Source: Bacteroidaceae bacterium
GTDB taxonomy: Bacteria > Bacteroidota > Bacteroidia > Bacteroidales > Bacteroidaceae
DNA: 45,447 nt
Direction of reading: 5' to 3'
NCBI GenBank assembly: GCA_017517605.1
Contig: JAFWYQ010000007.1
Location: 1-45,447 of the forward strand
The first letter of the stretch is position 1. Each line of letters opens with the position of its first letter. Under the pieces are notes generated by a model, which had not been told where the DNA came from, made no database searches, and saw nothing but the letters and a program-made list of their open reading frames with translations. Below, piece after piece: positions 1-45,447 of this stretch. A program made the position numbers and the translations under genes.

Positions 1-222
1 AAATTCTTTGGTCGATGTACCATGCGGCACAACGACAACATCGGGGATTAATCTCCCTTTCGAGAGGCTATACCCGAGTATGGGCCAGGTTGGATACGTG
101 TTACTCACCCGTGCGCCGGTCGCCGGCAAATCTAGCAAGCTAGATCCCCGCTGCCCCTCGACTTGCATGTGTTAAGCCTGTAGCTAGCGTTCATCCTGAG
201 CCAGGATCAAACTCTTCTTTGT
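1..222 (-). rRNA. 16S ribosomal RNA, 5' end (partial)
   Basis: On the reverse strand the sequence reads through the universal 27F site (AGAGTTTGATCCTGGCTCAG) at about 196-215 and continues through the V1 hairpin and the conserved segment around GGCGCACGGGTGAGTAACACG. The gene is cut by the window edge, so only the first ~220 nt are visible. The sequence is of the Bacteroides type. The 5' boundary is set by analogy with the usual ~10-nt stretch before AGAGTTTG and could be off by a few bases. An rrn promoter lies about 210 nt upstream. Confidence 0.97.
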
Positions 223-381
223 AAATGATATCTTTATAATAAGATAAACTTATAATCTGATCCAGAATCAAGATGATCTCCAATCCTTCTTCATTATAAT
301 CGACGGTTCGTATCTCTTTTACCACATCTCTATACCTACATAGAAATGGCTCTTGTACTACTTGTCTGTTTTATGTAATCC

Positions 382-392
382 TATCAAAGAAC
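382..392 (-). promoter_or_regulatory. possible boxA-like antitermination site in the 16S leader
   Basis: The leader transcript contains GTTCTTTGATA, resembling the boxA-like GTTCTTTGA motif seen in rRNA leaders of this phylum. Only the motif and its position between the rrn promoter and mature 16S support it. Confidence 0.3.
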
Positions 393-428
393 GCTTCTTC
401 AAAACACGCTTCCTTTCGAAAGCGGATG

Positions 429-458
429 CAAAGGTACGGCTATTTTCTGAATTACAAA
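429..458 (-). promoter_or_regulatory. rRNA operon promoter
   Basis: Read leftward, a TTTG -33 element (455-458) is followed by an 18-nt spacer and a TACCTTTG -7 element (429-436), matching the Bacteroides sigma-ABfr consensus TTTG / TAnnTTTG. The DNA just upstream (459-500) is A/T-rich, as expected for an UP-like region. Transcription should begin near 422-424. A perfect CTTTCGAAAG palindrome sits at 413-422, right at the predicted start. Confidence 0.8.
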
Positions 459-601
459 AACTTTTCAAGAATATTTTTGGAAAAATAATGTAAAAAGGAA
501 GAAAAGGGTTGGTAATGAGGGAGCAAAAATATGTTCTATAACATAAAATCAGCAGAACAAAAGAAAAGGGAAAAGAAGAGAATGGAATGATTACACCTTA
601 T

Positions 602-700
602 TATATATATATACGCGCGCGGGAGGAAAGGAAGGAAGGGAAGAGGGAGGGGCGCGATGGAATCGCGCCGGACGGGACAAAAAAAGAGAGGGAGGGGGGA
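602..700. repeat. alternating pyrimidine-purine run followed by homopurine tracts
   Basis: Positions 602-621 alternate strictly (TA repeats then CG repeats). They run into an uninterrupted purine tract (621-652 apart from its junction with the CG run), then a perfect 8-bp hairpin with a 3-nt loop (651-658 / 662-669), then a second homopurine tract (679-700). No coding sequence is credible here. It lies between the rrn promoter and the tRNA promoter, which point away from each other. Confidence 0.7.
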
Positions 701-798
701 TTATGGAAAAAGGCAAGCGCTAAATGAAGGATGAGAGAGGGAATCAGAAGAAACAAATAAGCTAAACCATATTATTGTTTTAAATAATTCGACAAAAA

Positions 799-830
799 TT
801 TGGCCAGATAAAAAAAAACATCTACCTTTG
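799..830 (+). promoter_or_regulatory. promoter of tRNA-Phe
   Basis: TTTG at 799-802 is followed by a 20-nt spacer and TACCTTTG at 823-830. This is a near-perfect Bacteroides housekeeping promoter. The predicted start (~836) lies about 10 nt before the mature tRNA. Confidence 0.85.
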
Positions 831-846
831 CACCCGCAAAAGAAAA

Positions 847-919
847 GGTGCCATAGCTCAGTTGGTAGAGCAAAGGACTGAAAATCCTTGTGTCCCCGGT
901 TCGATTCCTGGTGGCACCA
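847..919 (+). tRNA. tRNA-Phe (anticodon GAA)
   Basis: A 73-nt cloverleaf. The acceptor stem pairs GGTGCCA (847-853) with TGGCACC (912-918), with A919 as discriminator. The anticodon arm has stem AAGGA/TCCTT and loop CTGAAAA, giving anticodon GAA. The T arm contains GGTTCGATTCC. The 3' CCA is not encoded. It has its own promoter upstream and a rho-independent terminator downstream, so it is probably transcribed alone and not as part of the rRNA operon. Confidence 0.97.
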
Positions 920-938
920 CAAACCAAAAATCTTACAA

Positions 939-974
939 AACGTTGTAACTACATATAGGTTACAGCGTTTTTTT
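939..974 (+). terminator. rho-independent terminator after tRNA-Phe
   Basis: AACGTTGTAAC (939-949) pairs with GTTACAGCGTT (959-969) with a single G-U wobble, and is followed by a run of T (968-974). It separates the tRNA unit from the fumarase gene. Confidence 0.8.
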
Positions 975-1023
975 CGTTTAATCTAAAGAGAAACAAAAAA
1001 TATATAAACGTAAATCGTATTTT

Positions 1024-2664
1024 ATGGCAACAAACGTAACTTTCAAGTATCAGCACCCCTTCCCCATTGAGAAGGATGATACACAGTACTATCTGCTGAC
1101 CAAGGACTATGTGTCTGTCAGCGAATTTGAAGGAACTCCTATCCTTAAAATTGAAAAAGAAGGTCTTACCGCGATGGCCAATGCAGCTTTCCGCGATGTT
1201 TCCTTTTTGCTTCGCCGCGAGCACAATGAACAGGTAGCCAAGATTTTGACCGACCCTGAAGCCAGCGATAATGACAAGTATGTAGCACTTACATTCTTGC
1301 GCAATGCAGAAGTGGCTTGCAAGGGCAAACTCCCTCTTTGCCAGGATACCGGTACGGCCATCATCCATGGTGAAAAGGGCCAACAAGTATGGACTGGTTA
1401 TTGCGACGAGGAGGCTCTGTCGTTAGGTGTATTCAAGACATATACAGAAGAAAATCTGCGTTATTCTCAAAATGCTCCTTTGAACATGTACGACGAGGTG
1501 AACACTAAGTGCAACTTGCCCGCACAGATTGACCTCGAAGCTACTGAAGGTATGGAGTATAAGTTTCTGTGCGTGACCAAGGGTGGCGGGTCGGCCAACA
1601 AGACTTACCTTTTCCAAGAGACTAAGGCTTTGTTGAACCCTGCTACACTCGTGCCTTTCCTCGTTGAGAAGATGAAGACATTGGGTACCGCAGCCTGTCC
1701 TCCTTATCACATCGCATTCGTTATCGGTGGTACTTCTGCCGAGAAGAACCTCTTGACCGTTAAATTGGCCTCTACTCACTACTACGACAACTTGCCTACT
1801 ACCGGCAACGAAGGCGGACGTGCTTTCCGCGACATCGAGTTGGAGAAGCAAGTGTTAGCCGAAGCTCACAAAATCGGCCTCGGCGCACAATTCGGAGGCA
1901 AGTACTTTGCACACGATGTACGCATCGTCCGTCTGCCCCGCCACGGAGCTTCTTGCCCTGTCGGCATGGGTGTAAGTTGCTCTGCTGACCGTAACATCAA
2001 GTGTAAAATCAATAAGGATGGTATCTGGATTGAAAAGCTCGATGACAATCCGGGCAGCCTCATCCCCGAAGAATTGCGTAAGGCAGGCGAAGGCGAAGCT
2101 GTACGTATCGACTTGAACCAACCTATGAGCGAAGTGTTGAAGGAATTGAGCAAATATCCCGTATCAACCCGCCTGTCATTGAACGGAACCATCATCGTGG
2201 GCCGCGACATCGCTCATGCTAAGCTGAAAGAGCGCCTCGACCGTGGTGAGGAGATGCCTCAGTACATGAAGGATCACCCCATCTACTATGCAGGTCCCGC
2301 CAAGACACCTGCCGGTATGGCTTGCGGCTCAATGGGTCCCACAACAGCTGGTCGTATGGACTCTTACGTCGACCTCTTTCAAAGCCACGGTGGTGGTATG
2401 GTAATGTTGGCCAAGGGCAACCGTGCACAATGTGTAACCGACGCTTGCCAGAAGCATGGTGGATTCTACCTCGGCTCTATCGGTGGACCTGCCGCCATCT
2501 TGGCTCAGAACAACATCAAGAGCATCGAGTGCGTAGAGTATCCCGAATTGGGTATGGAAGCCATCTGGAAGATTGAGGTGGAGGACTTCCCCGCATTCAT
2601 CCTCGTGGATGACAAGGGCAACGACTTCTTCAAGCAGATCAAGCCCACTTGCTCATGTAAATAA
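1024..2664 (+). CDS. fumA: class I fumarate hydratase ([4Fe-4S] fumarase)
   Basis: A 546-residue class I fumarase catalysing fumarate + water to malate, in the cytoplasm. In gut Bacteroidota this step usually belongs to the reductive arm that makes succinate. The three cluster ligands appear to be Cys106 (in PLCQDTG), Cys225 (in TAACPPY) and Cys319 (in GVSCSADRN), each offset by one from the E. coli FumA cysteines 105, 224 and 318. The N-terminal lyase part is followed by a C-terminal swivel domain (about 340-546) with [12 protein letters not shown]. Length is normal for the family. The ATG at 1024 fits the conserved N terminus; no Shine-Dalgarno is visible, as is common here. It stands alone between two terminators. 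Class I tartrate dehydratases are related, but the full-length single-chain form favours fumarase. Confidence 0.95.
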
Positions 2665-2683
2665 TACTAACAACTCTTTATAG

Positions 2684-2746
2684 GAATACCATTCTTCTGC
2701 CTTCAAGATTGCATTCTTGGGCGCGGAAGAATGGTATTCTTGTTTT
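2684..2746 (+). terminator. terminator after fumarase
   Basis: A perfect 14-bp inverted repeat, GAATACCATTCTTC (2684-2697) with GAAGAATGGTATTC (2726-2739), is followed by TTGTTTT. It lies 20 nt after the fumarase stop codon. Confidence 0.75.
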
Positions 2747-2836
2747 ATGAAGTACATTTTTACTTTTATAAGCCTTAATCAACCTTAAAATTAAAAAATA
2801 TCAACGGACAGTCCTTCCTTTTTGTCACATTTTACG

Positions 2837-2844
2837 TATATTTG
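2837..2844 (+). promoter_or_regulatory. -7 promoter element for the exported-protein gene cluster
   Basis: TATATTTG matches TAnnTTTG and lies 17 nt before the next start codon. A TTTG occurs at 2821-2824, but the spacer of 12 nt is too short for a normal -33 element, so only the -7 box is supported. Confidence 0.5.
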
Positions 2845-2861
2845 CAGCCTTAAGAACAACT

Positions 2862-5800
2862 ATGTGTATGAAAAGGAAACAATTACTCAGTATTTTATTA
2901 GTGTGCCTGTCCGCTCTTATCGCAAAAGCTCAGGTTGACATTTACGGTTTTGCCACCAATGTAAACGATGAAAAGCAGTCGGGCATGGTGAAATTCAGCA
3001 GCACAGCACCTGCCACTACCATGCAACGCATCAAGCAAGTCGAAGAATGGGCTACGGCCGGAGCCTGGGGAGGCGATGCCTACTATGCCATGCTCTCCTA
3101 TGCCACCTATCCGAAAGGATTGTATATCATCGACTTGGCGACAAGTGAAATGACTCAAGTGGCTGATTATATGTACCGCGAGGATGTGCGTGCCGCCATC
3201 GAGATGAGCTACGACTACATGACTGGCATCATGTACTTCATTACCGTCTCGGACGAAGACGAGAACTGTACCGCATTAGGCACCGTAGATTTGATGACGG
3301 GTGCACAAACCTTCATCAACCGTAACATGAAGCAGTACATTGTAGGAATGGCCATTGACAAGGATGGTGTCATGTACGGAATCAACGATGCCGGATGGGT
3401 GGTGCGTATCAATAAGACAACAGGTATATGCGAGAACCGCTTTAATCTGGAGTTGAACCCTTGGCGCAGACAATCCATGGAGTTTGACAGAGCGAGCGGC
3501 ACCTTGTACTGGGCCTCGTGCAACTCATCCAAGATGGGACATCTGAAGAAAATCAATGTAAAGAAACGTACGTGTGAAGACGTAGGCTACATCGGTGGTA
3601 CAGGCGAAGAGCAAGTAGTGGGACTTTACATCCCCTACAAACCTTGTGCCGACGGTGCTCCTGGCAAGGTGGAGGGTCTGAAGGTCGCAACCGACCCAAC
3701 TGGCGCTCTGTCTGCAGTAATCACTTGGACCAATCCTACACTGACCTATGCCGGTGAGGCATTGACCGCCATTGAGAAGGTTGAGATTTACCGCGATGAG
3801 ACACTGGTGCACACGCTTACTGGAGCTACACCGGGTGAAGAGTCACAATGGACCGACCAAGTGGCATCCAGCGGAAGCTACACTTACAAATTCTTGGTAT
3901 ATAATGCCGAAGGAGCCGGCATCCCGATGAACACATCAGCTTTTATCGGTAGAGATATTCCCAGTGCCGTCATGATTGCCTCCGTAAACCGCGAAGGCAA
4001 CCACGCCATCCGCCTGTCATGGTATCCCAGCACCAAGGGCGTAAACAACGGTTATCTGGACTTCACCAGCATCACTTACAAGGTTACACGCATCAGCGAC
4101 GGCACCGTGTTAGCCGAAGGACTGACCGATACAACCTTCACTGATACAAGTATCACCACATTGAACCGTTATCAATACAGCATTGAAGTGTCCAATGCCG
4201 ACGGCACAGGTGAAGCCACGACAACAGGATACATCGTGAATGGTCCTGCCCGCGACCTTCCTTTGGTGACAGACTTCACCAACGAAAGCGAGAGCCAGTT
4301 GTGGAGCATTGCTGATGTGGATTATGACGGTACAACTTTCTTCTGGCAATACAACCCCAACTTCAAGGATCAAGGATTCTTCTATTACCAGTGCGAATAC
4401 AAACCGGCAACGAATGCGAATGACTGGATTATCTCACCCAAATACAAGTTTGAGGCAAACAAGGCATACAAGGCCATTGTTCATGCCCGTCCCGACGACA
4501 TCAGCAAGAATGAGATGATGGAAGTATGGTTGGTAAAGGACTATAACCTCAATACAGCCGTGAAGCTGAGCGACACCATCCGTGTGACGGGAGAGTACGA
4601 CGAGAATGGCGAAACCATCTTGAGCCAATTCCGTGTGAACATCAATCCCTTGGACGAGGCAGGCGAGTTCAGCATTGCCGTACGTTGCATTTCGGACATG
4701 GAGGTTGCCTACTGGTTGGCCATCGCCAAGGTGGAGGTGTCAGAGAATTTGGAGGGACACATCCGTGGCGACGTGTACGACAATGAATTCAATCCCGTAG
4801 AGGGCGTGGTGGTAAGTCTCGAAGGAACTGATTACAAAGCCACAACCGATGCCCGCGGACAGTTTGAAATCAAGAATGTAGCCGAAGGCACCTATACGAC
4901 CATACAAACCAAGATGGGTTACGAATCCCTGCCCCAAACCATTACCGTAACGGGATTGAAGACGGTAAACGTGGAGTTGGATGTGGTAAAACGTGTGGAG
5001 TATATATATAAAGGTAAGGTAAAGGATGAATACGGCAATCCCTTGCCGAATGCCCTCATCGCACTCAGCGGTTACAACAGCTATTCCGCCTTGACCGATA
5101 AGGAGGGTAACTACTATATTGACGGGGTCTATGGCGACACACTGTCATATACCGTTGTTGCACGAAAGGATTTCTACGAGGCTGACACGACGAGCTTCAA
5201 TACCACAAAGGTCAATGGCTCCCAACTGACAGGCGACTTTACCTTGAATGACTGCATTCTTCCTCCGGCCTTTATTGCCACGACCCTCGCCGAGGACGAG
5301 AGTGCGGCTACGGTCTCATGGAGCAAGCCTGCCGTAGAAGCACACGTGAAGCTGCATAGCGAGAATGTTTCCTATACCTTTGGTACTGAGGAGGGCGAAG
5401 AAGGTACGCTCATCGGATTGGTGTGTCGCGAGCCGATGCTTGTCGACAGCCTCCGTTGGTGGACATTCTGCGACTCTACCACGCTGAATGTGGTCATCAT
5501 CGCCTTGAACAGTCGCGGAAACCTGACTTCCAAAGAGTTGTATCGCGACAATGATGCGCCCAACAAGCCGTACAGCCCTACGACCTACGTCCTCTCCACG
5601 CCGGCATACGCCCCCAACGGATGCTTCATCGGAATCAGTGTAGACAAGGGTAACTTGTCATTGCTGACTACGGCAAGCACCGAAGAGCAACCCTTCATCT
5701 ACAACACCAATGCCTACATCGAGGACCTCGCCGTAGCAGCCAAGTTGGAGTATGTGGAGGCATTGGGCAGCGACTACGAGGAGAACTTCTACATCAGCTA

Positions 5801-6248
5801 TAGCGGACGTCGCCTGGCCGACAGTGAAGCCCCTGCCGTCACCTACAATGTACTTGCACTGAAAGATGGTGTAGAGCAATACAAGGCCGTGGGTAACGAC
5901 TTCCTCTATGCCGACCCGCATTGGGCGGATTTGGACAAGGACGACTACCAATATGCCGTAGAGGCCGTTTACCAGAATGGCAAGAAGGCAAGCATACTGA
6001 GCGAGGTAATCACCAAGACTACCCCTTCAAGCATTGATGCACACCCAAGCGACGCTTGTATCACCCTTATCCCTGGGAAGATGTTGGTTGAAGCCAAGGC
6101 TGTACAAGTGGTATCCGCCAACGGTGAAACTATCGTTGAGGGAAGCGGCCTCCACGAAATCAGCACCAGCGGTTGGGCAAGCGGCATCTACTTGGTGCGT
6201 ACGTTGAACGATGGTGCATGGGAAACGAATAAAGTATTGATTAAATAA
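2862..6248 (+). CDS. exported FN3 / carboxypeptidase-regulatory-like protein with C-terminal sorting-like domain
   Basis: A 1128-residue exported protein of unknown function. An N-terminal signal peptide ends near IAKAQ. A region that may form a propeller-like fold (about 25-255) is followed by two FN3-like modules (about 265-460). A jelly-roll segment of the choice-of-anchor J type follows (about 468-630, with WIISPKY), then two carboxypeptidase-regulatory-like repeats (IRGDVYDNEFNPVEG and YKGKVKDEYGNPLPN, about 635-780). A further sandwich region comes next. The last ~70 residues end in GIYLVRT...TNKVLIK, the pattern of type A type-IX-secretion C-terminal domains. An alternative ATG at 2868 would remove two residues. 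It heads a run of exported-protein genes leading to a PorT-like gene. Adhesion or surface binding is likely but not shown. Confidence 0.8.
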   Translation: MCMKRKQLLSILLVCLSALIAKAQVDIYGFATNVNDEKQSGMVKFSSTAPATTMQRIKQVEEWATAGAWGGDAYYAMLSYATYPKGLYIIDLATSEMTQVADYMYREDVRAAIEMSYDYMTGIMYFITVSDEDENCTALGTVDLMTGAQTFINRNMKQYIVGMAIDKDGVMYGINDAGWVVRINKTTGICENRFNLELNPWRRQSMEFDRASGTLYWASCNSSKMGHLKKINVKKRTCEDVGYIGGTGEEQVVGLYIPYKPCADGAPGKVEGLKVATDPTGALSAVITWTNPTLTYAGEALTAIEKVEIYRDETLVHTLTGATPGEESQWTDQVASSGSYTYKFLVYNAEGAGIPMNTSAFIGRDIPSAVMIASVNREGNHAIRLSWYPSTKGVNNGYLDFTSITYKVTRISDGTVLAEGLTDTTFTDTSITTLNRYQYSIEVSNADGTGEATTTGYIVNGPARDLPLVTDFTNESESQLWSIADVDYDGTTFFWQYNPNFKDQGFFYYQCEYKPATNANDWIISPKYKFEANKAYKAIVHARPDDISKNEMMEVWLVKDYNLNTAVKLSDTIRVTGEYDENGETILSQFRVNINPLDEAGEFSIAVRCISDMEVAYWLAIAKVEVSENLEGHIRGDVYDNEFNPVEGVVVSLEGTDYKATTDARGQFEIKNVAEGTYTTIQTKMGYESLPQTITVTGLKTVNVELDVVKRVEYIYKGKVKDEYGNPLPNALIALSGYNSYSALTDKEGNYYIDGVYGDTLSYTVVARKDFYEADTTSFNTTKVNGSQLTGDFTLNDCILPPAFIATTLAEDESAATVSWSKPAVEAHVKLHSENVSYTFGTEEGEEGTLIGLVCREPMLVDSLRWWTFCDSTTLNVVIIALNSRGNLTSKELYRDNDAPNKPYSPTTYVLSTPAYAPNGCFIGISVDKGNLSLLTTASTEEQPFIYNTNAYIEDLAVAAKLEYVEALGSDYEENFYISYSGRRLADSEAPAVTYNVLALKDGVEQYKAVGNDFLYADPHWADLDKDDYQYAVEAVYQNGKKASILSEVITKTTPSSIDAHPSDACITLIPGKMLVEAKAVQVVSANGETIVEGSGLHEISTSGWASGIYLVRTLNDGAWETNKVLIK

Positions 6249-6258
6249 CACAACAGAA

Positions 6259-6303
6259 GGACTCTTCACCTTCCCTTCCCAAGGGTGAAGCGTGGGAAAG
6301 TCC
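6259..6303. repeat. imperfect hairpin in the 2862-6248 / 6328-8229 gap
   Basis: Outer arms GGACT (6259-6263) and AGTCC (6299-6303) enclose CTTCACC (6264-6270) pairing with GGTGAAG (6284-6290). There is no T-run, so it is not a convincing terminator. It may be a remnant of a dispersed palindromic repeat. Confidence 0.35.
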
Positions 6304-6327
6304 TACTATATTATACTTATAACTATT

Positions 6328-8229
6328 ATGAAATCTATAAAGTCTTTAATCTATTTACTCCCCTCCATCACAGGGAGGGGTATGGGAGTGGGTCTCCTGT
6401 TACTGTTTGCCATGACACTACAGGCACAAGACACCCTTTTCGTCTGCGACTTCGAGGGTGGTATCCCCGAGACATTCGCCACCTACGACCGCGACGGGCA
6501 GGAGCCTTCGCGCAGCATGAAGCGCTACGGTTTCGAGGTGGGCAAAGCATGGGTAAGCGGTACCGAGGAGGGTAACGCCGGCAACACGGTGGCCTATAGC
6601 GGCTCGTGGTACAAGGAGGTGGCACAATCGGACGACTGGCTCGTCACACCTGCCATCCGTGTGGCTGACATACGCGCCATCCTCTCGTGGAGGGCTTGTG
6701 CGTTGGATGCCGAACATGCTGATGGATACAGCGTCTATATCACTGACAAGGGCAACCGTCCCGAGGACTTCACCGATGCACCCGTGATGACCATTCCTGC
6801 CGAATCGCCCGTGTGGAAGGAGTATTTCTTCCCTTTGGAAGCATACAGCGGCAAGGAGGTGTATGTAGCCTTCGTGAACAACAGCACCAATGGCAACTTG
6901 CTGATGGTGGACGACATCGCGGTGCTGACACGCAAGCACACCTTCACCTTCACCAACCTGACGCCAGAAGCGGTAACCAAGGCAGGAGGGGTAAGGATTG
7001 AGGGCACACTCACCTCGTCGGGCTTCCTCCCCGTAGAGGGTTACAAACTGGAGTTGACATACGGCGGAAAGACCTACACCATCGACCGCAGCACCGAGAG
7101 CATTGCGCCCGACTCAGTGGTAAGCATTGCCTTCGACACCGAGGTGAACGTGGCATTGAACACCACCGAGGACTACACCCTCACCATCAGCAGCATGGAA
7201 GGAGCGGACGTGGAGACTATCCAAGGAAGCATCACCTGCTTTGAGCGCACAGTGCTTATCGAGGAGGGCACAGGCACGTGGTGTATGTGGTGTCCGCGTG
7301 GCCAATACTATCTGAAGGAGTTGCACAAGAAGCGCCCGAGCGAGTTTGTGGACATTGCCGTGCATGTGAGAGACGAGATGATGGTGTACGACTATGCCAT
7401 GACCCTCTATGCCCCCTTCTTCTACCAATATGGTCTGCCCTCGTGTGTGATGGACAGGCGACAGGAGCAGATGAACAGTCTCCTCACTCTTGAAGAGATT
7501 GAGGCCACACTGGACAAAGCCCGTGAGCGTGGAGCGATAGGACGGTTTACGGAGTTATGCTCTATGACATCTACACAAGCAGAAGGGCTTTATGTTCGTA
7601 TGACTTGCGAATTTGGAAAGCCAATTAAGGAAGGAGAGTATAGTGTAAACTTCATCATGGTAGAAGACAATGTTACGGGCTATGCACAAGCCAATGGCTA
7701 TTCAGGCAGCAGCAGTGCCATGGGGGGATTGGACCTCTTGCCTGACCCGATTCCCGCAGGAGAATATACCTTTGCAAATGTAGGACGCATTATGCTTGCA
7801 GGAACAGACAGAAGTGGAAGGAGTCTTACCTTACCGGCTCATACCAATCGACATACGTCAATCTCCTTTGATTACGAATTTGATTATCCGGAGATTTTCA
7901 GGGAAAGTGGTGATCTGAACTACAAAGTTGTAGGAATGATTATTGATAACCGAACAGGCGAGATAGTCAACGCTGCAGAAGGATGGTATGATGTAGCTAT
8001 TGGTATCAACGACCTCTCCACCCCCACCCCCATCCGTCTGCAAGGGAATGAACTGATTGCCCCCTCGCCCCTGCGCCAAGTGGAGGTGTGGAGCCTCAGC
8101 GGACAACTGTTGCACAAGGCCACACCCGATAGCGAACGCTACACCCTGCCACTGATGGAGAAAGGGCAGACTATCATTATCCGTGCCACAACGGACGGGG
8201 AGGTGCAGACCATCAAGTGCACCCATTGA
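6328..8229 (+). CDS. exported Omp28-like protein with CxxC thioredoxin-like motif
   Basis: I take the ATG at 6328 as the start (633 residues). An in-frame GTG at 6292 adds 12 residues that spoil the signal peptide's N region. The signal peptide ends near LQAQ. A jelly-roll, choice-of-anchor J-like segment follows (about 25-210, DFEGG...DWLVTPAI). After a linker, EEGTGTWCMWCPRG (about residue 310-323) introduces a thioredoxin-like module typical of Omp28-related outer-membrane proteins, with the two Cys in a CxxC arrangement. The C-terminal ~70 residues (VEVWSLSGQLL onward) resemble a sorting domain. Two oddities: the signal-peptide region contains a G/C-rich hairpin (6360-6380), and positions ~7555-8015 are about 40% GC against about 60% on either side. 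Function is unknown; redox or adhesive roles are possible. Confidence 0.78.
   Translation: MKSIKSLIYLLPSITGRGMGVGLLLLFAMTLQAQDTLFVCDFEGGIPETFATYDRDGQEPSRSMKRYGFEVGKAWVSGTEEGNAGNTVAYSGSWYKEVAQSDDWLVTPAIRVADIRAILSWRACALDAEHADGYSVYITDKGNRPEDFTDAPVMTIPAESPVWKEYFFPLEAYSGKEVYVAFVNNSTNGNLLMVDDIAVLTRKHTFTFTNLTPEAVTKAGGVRIEGTLTSSGFLPVEGYKLELTYGGKTYTIDRSTESIAPDSVVSIAFDTEVNVALNTTEDYTLTISSMEGADVETIQGSITCFERTVLIEEGTGTWCMWCPRGQYYLKELHKKRPSEFVDIAVHVRDEMMVYDYAMTLYAPFFYQYGLPSCVMDRRQEQMNSLLTLEEIEATLDKARERGAIGRFTELCSMTSTQAEGLYVRMTCEFGKPIKEGEYSVNFIMVEDNVTGYAQANGYSGSSSAMGGLDLLPDPIPAGEYTFANVGRIMLAGTDRSGRSLTLPAHTNRHTSISFDYEFDYPEIFRESGDLNYKVVGMIIDNRTGEIVNAAEGWYDVAIGINDLSTPTPIRLQGNELIAPSPLRQVEVWSLSGQLLHKATPDSERYTLPLMEKGQTIIIRATTDGEVQTIKCTH
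6358..6393. repeat. palindromic repeat-like segment inside a signal-peptide coding region
   Basis: CCCCTCC (6360-6366) and GGAGGGG (6374-6380) form a 7-bp G/C hairpin, followed by TATGGGAGTGGGTC. It resembles dispersed intergenic repeats of Bacteroidota that have a CCTCC...GGAGG core (from memory, not searched). Translated, it gives PSITGRGMGVG between two hydrophobic blocks. Confidence 0.45.
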
Positions 8230-8255
8230 AAACAGGGCACACAAAGGCCGTTTAA

Positions 8256-8297
8256 TACCCCACGAGTGGGGTACTTTCAAGGGTCACAGTGACCCTT
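8256..8297. repeat. two back-to-back perfect hairpins after the Omp28-like gene
   Basis: TACCCCAC/GTGGGGTA (8256-8263, 8266-8273; 2-nt loop) and AAGGGTCA/TGACCCTT (8279-8286, 8290-8297; 3-nt loop) are both perfect 8-bp stems. Neither has a downstream T-run, so they may act as mRNA 3'-end protection or be repeat elements, not standard terminators. Confidence 0.65.
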
Positions 8298-8329
8298 AAA
8301 AAGGGGTGGCTATTTGGTTATCGCCATAC

Positions 8330-8406
8330 GTAAGGGCAGACCTGTGTGTCTGCCCGAGAATCAATATCCTCTCCATCTCTGGGCAGACACATAGGGCTGC
8401 CCCTAC
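8330..8406. repeat. dispersed nested palindromic repeat, copy 1
   Basis: Arms of 26 nt (8330-8355 and 8381-8406) are inverted copies with 3 mismatches. Each arm is itself a GGGCAGAC...GTCTGCCC hairpin. A second copy with perfect arms lies at 11249-11324. The repeated core in both is GGGCAGACCTGTGTGTCTG or its complement. No coding capacity. Confidence 0.85.
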
Positions 8407-8462
8407 GGCAATCCTACAAGTTGCGTACAAAGAATACATCAATATAACACAAATAATGAACA

Positions 8463-10049
8463 ATGAAAAAGATTCTGACCATACTCACCGCATTCCTCTG
8501 CACCCTGGGCATGAATGCACAAATCCCCCTCGCGGGAGCCACACAGGAGAACCCCGTGGAGATAAAGACGGGCGAATGCTACCTGTTGCCCACCGACTTC
8601 TCGAACGCCTACTTCACTTATAAGGCCGAAGCGGACGGACTGCTCTACCTCACGCTCTCCAAAGGGTTGAAGATATTCGGCCAAGGCGGACCACTCCCCC
8701 TCTTTGAGAAAGAGTGCGTGCAGGGTGTGCGCAGTGGCGAGACCTACACCTTCTACAACACCACCACGTGGGGCGACACCATCACCATGACACCCTCGTT
8801 CAAAGCCGGAAAGCCCTACCTACCCCTCGAACTGCTATCGACCACACCTGGGGAGGGAAGCACCTACCGCACCACCCAACAGGAGGGCGACGTCACCTTC
8901 ATCTTCAACGTCACCATCAATGCCACCGCCGTGAAGGCCCGCGTGGAACTGGCCAATGGCGAAACCATCAGCGTGAGCAGCTACCGTACCAGCGAGGACT
9001 ACAACACACAGGGCACCAACTACACCCTGCAACTGGCCGAGACCTACAACATGCTGTACAACGACGGCAGGCTGAAGGAAGGTGACACTTTCAAGGTAAT
9101 CCTTAGCGACATCGTATCAGACACAGAGGCTGACAATATCTACAACGGAGAGGCATCGGTTCAACTGACCGCCTCGGGCGAAGTGGTGCGATTGGCAAGC
9201 ATCAGCAACAGCAGCAAACTGATGAGCTACTACATGCCTGGCGACGAAGCCGGACTCATCACACTGACCTTCACGGGCGATGTCACTTGCACAGCTCCCC
9301 ATGCCACCCTGGCCTACGGCGACCGCGAAGCAGGCACATGGGCCGAAGTGAAGGTGCCCTACACCATCAATGGCAACACCATCACCTGGAACGTGCAGGG
9401 CATACACCTGACCAACGTACCCACCGACGATGAGGGCAACCGCTACGTCAGCATCAGCCTGAAGAACATTGCCGACAAGGATGGATACCCCATCGAAAGC
9501 AATGCCATCGGCACCACAGGCACCATCCTATTCTCGTACCTGATAGAGACGATGGACATCAACATCTACCCCGACTTCCTGCCCACCGCAGGCAGCAACA
9601 TCGACAACACCAAGGAGGTGGAGATATGGATATCAGCCGGCAAATACGTCACCTTTGACGGAGCCAAAATAACCTATCAGAAGGAGGGTACAAGCACAAC
9701 CGAAACCATCCCCTTGGAACAATTGCGCCAAGAGGACGACCCCTATTCCGACACCGACCTGCTGGTGTACGTACCCATCGAAAACTATCCCTTCGAAGCG
9801 GGCGAAGTGACCATCGAACTAACCAATGTGTCGGCCGCCAACGGCACCACACCCGAGATGAAGGTGACCTATCAGTCCGAAGGAGCACGCGTCAGCCACA
9901 TCACCTCCCCCACAGCGACAAGTCTCGAAACGACAGGCACATGGAGCATCGACGGACGCCCCGTCTCCCCCACCCTCCAATCACAGCGAAAGGGTATCTA
10001 TCTGCAAAGAATGGCAGACGGCACAGTGCGGAAAACGTTTGAGTTCTGA
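8463..10049 (+). CDS. secreted protein of unknown function with C-terminal sorting-like tail
   Basis: 528 residues. The signal peptide MKKILTILTAFLCTLGMNAQ is clear. The rest is beta-rich and lacks an enzyme motif I can recognise. Segments around 125-235 and 245-350 look like Ig-like sandwiches (PGEGSTYRTT...FIFNV; YYMPGDEAGLITLTF...), perhaps SbsA/Big-type. The final ~35 residues (WSIDGRPV...KGIYLQRMADGTVRK) follow the SIDGR / KGIY / DGTVRK pattern of exported Bacteroidota proteins. The gene is C-rich on this strand. Its stop codon lies inside a repeated GAGTTCTGAG hairpin, so its exact 3' end may have been reshaped by repeat insertion. Probably part of the same exported-protein group as its neighbours. 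Confidence 0.75.
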   Translation: MKKILTILTAFLCTLGMNAQIPLAGATQENPVEIKTGECYLLPTDFSNAYFTYKAEADGLLYLTLSKGLKIFGQGGPLPLFEKECVQGVRSGETYTFYNTTTWGDTITMTPSFKAGKPYLPLELLSTTPGEGSTYRTTQQEGDVTFIFNVTINATAVKARVELANGETISVSSYRTSEDYNTQGTNYTLQLAETYNMLYNDGRLKEGDTFKVILSDIVSDTEADNIYNGEASVQLTASGEVVRLASISNSSKLMSYYMPGDEAGLITLTFTGDVTCTAPHATLAYGDREAGTWAEVKVPYTINGNTITWNVQGIHLTNVPTDDEGNRYVSISLKNIADKDGYPIESNAIGTTGTILFSYLIETMDINIYPDFLPTAGSNIDNTKEVEIWISAGKYVTFDGAKITYQKEGTSTTETIPLEQLRQEDDPYSDTDLLVYVPIENYPFEAGEVTIELTNVSAANGTTPEMKVTYQSEGARVSHITSPTATSLETTGTWSIDGRPVSPTLQSQRKGIYLQRMADGTVRKTFEF

Positions 10050-10163
10050 GTTCTGAGTTTTGAGTAACCATTCGGGACTAAACCCCTTCACTCAAAACTC
10101 AGAACTGAGAACTCAGAACTGAGAACTCAAAACTCAAGACTCAAAACTCAGAACTCAGAACTC
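10041..10163. repeat. GAGTTCTGAG hairpin and AACTCAGAACTC array
   Basis: A 25-nt arm (10041-10065) and its inverted copy (10090-10114) differ at one position. The array of AACTCAGAACTGAGAACTC-type units then continues to about 10163. The left arm contains the last codons and the TGA of the upstream gene. No ORF or CRISPR-like spacers are present. Confidence 0.8.
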
Positions 10164-10205
10164 CTCACACAATAACCAACGCCCATCTCCGTTTCTATAC
10201 ACAGG

Positions 10206-10907
10206 ATGAAACGAACGTTACTCATACTGATAGGACTGCTTGTGTGCATGGCCGGAGCCGCACAGAAACGCAAGGTACAGAACCGCCCATATCTTGACCA
10301 GCGGCGTCTGCACTACGGCTTCTTTATAGGCCTGCATGCCCAAGACCTGGAGTTCGAGAACAACGGTTTCGTCACCGAAGAGGGCGAAACATGGTTTGCC
10401 GACGTGGCCGACTACAGCCCGAGCTTCAGCGTAGGTGTGCTGGCCGAGGCATACATCACGTCCAACCTCTCGGCACGCCTCATCCCCTCACTCTACTTCG
10501 GGCAACGCAACATCACCTTCCACGAACAACACACCCATCAGGAATACCGTCAGGTGATGAAATCCACCCTGCTGGCCTTCCCCCTCAACCTGAAGTTCAG
10601 CGCCCCACGCTTCAACAACCACCGTCCCTTCGTGGTGGCTGGCATCAACCCCACCCTCTCGCTCACCAACAAGAACCAAAAGGCATTGTTACTGCAGAAA
10701 TGGGACTGCTACATGGAGATTGGCATGGGATGTGACTTCTATCTTCCCTATTTCAAACTGATACCCGAGTTGAAGTTCTGCTTCGGTCTTCGCAACCTGT
10801 TGGAAAAAGACCGCTCAGACCTTATCGACAAAAGTCTGTTGAAGTACACCCAAATGCTTGACACTGCCGACAGCAAGATGGTGATGCTCACCTTCTATTT
10901 TGAATAA
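10206..10907 (+). CDS. porT: PorT-family outer-membrane beta-barrel protein
   Basis: A 233-residue protein with signal peptide (MKRTLLILIGLLVCMAGAAQ). The mature start YLDQRRLHYGFFIGLHAQDLEF matches the D-RPLHFGF-like opening of PorT/SprT proteins, followed by alternating beta strands ending in an aromatic residue (MLTFYFE). PorT is an outer-membrane component of the type IX secretion/gliding machinery in Porphyromonas and Flavobacterium. Length is close to the family norm (~240). The three upstream genes encode exported proteins with sorting-like C termini, which fits a secretion-related role. General OMP_b-brl_2 proteins look similar, so PorT function is inferred and other T9SS genes must be found elsewhere. 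Confidence 0.68.
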   Translation: MKRTLLILIGLLVCMAGAAQKRKVQNRPYLDQRRLHYGFFIGLHAQDLEFENNGFVTEEGETWFADVADYSPSFSVGVLAEAYITSNLSARLIPSLYFGQRNITFHEQHTHQEYRQVMKSTLLAFPLNLKFSAPRFNNHRPFVVAGINPTLSLTNKNQKALLLQKWDCYMEIGMGCDFYLPYFKLIPELKFCFGLRNLLEKDRSDLIDKSLLKYTQMLDTADSKMVMLTFYFE

Positions 10908-10910
10908 TTT

Positions 10911-11130
10911 TATTGGTGTCCGGTAAGTAACTATTCAGCGATAATACAAACGCTCAATTTATTATTTAGAACACAGAGACACAAAGACACAGAGAAGATA
11001 TATTATAGTTATGAGCTACGAGCTACAAGTGACGAGTTTTTTTACTTGTCACTTGTAGCTCGTCACTTGTAGCTAATATTTGTCACAGAAGAAAGGAAAA
11101 CCTCTGTGTCTCTGTGCCTCTGTGTTCTAA
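10911..11130. repeat. nested palindromes after the PorT-like gene
   Basis: TTATTGGTGTCC (from about 10911) precedes a 29-bp inverted repeat (10966-10994 / 11102-11130, 2 mismatches) rich in CACAGAGAC. Inside it is a perfect 16-bp inverted repeat, AGCTACAAGTGACGAG (11021-11036) / 11059-11074, with a further partial copy at 11049-11062. The same TTGGTGTCC phrase recurs at 11135, where the next palindrome begins. No transposase ORF is present. Confidence 0.75.
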
Positions 11131-11135
11131 ATTAT

Positions 11136-11401
11136 TGGTGTCCTGTAAAACTTTAACGATTCATTTTGATTTTAGGCTCATGCTGTCTCTGTCATTCTAC
11201 ATTTGCAACCGTTTTTTGGGGCTGACCCAAAATCTGTGGACGCAATCCGTAGGGGCAGACCTGTGTGTCTGCCCAAATATGGAATGCAACATATATCTGG
11301 GCAGACACACAGGTCTGCCCCTACGTTGTGCGGAACGAAAAATGAAAAAGACTGCATGGGCCTAAAATCAAAATGAATCGTTAAAGTTTTACAGGACACC
11401 A
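11136..11401. repeat. 266-bp non-autonomous, MITE-like inverted-repeat element carrying a nested palindrome
   Basis: Perfect 42-bp terminal inverted repeats (11136-11177 and 11360-11401) begin TGGTGTCCTGTAAAAC. Between them lies copy 2 of the nested palindrome (perfect 26-bp arms 11249-11274 / 11299-11324) also seen at 8330-8406. There is no coding capacity. The long perfect arms around non-coding DNA suggest a MITE or IS-derived end pair. No target duplication was established. Confidence 0.7.
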
Positions 11402-11402
11402 T

Positions 11403-11444
11403 AAAAAAGAATCGCGGATGACAACCGAATGCCATCCGCGATTC
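11403..11444 (-). terminator. terminator of the fasciclin/SusCD operon
   Basis: A perfect 12-bp stem GAATCGCGGATG (11409-11420) / CATCCGCGATTC (11433-11444) is followed, reading leftward, by a T-run (11403-11408). It lies 28 nt beyond the last SusD-like stop codon and abuts the inverted-repeat element. Confidence 0.88.
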
Positions 11445-11471
11445 CACCGTTAAACCAATATAATATCAATA

Positions 11472-13265
11472 TTATTCTTTATCAATACCTATTTCACCGT
11501 TCCAATCGAGATACCAATTGGCTTGTGTCTGCAATTTGACACGCAAAGCCTCGTTGTTCACACCTGTACGCATGGCTACACGGTCAGCCAAATAATTGAC
11601 ATCGCTACGACGCAATGCCACACGCATCAAGTCATAGAAACGGGTACCTTCGAATGCGAACTCCAATGCAGCTTCGTTCACAATCATATCCTCCACTGCC
11701 TCGATTTGCTCGTCAAGTGACAACGAAGCAGTGTCAGGCATCTGATAGTAGGCACTGGCTGAACCCCAACCTGAACCACGGCTGTGGATACCGATGGTAT
11801 TGGCAGTTTCAGAAGCCGTTACACCCGGATTGAGAATACCGTAAAGGTCGGTGGGGAAATCAAACTGACGCAAGAAAGCCACCTTGGCAGGATCCTCAGC
11901 ATAACAAGGAATCACTTCGTCTTCAATCACCTTATTGTTCACACCTGAAGCCAAGAACTTATAGGCCATTACAGGATAGCCGGCGCGGTTCAAAGCCTCA
12001 GCCATACGCAAGTAAAGCATGGTGCGGCGATAGATGTGCACGTTACGAGTATTGTGTTTTGAAATGCTCTGCTCTTCAATCTTGTCACCATTTTTGTTTC
12101 TACCGTCTAGCAAATCCCATGCATAGTACAAACGAAGGTCACCACTCATATCCACCTTACTTGACTCCCAAGTAACATTTTTGGGAGCGTAGATAGTGTC
12201 TTTCTCACCCTGCGTATTGGTTTCAACATGGCAATAATACTGAGAAGCAGAGAGGTTCTGCATAGCTGCAGACGGTTTCAAACTGAAGTTGTACTCATTG
12301 TCAGCAGAACTGTTGAACAGGTCTCTCAACTCGCTGTAGTAACCTTCAGACGGGATAGAGTCACCAGGAATCAATGTAATCAACTCTGCTTGTTCTGCAT
12401 ATTCCTCAACGGCATGACCAATTTCACCACTAATAGTAATGCTCTCCCACTCACTGTCAGACCATTGGATACGGTCTGTACCGATAGGATAAGCGGAGTT
12501 CATACCGTTGCGTGTGCTGATGTACTTATAGTAGTTCAACGCAGCCTGGTTGTAGTTCTCGGCCCACAAGTTGAGTTCACCCAACAACAGATAGATGGGG
12601 AAATAGAAGAAGCGTGAATCCAAGCCACGGATGGTTCCGTAAGCCGGCAACTTCTCGTCAGCCAAGGGCATCAAGTCGTTGATAAAGTAGTTACAAATCT
12701 GCTTGATGTCATAGCGGGGATAATCCTTCTCAGACTCTTCCTTGGTCAAGATGGGTTTGTCCACGAAAGGAACACTTCCATAGTTGAGCGCCAATTGGAG
12801 GTAAGTCCATGCACGGAATCCCTTGATAGCCACATACTCGCGCAAGAAGATAGCCTCGTTGCGGTTGTTGCGGAGAGCAGTATCTGCATTGGCAATAAAA
12901 TAGTTACAGTTGTTGATGATGGCATAATAGTCGCGCGGATTATTATACTTGTTGTCCGCATCGATGTCAAACGAAGCCACCTTACGCAAGTCGGCATGAG
13001 TATAATCGGTCACATCCACCAAGTCGCCACGCACCTCTCCCAACAGGATGGTACGGTCGGCAATAGCCTGCAACTTGTTCAACACGCCGATTACCGAATA
13101 GATGGTATCGGCCGCGTTGTCCAACGCATTGTCACCCTCGTAGATCACATACTCCGACTCCTGATTGAAGAAGTCCTCGCATGATGTCAGCCCTACAGCC
13201 GACATTGTCAACAGGCACACGATAAAGGGAATCGTGCGAAGTCTGTTCTTTATATCCTTTTTCAT
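11472..13265 (-). CDS. SusD/RagB-family surface lipoprotein (pair 2)
   Basis: A 597-residue SusD-like lid protein. The lipoprotein signal peptide ends at LTSC-EDFF, with acidic residues directly after the acceptor Cys, as in Bacteroides surface-export signals. The N-terminal TPR-type helical region (about 45-330) contains DNALDNAADTIYSV and YLQLALNYG. The C-terminal signature EAALEFAFEGTRFYDLMR (about 540-557) is typical. It would sit on the extracellular face of the SusC barrel encoded 22 nt upstream and help capture ligand. It is the last gene of the seven-gene cluster and is followed by a strong terminator. The ligand cannot be read from sequence; SusD relatives bind glycans, peptides or other nutrients. 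Confidence 0.92.
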   Translation of the reverse strand: MKKDIKNRLRTIPFIVCLLTMSAVGLTSCEDFFNQESEYVIYEGDNALDNAADTIYSVIGVLNKLQAIADRTILLGEVRGDLVDVTDYTHADLRKVASFDIDADNKYNNPRDYYAIINNCNYFIANADTALRNNRNEAIFLREYVAIKGFRAWTYLQLALNYGSVPFVDKPILTKEESEKDYPRYDIKQICNYFINDLMPLADEKLPAYGTIRGLDSRFFYFPIYLLLGELNLWAENYNQAALNYYKYISTRNGMNSAYPIGTDRIQWSDSEWESITISGEIGHAVEEYAEQAELITLIPGDSIPSEGYYSELRDLFNSSADNEYNFSLKPSAAMQNLSASQYYCHVETNTQGEKDTIYAPKNVTWESSKVDMSGDLRLYYAWDLLDGRNKNGDKIEEQSISKHNTRNVHIYRRTMLYLRMAEALNRAGYPVMAYKFLASGVNNKVIEDEVIPCYAEDPAKVAFLRQFDFPTDLYGILNPGVTASETANTIGIHSRGSGWGSASAYYQMPDTASLSLDEQIEAVEDMIVNEAALEFAFEGTRFYDLMRVALRRSDVNYLADRVAMRTGVNNEALRVKLQTQANWYLDWNGEIGIDKE

Positions 13266-13287
13266 ATTCTTACTTCTTTTTGAATGA

Positions 13288-16200
13288 TTACAAGTTAAGC
13301 TTTACACCGGCCACGATAGAAGCGCTCTTGGGCAATTGTCCCAAGTCGATACCCTGACCCAATACAGAAGATGTCATGGAGAATTCGGGGTCGCTTCCCA
13401 AATACTTGGTAGCAGTCCACAGGTTGTTGCCCTGTACCCATACCTGAATACCCTGCAAGTATTCTGACTTCATCGGCACGTTGTATGACAAAGTCACACT
13501 CTTCAAGCGGAGGTAGCTTCCATCCTCAATCCAACGGTCGCTGAAACGGCTGTTGCCCATAGGATCCTGGAACGTAGCACGAGGCATGTTGGTCTGCTGA
13601 CCTTCATACTGCCAACGGTTCGCCATAGCCACAGTCTGGTTCATGAAGCGGTTTCCACCTTCCAACTGTGAACGCATATAGTTGTACACGTCGTTACCAA
13701 CAGAGTAGTTGAATCCTACATCCAAAGTCACGCGCTTCCAAGTGAGAGAAGAACTGATATTTCCGTAGAAATCGGGGTTGGGGTCACCAATCACTACACG
13801 GTCTTTCTCGTCAATGGCACCACCCTCTTCGGGGTTCTGATTTACAAATATCACGTCACCAGCACCGAAGTAGTTCTTTGTCTGACCATTCTCAGCCAAG
13901 ATATAGAGACCGGCAGCCTCTGCTTGCTCTGAAGTGGCAAATACCCCGTTGGTTTCGTAACCATAGAATACGTTGGCAGCCTGCCCCACCTTCGTCTGTA
14001 TGGTAGCACCATAAATGTCGGTGAGGATTTCGTTTGTCTTGCCTACAACAGGAAGTTTGGTGATTTCGTTCTTATAGTGACCTACGCTGGCACCAATCTG
14101 CCATTGCCAGTTCTTGGTAGCAATCAACTTCAAGTTGAAAGCAGCATCATAACCCTCGTTCTTCAACTCACCGCCATTGGCCCAGTTGTTGGTCAAACCT
14201 GTCAAGATATTGAGCGACTGGTTAGTCAACAGGTCAGAAGTGGTACTGTTGAAGTAGTTGAAGCTCAGGTTCAAGCGGTTGTTGAAGAGGTTGGCCTCCA
14301 AACCTGCATTGAAACGACGGGTAGTCTCCCACTGGATGTTGGTGTTACCGATACCGTCGAATGAAAGACCCGAGATGGCATTCAAGTACTTGGATGCACG
14401 GAAGTAGCTGCGTGCAGCATAGTAGTCGATGTCGTCGTTACCGCTTACATCGTATCCGGCAGTCAAGCGCAAGTAATTGATGGGCTTCACTTTGGCAAAC
14501 CATGATTCGTTGGAAACAATCCAAGAACCCTGGACACCCCAGAATACACCCCAAGGTGCACCGAACATCTTCAAACCATCGGCATCGTTACCGAAACGTG
14601 AAGAACCGTCCAATGACAAACTTGCCTGCAAGTAGTAGCGGCTCATGAAGTCGTACTCGGCCTGTCCATACCATGAAACACTATTCCATGAATCCTTGGT
14701 ACCGGCTGTGGTGGCATTCATCAAGTCTGAGCTGATAAACGGAGTCTTGTCGCTACCGGTGTTGTAACCCAATTGAGAATTGAGTGTATAGTTCTCAATA
14801 TTCACACGCACACCACCGAAAGCATGAATACGGTGAGCACCATAACGGTTGTTCCAATCAAGGCGTGTATCGCTTGTCATTGACTCCTGCTTTGAATAGA
14901 GCGAACGGGTTTCGTTCTCGCGATAGGCATTCACGCTGTTTACATAGTAGTCAGGCACACCGTTAATGGGGATATAGAGCTTTTCGTTCGTATTCACCAG
15001 ATTGTAACTGAAGTGCTCGCTCAAGTACAGATTCTTATTGAACTGATACTTGGGAGTGATTGCGAGATTCAACATCGAAGTTTCGAAACGGTTCTTGTTC
15101 TTTCCTTCAGCATACTCATTCAATGCCAACGGATTCGCAATCTTCCAGTTGTACTTGGTCACATCAGCCAAAGCCTCATCCAGATAATCCTCATCCAGAA
15201 TGTCGTAGTGAGTAGTGGAAAGTACACCACGGCTGAATGTATAAGGACTCAAGAAGGGGCTCTTCGCGTATGCCAAGAAAGAGGGGGCAGTAGAAGTGCC
15301 TTCTTCATAACCGTCAGGCGCACCGTCGTTGCGCAATGAACGAGACTGGTTGGCAAATGAAGCATCGAAACGGACACCCAACTTATTAGTCAATTCAATA
15401 TCGGTGTTGAAACGGATGTTCAAACGGTCTAAATCGTTGCAATCCAATGTGCTCTGTGCAGTGGTATATCCCAAAGAGAGGTTGTAGCTGGCAATGTCAT
15501 CACCACCACTGATGTTGATACCATAGTTCTGGGTAAATGCCTCGCGGTATACATCCTTCTTCCAGTCTGTATCGTTGTGATACTGCTTGTAGTAATAATA
15601 CTCGGGGTCTTCGTTCAAGAACTTGAACTCACGGATTCTGGTACCTGTTGTTCCCAACAAATCAGAAGCATAACCACGATATTGGTCTGCATTCATCACT
15701 TCAATGAACTTGGGCAACAAAGTGACACCCAAAGAGGCATTGGCAGTAATACGGGTTGCCATGGTGTTGCTACGGCGTGTCTTGATGACAAGCACACCGT
15801 TGGCACCCTTGGCACCGTAGAGAGCTGTACCGTTACGCATAAGCTCTACACTCTCGATGTCTGCCGGGTTGATATTTCCCAACACATCGTTGTAAAGTCC
15901 GTCGTGGAGCAACGGACGACCATACTGCTGGTCGATAATCACACCGTCAATGACAACCAAAGGCTGGGCATTCACATTGAGTGAATTCAATCCCTGCACA
16001 AACATGGTGCTACCGACACCCGGGGTTCCGTTGTGGTTGATAGTCAAAGCATAGGCACCCAATTGGCCCTGTACCTCATCCTTGATATTGAAGGCATTGG
16101 TGTAATCGAATTCTGCCGTTCCATAATCGCCACGAACATTGGTCTCAGCGGCATAATCAGCCTTGAAAGTATCACCGTACATCTTGGCATCATGCTGCAG

Positions 16201-16530
16201 TTCGCCATTCATCAGACCAATTCTCACAGGAGAATGGTCAGGACTGGTGATATAGAGAGCTGTTGCAAATGTAGGCACAGACAACGCATACGATCCATCT
16301 TTACCTGTCAAGGCACTGTATCCCTGTATCTCTGCTGCACTTACAAGAGCACCTGCAATAGGATTTCCTGTGGCTGCATCCAACACAGTACCTTTCACTG
16401 TACGTGTGGAGTACTTACTTGCAGTGCGAGTTTTTACACTCACTGCTCCACCCGTTGCTTCCTCCTGTGCTGAGGCACTCAATGAGAATGCCATCAGCGA
16501 AGTTATACCGAATAAAATATATCTATTCAT
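13288..16530 (-). CDS. SusC/RagA-family TonB-dependent transporter (pair 2)
   Basis: A 1080-residue outer-membrane TonB-dependent transporter. The signal peptide ends near SASAQ. A carboxypeptidase-regulatory-like domain (about 43-115, VKGTVLDAATGNPIAGALV) precedes the plug domain (about 150-255, with PLVVIDGVI and NPADIESVELMRNGTALYGAKGANGVL), then the barrel, ending in ASIVAGVKLNL. No STN domain is visible, so direct sigma-factor signalling through an anti-sigma partner is not indicated. The gene starts 14 nt after a fasciclin-lipoprotein gene and is followed 22 nt later by its SusD partner. It is clearly different in sequence from the other SusC in the cluster, so the two pairs probably take different ligands. 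Substrate unknown. Confidence 0.93.
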   Translation of the reverse strand: MNRYILFGITSLMAFSLSASAQEEATGGAVSVKTRTASKYSTRTVKGTVLDAATGNPIAGALVSAAEIQGYSALTGKDGSYALSVPTFATALYITSPDHSPVRIGLMNGELQHDAKMYGDTFKADYAAETNVRGDYGTAEFDYTNAFNIKDEVQGQLGAYALTINHNGTPGVGSTMFVQGLNSLNVNAQPLVVIDGVIIDQQYGRPLLHDGLYNDVLGNINPADIESVELMRNGTALYGAKGANGVLVIKTRRSNTMATRITANASLGVTLLPKFIEVMNADQYRGYASDLLGTTGTRIREFKFLNEDPEYYYYKQYHNDTDWKKDVYREAFTQNYGINISGGDDIASYNLSLGYTTAQSTLDCNDLDRLNIRFNTDIELTNKLGVRFDASFANQSRSLRNDGAPDGYEEGTSTAPSFLAYAKSPFLSPYTFSRGVLSTTHYDILDEDYLDEALADVTKYNWKIANPLALNEYAEGKNKNRFETSMLNLAITPKYQFNKNLYLSEHFSYNLVNTNEKLYIPINGVPDYYVNSVNAYRENETRSLYSKQESMTSDTRLDWNNRYGAHRIHAFGGVRVNIENYTLNSQLGYNTGSDKTPFISSDLMNATTAGTKDSWNSVSWYGQAEYDFMSRYYLQASLSLDGSSRFGNDADGLKMFGAPWGVFWGVQGSWIVSNESWFAKVKPINYLRLTAGYDVSGNDDIDYYAARSYFRASKYLNAISGLSFDGIGNTNIQWETTRRFNAGLEANLFNNRLNLSFNYFNSTTSDLLTNQSLNILTGLTNNWANGGELKNEGYDAAFNLKLIATKNWQWQIGASVGHYKNEITKLPVVGKTNEILTDIYGATIQTKVGQAANVFYGYETNGVFATSEQAEAAGLYILAENGQTKNYFGAGDVIFVNQNPEEGGAIDEKDRVVIGDPNPDFYGNISSSLTWKRVTLDVGFNYSVGNDVYNYMRSQLEGGNRFMNQTVAMANRWQYEGQQTNMPRATFQDPMGNSRFSDRWIEDGSYLRLKSVTLSYNVPMKSEYLQGIQVWVQGNNLWTATKYLGSDPEFSMTSSVLGQGIDLGQLPKSASIVAGVKLNL

Positions 16531-16544
16531 ATCCTTACTACTTA

Positions 16545-18275
16545 TTAGTCAATTACTATTTCTTCTGCATCTCCATGCGGCTTAAAGATGATGGCATCCA
16601 GACGGATGGTCTTCGTATACTTACCACGCATAAAGTCTGTACTCTTTACGTCGCTACCCATTGTCAATGTCACCTGCGAATCTTCATTGGTCAATCCCCA
16701 TGTACATGTAGGAATCACCACATTGCTCTTCAACAAAATGGTATCATGTACATCAGATTGAATTTCCAATTTCTTACCCAAATCCAATGAGTCTACAGTC
16801 ACACCATCCTGTGCCAGCCATTTCAATTTGAAAGAGGCCTGAAGCGGCTTACGCTGCTTGTCGGTAGCACTCGTATCTGCCGCCAAAACAGAAGTCATTA
16901 CTACATAAATATCATAAGGCATATTGGACAATACATCAGGAACATAGAATGTGGCCGATGTGTTTGCACCCGACTTGATTGCAGAAATCTCGATAAAAGA
17001 GTTACCTGACACCTTGTTGTAGTAAGGATTACCCGGACGTACAGCTACGGTAGTAGTACGTGTCTTGGGGTCTTTTAAAACAGCTTTCGAACCATCAATA
17101 TAAGCCAATGACGGACGATCCTCACCTTCGGTCAGAATCATTTGGTTGAAGGTTTGCGATTTGTCGATACTCCATGTGTTGGGTTTCAACAGTTTACCAT
17201 TACTACAGGGAATTTCGTTTACATCATAGAATACACCACCCGGTTCAAACGGTTTGTCGTACTGATAATAGTAAGTATCATAGTTACCATACAGGACGTA
17301 ACGGCTACTATAATGCATGGCATTAGTTGATTTCACTGAATCGTTACGAGTCTTTTCAGGATTAACCGTTTCGCTGAACACCGTACCACGAATAATAGCA
17401 AGACCCGTATACAGTTTAATCAACGAGTCGCGCTTGGACACTTTATCGTCGTAGTTAAAGTAGGTAACATACTCCTCTTCCATGGCATTCCACATATCGT
17501 CCGTAGGAACTATCATCCAATAAGTGGAGTCCTCGTTATTGATATCTCCCACATAATCGAACAGGATATTCTGCAAACGGGTCACAGAATCCAGATAGAC
17601 AGTCTGACCGTTCTCAATACCTCCGGCCACACTCTGTTCCGGAATGAATTTGTATTCGTTGTAGAAATCGAAGAATTCAGCAAGTTTACTCAACTCATCC
17701 ACCTTCTCCAATTGTTCGAGCACGTTGGGCAAATAGTCCAACTGTCCATCAACAGTATACAATATTCCGTTTGCGTGAGGCTGCTGACTATCGAAAGACT
17801 GTTCACCGATTGTATTATTGGTCAACGCCAAATACTTTCCATTCATCATTACGATAGTGTCATTATAAACTGCCGTCTCAGGAGTTGAATGATTGTACAA
17901 CGCAATATGATTCATCACAAACTCCTTGATGGCTCTGTTCTCTTTCTCCTTACGACCTCTCTCCTTGTCCTGGTCATAAATGTCCCTTTGGGCTTTAGCC
18001 TGCTCCGCGGAGAGACTTTCGTTAGTGGGGGCAAACACGGTAAATACCTGAGAGCTGGCCAATACCTTGTCGTAACCACAGTACTCCAACACTGACTTGA
18101 AGTTACTAAAGTTTGCGTCGGTAGAGATAGTCTGCCACAACGACACACCATTTCCCTGCTGCTGCACCTTGTAATGCTCATCCCATTCGTCTGAACAAGC
18201 ATTGAAGGCAAGGGCGGCTAATGCCAGCCCTAATACCTTTGTATATTTCATGTTATATTTCATACGTTTATTCAT
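16545..18275 (-). CDS. fasciclin (FAS1) lipoprotein with C-terminal beta-sandwich
   Basis: 576 residues from the ATG at 18275. ATGs at 18263 and 18251 are also in frame, and the last gives the most typical lipoprotein signal (MKYTKVLGLALAALAFNAC). The acceptor Cys is followed by SDEWDEHY, rich in acidic residues. A first FAS1 domain (about 45-205) has VFTVFAPTNES and a later FVMNHIAL segment. A second (about 210-330) contains YWMIVPTDDMW. The C-terminal third is a predicted beta-sandwich ending in IRLDAIIFKPHG. FAS1 domains mediate adhesion or protein/glycan contacts. Lying directly before a susC gene (14 nt), it probably acts as a surface accessory of pair 2. Confidence 0.82.
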   Translation of the reverse strand: MNKRMKYNMKYTKVLGLALAALAFNACSDEWDEHYKVQQQGNGVSLWQTISTDANFSNFKSVLEYCGYDKVLASSQVFTVFAPTNESLSAEQAKAQRDIYDQDKERGRKEKENRAIKEFVMNHIALYNHSTPETAVYNDTIVMMNGKYLALTNNTIGEQSFDSQQPHANGILYTVDGQLDYLPNVLEQLEKVDELSKLAEFFDFYNEYKFIPEQSVAGGIENGQTVYLDSVTRLQNILFDYVGDINNEDSTYWMIVPTDDMWNAMEEEYVTYFNYDDKVSKRDSLIKLYTGLAIIRGTVFSETVNPEKTRNDSVKSTNAMHYSSRYVLYGNYDTYYYQYDKPFEPGGVFYDVNEIPCSNGKLLKPNTWSIDKSQTFNQMILTEGEDRPSLAYIDGSKAVLKDPKTRTTTVAVRPGNPYYNKVSGNSFIEISAIKSGANTSATFYVPDVLSNMPYDIYVVMTSVLAADTSATDKQRKPLQASFKLKWLAQDGVTVDSLDLGKKLEIQSDVHDTILLKSNVVIPTCTWGLTNEDSQVTLTMGSDVKSTDFMRGKYTKTIRLDAIIFKPHGDAEEIVID

Positions 18276-18338
18276 TTATCGTTGATATGTTAAAGATTCA
18301 TCAGGATTTCACCTTACTTAACTTCTCAACGGTTTATA

Positions 18339-20408
18339 TTAAAGATCGTCTTCAATGGCACCTTCGTCACCTACACCATACACGCTCTTGGGAACAAGTT
18401 CGATATAGTCCAACATGAACTCGTTGTTGTTACCGGTCTTGCTCTTCGAAGCACAACGGATACGCAAATAGTGGTCTCTTTTGTTGTCAATATAAACCTG
18501 GCACAAAATACGGCGAGGAGTCTCAGCCAACGTCTCAAACTTAGCCTTGGAAGTGGCATAATAAGCACCTGCCGGACCACGATAATAACCTTTGTTCTTC
18601 AAAGCCTTCTGGTCCTCGGCCTTTTCCTCTTTGGTCATTTCGTCATAAGAGACCTCGGTGAAATCAGTACCCATGATTGACTCGTGGCTCAACGATCTGC
18701 GCATATCCAAAGGAATACCTTGAGGAATACTATCGAAATAAACCTGAGCGATACCACGGGTTGATGTCACAGAATATCCAAGGCGAACCTGCCATTCACC
18801 TGAATAGGGAACTGGGGGCAAACGGAATTGAAAGTCGTAATCACCGAAGAGGTTCATCTCGTCACCGCAAAATACATAATATGAAATATGAGGACGACGA
18901 TACAAGAATTTACAGTTACCTCTGAAAGTCACACCGTCCAAATAACCCGCAGGGAAATAATAGTTACGGCCATTCTTGAAAGCGTCATCAGCCACAGCGT
19001 CATTGTCATTCTTCATCGGGTCACCGTTCAAACGGATGTCGTGGGTCATCAATTCGGGGAAGATGGTAGAGAAGTCCATACGGATACGCATATTCTGCAC
19101 CTTGTCGCGCACATCAGGTGTAAAAGCAACAATGTCATCTACATAGAAGTAACGTCCGTTAGGAGCATCCTGTATGTACTCGTCCTCTACTGTGGGCGAG
19201 ATAAGTGCGCCTTCGAATTGATACTCAGACTCAGCACCTTCGTGACGACGGTTGGCATAACGTTGGTTCATGATTCCATTATTGCCTTTGTATGCCTGCA
19301 CAGTTAACTGCTCGAACTTGATCATAGTTCCTTCCAACAGGGTCTGATACCAATCGACAGGGTTCACTTTCTCAACTCGGATACCCAATGCCCCCTGGAT
19401 GTCACCTTCGTGGAATTCCTTGATGGTAATGTAGTCCCATCCCTTCACGTCGCGGTTCAGGATACAATATCTGACAAACATGTTCAACGGGTGTTTTGGA
19501 TTCTCATATTCTTCTTTATCATAAGCATCCAAAAGTTGTGTGAGCACCTCATTGTCATCTTTATAGGTCTGGCTATAGAGTTCCTTGGCCTTTTCCGCCA
19601 ATTGAGGAATAGATTCAATGCCATACTTCTCCTTAAGAATGGAGTCGGGAGTAATGAACAACGTAAAGCCGAACTTCTTCTCATCGGGCACAGTGGCAAC
19701 CTCATTATGCATATCACTCTTATAGTAATAACGTTCGTAATCCAAACTATTGTAATCCGGATCCTTCAGCTGCTGCAAGGTTTCATCCACACCTGTCAAC
19801 TTCAACGCATCGTAAAAGAGTTTCACTTTATCATTCTTCTTGATAATCTCAATGATACTTGCATTGGAGTTTTCAAGCACCATGTTGATAGGATGTACAA
19901 TACCATTCTCGACTGAGTCGTCTTCCAAACCGAAATAGATGTGTGCAGCACGGTTCAAAATCACCACCGCATTGCTATCTTCATCCAATCCGTGTGTAAT
20001 CTGGATATAACGACGATTCATGTTGGCCGTATGCAATGTACCGTCAATCATTTCGACAGTAGAGTACATATTGCTAACCAAGTGGGTACGTGCAATGGTA
20101 TCGCACTCAGCATCCGTCAACGAATCGATGGACAATTCATTTTTTTCCTTCAAATAGGTCTTGAAAGCTTCGTTGTCGGGCAAGAAGCAAGTATAGTGTC
20201 CGTAAGTGGAAAGCAAGTCCATCAATCCTGCACGCTCAACCACCGTGGCAAAATCGCTATACTGGGGACGCGAAGTGATGTAATCACTCATCATTTCACC
20301 TGTAAAGGTGTAGTAATTATCCGTGTTCAAGTTATCATCGCAGGCAATAAAACCCACCGAGCAAACGATACCGAACAATATATTTCTGAATAATTTCATA
20401 ACGTTCAT
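18339..20408 (-). CDS. fasciclin (FAS1) lipoprotein with C-terminal jelly-roll-like domain
   Basis: A 689-residue predicted lipoprotein: signal peptide to GFIAC-DDN, with acidic residues just after the Cys. The first FAS1 domain (about 40-180) contains YTCFLPDNEAF and a TIARTHLVSNMYST segment. The second (about 185-385) contains FTLFITPDSILKEKYG. From about 430 to 680 the sequence looks like a galactose-binding-type beta-sandwich (VTFRGNCKF, YDFQFRLPPVPYSGEWQVRLGY, ending FMLDYIELVPKS). A similar LD-hydrophobic-P ending is seen in the next gene's product. An alternative ATG lies at 20399. It follows the SusD gene of pair 1 by 18 nt, the position where classic polysaccharide loci place surface glycan-binding proteins. 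Function inferred only from that context. Confidence 0.82.
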   Translation of the reverse strand: MNVMKLFRNILFGIVCSVGFIACDDNLNTDNYYTFTGEMMSDYITSRPQYSDFATVVERAGLMDLLSTYGHYTCFLPDNEAFKTYLKEKNELSIDSLTDAECDTIARTHLVSNMYSTVEMIDGTLHTANMNRRYIQITHGLDEDSNAVVILNRAAHIYFGLEDDSVENGIVHPINMVLENSNASIIEIIKKNDKVKLFYDALKLTGVDETLQQLKDPDYNSLDYERYYYKSDMHNEVATVPDEKKFGFTLFITPDSILKEKYGIESIPQLAEKAKELYSQTYKDDNEVLTQLLDAYDKEEYENPKHPLNMFVRYCILNRDVKGWDYITIKEFHEGDIQGALGIRVEKVNPVDWYQTLLEGTMIKFEQLTVQAYKGNNGIMNQRYANRRHEGAESEYQFEGALISPTVEDEYIQDAPNGRYFYVDDIVAFTPDVRDKVQNMRIRMDFSTIFPELMTHDIRLNGDPMKNDNDAVADDAFKNGRNYYFPAGYLDGVTFRGNCKFLYRRPHISYYVFCGDEMNLFGDYDFQFRLPPVPYSGEWQVRLGYSVTSTRGIAQVYFDSIPQGIPLDMRRSLSHESIMGTDFTEVSYDEMTKEEKAEDQKALKNKGYYRGPAGAYYATSKAKFETLAETPRRILCQVYIDNKRDHYLRIRCASKSKTGNNNEFMLDYIELVPKSVYGVGDEGAIEDDL

Positions 20409-20426
20409 GTATTTAGTTTGTTACAA

Positions 20427-22148
20427 TCAATAATTCTTTTCGTAGCTTTCGTTATCACCGGCACCATATATCGGATTCTGCTTCAAGTTCTTGTTTACTT
20501 TCAGTTCATCCTCATGAATCGGCCAAAAGATAGCATCCATCTTGAGTAGCTTGTTCTGGATGATAGAAGTGTTGGAAGTGTATTTCTTCAACACGCTCTT
20601 CAACAAGGTGCTTGTACTGTTGGTACGCATGGCATCGCGTACAAGGTCGAACCAACGCTTTCCTTCGAACATCAATTCACGCTGACGCTCAAGCAATACC
20701 AATTCGGTCATCTGCATCTTGGTTGTGTAATCACTATAAAGCAATGTATCCTTCAGGATTGTCTGGCATACGGAACGCTTATTCACCACATTCACCAACG
20801 TGAAAGCCTGTTTTCTGAGTTCCTCATTGGCAGTTGCCACAGATGCATCACTGGCATCTGACATCTGTTGTACCAAAGCCTCGGCCTTCAACAACATAAT
20901 ATCGGTCAAACGGTACAGGATGAAGTTACATTTGTTTTTACCTTGTGCATAAAGGCTTGAGCCACTATTCTTAATATTATCCGTATTCGATGCATCAATG
21001 ATGGCACTTTCTGTCAAGCACTTCTGTACCGACGGTCCGCTGTAATCGATATTCTCATAGAAGCGCGCATCGTATTTATTCTTGAACACCTTGAATTCCT
21101 TGGAACTGACATCTTCGGTAATAAAGGTAGCAGGCTTTACATAACCTGTTCCTTGAGAACTTCCATACATTGACTCGAATACTCCATTGGAAGGCATATT
21201 TTCGTTCAACTTGTCAAAAGTCAATTCAAAGATACCCTCACGGCTGTTTCCATCGCCAAAAATTGCAGTATAAGCTTCGCCGAATTCTTTAGTACCACCG
21301 CTTGAAGCAGAAGGAATCAATGGATAACCCATCAAATATTCCTTAACCTCTACCTTAGTTCCTGTTGCTTTCTTGATACGGTCTTCCTCCTGTTGTTTCT
21401 TGGAGTCGATTACCAAGTCGGCATAACGGATACAGTTGGCATAGTCCTTTTTCCACAAATACATCTCGCAAAGCATTGCATAGATAGCCTCCTGGGTAAT
21501 ACGTCCAGTCTGGTAGTTTTCCTTGTCCTCGGGATATTTCACCACAGCATCGCCCTTGATGGCCTCAAGATCGTTTATCAAGCTGTCCAACACATCGTAG
21601 AACGGAGTAGCTGGCAAGGCAAACTCCTGGTCGTCATCGGTATAGGCTACAGTAGAATAAGGTACATCACGGAATGTACGGATCAAATAGAAGTAGCACA
21701 GGTCTCTCAAAGCAGACATCTCGGCAATGGTAGCCTTCAATTCTCCTTCAGAAAAGCTGAGGTCACGCTCGGCTACCATCGGAGCAAACTTGATGACAGT
21801 ATTGCATCGGTTAATCACGGCATAGAGAGGATCCCAAGTTGTATAACCATTGGATTCGCGCAGGTTTTCCTGCATGATATTGTCCAAATCCTTGTTATTT
21901 TCAATATTCGTACCGAAAGTGACATTGTCGCTACGGAATTCACCCCAAATCAACATGCGTGACAAAACATCATCGTCCTGCATACGGGCATAACATCCGG
22001 CTACCATGGCATCCACGTCGGCTTTCTCGTTCCAGAAGTTCTCGAAAAGAACCTCATTCTGCGGCTCAATTTCCAGGAAGTCGCCACATGACGAAAGACT
22101 TCCCATCATACCGGTCGCAAGAAGCAAACTATATATTATCTTTTTCAT
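20427..22148 (-). CDS. SusD/RagB-family surface lipoprotein (pair 1)
   Basis: A 573-residue SusD-like lipoprotein. The signal peptide ends SLSSC-GDFLE. The N-terminal region has the canonical FLEIEPQNEV and NRCNTVIKFAP segments. The C-terminal signature is LLERQRELMFEGKRWFDLVR (about 496-515), and the protein ends WPIHEDELKVNKNLKQNPIYG, a classic SusD finish. It should form the substrate-binding lid of the SusC encoded just upstream (65 nt). That gap carries short GTGAAGAGTGAAG-like repeats (22182-22210). Substrate unknown, as no enzyme gene accompanies the pair. Confidence 0.94.
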   Translation of the reverse strand: MKKIIYSLLLATGMMGSLSSCGDFLEIEPQNEVLFENFWNEKADVDAMVAGCYARMQDDDVLSRMLIWGEFRSDNVTFGTNIENNKDLDNIMQENLRESNGYTTWDPLYAVINRCNTVIKFAPMVAERDLSFSEGELKATIAEMSALRDLCYFYLIRTFRDVPYSTVAYTDDDQEFALPATPFYDVLDSLINDLEAIKGDAVVKYPEDKENYQTGRITQEAIYAMLCEMYLWKKDYANCIRYADLVIDSKKQQEEDRIKKATGTKVEVKEYLMGYPLIPSASSGGTKEFGEAYTAIFGDGNSREGIFELTFDKLNENMPSNGVFESMYGSSQGTGYVKPATFITEDVSSKEFKVFKNKYDARFYENIDYSGPSVQKCLTESAIIDASNTDNIKNSGSSLYAQGKNKCNFILYRLTDIMLLKAEALVQQMSDASDASVATANEELRKQAFTLVNVVNKRSVCQTILKDTLLYSDYTTKMQMTELVLLERQRELMFEGKRWFDLVRDAMRTNSTSTLLKSVLKKYTSNTSIIQNKLLKMDAIFWPIHEDELKVNKNLKQNPIYGAGDNESYEKNY

Positions 22149-22181
22149 TTGATTTATGATTTGTAGAGGATGATTTTAATT

Positions 22182-22210
22182 CTTCACTCCTCACGCTTCA
22201 CTCTTCACTT
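22182..22210. repeat. short TTCACTC direct repeats between susC and susD (pair 1)
   Basis: Four near-copies of TTCACT(C/T) or a close variant lie in 29 nt within the 65-nt susC-susD gap, the longest intergenic spacer in the cluster. No function is evident. Confidence 0.45.
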
Positions 22211-22213
22211 TAT

Positions 22214-25200
22214 TTAGAAGTCCACTGTCAAGCCAAACGTATACGAACGTGAACGCGGTGTCTGTGCATTGTCGACAGCAGGACCTTCGCCGCATGAGAT
22301 ATCGGGGTCAACACCGGTATATTTGGTCAACACGAACAAGTTATTGGCACTGGCATAGAGGCTGATTCTCTTCAATCCACTCCATGTCAGATAACGCTTG
22401 GGCAAATCGTAGTTCAACTGCAGATAGCTCATACGCAAGTAACTACCATCTTCAACGAAACGATCGCTTACAAGTGTATTGTAGTTGGTGTTACCATGCA
22501 TGGCACGCGGAATAGAGGTTACGTCGCCCTCCTTACGCCAACGGTAGTTCACAGCCTGGCTCTGGTTGTTGTTACCAGTCATGGCTTCAGCATCGAGACG
22601 AGCCATGTTCAAGATGTCATATCCTACACGGTATACAAACTGGCTGTTCAATCTCCAACGGTCGTAAGTGAATGAGAAACCGAAACCACCGGTCAACTTA
22701 GGCAATGAGTTACCCAAGTAAACGATATCGAGGGCATTGATATTACCATCGTGGTTGATGTCTTCATAAATAGCATCACCACCCATGAACTTGTAGTTCT
22801 TACCTGTACCTTCGTTGGTATAGTTGTACATCATGCGAACGGGCTTGCCTTCTGCATCATATACTACGTCACCATTGGCATTCTTCACAATCGGAGCTGT
22901 TTTACCCGCAGCGAGGAACTCTTGACGCTCTTCAGGAGTCATGTCACGGAATGTTTCGTAATTGTACTGGTAAACACCCTTGCTGCGGAAACCATAGATA
23001 GAACCGAAGGAGTTGTTCACCTGCACACGCTGCAATACGGTACGGTTTTCAAAGTCGTAATCGGGATTTTTGTTTTCAAGTACGAACTCGTCCATTTCAA
23101 GGATAGTATTGCGGTTGTTACCGAAGTTCACATTCATATCCATGTGGAACTTACCAGACTGAACCAAGCGGTTGGTGCTGATATGGAACTCCCAACCTTC
23201 GTTCTTCATCTTACCAGTGTTCTTATAAGGAACATCGGTAAAACCTGCATTGGAAGGAATACGGTATCCAGGCATCAGCATATCGTCAGTAATCTTTTGA
23301 TATCCCTCAACAGTCAACTTCAAACGGTCATCGAAGAATCCGAAGTCCATACCCAAGTTGTAACTTGTAATCTTCTCCCAACGAAGGTCAGAAAGGCGGA
23401 TGTTCAACGGCTTCATGGATGACATATCCAAATAGCGGTCGCCTGAGCCATACTTAGAGGTAAAGAGGTAGTCCTGACCGGGCTGGCTACCGTTGCGGCC
23501 CCAGCTGGGACGTACTGACAACATTGACAACCACTCGCGGGTAGGCTCCATAAACGGCTCATCGATAACGTTCCAACGGAAAGAAAGTGAAGGGAAGTAA
23601 CCCCAACGGTTGCTGGCTCCGAACTTGGTAGTACCATCCATACGCAATGAGAAGTCAACAACATAGCGCGACTTGTAGGCATAGTGTGCGGAGAACGAAT
23701 AGTACATAGAACGTGATTCGTTGTTATTCGAACTCATGCTGGTAATCAAACCACCGGCATCGGGGCTGGCCACACCACCCGAAGGAAGACCCTTACCTGA
23801 AGTGGACTGGCTGCTGGAGTTACCTGTATTCAACTCGAAACGGGCAAGGAACATGGCAGAATGGTCCTTATTCTCGAAAGAAGGAATCAATGTCAACTGA
23901 TGCTTGGTATTGAAAGACACACTCTTCGAACTGCTGGTAGAAGAGGTGTTCACACCGTTACCTGAGTTCCATGAAATGGTTGTCAGTTCGGCAGGATAGA
24001 ACTTGTCACTGTACTGGTTGAAGATGTTCATATACACATTACCGCGATAATCCAAACGCCAAGTGTCATCAGTAAGACCTAACAAACGATAATTGAGAAC
24101 CAACTCAGGAGACATATCATACGTCTTGTTGTGGTTCTTGGCCAAATGTGCACTGGCCACAGGGTTCACGTAACCACGCTGGTCATCGCGGAACACGTCG
24201 TTACCACTTTGCAACATGGTGTAGTAAGCTGAAGTATTCTTACCCGTCACAGGATCCTGCTCATAGATGCTCATATTAGGCATCTTCTTCTGGGCAATAT
24301 CCAACAACGCATCGCTATTCTGTTGATTTTTGGTATAAGTCAACGAGAAGTTGGTAGAAACACGGATACGCTGGCTGATGTCGTAGTCCAAAGCAACACG
24401 GGTTGTGAAACGGTCGAGCTGCTGCTTAATCATGGTACCTGTTTCCTTATCATAACCCGCACTGATACGGAAGGCGGTCTTTTCACCACCACCGGAAATG
24501 TTGACATTATGATTCTGACGGAGACCCCACTGGGTTACAGCATCACGCCAATCGGTATTATTGTTATACTGTTCGTATTCCGAGAAAGTCGGGTCGTAGT
24601 TCAACTCGCGAATGTCACTGGCTGCATCGTCCTGCTCGGGGTTGAAGTAAGCCTCCTTCAACAACATGGTATAGTCGTCACCACTCAACAGGTTGTATCC
24701 CTCAGGCTGATAGGTTGAAGTCAACTTCAATGAATAGCTCAAACGGGGTTTACCCTTGATACCACGCTTGGTGGTCAACTCGATAACACCGGCACCACCC
24801 TGGCTACCATAAACGGCAGCTGCTGCAGCATCCTTCAACACGGTGATAGAGGCAATGTCCTCAGGATTGATGTTCAACAACTCGGCAAAGCGCTCGTTGT
24901 TGGCCGATGCAAGGTCGAATGTACTGAGGTCCACGTTACGCACATTACCATCCAATACAATCAACGGGTTGGCATTGGTCAATGTAGACAAAGAAGCGGC
25001 TCCACGCAAACGCATGGTAGAACCTGATCCCAAGTCACCAGAGTTGGCAATAATGTCGAGACCTGCAATACGTCCCTGCAATGCTTCGTCCACAGAGGTG
25101 ATACCCAATCCCTCGAACTCGGTCATATCCAATGTCTGGGTAGAAATAGAAAGTTCGCGTTCTGGGATAGGCAGGTTATTACCACCCAACTTTCTCTGAG

Positions 25201-25558
25201 CCTTCACTTCCACGGTTTCCAACACCATATCCGAAACCATTACAATGTTGTAAACTTCCTTGTTGATGGGCACAACCTGTGGTTTCATACCCACATACTG
25301 AAACTTCAACTGATTCTTTTTAGAGTCACGGATTCTCATGTTGAAGTTACCATTCATATCGGTCACGGTACTCTCGATAATACGTCCGTTTGCATCAACC
25401 TCGCACACAGCTACAGCCATCAACGGACCCATATCATCACTTACAGTTCCACTTACAGCTGTTATCTGAGCCATCGCAGCCGTGGTGAAGGACAGCAACA
25501 AAGCTGTCACAACGGCCAATCGGCGGAACATTCCTTTATTTACTATATAATGTTTCAT
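22214..25558 (-). CDS. SusC/RagA-family TonB-dependent transporter (pair 1)
   Basis: A 1114-residue TonB-dependent transporter. After a signal peptide (to AAMAQ), a carboxypeptidase-regulatory-like domain (about 35-110, VSGTVSDDMGPLMAVAVCEV) precedes the plug (about 130-265, with RIAGLDI, NPLIVLDGNVRNV and ITVLKDAAAAAVYGSQGGAGVIELTTKRG). The large barrel ends in YTFGLTVDF. No STN domain is seen. It begins 18 nt after the four-repeat fasciclin gene, preceded by a clear GGAGG (25567-25571) at 8-nt spacing, which is unusual here. It should import, with its SusD, a ligand captured at the surface, energised by TonB. Ligand unknown. Confidence 0.95.
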   Translation of the reverse strand: MKHYIVNKGMFRRLAVVTALLLSFTTAAMAQITAVSGTVSDDMGPLMAVAVCEVDANGRIIESTVTDMNGNFNMRIRDSKKNQLKFQYVGMKPQVVPINKEVYNIVMVSDMVLETVEVKAQRKLGGNNLPIPERELSISTQTLDMTEFEGLGITSVDEALQGRIAGLDIIANSGDLGSGSTMRLRGAASLSTLTNANPLIVLDGNVRNVDLSTFDLASANNERFAELLNINPEDIASITVLKDAAAAAVYGSQGGAGVIELTTKRGIKGKPRLSYSLKLTSTYQPEGYNLLSGDDYTMLLKEAYFNPEQDDAASDIRELNYDPTFSEYEQYNNNTDWRDAVTQWGLRQNHNVNISGGGEKTAFRISAGYDKETGTMIKQQLDRFTTRVALDYDISQRIRVSTNFSLTYTKNQQNSDALLDIAQKKMPNMSIYEQDPVTGKNTSAYYTMLQSGNDVFRDDQRGYVNPVASAHLAKNHNKTYDMSPELVLNYRLLGLTDDTWRLDYRGNVYMNIFNQYSDKFYPAELTTISWNSGNGVNTSSTSSSKSVSFNTKHQLTLIPSFENKDHSAMFLARFELNTGNSSSQSTSGKGLPSGGVASPDAGGLITSMSSNNNESRSMYYSFSAHYAYKSRYVVDFSLRMDGTTKFGASNRWGYFPSLSFRWNVIDEPFMEPTREWLSMLSVRPSWGRNGSQPGQDYLFTSKYGSGDRYLDMSSMKPLNIRLSDLRWEKITSYNLGMDFGFFDDRLKLTVEGYQKITDDMLMPGYRIPSNAGFTDVPYKNTGKMKNEGWEFHISTNRLVQSGKFHMDMNVNFGNNRNTILEMDEFVLENKNPDYDFENRTVLQRVQVNNSFGSIYGFRSKGVYQYNYETFRDMTPEERQEFLAAGKTAPIVKNANGDVVYDAEGKPVRMMYNYTNEGTGKNYKFMGGDAIYEDINHDGNINALDIVYLGNSLPKLTGGFGFSFTYDRWRLNSQFVYRVGYDILNMARLDAEAMTGNNNQSQAVNYRWRKEGDVTSIPRAMHGNTNYNTLVSDRFVEDGSYLRMSYLQLNYDLPKRYLTWSGLKRISLYASANNLFVLTKYTGVDPDISCGEGPAVDNAQTPRSRSYTFGLTVDF

Positions 25559-25566
25559 ATCTGAAT

Positions 25567-25571
25567 CCTCC
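25567..25571 (-). promoter_or_regulatory. strong Shine-Dalgarno for susC (pair 1)
   Basis: AAGGAGG with GGAGG 8 nt before the ATG at 25558. Most genes in the window lack such a site. Confidence 0.6.
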
Positions 25572-25576
25572 TTCTC

Positions 25577-28276
25577 TTATTTCTCTAATGTTAATCCAGC
25601 TATTCTATCGACTTCCTGTTTCCAAGTCTCACCGTAGTTCTTATGTTTCAATACACCATCAATTTGGTGAACTACAGCATCAGATTCCATATAAATCGTA
25701 GAGGTCTCATCCAACTTACTGTCTGTAGCTGTAAACCAGAATTCACGACAAACCTGATTGAAGTTAGCGGGATTCTCTGTAATGACATTACAAGACTTAC
25801 CTACCTGGTCGATAATCTGAAGGCCATTATGATCGCAGTTTACGGTCAAGCCAAAGAAACGTCCAGATGCCTTGTTCACAAGCATAGATTCGTAAGGTGT
25901 ATTAACCGGTGCGGCACCAATGAGAACCAAATTGTCCTGCAAATGGTAACGTACAAATTCGGTAAGACGTTGCTTAATCACCTGAGATGCCACTTTAGCC
26001 CATGCAAGTGAATCTGCATCTTCTGATATGACTGCCACCTCATCCCAATAGTCGAGGTCGTCCCAAGTAGGAAGTGAGTCGTTATCGATCAAGAAACGAA
26101 TAGAATCATTATGGGGAACATAAACCGTATAGTTGTAATTCTCGAACAGACGGACATTCTTGTTGTCTGTACCGGCACATATATACTTACCCGTTCCCAT
26201 TTCGCTAATCATAAGGTCGCTACCACCAATGAGTTCATAGAACTCCTTATAATCAGGATTCTCGGCCAATACATTATATACCGACTTGTCAGAAGCCAAC
26301 GGCATCTGCTCATTGATTTCGTAGGAACGACCGTTACCGGTTTCGTATTTGTCATAACGTGCAACTACGGCCAACGGCTTGTTATAGGCATGTTGCCACA
26401 AACCATATACTTCGATGTTGTCTTTATCTGTATAAACAACACGGACGGGAGTTCCTCCCTTGGTCTTGTAATACTCATTACCATCCTCGATGTCGCCTAC
26501 GATAATCAGTTGATCCACCAAATCCTCCAAACGGTCCTTTACTACAGTTTGGCTCTCACCCTCTTGTATATTAGAGGTAAGAAGTGTTCCCTTAGTAAGG
26601 CTTCCGTCAGCCTCGATGGTACAATTATAGCGAAGCGCCATCACTCTCTGGTTTGTCTTATCGTATGAGAACTCCAGCATTGTGGGTTGTGTTGTTCCGT
26701 AGCTGGTAGGTTCTACATACTGCAACATAGCATTGTTAGTGGGCAACAACAAACTATATTTTGTATCCATAGAGTTCAGATAAGGTAAGAAATCGAGATT
26801 CTCGAATGCCCAATAGATGACATTCATCGTCTCCTCGCGAATCTGTGCGGGGAAAGCTACACTGAAGTATGAACGCGGAGCAAATACCTTGTCAATAACG
26901 AATACCACACCGTTGCAACCCATGTAAGAGGTTACGATATTATCCTTTGTAACTCCCAAAGGCAACTGGGTAGAAGCATCGAGGATATTCTCTTTGAACT
27001 TCGTAGGTACCTTATCGGTCAGCGTTTCGACCATGTTGGCAGCGAGCAAATCCTTCAGAGTAAGCGAAGGGATGCTGTCGTAGTCTTTAAACTGGTCTTT
27101 CAACTCCTTACCTTCGTTATCCCACCATTCCTTCACTGCCTCGTCAGTAGGAACGAGCATCACACCAGCCTCGTAATACATGGTGTAGTCCGATGAATTG
27201 GGATAATATGTATTCCATCCCGGATCAAAGGGAAGCAGGTTACGCACAGTCTTACCATCAGGAGTTTTGTTGTTTGAGGTATTTGCGCCATTATTGCCCT
27301 TCACAGCACTCCAATCACTGAAGTAGCGAAGCACAAACACAGAGTCATTACCACCATACAGACGCTGATACTCCTTAGTGGCTTCCTCGTTATAATAAGG
27401 TGCAGAAAAACGATCAAGCATTCTTGACCAAATGCTGGTAGAATTTTCCGATGCCTTTGCCTGCTGACGGATAAACTCTGCCATATTCACCGTAGGTTCG
27501 ATAACACCGGACACTTTATGAATGTAACCGTTCTTGCAGGTAATATCACGTTCGAGGATTTTCCGGCCATTCACCCAAGCATCGTCTGTAGTTGCAAAGG
27601 AGTCGCGCGAAATCTCTTGCAAATCCTCGTCCAGAATATCGTGATGGTCCATAAAGGCCGGCAAGAAATGAATCATTGGAGCAGGCGTGTTGTCCTTCAG
27701 CAATACAATACCTTGAGACTTGTTACGATATTTTGCCCAAGGGTCGCTGTGACCAGCCACATCTTCACCCGGATACATCGGCATATCGGCAGGCAGGATG
27801 GATGAAACGGAGTCGTAAACACTGACAGCAGACGGGCGACGCATACACTTACCCAAACGTTCGCCAAAATCGGGACCACTTACATTGGAGAGCAACTCTA
27901 CCAAATAGGCATTGTTCACCATAGCACTGTTGAACAGCAACTTCTGTTTTGCAGGACTCGCTTTCAAATCCTCATAACTTCGTACTCCCCAAGAATTGGT
28001 CCTATACCACTCTTCCCAAGCTTCGTCGTTGGCAACGAACAAAGTTTTTGAACCCGTCTGGCTCAGTACATCGTACAGCCCCAGATCATTAATCAAATTG
28101 AGAGTCGTCTGATAATTACCCTCTTCGGCCAACCGCTCATAAATGGAGTTTCCGAGCCATGAAGGCTGTCCTGTAAGAGCATCATCCTCACAAGAAGGCA
28201 ACATCATAGCACCACCCACCAAGCAGGCAGCAAAAGCTGATCTACAGAACAAATGTCTCATAGTTTCGCTTTTCAT
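25577..28276 (-). CDS. large four-repeat fasciclin (FAS1) lipoprotein
   Basis: 899 residues, the first gene of the cluster. The lipoprotein signal ends MMLPSC-EDD. An alternative ATG at 28261 (MRHLFC) would still leave a usable signal. Four FAS1-like repeats can be placed by their conserved strand motif: KTLFVANDEAW (about 77-87), GVMLVPTDEAV (371-381), YSLLLPTNNAM (507-517) and YTVYVPHNDSI (716-726). Each is followed by a GVVFVIDKV-type closing strand, for example about 456-464. FAS1 proteins are usually adhesive or ligand-binding, and no enzyme motif is present. Its leading position and 18-nt link to susC suggest an obligate partner of pair 1. The upstream region has a candidate operator but no clear TAnnTTTG promoter. 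Confidence 0.82.
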   Translation of the reverse strand: MKSETMRHLFCRSAFAACLVGGAMMLPSCEDDALTGQPSWLGNSIYERLAEEGNYQTTLNLINDLGLYDVLSQTGSKTLFVANDEAWEEWYRTNSWGVRSYEDLKASPAKQKLLFNSAMVNNAYLVELLSNVSGPDFGERLGKCMRRPSAVSVYDSVSSILPADMPMYPGEDVAGHSDPWAKYRNKSQGIVLLKDNTPAPMIHFLPAFMDHHDILDEDLQEISRDSFATTDDAWVNGRKILERDITCKNGYIHKVSGVIEPTVNMAEFIRQQAKASENSTSIWSRMLDRFSAPYYNEEATKEYQRLYGGNDSVFVLRYFSDWSAVKGNNGANTSNNKTPDGKTVRNLLPFDPGWNTYYPNSSDYTMYYEAGVMLVPTDEAVKEWWDNEGKELKDQFKDYDSIPSLTLKDLLAANMVETLTDKVPTKFKENILDASTQLPLGVTKDNIVTSYMGCNGVVFVIDKVFAPRSYFSVAFPAQIREETMNVIYWAFENLDFLPYLNSMDTKYSLLLPTNNAMLQYVEPTSYGTTQPTMLEFSYDKTNQRVMALRYNCTIEADGSLTKGTLLTSNIQEGESQTVVKDRLEDLVDQLIIVGDIEDGNEYYKTKGGTPVRVVYTDKDNIEVYGLWQHAYNKPLAVVARYDKYETGNGRSYEINEQMPLASDKSVYNVLAENPDYKEFYELIGGSDLMISEMGTGKYICAGTDNKNVRLFENYNYTVYVPHNDSIRFLIDNDSLPTWDDLDYWDEVAVISEDADSLAWAKVASQVIKQRLTEFVRYHLQDNLVLIGAAPVNTPYESMLVNKASGRFFGLTVNCDHNGLQIIDQVGKSCNVITENPANFNQVCREFWFTATDSKLDETSTIYMESDAVVHQIDGVLKHKNYGETWKQEVDRIAGLTLEK

Positions 28277-28977
28277 AACATCTGTTTAATTAGTTAATTT
28301 ATTATTTAATTTTCTTAATTTTTCACATTCACCATTGTTTTTCGTCGCTCATGGAAGCACAATCGAAAAACCATCCTTCATCAAACACGTCTATCTATGG
28401 GCTAATCGGGACACTGCTCCCCAGTTGGGATATAGTGTCAAGAAAGTCACTTTTCGTATTACATAGTTTCACAAACATTAAGTTTTGGTTAATAAACGTC
28501 GTTGATATTTTCTTAATTATTTAATAGCATGTGACATGTCACAACACTTTTTAACGGGGCTAAGATAACGCAAACTTCCCAAAAAAGCCAAGTATTCAAT
28601 ATTGTTTTCTTATCATTTTAGCTTTTTTAACAGTACAACATCCACACCCTCCCTCTGTGTGCGATAACGATATTTGTTCTTTATGGAGAATGGCACTCCA
28701 TCTACGATAAAGATTTAGGGTATATTCACAATGAAAACAAGGAGTCTTTTTAATCTTTTCGCGGATTTGTATTTGTAAAAAAACAAGACATATCCTATAT
28801 CCCGCCCCATAACAGGCACAGGACTTATTGTATAAAAGCACGCATTCCAAGTGCCTGGAGGAATGCATTCTTCCGTACTGAAGATTATCATTCTTTCAGC
28901 CGAAAGAATACAATCATTCGATACAAGTGAAAGATTCAAATCTTCAAAGCGTAAGAACCGTATCTTCATTCAGCGAC
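28277..28977. other. non-coding region upstream of the fasciclin/SusCD operon
   Basis: A 700-bp gap with no credible gene. The part nearest the operon (28277-28600) is A/T-rich and contains the palindrome at 28530-28543. No canonical TAnnTTTG box was found on the leftward strand; the closest is a degenerate AATGTTTG. The distal part (28842-28970) has several small inverted repeats, including GCATTCC/GGAATGC (28842-28848 / 28860-28866) and ATTCTTTC/GAAAGAAT (28890-28897 / 28902-28909). Confidence 0.6.
28530..28543. promoter_or_regulatory. perfect palindrome TGTGACATGTCACA, candidate operator
   Basis: A 14-bp perfect palindrome about 255 bp upstream of the first fasciclin gene. It resembles a CRP-type half-site pair (TGTGA/TCACA) but with a 4-nt spacer in place of 6. 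Binding protein unknown. Confidence 0.45.
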
Positions 28978-29018
28978 AAAAAAAAGAGCCCTTTTCGCTC
29001 TTCCACGAAAAAGGCTCT
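28978..29018 (-). terminator. terminator after metY
   Basis: Reading leftward, AGAGCCTTTTTCG (29006-29018) pairs with CGAAAAGGGCTCT (near-perfect, 28985-28997), followed by a run of eight T (28978-28985). It lies 22 nt after the metY stop codon. Confidence 0.88.
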
Positions 29019-29040
29019 GTAACATTCCAAACAAGGAGGA

Positions 29041-30318
29041 TTAGCCCATTGCTTGTTGGAGATCTGCAATAATATCCTCCACATTCTCTATGCCGACAGA
29101 AAGACGGATAAGATCGGGAGCCACACCAGCTTCACGAAGTTGCTCATCCGTAAGCTGACGATGGGTATGACTGGCGGGATGAAGCACATAAGTACGAGCA
29201 TCGGCCACATGGGTAACAATGCAAGCCAACTTCAAATTATCCATAAACTTGATTGCCTCTTCGCGTGTACCCTTCAAACCGAAAGCAATCACACCACAAG
29301 AACCGTTAGGAAGATATTTCTGGGCCAAGTCATAATACTTATTACCCTTAAGACCGCAATAATTCACCCAAGCAACCTTTTCATTACTCTCCAACCACTC
29401 GGCAACAGCCTGAGCATTACGACAATGTTGAGGCATTCGCAAATGCAGGGTCTCCAAACCAAGGTTAAGCAAGAACGCATTCTGGGGAGATTGGATAGAA
29501 CCAAGGTCTCGCATCAATTGGGCTGTAGCCTTAGTCATATAGGCCCCCTTACCAAAAGCTTTGGTATATGTCAATCCATGATATGAATCATCGGGGGTAG
29601 TCAATCCCGGGAACTTGTCTGCATGAGCCTCCCAATCAAAGTTTCCACTATCAACAATGACACCACCAACAGCTGTGGCATGTCCATCCATATACTTGGT
29701 AGTAGAATGTGTTACGATATCAGCTCCCCACTCAAATGGACGGCAGTTGATAGGAGTGGCAAACGTGTTGTCGATAATCAAGGGAACACCGTTCTGATGA
29801 GCCACACGTGCAAACTTCTCAATATCAAGTACAGCACAGCTGGGATTAGAAATGGTTTCACCGAACATTGCTTTTGTATTGGGTCGGAAGGCGGCATTCA
29901 ATTCCTCCTCATCGGCGTCTACATCGACAAATGTAACCTCGATGCCGAGCTTCTTCATGGTCACGGCAAACAGGTTGAAGGTGCCTCCGTAGATAGCCGA
30001 AGCACACACAAAGTGGTCACCAGCTTGGCAGATATTGAAGATTGCATAGAAATTAGCGGCTTGGCCACTGGATGTAAGCATAGCCCCCACACCACCTTCA
30101 AGAGCCGCAATCTTAGCCGCTACAGCATCGTTAGTCGGGTTCTGCAAACGGGTATAAAAATAACCACTATCCTCAAGATCAAAGAGACGGGCCATCTGCT
30201 CACTCGTGTCATACTTGAATGTAGTACTCTGGTAAATAGGCAACACACGAGGCTCTCCTTTCGTCGGTTGCCATCCGGCCTGCACACACAGGGTTTCGGG
30301 TTTAAATTTCTTTTCCAT
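29041..30318 (-). CDS. metY: O-acetylhomoserine sulfhydrylase (PLP-dependent, Cys/Met metabolism)
   Basis: 425 residues from the ATG at 30318. Upstream in-frame codons would add a non-conserved extension reaching past the predicted promoter, so they are rejected. The protein belongs to the Cys/Met-metabolism PLP family. The Schiff-base lysine is Lys208 in THSTTKYMDGH, the PLP-ring Asp is in IIDNTFATP (Asp183), and LTSSGQAA (81-88) contacts the phosphate. The long form, starting KPETLCVQAGWQP, is characteristic of MetY, which makes homocysteine from O-acetylhomoserine and sulfide (it can also act with methanethiol). The gene is single, with its own -7 box and terminator. A MetB or MetC identity is less likely because of the length and the NPTNDAV insertion. 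Confidence 0.92.
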   Translation of the reverse strand: MEKKFKPETLCVQAGWQPTKGEPRVLPIYQSTTFKYDTSEQMARLFDLEDSGYFYTRLQNPTNDAVAAKIAALEGGVGAMLTSSGQAANFYAIFNICQAGDHFVCASAIYGGTFNLFAVTMKKLGIEVTFVDVDADEEELNAAFRPNTKAMFGETISNPSCAVLDIEKFARVAHQNGVPLIIDNTFATPINCRPFEWGADIVTHSTTKYMDGHATAVGGVIVDSGNFDWEAHADKFPGLTTPDDSYHGLTYTKAFGKGAYMTKATAQLMRDLGSIQSPQNAFLLNLGLETLHLRMPQHCRNAQAVAEWLESNEKVAWVNYCGLKGNKYYDLAQKYLPNGSCGVIAFGLKGTREEAIKFMDNLKLACIVTHVADARTYVLHPASHTHRQLTDEQLREAGVAPDLIRLSVGIENVEDIIADLQQAMG

Positions 30319-30355
30319 ATAGTTGTCTTTTTTTATAGATTTCTGAAATAGTGCG

Positions 30356-30363
30356 CAAATATA
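30356..30363 (-). promoter_or_regulatory. -7 promoter element of metY
   Basis: TATATTTG on the leftward strand matches TAnnTTTG and lies about 38 nt before the start codon. A good -33 TTTG was not found. The 5' UTR is too short for a SAM riboswitch. Confidence 0.6.
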
Positions 30364-30896
30364 GATAAAATAACCGACATTCTGATAGTTTGAAGAGACT
30401 TTCTTTATAACAGGCATCTACACAAAGCTATAGATACAGGAACAATCCTATTGAAATATAAAAAAGTGAGGATATATCATAATAGTCCATTTTATTCAGG
30501 ATACAGAGACACACAGACTCAGAGTCTTTCTCTTATCTGATTATCAATGAGACATTTTTCTCTCTGCATCCTAAAACAAAAGGTTATACTTCTATTTAGT
30601 TGCAACTTGATGGGTTATTTATAATCACATCGCACTACAATAGGTAAGGCCATCTAACTATATAGTTTAACGCCGAAGGCTGTATAGTATGAGGATGTGT
30701 ACTATATACGATGCTTATCGATCCTATTAGTCTTTCATTCCATAGTTTCAACTAAATTGCGTAAGAACCAAACAAAATTAGGTTTTGCACACTTTTATTT
30801 GGGTAAAAAGCGCATTGAAAAAGACAAACCACATAACTGAAAATGCAAATTGCCTTTTGTGATATCACTTGGACTATACTCCATAACTACAACAGC
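30364..30896. other. non-coding gap between metY promoter and rplQ terminator
   Basis: About 530 bp, A/T-rich, with short stop-broken reading frames only. I see no tRNA, strong hairpin or recognisable repeat here. Confidence 0.6.
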
Positions 30897-30934
30897 ATAA
30901 AAAAAAGGGGATGCCATAATTGACATCCCCTTTT
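30897..30934 (-). terminator. terminator of the ribosomal protein operon
   Basis: GGGGATGCCA (30907-30916) and TGACATCCCC (30921-30930) form a 10-bp stem with one G-U wobble and a 4-nt loop. Reading leftward it is followed by a T-run (30897-30906). It lies about 24 nt beyond rplQ. Confidence 0.9.
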
Positions 30935-30957
30935 CTCTCATATATCTGATTCTACGA

Positions 30958-31446
30958 TTATTCAGCTTTAGGAGCTTCCTCAACCGGAGTTTCCACTGCG
31001 GGAGCAGCAGGCTCAGCGGCAGCTGCGCTCTTCTTAGAACGACGTGTACGAGTAGCCTTCTTAGCGGTCTTTTCCTTAGCCATGTTTTCATCGTAATCAA
31101 CGAGTTCGATGAAGCACATTTCGGCAGCATCGTCCTTACGACGACCGAGTTTGATGATACGAGTGTATCCACCGGGACGGTCAGCAATCTTTACCGAGAT
31201 TTCCTTGAACAACTCTGTTACTGCATACTTGTCCTGCAAGTTGCTGAATACAACACGACGTGAGTTGGTTGTATCGTTCTTAGCCTTAGTCAACAAAGGC
31301 TCTACATACTTCTTCAAAGCTTTCGCCTTGGCAACGGTCGTAGTGATTCTTTTGTGCTTGATCAAAGAGCATGCCATGTTTGCCAACATTGCACTTCTAT
31401 GAGAAGCAGTACGACCCAAATGGTTGAATTTCTTATTATGTCTCAT
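30958..31446 (-). CDS. rplQ: 50S ribosomal protein L17 with charged/Ala-rich tail
   Basis: 162 residues. The first ~120 residues are the conserved bL17 core ([25 protein letters not shown]), located near the exit-tunnel side of the 50S subunit. Beyond this is an extra ~40-residue tail rich in Lys/Arg then Ala/Pro/Glu ([18 protein letters not shown]), probably disordered; such tails occur in this phylum. It is the last gene of the supercluster, 3 nt after rpoA, and ends just before a strong terminator. Confidence 0.95.
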
Positions 31447-31449
31447 TTC

Positions 31450-32442
31450 TTAATCTTTGTCTAATTTATACTTAGAAATATCTGTTCCAAACGTAAGATT
31501 CAGACTCTCGAGCAAATCATCAAGCTCCGTGAGCGATTTCTTACCGAAGTTGCGGAATTTCAAGAGGTCTGTCTTATTGAACTGTACCAAGTCTCCCAAT
31601 GTATCAACATCAGCAGCCTTCAAGCAGTTAAGAGCACGAACAGAGAGGTTCATGTCCACTAACTTAGTCTTCAAGAGCTGACGCATGTGGAGCACTTCTT
31701 CATCGAACTCTTCATTACCATCAATATCAGAGTTATCCAATGTGATCTTTTCATCAGAGAAAAGCATGAAATGATGGATAAGAATCTTCGCAGCCTCTTT
31801 CAAAGCATCCTTCGGGTGAATGGAACCATCCGTAGTAATTTCAAGCAACAGTGTCTCGTAGTCGGTCTTCTGCTCAACACGATAGTTTTCAATCTGATAC
31901 TTTACGTTACGAATCGGAGTGTAGATTGAATCGACCGGAATAACATTGACATCGGTACAGAACTCACGATTCTCTTCGGAAGTTACATAACCGCGTCCTT
32001 TGTTAATGGTCAAATCCATGTGCATAGTTGCTTTGGAATCTAAATGGCAAATGACCAATTCAGGATTTAACACTTCATATCCATTCAAATACTTAGCAAT
32101 GTCTCCTGCCTTGAACTCGGTTGTATTTGCAATGTCAATACTAACCTTCGCCTCTATCGGTTCTTCTGAAGCCAATTTGAAACGAACTTGCTTCAAATTC
32201 AAGATGATGTTAGTAACATCTTCTTTAACTCCAGGAACTGCAGAAAACTCGTGCTCTACACCCTCAATACGCACGGTATTGATGGCGTATCCTTCCAAAG
32301 AAGAAAGTAGAATGCGGCGTAAAGCATTACCCACAGTAATACCAAAACCCGGCTCTAACGGACGGAATTCAAACTTACCAAATTTTGAATCCGACTCCAA
32401 CAAAATCACTTTTTCTGGTTTTTGAAATGCTAATATCGCCAT
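31450..32442 (-). CDS. rpoA: RNA polymerase subunit alpha
   Basis: 330 residues. The N-terminal domain (about 1-235) has the assembly motif [21 protein letters not shown] and dimerises to seed RNA polymerase. The C-terminal domain (about 255-315, [21 protein letters not shown] and GKKSLTEL) can contact UP elements and activators. Normal length. It lies between rpsD and rplQ, as in most bacteria, with 11-nt and 3-nt gaps, so it is co-transcribed with ribosomal protein genes. Confidence 0.98.
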
Positions 32443-32453
32443 GGAATCAATTA

Positions 32454-33059
32454 TTATTTAGAATACAACTCAACAATCAACTGTTCTTTAATGTTCTCGG
32501 GAATGTCTGCACGTTCGGGGAGATGCAACAACTTACCAGCTTTTACAGTTTCATCCCATTCCAACCAAGGATACTTGCTGTGGTTGAAACCTGCCAAAGC
32601 ATTTGAAATCACTTCCAAAGACTTAGCCTTTTCACGAACACCCACAATCTGACCAGGCTTAACTGAATAAGAAGGGATATTCACAACCTTACCATCAACA
32701 ACAATGTGTCTGTGGCTTACCAACTGACGAGCTGCTGCGCGAGTAGGAGCAATACCCAAACGGAATACGACATTGTCCAAACGAGCTTCGAGATTCTGCA
32801 ACAGAATTTCACCAGTAATACCATTGGCACTTGCAGCCTTCTCAAACATGTTACGGAACTGTTTCTCCAATACACCGTATGTGTACTTAGCCTTCTGCTT
32901 TTCTGCCAACATGACACCATATTCAGAAGTCTTCTTTCTTCTGTTGTTACCATGCTGTCCAGGAGGATAGTTTCTCTTTGCCAATACCTTATCGGGGCCG
33001 AAAATTGCCTCACCGAATTTACGGGCAATTCTTGATTTTGGTCCAGTATATCTTGCCAT
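32454..33059 (-). CDS. rpsD: 30S ribosomal protein S4
   Basis: 201 residues. The N terminus [17 protein letters not shown] and the S4 RNA-binding domain (about 90-155, [30 protein letters not shown]) are clear. S4 is a primary 16S-binding assembly protein and, in many bacteria, a translational autoregulator. The N-terminal zinc-binding Cys set seen in some S4 proteins is absent (a C-minus form). An unusually long 124-nt leader precedes it, the largest gap in the ribosomal cluster, which may be the regulatory site. Confidence 0.98.
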
Positions 33060-33183
33060 TTTATTTTTTTAATTTAAATGTTTCTGAGACAACTCCGAAT
33101 TTGTGCAGCCGCGATTGCAGAAAGGAAAATACAATCCAATGAACAAAAATGGGCTGTCTCTGTTATTAATTCTTGGTTAGCTA
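33060..33183 (-). ncRNA. candidate structured leader (S4 autoregulation) upstream of rpsD
   Basis: The 124 nt between rpsK and rpsD stand out among gaps of mostly under 35 nt. In the transcript GAGACAGC (33160-33153) can pair with GTTGTCTC (33093-33086), an 8-bp stem with one wobble, closing a ~75-nt domain that contains the near-palindrome GCAATCGCGGCTGC. A downstream A/T-rich stretch leads to the rpsD ATG. Rfam-type S4 leaders of Bacteroidia have been described, and this is a plausible member by position; covariation was not tested. Confidence 0.5.
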
Positions 33184-33573
33184 TTATACTCTTCTTCTTT
33201 TAGGAGGACGACAACCGTTGTGAGGAAGCGGAGTAACATCGATAATCTCAACGACTTCGATTCCAGCTCCATGAATTGTTCTGATAGCAGACTCACGTCC
33301 GTTACCAGGACCCTTAACGTATGCCTTTACCTTTCTAAGGCCGAGATCGTAAGCAACTTTGGCGCAATCCTGCGCTGCCATCTGAGCTGCATACGGAGTG
33401 TTCTTCTTAGAACCTCTAAATCCCATTTTACCTGCAGAAGACCAAGAAATAACCTGACCTTCGCTGTTTGCGAGAGAAACGATAATGTTGTTGAATGAAG
33501 AATGAACATGCAATTGTCCATTAGCATCAACCTTCACATTTCTTTTCTTAGCTGCGACTGTTTTTTTTGCCAT
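33184..33573 (-). CDS. rpsK: 30S ribosomal protein S11
   Basis: 129 residues. Conserved stretches include [18 protein letters not shown] and the C-terminal [18 protein letters not shown], typical of uS11, which lines the platform of the 30S subunit near the E site. It follows rpsM by 12 nt. The gene order rpsM-rpsK-rpsD-rpoA-rplQ is the alpha operon. No unusual features. Confidence 0.98.
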
Positions 33574-33585
33574 ATCTAACGATTA

Positions 33586-33966
33586 TTATTTAGTAGCTTT
33601 TTTCTTATTTGCAACAGTTTTCTTTCTTCCCTTACGTGTACGGGCATTGTTCTTTGTACTTTGTCCACGAACGGGCAAACCAATACGATGACGAACACCA
33701 CGATAGCAACCGATATCCATCAAGCGCTTGATGTTCAACTGAATTTCTGAGCGAAGGTCACCCTCCACCTTAAACTCTGCACCGATAATCTCACGGATTT
33801 TAGCAGCCTGATCATCTGTCCAATCCTTAACCTTGATATCTCTATCAATTCCTGCCTTATCCAAGATTTTCGCTGAGCTACTGCGACCTATTCCATAAAT
33901 ATAGGTCAACGCAATTTCACCTCTCTTATTCTGAGGCAAATCTACACCAACAATTCTTATAGCCAT
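33586..33966 (-). CDS. rpsM: 30S ribosomal protein S13
   Basis: 126 residues. [27 protein letters not shown] is the canonical uS13 start, and the tail [21 protein letters not shown] contacts 16S head and the P-site tRNA. The final residues ([10 protein letters not shown]) extend the basic tail slightly. It follows rpmJ by 34 nt, in the usual infA-rpmJ-rpsM order. Confidence 0.98.
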
Positions 33967-34000
33967 ATACTAAAGTTATTTTTTGCAAAATTACTAAAAA

Positions 34001-34117
34001 TTATCCTTGACGTAACTTATACTTAGGATTTTTTTTGTTAATCACATACAAACGGCCATTACGTCTAACGATTTTGCAATCCGGCGTACGTTTTTTTAAT
34101 GATGCTCTTACTTTCAT
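34001..34117 (-). CDS. rpmJ: 50S ribosomal protein L36 (zinc-free form)
   Basis: Only 38 codons. It begins [20 protein letters not shown] and ends PKYKLRQG, clear bL36. The family's zinc-binding form carries three Cys and one His, whereas here one Cys is visible, so this is the C-minus, zinc-independent type. It follows infA by 11 nt and precedes rpsM, exactly where rpmJ sits in other Bacteroidota. Confidence 0.96.
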
Positions 34118-34128
34118 ATCTAATTCTT

Positions 34129-34347
34129 TTATTTATATCTGAAAACAATTCTACCTTTGGTAAGATCGTAAGGAGACATCTCCACACGAACTTTATCACC
34201 AGGTAATATCTTAATATAATGCATTCTCATTTTACCAGAGATATGCCCTGTAATCTCATGTCCGTTTTCCAATTCTACACGAAACATTGCATTAGACAAT
34301 GCTTCAACTATCACTCCGTCTTGTTCTATTGCTGACTGTTTTGCCAT
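34129..34347 (-). CDS. infA: translation initiation factor IF-1
   Basis: 72 residues from the ATG at 34347 ([19 protein letters not shown]). An upstream in-frame TTG would add three residues and is not favoured, since 72 is the family length. It is an OB-fold with [20 protein letters not shown] and [14 protein letters not shown]-1 occupies the A site during initiation. It follows map by 5 nt. Confidence 0.97.
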
Positions 34348-34352
34348 ACTTA

Positions 34353-35150
34353 TCAAATTGATTTATCACCTAATATTTCTTCTATAAACTCAAATGAAGA
34401 TAGAATGTCTGCCTTACCATGACGAACAGCTACTGTATGTTCAAAATGAGCTGCACATTTACCATCGCGAGTACTTACTGACCACCTGTCATCTTCAAGG
34501 TATATCTGTCGAGAACCCATAGTTATCATTGGTTCAATAGCAAGACACATTCCATTTTTCAACAAAGTGCCTGTTCCACGACGACCGTAATTGGGAACTT
34601 GTGGATCTTCATGCATCTCTTTACCGATACCATGACCAACAAACTCACGAACTACTCCATATCCAGCCGCTTCACAAGACTGCTGTATCGCGTTTCCGAT
34701 GTCACCCAAGCGTTTACCATGGATTGCATTCTGAATACCAAGATATAATGAATCTTTAGTAACTTTCAGCAATCTTTTCACTTCAGAAGAAACTTCACCT
34801 ACACAAAAAGTATAAGCTGAATCTCCACAGAATCCATTCAACAAGACTCCGCAATCAACCGAAACAATGTCTCCATCACGCAAAGAACGATTACCAGGAA
34901 TTCCATGAACCACTTGTTCGTTTACCGATGTGCACAGCGACGCAGGAAATGGTGTACCGTTCGGATTTGGGAACCCCTTAAAAGTAGGAATTGCCCCATT
35001 ATCGCGGATGAATTCTTCTGCTACGCGGTCAAGTTCAGCAGTAGTCACACCAGGCTTAATCATCTTGGCTACTTCCGCCAAAGTTCTCCCCACAAGGAGA
35101 TTACTTTGGCGCAGTAACTCAATCTCATCTTCAGTTTTAAGAAATATCAT
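34353..35150 (-). CDS. map: methionine aminopeptidase, type I
   Basis: 265 residues. It removes the N-terminal Met of nascent proteins. The five metal ligands of the pita-bread fold are visible: two Asp in [17 protein letters not shown], His in REFVGHGIG, Glu in [11 protein letters not shown] and Glu in FEHTVAV. An extended N-terminal insertion is absent, consistent with type Ia. The ATG at 35150 ([13 protein letters not shown]) fits the family. It sits between secY and infA, and adk, present in many other phyla at this place, is missing. Confidence 0.97.
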
Positions 35151-35167
35151 TCTTTTGATATTTTCTT

Positions 35168-36511
35168 TTAATAAGCAGCAACACCTGAACGTCCTTTGAT
35201 TCTTCCAGAGCTCAACAAGCCATCGTAATGACGCATCAAAAGATGGCTCTCAACCTGCTGGAGGGTATCCAATACCACACCTACAAGAATGAGCAAAGAA
35301 GTTCCACCAAAGAATTGAGCAAATTCAGGTTGCACCCCAAACACTCCTGCAAAAGCAGGCAAGATAGCAATAAGACCCAAGAATACAGATCCAGGCAAAG
35401 TGATACGAGACATGACTGTATCAATAAACTCTGCAGTATTCTTACCAGGCTTGATACCAGGAATGAAACCATTATTACGTTTCATATCCTCTGCCATCTG
35501 AGTGGGATTGATTGTGATAGCAGTGTAGAAATATGTAAACACCAGAATCAGTACAAAGAAGATAAAGTTGTACCAAAAGCTTGTGTGATCCATCAACGCA
35601 CGTACAAAACCACTTGCCTCATCGATATTGCTTGAAAATCCGATAAGAGTAATAGGAATGAACATGATTGCTTGAGCAAAAATGATAGGCATCACATTAG
35701 CAGCATTCACCTTCAAAGGAATATACTGTCTGGCACCACCAAACTGTCGACCGCCTGCTGTTTGCTTTGCATATTGTACGGGAATTTTGCGAACACCTTG
35801 TACAAGCAAAATAGCAGCAGCAGTCACAAACAGGAGGACTACAATTTCAAACAAGAACATTACCAAACCACCGGCACCAGGAGAAGCCAATCTTGTGGTC
35901 AATTCCTGAACGAAAGACTGAGGCAAACGGGCGATGATACCAATCATAATGATCATAGATACACCGTTACCGATACCCTTGTCTGTGATACGTTCACCAA
36001 GCCAAAGAATGAACATACTTCCTGCAGCCAAGATGATTGTAGAAGTAATCATAAACCAAGTCCAATCTACTGAAGCATTCAGTGCCTGGCCAGCAGTCAT
36101 CTTCAAGTTCACCAAATAAGCGGGAGCTTGAAACACCAAAATACAAATAGTCAAATAGCGTGTGTACTGGTTTATTTTTCTTCTACCACTCTCGCCTTCG
36201 CGTTGCAATTTCTGGAAATAGGGAACAGCAATAGCCAAAAGCTGAATCACAATTGACGCAGAAATGTAAGGCATAATACCCAACGCAAAGATAGAGGCAT
36301 TAGAGAATGCACCACCTGAGAACATATTCAACAAGGACATAAGTCCCTCACCAGTCTGTTCGTGCAAGCGTGTCAACATGTTAGCATCAATACCCGGCAA
36401 TACCACGTATGAGCCAAAGCGATAAATTGCAACGAACAATACGGTAATGAGAATCCGATTTCTCAGATCCTCAATTTTCCATATATTCTTTAATGTTTCA
36501 ATAGATTTCAT
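35168..36511 (-). CDS. secY: preprotein translocase subunit SecY
   Basis: 447 residues with about ten hydrophobic segments. It forms the channel of the Sec complex with SecE and SecG, used by the many exported proteins in this window. MKSIETLKNIWKIEDLRNRILIT, the plug-adjacent GIDANML and the cytoplasmic loop residues (FQKLQREGESGRRKINQYTRY) are typical. It follows rplO by 4 nt and precedes map by 17 nt, so it is expressed with the ribosomal genes. Confidence 0.98.
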   Translation of the reverse strand: MKSIETLKNIWKIEDLRNRILITVLFVAIYRFGSYVVLPGIDANMLTRLHEQTGEGLMSLLNMFSGGAFSNASIFALGIMPYISASIVIQLLAIAVPYFQKLQREGESGRRKINQYTRYLTICILVFQAPAYLVNLKMTAGQALNASVDWTWFMITSTIILAAGSMFILWLGERITDKGIGNGVSMIIMIGIIARLPQSFVQELTTRLASPGAGGLVMFLFEIVVLLFVTAAAILLVQGVRKIPVQYAKQTAGGRQFGGARQYIPLKVNAANVMPIIFAQAIMFIPITLIGFSSNIDEASGFVRALMDHTSFWYNFIFFVLILVFTYFYTAITINPTQMAEDMKRNNGFIPGIKPGKNTAEFIDTVMSRITLPGSVFLGLIAILPAFAGVFGVQPEFAQFFGGTSLLILVGVVLDTLQQVESHLLMRHYDGLLSSGRIKGRSGVAAY

Positions 36512-36515
36512 TGAA

Positions 36516-36962
36516 TCAGAGTTTTACTGCATTACCACCTACGGCCTCGATAGCAGCAACCGCACTCTTAGAGAAAGCATGAGCTTCCACTTCGAGTTTG
36601 ATTGTCAAGTTACCGTTACCCAAAACCTTAACCAATTGGTTTGAAGAAATAAAGCCAGCTGCTACCAAATCTGCAACTGTAACCTTTTCAAGTCCCTTAG
36701 CTTCAGCCAAAGTCTGAATAGTACTCAAATTGATAGCTTTATACTCTACTCTATTGATGTTCTTAAAACCAAACTTCGGCACACGACGCTGAAGCGGCAT
36801 CTGACCACCTTCGAAACCAATCTTTGTCTTATAACCAGATCTTGATTTAGCACCCTTATGACCGCGTGTAGAAGTTCCACCCAAACCAGAACCCGGACCA
36901 CGTCCAATTCTCTTTCTCGTCTTAGTAGAACCTACTGCAGGTTGTAAACTATTTAATTTCAT
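36516..36962 (-). CDS. rplO: 50S ribosomal protein L15
   Basis: 148 residues. The Gly-rich basic N terminus (KRIGRGPGSGLGGTSTRGHKG) and GFEGGQMPLQRRVPKFGF are diagnostic of uL15, a late assembly protein. The C-terminal domain carries EVEAHAFSKSA. It follows rpmD by 32 nt and secY follows 4 nt later. Confidence 0.98.
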   Translation of the reverse strand: MKLNSLQPAVGSTKTRKRIGRGPGSGLGGTSTRGHKGAKSRSGYKTKIGFEGGQMPLQRRVPKFGFKNINRVEYKAINLSTIQTLAEAKGLEKVTVADLVAAGFISSNQLVKVLGNGNLTIKLEVEAHAFSKSAVAAIEAVGGNAVKL

Positions 36963-36994
36963 CTTGTTATTACTTTTATAGAATTAACAATACG

Positions 36995-37171
36995 TTACTT
37001 TACAATGGCAACCAGATGCTTAACCTTTGCTACCATTCCGAGAATTGAAGGAGTCTCTTCGTGTTCAACAACGCGGTTCAACTTCTTAAGACCCAGTGCA
37101 TCCAATGTACGCTTCTGATCAGCAGGAGCACCAATTCTACTCTTAACCTGTTTAATCTTTATAGTTGACAT
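36995..37171 (-). CDS. rpmD: 50S ribosomal protein L30
   Basis: 58 codons. MSTIKIKQVKSRIGAPADQK, then LGLKKLNRVVEHEETPSILG, then MVAKVKHLVAIV: a standard uL30 ferredoxin-like fold at typical length. A strong AAGGAGG (GGAGG at 37178-37182) sits six nt before the ATG, immediately next to the rpsE stop codon. It lies between rpsE and rplO as expected. Confidence 0.97.
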   Translation of the reverse strand: MSTIKIKQVKSRIGAPADQKRTLDALGLKKLNRVVEHEETPSILGMVAKVKHLVAIVK

Positions 37172-37177
37172 AAAAAA

Positions 37178-37182
37178 CCTCC
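37178..37182 (-). promoter_or_regulatory. strong Shine-Dalgarno for rpmD
   Basis: GGAGG, extended to AAGGAGG, with 6-nt spacing to the ATG at 37171. It abuts the rpsE stop at 37183. Confidence 0.65.
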
Positions 37183-37695
37183 TTATCCTCTAAACACTTT
37201 TTCCATACTTACACCTCTGTTTTGAGCAACCATACGAGCATCACGCATTTCTGCCAACGCATTGATAGTAGCCTTCACCAAGTTGTGAGGGTTAGAAGAG
37301 CCCTTAGACTTAGCCAAAACGTCAGTAATACCAACACTTTCCAGTACGGCACGCATAGCACCACCAGCAACTACTCCTGTACCATGAGAAGCAGGCTTGA
37401 TGAAAACCTCTGCACCACCAAACTTTGCAGTTTGTTCGTGAGGAACAGTTCCCTTCAATACAGGTACCTTCACGAGGTTCTTCTTTGCAGCCTCAACGCC
37501 TTTAGCAATAGCTGCTGTTACTTCACCAGCCTTACCAAGCCCCCAACCAATAATACCGTTCTCGTTACCAACAACGACAATTGCAGAGAAGGTGAAAGTA
37601 CGACCACCCTTTGTTACTTTAGTAACACGATTGATGGCTACCAATCTGTCCTTCAACTCTACATCGCTTGATATTTTAACTTTATTAATTGCCAT
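37183..37695 (-). CDS. rpsE: 30S ribosomal protein S5
   Basis: 170 residues. The N-terminal double-stranded-RNA-binding-like domain ([31 protein letters not shown]) and the C-terminal domain ([29 protein letters not shown]) are canonical uS5, which affects decoding accuracy. It follows rplR by 5 nt, with no visible Shine-Dalgarno. Confidence 0.98.
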
Positions 37696-37700
37696 ATCGA

Positions 37701-38042
37701 TTAAAATTTAAGTCCACCGTTACGTGCAGCATCAGCTACTTCCTTTACTCTCCCATGATACAAGTAACCATTACGATCGAAAACGACAGCCGTAATGCCA
37801 GCTTCCTGTGCTTTCTTGGCAATCAACTCTCCAACCTTGGCAGCTTGTTCCTTCTTAGGCATAGACTCCATACCCAATGAAGAGGCAGCAGCCAATGTCT
37901 TACCAGACAAGTCATCGATTACCTGCACGTAAATCTGCTTGTTGCTTCTGAACACACTCATACGTGGACGTTCAACTGTTCCAGAAATTCTATTCCGAAC
38001 TCTAAATTTGATCTTTAAGCGTCTTTCTATTTTTGTTGTCAT
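37701..38042 (-). CDS. rplR: 50S ribosomal protein L18
   Basis: 113 residues. [21 protein letters not shown] and [19 protein letters not shown] are typical uL18, which carries 5S rRNA into the central protuberance. C-terminal [19 protein letters not shown] matches the family end. It sits between rplF and rpsE with 21-nt and 5-nt gaps. Confidence 0.98.
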
Positions 38043-38063
38043 GATAATACAATTTTATAAGAT

Positions 38064-38633
38064 TTACTTAGCACCAGCTGACTTACCAGACTTTCTGCGA
38101 ATCTCTTCACCGACGAACTTAATACCTTTACCCTTATAAGGTTCAGGCTTACGGAAAGAACGAATCTTGGCACAAACCAAACCAAGCAACTGCTTGTCGC
38201 ATGATTCCAATATAACCAGAGGATTCTTATTTCTCTCAGACTTGGTCTCTACCTTAATCTCAGCAGGAAGCTGGAGGAAGATACTGTGAGAGTATCCCAA
38301 TGAGAACTCAATCAAGTTTCCCTGATTAGACACACGGTAACCTACACCAACCAACTCAAGTTCTTTTTTATATCCTTCAGAAACACCAACAACCATATTG
38401 TTTACCAATGAACGATACAATCCATGGAAAGCATGTTGCTGCTTCAGACCAACTTCTGTGTTCTCTTCATTCAAAGTGAAAGTAATGCTACCATCCTCAA
38501 CAGTCATTACAATTGAGGGGTCAACGAACTGGCTCAACTCACCTTTAGGTCCTTTTACAGTCACTACATTATCCTTTTGGCTTACAGTTACGCCAGCAGG
38601 AATACTAATGGGCAATTTTCCTATTCTTGACAT
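38064..38633 (-). CDS. rplF: 50S ribosomal protein L6
   Basis: 189 residues. Starts MSRIGKLPISIPAGVTV and has two similar alpha/beta domains; the C-terminal motif EPYKGKGIKFVGEEIRRKSGK is diagnostic of uL6, which lies near the GTPase-associated centre. The ATG is preceded by AGGAGG with GGAGG at 38642-38646 (8-nt spacing), one of few strong sites in the window. Confidence 0.98.
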   Translation of the reverse strand: MSRIGKLPISIPAGVTVSQKDNVVTVKGPKGELSQFVDPSIVMTVEDGSITFTLNEENTEVGLKQQHAFHGLYRSLVNNMVVGVSEGYKKELELVGVGYRVSNQGNLIEFSLGYSHSIFLQLPAEIKVETKSERNKNPLVILESCDKQLLGLVCAKIRSFRKPEPYKGKGIKFVGEEIRRKSGKSAGAK

Positions 38634-38641
38634 TTTTGAAT

Positions 38642-38646
38642 CCTCC
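38642..38646 (-). promoter_or_regulatory. strong Shine-Dalgarno for rplF
   Basis: GGAGG with 8-nt spacing to the rplF ATG at 38633, in the 15-nt rpsH-rplF gap. Confidence 0.6.
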
Positions 38647-38648
38647 TA

Positions 38649-39044
38649 TTAATATACGTAGCAAAGAACCTCACCACCAATCTTCAGTTCGGCAGCTTCT
38701 TTATCTGTCATCACACCTTTGGATGTAGATATAATTGCAATACCTAATCCATTAATCACTCTCGGCATATCCTTATAACCGGTATACTTACGCATACCTG
38801 GAGTGGATACTCGCTGCAATTTCTTGATTGCATTCACTTTGTTTACTGCATCGTACTTCAAAGCAACTTTGATAGTACCTTGAGGGCCATCTTCAACGAA
38901 CTTGTAGTTCAAGATATAACCCTTCTCAAAAAGAATCTTAGTGATTTCCTTCTTGAGATTAGAGGCAGGAACTTCAACAACACGGTGCTTAGCACTGATT
39001 GCATTTCTCAACCTCGTCAAATAATCTGCTATTGGATCTGTCAT
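38649..39044 (-). CDS. rpsH: 30S ribosomal protein S8
   Basis: 131 residues. MTDPIADYLTRLRNAISAKH and the C-terminal GIAIISTSKGVMTDKEA (the STS-GVMTD signature) identify uS8, a primary 16S central-domain binder. In E. coli S8 represses the spc operon by binding a site near rplE; no such site was modelled here. It follows rpsN by 51 nt, a somewhat longer gap than its neighbours. Confidence 0.98.
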   Translation of the reverse strand: MTDPIADYLTRLRNAISAKHRVVEVPASNLKKEITKILFEKGYILNYKFVEDGPQGTIKVALKYDAVNKVNAIKKLQRVSTPGMRKYTGYKDMPRVINGLGIAIISTSKGVMTDKEAAELKIGGEVLCYVY

Positions 39045-39095
39045 ATTATAAAAATTAAATTAATCAGGACTTTCCTGACAATATTTAACAATAAA

Positions 39096-39395
39096 TTACC
39101 AGCTGGCTTTCTTTACACCCGGAATCAAACCATTGGATGCCATCTCACGGAACTGAATACGAGAAATTCCGAACTGACGAATATAACCTTTGGGACGACC
39201 AGTGATTTTACAACGATTATGCAAACGGATAGGATTTGCGTTCTTAGGAAAATCCTGCAACTTCTGTGCAGCCTCATAAGCCTCAACAGGGTCACCAGTA
39301 TTTACAATCTTCTTCAACGCAGCACGCTTCTCTGCATACTTGGCCACAAGCTTGGCTCTTTTAACTTCGCGAGCCTTCATTGATTCTTTTGCCAT
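39096..39395 (-). CDS. rpsN: 30S ribosomal protein S14 (long, zinc-free form)
   Basis: 99 residues, the long form. The C-terminal half ([27 protein letters not shown]) is diagnostic. Only one Cys is present, so the zinc-binding CxxC pairs of the short form are absent (C-minus). S14 sits in the 30S head. It follows rplE by 8 nt. Together with the zinc-free rpmJ it suggests little zinc dependence among these ribosomal proteins. Confidence 0.97.
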
Positions 39396-39403
39396 ACTCT
39401 CTA

Positions 39404-39961
39404 TTAGTCTTTTTTAGCGTTTTTAAAAGGCAAGCCAAACTCTTTCAACAAAGCATAGCCTTCCTCATCTGTTTTAGCTGTTGTCACGAAGGTAATGTTC
39501 ATACCCAAGATACGAGTGATGCTATCAATGTTTATTTCAGGGAAGATAATCTGCTCCTGAATACCCAAAGTATAGTTACCACGACCATCCAATTTGCTCT
39601 CAATACCCTTGAAGTCGCGGATACGAGGCAATGCGATACGAACGAGCTTCTCCAAGAATTCATACATTCTTTCACGACGCAATGTTACCATCACACCGAT
39701 AGGCATCTTCTTACGCAACTTAAAGTTGGCAACGTCCTTACGAGAAATTGTTGCAACTGCCTTTTGGCCTGTAATAGTTGTAAGCTCGTTGATTGCTACA
39801 TCAATAATCTTCTTATCAGCAACAGCCATACCCAATCCCTGATTGATAACAATCTTCTTGAGGACAGGTACCTGCATGCTTGAAGTGTATTGGAACTTCT
39901 CCTTCAATGCAGGAGCGATGCGCTCTGCATATTCTTTCTTAAGACTTGCAGTATTACTCAT
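39404..39961 (-). CDS. rplE: 50S ribosomal protein L5
   Basis: 185 residues. The motifs [40 protein letters not shown] and [19 protein letters not shown] identify uL5, which binds 5S rRNA and contacts the P-site tRNA. The ATG overlaps the rplX stop codon (TAATG), which suggests translational coupling. A GGAG-containing purine run precedes it inside rplX. Confidence 0.98.
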
Positions 39962-40281
39962 TATTTAATCTCCTCTCCTGATTTTTTAGAATAACGCACT
40001 AAAGTTCCTTCTGAACTCATTTTTCGTCCGATACGAGTGGCCTTTCCTGTCTTGGGGTCAACAACGTTCAAGTTTGAAATGTGAATAGGAGCCTCCTGCT
40101 TCACAATACCACCTTGAGGATTCTTTGCACTGGGTTTAGTGTGCTTAGAAACCATGTTGACACCTTCAACAACGGCACGGTTCTCCTTTACGAGAACTTT
40201 CAATACGACACCTGTTTTACCCTTGTCTTCACCAGAGTTAACGTAAACGGTATCGCCTTTCTTAATATGTAACTTACTCAT
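39961..40281 (-). CDS. rplX: 50S ribosomal protein L24
   Basis: 106 residues. The KOW motif ([20 protein letters not shown]) begins the protein, and [19 protein letters not shown] follows. uL24 is an early assembly initiator at the exit tunnel. Its stop overlaps the rplE start by one nucleotide, and it follows rplN by 21 nt. Confidence 0.98.
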
Positions 40282-40302
40282 TACTTGAATTCTTTTACAA
40301 AA

Positions 40303-40668
40303 TTAAAGTACTTCAGGTGCCAATGAGACAACCTTCATATTAGCAGCACGAAGCTCTCTCGCAACAGGACCAAAGATACGACTTCCGCGGATTTCACCTG
40401 CATTGTTCAAAAGAACACATGCATTGTCATCAAAACGGATATAAGAACCGTCAGCACGACGAATTTCTTTCTTGGTACGTACAATCAAAGCCTTAGATAC
40501 TGTACCCTTTTTGATATCACTTGAAGGGATTACACTCTTCACTGAAACCACAATAACATCACCAACAGAAGCATAGCGTCTGCGAGTACCGCCCAAAACG
40601 CGGATACACAGAGCTTCTTTAGCGCCACTGTTATCACATACTGTAAGTCTGGATTCTGCTTGTATCAT
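40303..40668 (-). CDS. rplN: 50S ribosomal protein L14
   Basis: 121 residues. [20 protein letters not shown] and the signature [20 protein letters not shown] identify uL14, part of intersubunit bridge B8 and the RsfS binding site. Normal length. It follows rpsQ by 2 nt. Confidence 0.98.
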
Positions 40669-40670
40669 AA

Positions 40671-40928
40671 TTACTTAGCTCTTTCGATTATTTCTACTAA
40701 TCTCCATCTCTTGGTTTTGCTCAAAGGACGAGTTTCCATGATACGTACAGTATCTCCCAGGTTACATTCCTGCTTCTCATCGTGAGCATGGTACTTCTTC
40801 GTCTTGCTAACGAACTTACCATAAATCGGGTGTTTTTCTTTGAACTTAGCAGCAACTGTAATGGTCTTATCCATCTTGTTACTAATAACCACACCCATTC
40901 TTTCTTTTCTTAAATTTCTAGCTTCCAT
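40671..40928 (-). CDS. rpsQ: 30S ribosomal protein S17
   Basis: 85 residues from the ATG at 40928 ([20 protein letters not shown]). A TTG at 40931 is in frame but less likely. The OB-fold and [21 protein letters not shown] signature are standard uS17, a 16S 5'-domain binder. It follows rpmC by 12 nt. Confidence 0.97.
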
Positions 40929-40940
40929 CAAAAGACCATT

Positions 40941-41135
40941 TTATTTGTTAAGTTCTCTCTGACGCAATTCAGTCTTCATACGAGCGATGGTTCTACGCTG
41001 CTCCTTAATTTGAGCAGTGTTCTCCATTGGAGAAACCGCATGATTCAAAACCATCTGATTATAGTTAGCTACTTCAGTCTCGATTCTTTCAGCCAACTCA
41101 TTAGTTGCTATTTCTCTAATCTCTGCAATCTTCAT
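40941..41135 (-). CDS. rpmC: 50S ribosomal protein L29
   Basis: 64 residues forming two helices (MKIAEIREIATNELAERIE; QIKEQRRTIARMKTELRQRE), typical uL29 at the tunnel exit near the SRP/trigger-factor docking site. It lies 2 nt after rplP, in the standard rplP-rpmC-rpsQ order. Confidence 0.97.
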   Translation of the reverse strand: MKIAEIREIATNELAERIETEVANYNQMVLNHAVSPMENTAQIKEQRRTIARMKTELRQRELNK

Positions 41136-41137
41136 AA

Positions 41138-41572
41138 TTATGCATTTTGATTTTGAACATCGTAATCACGTCTCACAATAAACTTGGTAGTAACAGGAAG
41201 TTTCTGAGCAGCCAGACGCAAAGCCTCTTTGGCTACTTCATAAGGAACACCCTCTACCTCGAAAATAATTCTACCCGGAGTGATGGGAAATACGAATCCT
41301 TCAGGACTACCCTTACCCTTACCCATACGTACGTCTGCAGGCTTCTTGGTAATAGGTTTGTCAGGGAAGATACGAATCCAAATCTGACCCTCACGCTGCA
41401 TGTAACGTGTTACCGCGATACGGGCAGCTTCAATCTGACGGCCGGTAATCCACTTAGTCTGCAAAGACTTGATACCGAAAGAACCGAAAGCCAATTGGTT
41501 ACCTCTCTGAGCATTACCTTTGCTAGAACCTTTTTGCGGTCTTCTATATTTTACTCTTTTAGGTTGTAACAT
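41138..41572 (-). CDS. rplP: 50S ribosomal protein L16
   Basis: 144 residues. The start [20 protein letters not shown] and the motif [16 protein letters not shown] are diagnostic of uL16, which positions tRNA at the A and P sites. It follows rpsC by 23 nt. The arginine in the RMGKGKG loop that is hydroxylated in some bacteria is present. Confidence 0.98.
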
Positions 41573-41595
41573 AATTCTTCTTAACTTTCAAATAG

Positions 41596-42321
41596 TTAAC
41601 GATTGTTTTTCTTTCTCTTGAAGTTCTTACCGCCGTTACCGCCATTGCCACGACCATTTTCCTTAGTCTGAGTAAAGTTCGGTGCCAAGTCCTTCTTGCC
41701 GAAGACTTCACCACGGCAAATCCAAACCTTAATACCCAACAGACCAACCTTAGTCAAAGCTTCTGCATGACAGTAATCAATATCAGCTCTGAAAGTGTGC
41801 AACGGTGTACGTCCTTCCTTATACATTTCAGAACGTGCCATTTCTGCACCATTCAAACGACCAGAAATCTGAATCTTGATACCTTCAGCACCCATACGCA
41901 TAGTATTGGCAATAGCCATCTTGATAGCGCGACGGTATGCAATCTTACCCTCTACCTGGCGAGCGATATTGTTGGCTACGATTACAGCATCAAGTTCAGG
42001 ACGCTTAACTTCGAAGATATTGATTTGAATGTCCTTATCGGTGATCTTCTTCAACTCTTCTTTCAACTTGTCAACTTCTTGACCACCCTTACCAATGATA
42101 ATACCCGGACGAGCAGTACAAACTGTGATTGTCACGAGTTTCAAGGTACGTTCGATAACAATTCTTGAAACACTGGCTTTAGCCAAACGTGCGTTCAAGT
42201 ATTTGCGGATTTTGCTGTCTTCCAAGAGAGCATCTCCAAAATTTTTACCACCGTACCAGTTAGAATCCCATCCTCTGACGATACCCAGACGGTTACTTAT
42301 CGGATTAACTTTTTGTCCCAT
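41596..42321 (-). CDS. rpsC: 30S ribosomal protein S3
   Basis: 241 residues. The KH domain (about 40-110, [20 protein letters not shown]) precedes the C-terminal S3 domain ([18 protein letters not shown]). S3 lines the mRNA entry channel and has helicase activity with S4 and S5. The last ~25 residues are unusually Asn/Gly/Lys-rich ([19 protein letters not shown]) and probably disordered. It follows rplV by 8 nt. Confidence 0.98.
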
Positions 42322-42329
42322 TACTACTC

Positions 42330-42740
42330 TTAATTTTGATTATCATTAGTATTCTTAGAACCAACGTACAAAGTCACATGATTTGAGCGTTTGCGAATTC
42401 TGTAACCTCTTCCCTGGGGTGCAGGTCTCATTCTCTTGAGTGTAGCACCACAATCAACAAATACCTCTGTTACATAGAGTTCGCCGCTTTCAGCCTTACG
42501 TTCATTCTTCTGTTCCCAGTTAGCAATAGCCGAGCGCAACAGCTTCTCAACTCTTGCAGAAGCCTCCTTAGAAGAGAACTTCAAAACGCCCAGCGCTCTG
42601 TTTACCTCCATACCGCGGATCATATCAACCACCAAACGCATCTTTCGCGGAGAAGTCGGGACATTGCGCAATTTTGCGAAATACACAGTCTTCAATGCCT
42701 CTTTTCTGGCATTAGCTGCGATAGCTTTTCTTTTTCCCAT
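42330..42740 (-). CDS. rplV: 50S ribosomal protein L22
   Basis: 136 residues. The motifs [37 protein letters not shown] and [21 protein letters not shown] are diagnostic; the loop around MRPAPQGRG reaches the exit tunnel, where macrolide-resistance mutations occur in other bacteria. It follows rpsS by 32 nt. The N terminus is slightly extended ([15 protein letters not shown]). Confidence 0.98.
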
Positions 42741-42772
42741 ATATTATTACTTTTTTATTCTATGCGACCTGC

Positions 42773-43042
42773 TTATTTTTTCTTGTTACCAGCATGACCA
42801 CGGAATGTACGTGTGGGAGCGAACTCGCCCAACTTATGACCAACCATGTTTTCTGTAACATAAACAGGAATAAATTTATTTCCGTTATGAACTGCAATTG
42901 TATGTCCCACGAAATCCGGAGAGATCATTGAAGCTCTGGCCCAAGTCTTGACAACAGTCTTCTTGCCGCTTTCATTCATGGCGAGCACCTTATTCTCAAG
43001 CTTTACATTAATGTACGGACCTTTTTTTAAAGAACGACTCAT
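42773..43042 (-). CDS. rpsS: 30S ribosomal protein S19
   Basis: 89 residues. [19 protein letters not shown] and the [20 protein letters not shown] signature identify uS19, which contacts S13 in the 30S head. It follows rplB by 21 nt, in the usual S10-operon order. Confidence 0.98.
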
Positions 43043-43063
43043 AATTTACTCAATTAACCGTTA

Positions 43064-43888
43064 TTACTTATTACATCTCTCAATAATATACTTATTAGAC
43101 TGTTTCTTAGGACGTCTTGTCTTCAAGCCCTTAGCATACAAGCCCTTACGTGAACGAGGATGACCTCCTGACTGGCGACCTTCACCACCACCCATCGGGT
43201 GATCCACGGGGTTCATAACAACACCACGGTTGTGAGGACGACGACCCAACCAGCGAGAACGACCTGCCTTACCTGAGCTTTCCAATGCATGGTCTGAATT
43301 ACCAACGCTACCGATAGTAGCCTTGCAAGCGCTGAGAATCTGTCTAACTTCTCCTGAAGGCAACTTGATTACGCAATATGCACCTTCACGTGAAGTCAAC
43401 TGAGCAAAATTACCTGCTGATCTAACCAATGCAGCACCTTGTCCGGGACGGAGTTCAATATTATGAATCACTGTACCCACGGGGATGTTCTGCAAAGGAA
43501 GTGCGTTACCAATCTCAGGCGCCGCATTCGGTCCAGACATCAAAGTGCTACCAACTTGCAATCCATTAGGAGCAATAATATATCTTTTCTCTCCATCAGC
43601 GTAATACAACAGAGCGATACGAGCCGAACGGTTCGGATCGTACTCAATTGTTTTAACAACTGCTGGAACACCGTCTTTATTTCTCTTGAAATCAATCAAA
43701 CGGAACTTTCTCTTATGACCACCACCAATGTAGCGCATAGTCATCTTACCTACATTGTTACGGCCACCCGTTGATTTTTTACCGTATACAAGAGACTTTT
43801 CTGGTACCGATGCAGTAATCTCTTCAAAAGTACCAATAATCTTGTGTCTTTGCCCCGGTGTTGTGGGCTTAAATTTACGTACTGCCAT
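43064..43888 (-). CDS. rplB: 50S ribosomal protein L2
   Basis: 274 residues. The C-terminal [13 protein letters not shown] contains the conserved His near the peptidyl-transferase centre. N-terminal [16 protein letters not shown] and [20 protein letters not shown] are also typical of uL2, which is needed for subunit association. It follows rplW by 7 nt. Confidence 0.98.
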
Positions 43889-43895
43889 CTTTTAT

Positions 43896-44186
43896 TTAAA
43901 TATTGCTATAGAAATCAATTGTATCGCCTTCCTTCACAGTCACGATAGCTTTCTTGAAAGCGTTTGTGCGACCTTTCAGAAGACCAGCCTTAGTGTAACG
44001 GGCCTTGTTCTTACCATCATAACGCATGGTATTTACGTCAACTACTGTAACATTATACAAAGCTTCAACTTCAGCCTTAATCTGGAGCTTGTTAGCTTCA
44101 GGACGCACGATAAATCCGAAACGATTGCTCTTCTCGGAAATTGCGTTCATTTTCTCTGTAATCAATGGTTTTACAATGTATGCCAT
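43896..44186 (-). CDS. rplW: 50S ribosomal protein L23
   Basis: 96 residues. YIVKPLITEKMNAISEK and YNVTVVDVNTMRYDGK are typical of uL23 at the tunnel exit, the docking point for trigger factor and SRP. A strong GGAGG (44194-44198) with 7-nt spacing lies in the 3' end of rplD; only 2 nt separate the two genes. Confidence 0.98.
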   Translation of the reverse strand: MAYIVKPLITEKMNAISEKSNRFGFIVRPEANKLQIKAEVEALYNVTVVDVNTMRYDGKNKARYTKAGLLKGRTNAFKKAIVTVKEGDTIDFYSNI

Positions 44187-44188
44187 TT

Positions 44189-44827
44189 TTAAGCCTCCTT
44201 CTTTGTTAAAATGTTATCAATAACTTTCAACGAACTTTCAGTCACAACAAGAACGCCTGCGTCCAATACTGAGTAAGTATTCAACGAAGCCGCCAATGCA
44301 ACATTTGCACGTTCCACATTACGAGCTGACAAATATACGTTTTTATTTGCTTCTGGCAAAACAACAAGCGGTTTCTTATCCAAAACTTTAAGATTTTTAG
44401 CTAAATTTACAAAATCTTTAGTTTTCGGAGCCTCAAATGTGAAATCTTCAACTACAACAATAGCATTCTCCTGAGCCTTGTATGACAGAGCAGAACGACG
44501 GGCCAAAGCCTTTACTTTCTTGTTCAACTTGAAGCCATAGTCACGGGGTTGGGGACCAAACACGCGCGCACCACCTACCAATACCGGTGAGTTGATGTCA
44601 CCACGACGTGCACCGCCGCCACCTTTCTGACGACCCAACTTGCGGGTAGAACCGCTGATTTCGCTTCTCTCTTTTGACTTGTGAGTACCCTGACGCTGAT
44701 TGGCCATAAATTGCTTTACGTCCAAGTAGATAGCGTGGTCGTTAGGCTCAATGCCGAAGATAGATTCGTTCAACGTAATCTTTCTTCCGGTGTCTTCACC
44801 TTTAATATTTAATACGTTAACTTCCAT
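44189..44827 (-). CDS. rplD: 50S ribosomal protein L4
   Basis: 212 residues. The tunnel-lining loop ([18 protein letters not shown]) and [21 protein letters not shown] are diagnostic of uL4. In E. coli this protein autoregulates the S10 operon. The ATG overlaps the rplC stop by one nt (TAATG), consistent with coupled translation. Confidence 0.98.
44194..44198 (-). promoter_or_regulatory. strong Shine-Dalgarno for rplW
   Basis: GGAGG inside the last codons of rplD, with 7-nt spacing to the rplW ATG at 44186. Confidence 0.6.
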
Positions 44828-45444
44828 TATTTCTCAATTATTACGATTGAACCTTTGCAACCCGGAACAGAACCCTTAATCATAAGGATGTTGTGCTCGG
44901 GAATTACTTTTAATACTTGCAAGTTGTGTGTAGTCACACGGTCACCGCCCATCTGGCCGCCCATGCGCATACCCTTGAACACCTTTGCGGGATAAGAACA
45001 TGCACCGATTGAACCCGGCTTGCGAGCACGGTTGTGCTGTCCGTGAGTAGTCTGACCTACACCACCGAAACCATGTCTCTTAACTACACCCTGGAAGCCT
45101 TTACCCTTAGAGGTACCGATCACGTCCACGAAAGCTGGATCATTGAACAGCTCTACAGTGAGGGTATCACCCAAGTTTAACTCACTTTCAAAATCCTTGA
45201 ACTCGGCCAAGTGTCTCTTCGGAGTTACACCAGCTTTCTTGAAGTGTCCCATCATAGGCTTGGTTGTATTCTTCTCCTTAGCCTCCTGGAAACCGAGCTG
45301 AACAGCTGCATAGCCGTCCTTCTCTACACTTTTAATCTGAGTAACTACACAAGGACCTACTTCGATAACAGTGCATGGAACATTCTTACCATCGGCACTG
45401 AAAACGGATGTCATTCCGATTTTTTTTCCTAATAATCCTGGCAT
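44827..45444 (-). CDS. rplC: 50S ribosomal protein L3
   Basis: 205 residues. [15 protein letters not shown] is the standard start, so the gene is complete although only 3 nt remain before the window edge. Motif [20 protein letters not shown] contains the Gln that PrmB methylates in proteobacteria. uL3 approaches the peptidyl-transferase centre. rpsJ and further upstream genes of the cluster would lie outside the window. Confidence 0.97.
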
Positions 45445-45447
45445 TTC

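What the first reader, a model, noticed from the sequence alone, without database searches (positions are those of the whole stretch)
11472..28276. Seven-gene operon combining two SusCD pairs with three fasciclin lipoproteins and no enzymes
The order is FAS1 x4 lipoprotein - SusC - SusD - FAS1 lipoprotein - FAS1 lipoprotein - SusC - SusD, with gaps of 14-65 nt, no divergent gene and a strong terminator at the end. Classic polysaccharide loci add glycoside hydrolases, surface glycan-binding proteins and a sigma/anti-sigma or hybrid sensor gene; none are here. I infer a surface system in which FAS1 proteins capture a ligand or partner cell/matrix component and hand it to two distinct SusCD importers. 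The ligand could be a glycoconjugate, peptide or host matrix component. FAS1 genes near susCD occur in other Bacteroidota, but I know of no characterised function.
Basis: partly seen in the sequence, partly recalled or inferred. Interest (0 to 1): 0.75.

Follow-up and report, generated by a model that had tools for sequence, protein, structure and literature searches.

The report
Fasciclin-SusCD glycan uptake operon
A seven-gene bacterial operon for two outer-membrane importers and three surface proteins with fasciclin domains is one copy of a conserved module that in relatives often sits among plant-cell-wall-degrading enzymes, so it is most likely a sugar-polymer capture and uptake machine and not a new kind of system.

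Summary
In detail: window 28276-11472 (minus strand) encodes FAS1-SusC-SusD-FAS1-FAS1-SusC-SusD, gaps 14-65 nt, one terminator-like hairpin, no recognised enzyme or regulator beside it. The layout is not special to this locus. It is complete in 57 of 80 loci found by the first SusC, apparently cut, split or masked in the rest; it recurs in the same genome (contig 53) and in other families of the class, although 11 of 40 further loci go from D1 straight to an F3-like gene. Relatives carry plant-cell-wall enzymes beside it: GH51 directly upstream in 9 of 69 loci, GH43, PL11, PL4-like, GH88 elsewhere. It resembles the published B. thetaiotaomicron rhamnogalacturonan-I core (two SusCD pairs, SGBP BT4167, a DUF5108 protein); two same-genus F2 counterparts are FAS1-FAS1-DUF5108. 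Best reading: an enzyme-less copy of a plant-glycan binding and import module, its FAS1 lipoproteins acting as surface glycan-binding proteins. The ligand is not shown; arabinan or rhamnogalacturonan I lead. New member of a known kind.

The parts
25577..28276 (-). F1: FAS1 lipoprotein, first gene of the operon, 3 (possibly 4) FAS1 repeats
   Evidence: PF02469 57.9 bits; 3 repeats by iterated profile; Cys29 after a signal peptide, invariant in alignment A6
22214..25558 (-). C1: SusC/RagA TonB-dependent transporter, pair 1
   Evidence: TIGR04056 675 bits; 54% and 49% identical to own-genome copies on contigs 53 and 99
20427..22148 (-). D1: SusD-like lid lipoprotein, pair 1
   Evidence: PF07980 82.9 bits, PF14322 52.4 bits
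18339..20408 (-). F2: FAS1-FAS1-C-terminal-domain lipoprotein; counterpart of FAS1-FAS1-DUF5108 proteins in two same-genus genomes
   Evidence: PF02469 51.8 bits; 2 FAS1 repeats in 99 of 99 family members; Cys23 invariant in A3; DUF5108 in L116 and L117 counterparts
16545..18275 (-). F3: FAS1 lipoprotein with a further C-terminal region
   Evidence: PF02469 35.3 bits; Cys27 invariant in A4; profile reaches periostin
13288..16530 (-). C2: SusC/RagA TonB-dependent transporter, pair 2
   Evidence: TIGR04056 557 bits
11472..13265 (-). D2: SusD-like lid lipoprotein, pair 2 (divergent)
   Evidence: PF07980 27.7 bits, cut-off 23.1; 41% to the D2 of contig 53
11408..11445 (-). terminator-like hairpin after D2
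   Evidence: 16 pairs plus T tail; the scan found 17 sites against 15.1 expected, so the site class alone is weak
28560..28591 (-). putative promoter (TTGG, 20 nt, TATCTTAG), about 285 nt before F1, conserved in L024
   Evidence: block TTATCTTAGCCCCG at -292 (window) and -284 (L024); resemblance to the Bacteroidota -33/-7 consensus is recalled; the exact pattern TTTG-N18-22-TANNTTTG has 4 matches in the window, none here
28531..28542 (-). palindrome GTGACATGTCAC beside the putative promoter, possible operator
   Evidence: only copy in the window, 0.07 expected; GTGACNNGTCAC upstream of F1 in 3 of 73 loci, 0.02 expected in shuffles

Best explanation
The operon is an enzyme-less copy of a conserved capture-and-import module for plant cell-wall glycans, the same module that serves rhamnogalacturonan-I loci; the leading ligand candidates are pectic (arabinan or rhamnogalacturonan I). 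Proposed working: F1, F2 and F3 are lipid-anchored on the outer face and act as surface glycan-binding proteins. F2 and F3 carry FAS1 domains as spacers or docks and a C-terminal domain that binds the glycan. They concentrate polymer or oligosaccharide at two TonB-dependent SusC barrels, each with its own SusD lid (C1-D1 and C2-D2), which import different fragments of the same polymer. Cleavage is done by enzymes encoded elsewhere in the genome (PL11 and GH88 genes exist on other contigs). Shown here: gene content, order, lipoprotein-type N-termini, conservation, and enzyme neighbours of homologs. Inferred: surface exposure, glycan binding by FAS1 proteins, the division of labour between the two importers, and the ligand.
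For: (1) Order F1-C1-D1-F2-F3-C2-D2 complete in 57 of 80 loci fetched by C1, no reordering seen; present in 18 of 20 same-family regions chosen by FAS1 hits; complete with positional best hits in L153, L156, L159 and L225 from other families. (2) In the window's genome 10 of 10 Fasciclin matches lie in susCD loci, and 8 of 15 full-length SusC genes are FAS1-linked. (3) Enzymes beside homologs: GH51 immediately upstream in 9 of 69 loci (one a fragment) and GH43 in 2 of 69 (Pfam for representatives; PDB MgGH51 E 2e-83). A protein with two GH43 stretches upstream and Glyco_hydro_cc 145 nt downstream of the L025 copy (C1 81%). PL4-like lyase, GH106, GH28, GH115, GH88, GH2 and esterase around L156; FGGY kinase about 0.4 kb from F1 of L159, followed by isomerase-like, aldolase-dehydrogenase and RhaT genes. 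PL11 and GH88 near the same-genus copy L117. Own genome: two PL11 (contig 27), PL22-like and GH43 (contig 7), GH88 (contig 4), HTCS (contig 53). (4) F1-positive genomes have PL11 more often: 20 of 31 against 7 of 30, Fisher p 0.002; by genus 12 of 17 against 3 of 13, p 0.025; controls GH92 16 of 31 against 23 of 30 (p 0.06, the other way) and strong GH32 12 of 31 against 14 of 30. (5) Published B. theta RG-I PUL BT4145-83: two SusCD pairs BT4164/65 and BT4168/69 with SGBP BT4167 (PMC8002723, one passage; PMC3243724, passages); a DUF5108 protein lies within BT4164-69 (PMC10434189, one table passage), and F2 counterparts of two same-genus genomes are FAS1-FAS1-DUF5108. (6) Accessory lipoproteins assemble on SusCD in levan and dextran utilisomes (PMC7618045, abstract and Discussion).
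Against: No enzyme or sensor is linked to this copy, so the ligand is inferred from relatives. 11 of 31 F1-positive genomes lack PL11, and neighbours vary (GH92 in L143 and L155, CotH in L129, BspA-type repeats in L130, unclassified secreted proteins in many), so the module is not tied to one substrate. 58 of 69 upstream neighbours are not GH51 or GH43. The order is not absolute: 11 of 40 loci go from D1 to an F3-like gene, and F1- or F2-type genes occur without SusCD (L219-L221). The window's F2 C-terminal domain has no Pfam match even at E 0.5, and its family only weak ones beyond DUF5108 (CBM_6 0.004 in 2 of 47, Endotoxin_C 0.0004 in 1 of 47; PDB 0.11 and 2.2). The BT4163-69 match rests on published descriptions, not on a sequence comparison made here.
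Confidence: 0.72

Rival explanations
1. The module imports a non-glycan ligand (peptides, or host or cell-matrix components), with the FAS1 proteins as adhesins; SusCD homologs such as RagAB import peptides.
For: FAS1 domains are adhesion domains in animals (recalled), and the profiles match periostin and TGFBI. The contig 53 copy has a subtilase upstream. C1 and C2 match RagA among other SusC homologs in PDB. No enzyme is linked to the window copy.
Against: Recurrent plant-glycan enzyme neighbours in homologs of several families; published RG-I role of the same layout in B. theta; best PDB match of both SusC proteins is 8aa4, an entry named only SusC homolog, ahead of RagA.
Confidence: 0.12
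2. The ligand is another plant or microbial glycan (for example arabinogalactan, xylan, beta-1,3-glucan or mannan), not RG-I or arabinan; the module is a general chassis whose specificity drifts. This overlaps with the best explanation and differs in the ligand.
For: Neighbours include GH92 (L143, L155), GH127 (L233), GH115 (L158), Glyco_hydro_cc (L229) and GH2; PL11 is absent from 11 of 31 F1-positive genomes; the window, contig 53 and contig 99 copies fall in three separate clades.
Against: All 9 GH51-linked loci lie in the 54-leaf clade that holds the window, and the two GH43-linked ones outside it: arabinose-cleaving families (recalled).
Confidence: 0.35
3. The window copy is a decaying remnant of a locus that lost its enzymes.
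For: The relative at 81% C1 identity has enzymes on both sides, and the window copy has none.
Against: All seven frames are intact, and a promoter-like block is conserved with L024, which sits at the same rpsD-rpoA-rplQ-PLP enzyme site, also without an enzyme upstream; its contig ends just after D2.
Confidence: 0.08

Closest known systems
B. thetaiotaomicron rhamnogalacturonan-I PUL BT4145-BT4183 (core about BT4163-BT4169)
   Same: Two SusCD pairs (BT4164/65, BT4168/69) with SGBP BT4167 between them and a DUF5108 protein in BT4164-69; F2 counterparts of two same-genus genomes are FAS1-FAS1-DUF5108.
   Different: The window copy has no lyase, other enzyme or HTCS, and its own F2 C-terminal domain does not match DUF5108 in Pfam. 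Sequence homology to BT4163-69 was not tested; BT4163 as F1 is a guess from its place.
Levan and dextran utilisomes of B. thetaiotaomicron (SusCD + SGBP + GH complexes)
   Same: SusCD core with additional surface lipoproteins (PMC7618045, abstract and Discussion).
   Different: Two SusCD pairs, three FAS1 lipoproteins, no surface enzyme; assembly unknown.
Own-genome module on contig 53 (L010, L014, L015)
   Same: All seven genes in the same order, C1 54%, C2 48% identical.
   Different: Has a hybrid two-component regulator (HTCS) next to it and a subtilase upstream.
'unk' rhamnogalacturonan-induced PULs of Xylanibacter ruminicola KHP1 and Segatella bryantii TF1-3
   Same: PULs not predicted by earlier bioinformatics, most induced on rhamnogalacturonan, SusCD-like proteins shared by the two species (PMC11107044, passages).
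   Different: Gene content not visible to me (figures and supplements not held), so identity with this module is only a lead.

Membership tests
SusCD-based polysaccharide utilisation locus (PUL) | adjacent susC and susD homologs | tested here: met
   two pairs
SusCD-based polysaccharide utilisation locus (PUL) | surface glycan-binding lipoprotein encoded next to susD | tested here: inconclusive
   F2/F3 in the SGBP position with lipoprotein-type N-termini; binding not testable
SusCD-based polysaccharide utilisation locus (PUL) | linked CAZymes | tested here: not met
   none recognised in the operon or beside it; present beside some homologs
SusCD-based polysaccharide utilisation locus (PUL) | linked sensor-regulator (HTCS, ECF sigma/anti-sigma) | tested here: not met
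   none recognised beside it; HTCS present at the contig 53 copy
B. theta RG-I PUL core (BT4163-69 type) | F1-C1-D1-F2-F3-C2-D2 gene order | tested here: inconclusive
   window order certain; B. theta order known from descriptions only; same order in same-genus L117, and in L116 with D1 masked by an antisense ORF and D2 cut
B. theta RG-I PUL core (BT4163-69 type) | DUF5108 domain in the protein between the SusCD pairs | tested here: not met
   no Pfam match for the window F2 C-terminus at E 0.5, although it was aligned in one set with the DUF5108 members at 17-18% identity
B. theta RG-I PUL core (BT4163-69 type) | linked rhamnogalacturonan lyases | tested here: not met
   none recognised in the window parts scanned; six PL11 matches elsewhere in the genome, on contigs 5, 27, 49 and 83
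FAS1 (fasciclin) domain family PF02469 | score above the curated cut-off | tested here: met
   F1, F2 and F3 all above 22 bits
Utilisome | stable complex of SusCD with accessory lipoproteins | not testable with these tools
   structure prediction switched off

The most novel reading that the evidence does not exclude
The seven products form one double-transporter surface complex in which FAS1 repeats are the docking scaffold: F1 joins the two SusCD barrels, and F2 and F3 present different parts of one branched plant polymer to two importers of different specificity, making FAS1 proteins a recognised class of SGBP and explaining why the seven-gene order has been kept across families of the class.
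Probability: 0.25. Interest if true: 0.6.

Novelty: new member of a known kind. Interest (0 to 1): 0.35.

Why it matters
It ties a common but little-discussed gene set (FAS1 lipoproteins beside SusCD) to plant-glycan uptake and shows the order of seven genes in at least three families of the class (f1, f3, f5). That gives a direct test of what FAS1 domains do in SusCD systems and whether two SusCD pairs share one set of binding proteins. In this genome (80.5% complete) 8 of 15 full-length SusC genes are FAS1-linked. In the open-licence papers searched, no study of FAS1 in SusCD loci was found in seven searches that paired fasciclin or FAS1 with SusD, PULs, Bacteroidetes, Prevotella, SusC, TonB-dependent, or Bacteroides and pectin. 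I looked at passages of three of the hits: a legend naming a FAS1 domain protein in a Gramella PUL (PMC4891872), one fasciclin gene in an Acidaminobacter bin (PMC7661554), and a highly transcribed FAS1 gene in a symbiont with SusCD pairs (PMC10199937); the other hits were seen as listings only.

Tried and rejected

A first association test (module 'seen' against PL11, 17 of 18 against 10 of 43) was rejected because I had picked the module genomes from strong hits; the version with the F1 profile on all 61 genomes is weaker (20 of 31 against 7 of 30). Plain Fasciclin presence gave 21 of 33 against 6 of 28 for PL11, 17 of 33 against 22 of 28 for GH92, and 13 of 33 against 13 of 28 for GH32. For GH32 I counted only genomes with E below 1e-20, because PF00251 also catches weak, probably GH43, matches. 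F1 presence is a marker, not proof of a whole module (L221 has F1- and F2-like genes without SusCD). The F2 C-terminal profile was meant as a marker but also finds F2-type proteins without SusCD, so it was not used for counting. The phylum search scored at most 3 candidates per genome at E 1e-20, so its 6 of 247 may be low.

Upstream-neighbour classes p1199, p660, p873 and p819 (45 of 69 loci) have little or no Pfam content in the representatives scanned and were not resolved. 13 of 69 had no match to any reference, among them argC-like genes and the PLP enzyme (read from the sequence, recalled). 11 of the 80 loci were dropped from that count because no F1 or no upstream ORF was held. A relaxed lipobox pattern was no test, as it also hit 85 of 99 SusC C1 proteins.

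Full report
What is there. On the minus strand, 28276-11472, lie seven intact ORFs with gaps of 18, 65, 18, 63, 14 and 22 nt. Pfam and NCBIfam give FAS1, SusC, SusD, FAS1, FAS1, SusC, SusD. A terminator-like hairpin follows D2, and the gene upstream of F1 (a Cys/Met-metabolism PLP enzyme) ends in its own hairpin. F1, D1, F2, F3 and D2 start with signal peptides that end in a cysteine followed within three residues by an acidic one in all five (CEDD, CGDF, CDDN, CSDE, CEDF), the pattern of surface lipoproteins in Bacteroidota (the export rule is recalled). The cysteine is invariant in the alignments of F1 (46 rows), F2 (47) and F3 (48).

Proteins. An iterated FAS1 profile grown on the family finds two repeats in F2 (2 in 99 of 99 members), one in F3 (1 in 87 and 2 in 5 of 92) and three in F1 (3 in 54, 4 in 29, 2 in 4 and 5 in 4 of 91). 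F2 has in addition a C-terminal domain of about 230 residues, and F3 a C-terminal region. Profiles of F2 and F3 match periostin at E 2.7e-37 and 1.3e-31, through their FAS1 parts. Of the 47 F2 C-terminal domains, 2 match DUF5108 (best 1.6e-112), 2 CBM_6 weakly (best 0.004) and 1 Endotoxin_C (0.0004); the window's own matches nothing; the family profile finds only MiXBM (0.11) and a xanthan lyase (2.2) in PDB. Full-length F2 counterparts of same-genus genomes G008 and G036 read FAS1, FAS1, DUF5108.

Same genome. All 10 Fasciclin matches in this 2.97 Mb, 80.5%-complete assembly fall in susCD loci: the window; a second complete seven-gene copy on contig 53; F1-C1-D1-F2-F3 up to the end of contig 99; F-C-D-F strings on contigs 7 and 4, both at contig ends, so possibly cut modules; and F3-C2-D2 on contig 27, where a weak F2-type match lies in the cut ORF before F3. 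Of 15 full-length SusC genes 8 are in these loci; a ninth (contig 84) follows a fragment with a below-cut-off FAS1 match. Neighbours of the paralogs are an oligogalacturonate-lyase-like protein and GH43 (contig 7), GH88 (contig 4), two PL11 rhamnogalacturonan lyases (contig 27), an HTCS and a subtilase (contig 53), and DUF6057 and PD40 proteins (contig 99).

Other genomes. A scan of named genomes with the SusC C1 alignment kept the best 80 of 327 relatives, nearly all labelled Prevotella, Prevotellaceae, Bacteroidaceae or Bacteroidales, with Xylanibacter rodentium and muris, Hallella seregens, Paraprevotella and Candidatus Liminaster caballi; some genomes give two loci. 57 of 80 show the complete order; the other 23 are contiguous parts of it, apparently cut by contig or flank ends, split, or masked by antisense ORFs; L097, which seemed to lack F1, has it. 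Of 20 same-family regions chosen by strong FAS1 hits 18 carry the module and two (L122, L123) do not; in L116 (D1) and L120 (F1) one slot is masked by an antisense ORF. In 40 further regions chosen by F1 or F2 matches, 11 go from D1 straight to an F3-like gene, and L219-L221 have F1- or F2-type genes without a module. Outside the family, an even draw of the phylum gave F1 in 6 of 247 genomes including the window's own; L153, L156, L159 and L225 have the complete order. G062 has a reduced variant (L162). So the module is common in this family, uncommon in the phylum draw, and shared by at least three families.

Enzymes beside relatives. Upstream of F1, 9 of 69 loci have a GH51 homolog (one a fragment) and 2 of 69 GH43 (Pfam on representatives); the GH51 genes end about 15-117 nt before F1. 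The window's nearest relatives are L024, L025 and L026 (87, 81-82 and 72% C1 identity; support 0.995). L024 lies at the same chromosomal site with no enzyme upstream; its contig ends just after D2. L025 has a protein with two GH43 stretches and p1199 upstream and a Glyco_hydro_cc enzyme 145 nt downstream of D2. All 9 GH51-linked loci fall in the 54-leaf clade that holds the window. In more distant copies, a PL4-like rhamnogalacturonate lyase overlaps the end of D2 in L156, with GH106, GH28, GH115, GH88, GH2 and an esterase around, and an FGGY kinase gene starts about 0.4 kb from F1 of L159, followed by isomerase-like, aldolase-dehydrogenase and RhaT genes, an apparent rhamnose catabolic set. 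PL11 flanks L105 (BLAST; Pfam place), L114 and L117. Neighbours that do not point to pectin are GH92 (L143, L155), CotH (L129), BspA-type repeats (L130), an alginate-lyase-like protein (L137), and housekeeping genes. Pfam was run on chosen neighbours only, not on all.

Association test. In 61 family genomes F1 (profile A6, E below 1e-20) is in 31 and PL11 in 27: 20 of 31 against 7 of 30, p 0.002; by genus 12 of 17 against 3 of 13, p 0.025. Controls: GH92 16 of 31 against 23 of 30 (p 0.06, the other way), strong GH32 12 of 31 against 14 of 30. This is moderate, uncorrected for descent beyond genus, and 11 F1 genomes lack PL11.

Known systems. The B. thetaiotaomicron RG-I PUL BT4145-83 has two SusCD pairs, BT4164/65 and BT4168/69, and SGBP BT4167 (PMC8002723, one passage); disruption of its HTCS gene BT4178 left 58.5% of wild-type growth on RG-I (PMC3243724, passages); a table row for BT4164-69 in an iron-response study lists SusC, DUF5108, hypothetical proteins and a TonB-dependent receptor (PMC10434189, one passage). 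The simplest reading is that BT4163-BT4169 is this module, with BT4166 and BT4167 as F2 and F3; I could not compare the sequences. In two rumen relatives a PUL missed by prediction was the most induced on rhamnogalacturonan (PMC11107044, passages), a lead only.

Verdict. The system is a conserved glycan-uptake module, and this copy stands without enzymes. The ligand, the role of FAS1 domains and the reason for two importers remain open and testable.

Noticed in passing
Only one to three loci per genome were looked at, and these genomes also have an F1 match elsewhere.
   Followed up: partly
L025:3031-6630 and homologs upstream of F1 in 16 of 69 loci: A secreted protein family of about 1,200 residues (p1199; L025 member without Pfam or PDB match) recurs directly upstream of F1; p873 (11 loci) and p660 (14 loci, divergent) behave alike.
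   Followed up: partly
window 28531-28542: Perfect palindrome GTGACATGTCAC just downstream of a promoter-like block shared with L024, where one central base differs; could be a regulator site.
   Followed up: partly
L024; flanks of G021, G029, G047, G052 (L129, L136, L131, L133): The module lies near rpsD-rpoA-rplQ in the window, its nearest relative and four genomes of two other genera, though their C1 proteins are not close to the window's.
   Followed up: partly
window 2862-10907: Plus-strand genes convergent with the operon: a protein with a weak type IX secretion tail match, a Cleaved_Adhesin protein, an unclassified 528-aa protein and an outer-membrane beta-barrel protein.
   Followed up: no
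window 12970-12942: A perfect sigma-70-type match (TTGACA, 17 nt, TATAAT) on the minus strand inside D2; the scan shows no excess of such sites.
   Followed up: no
window 33106-33136: S4-Bacteroidia ribosomal protein leader before rpsD.
   Followed up: no
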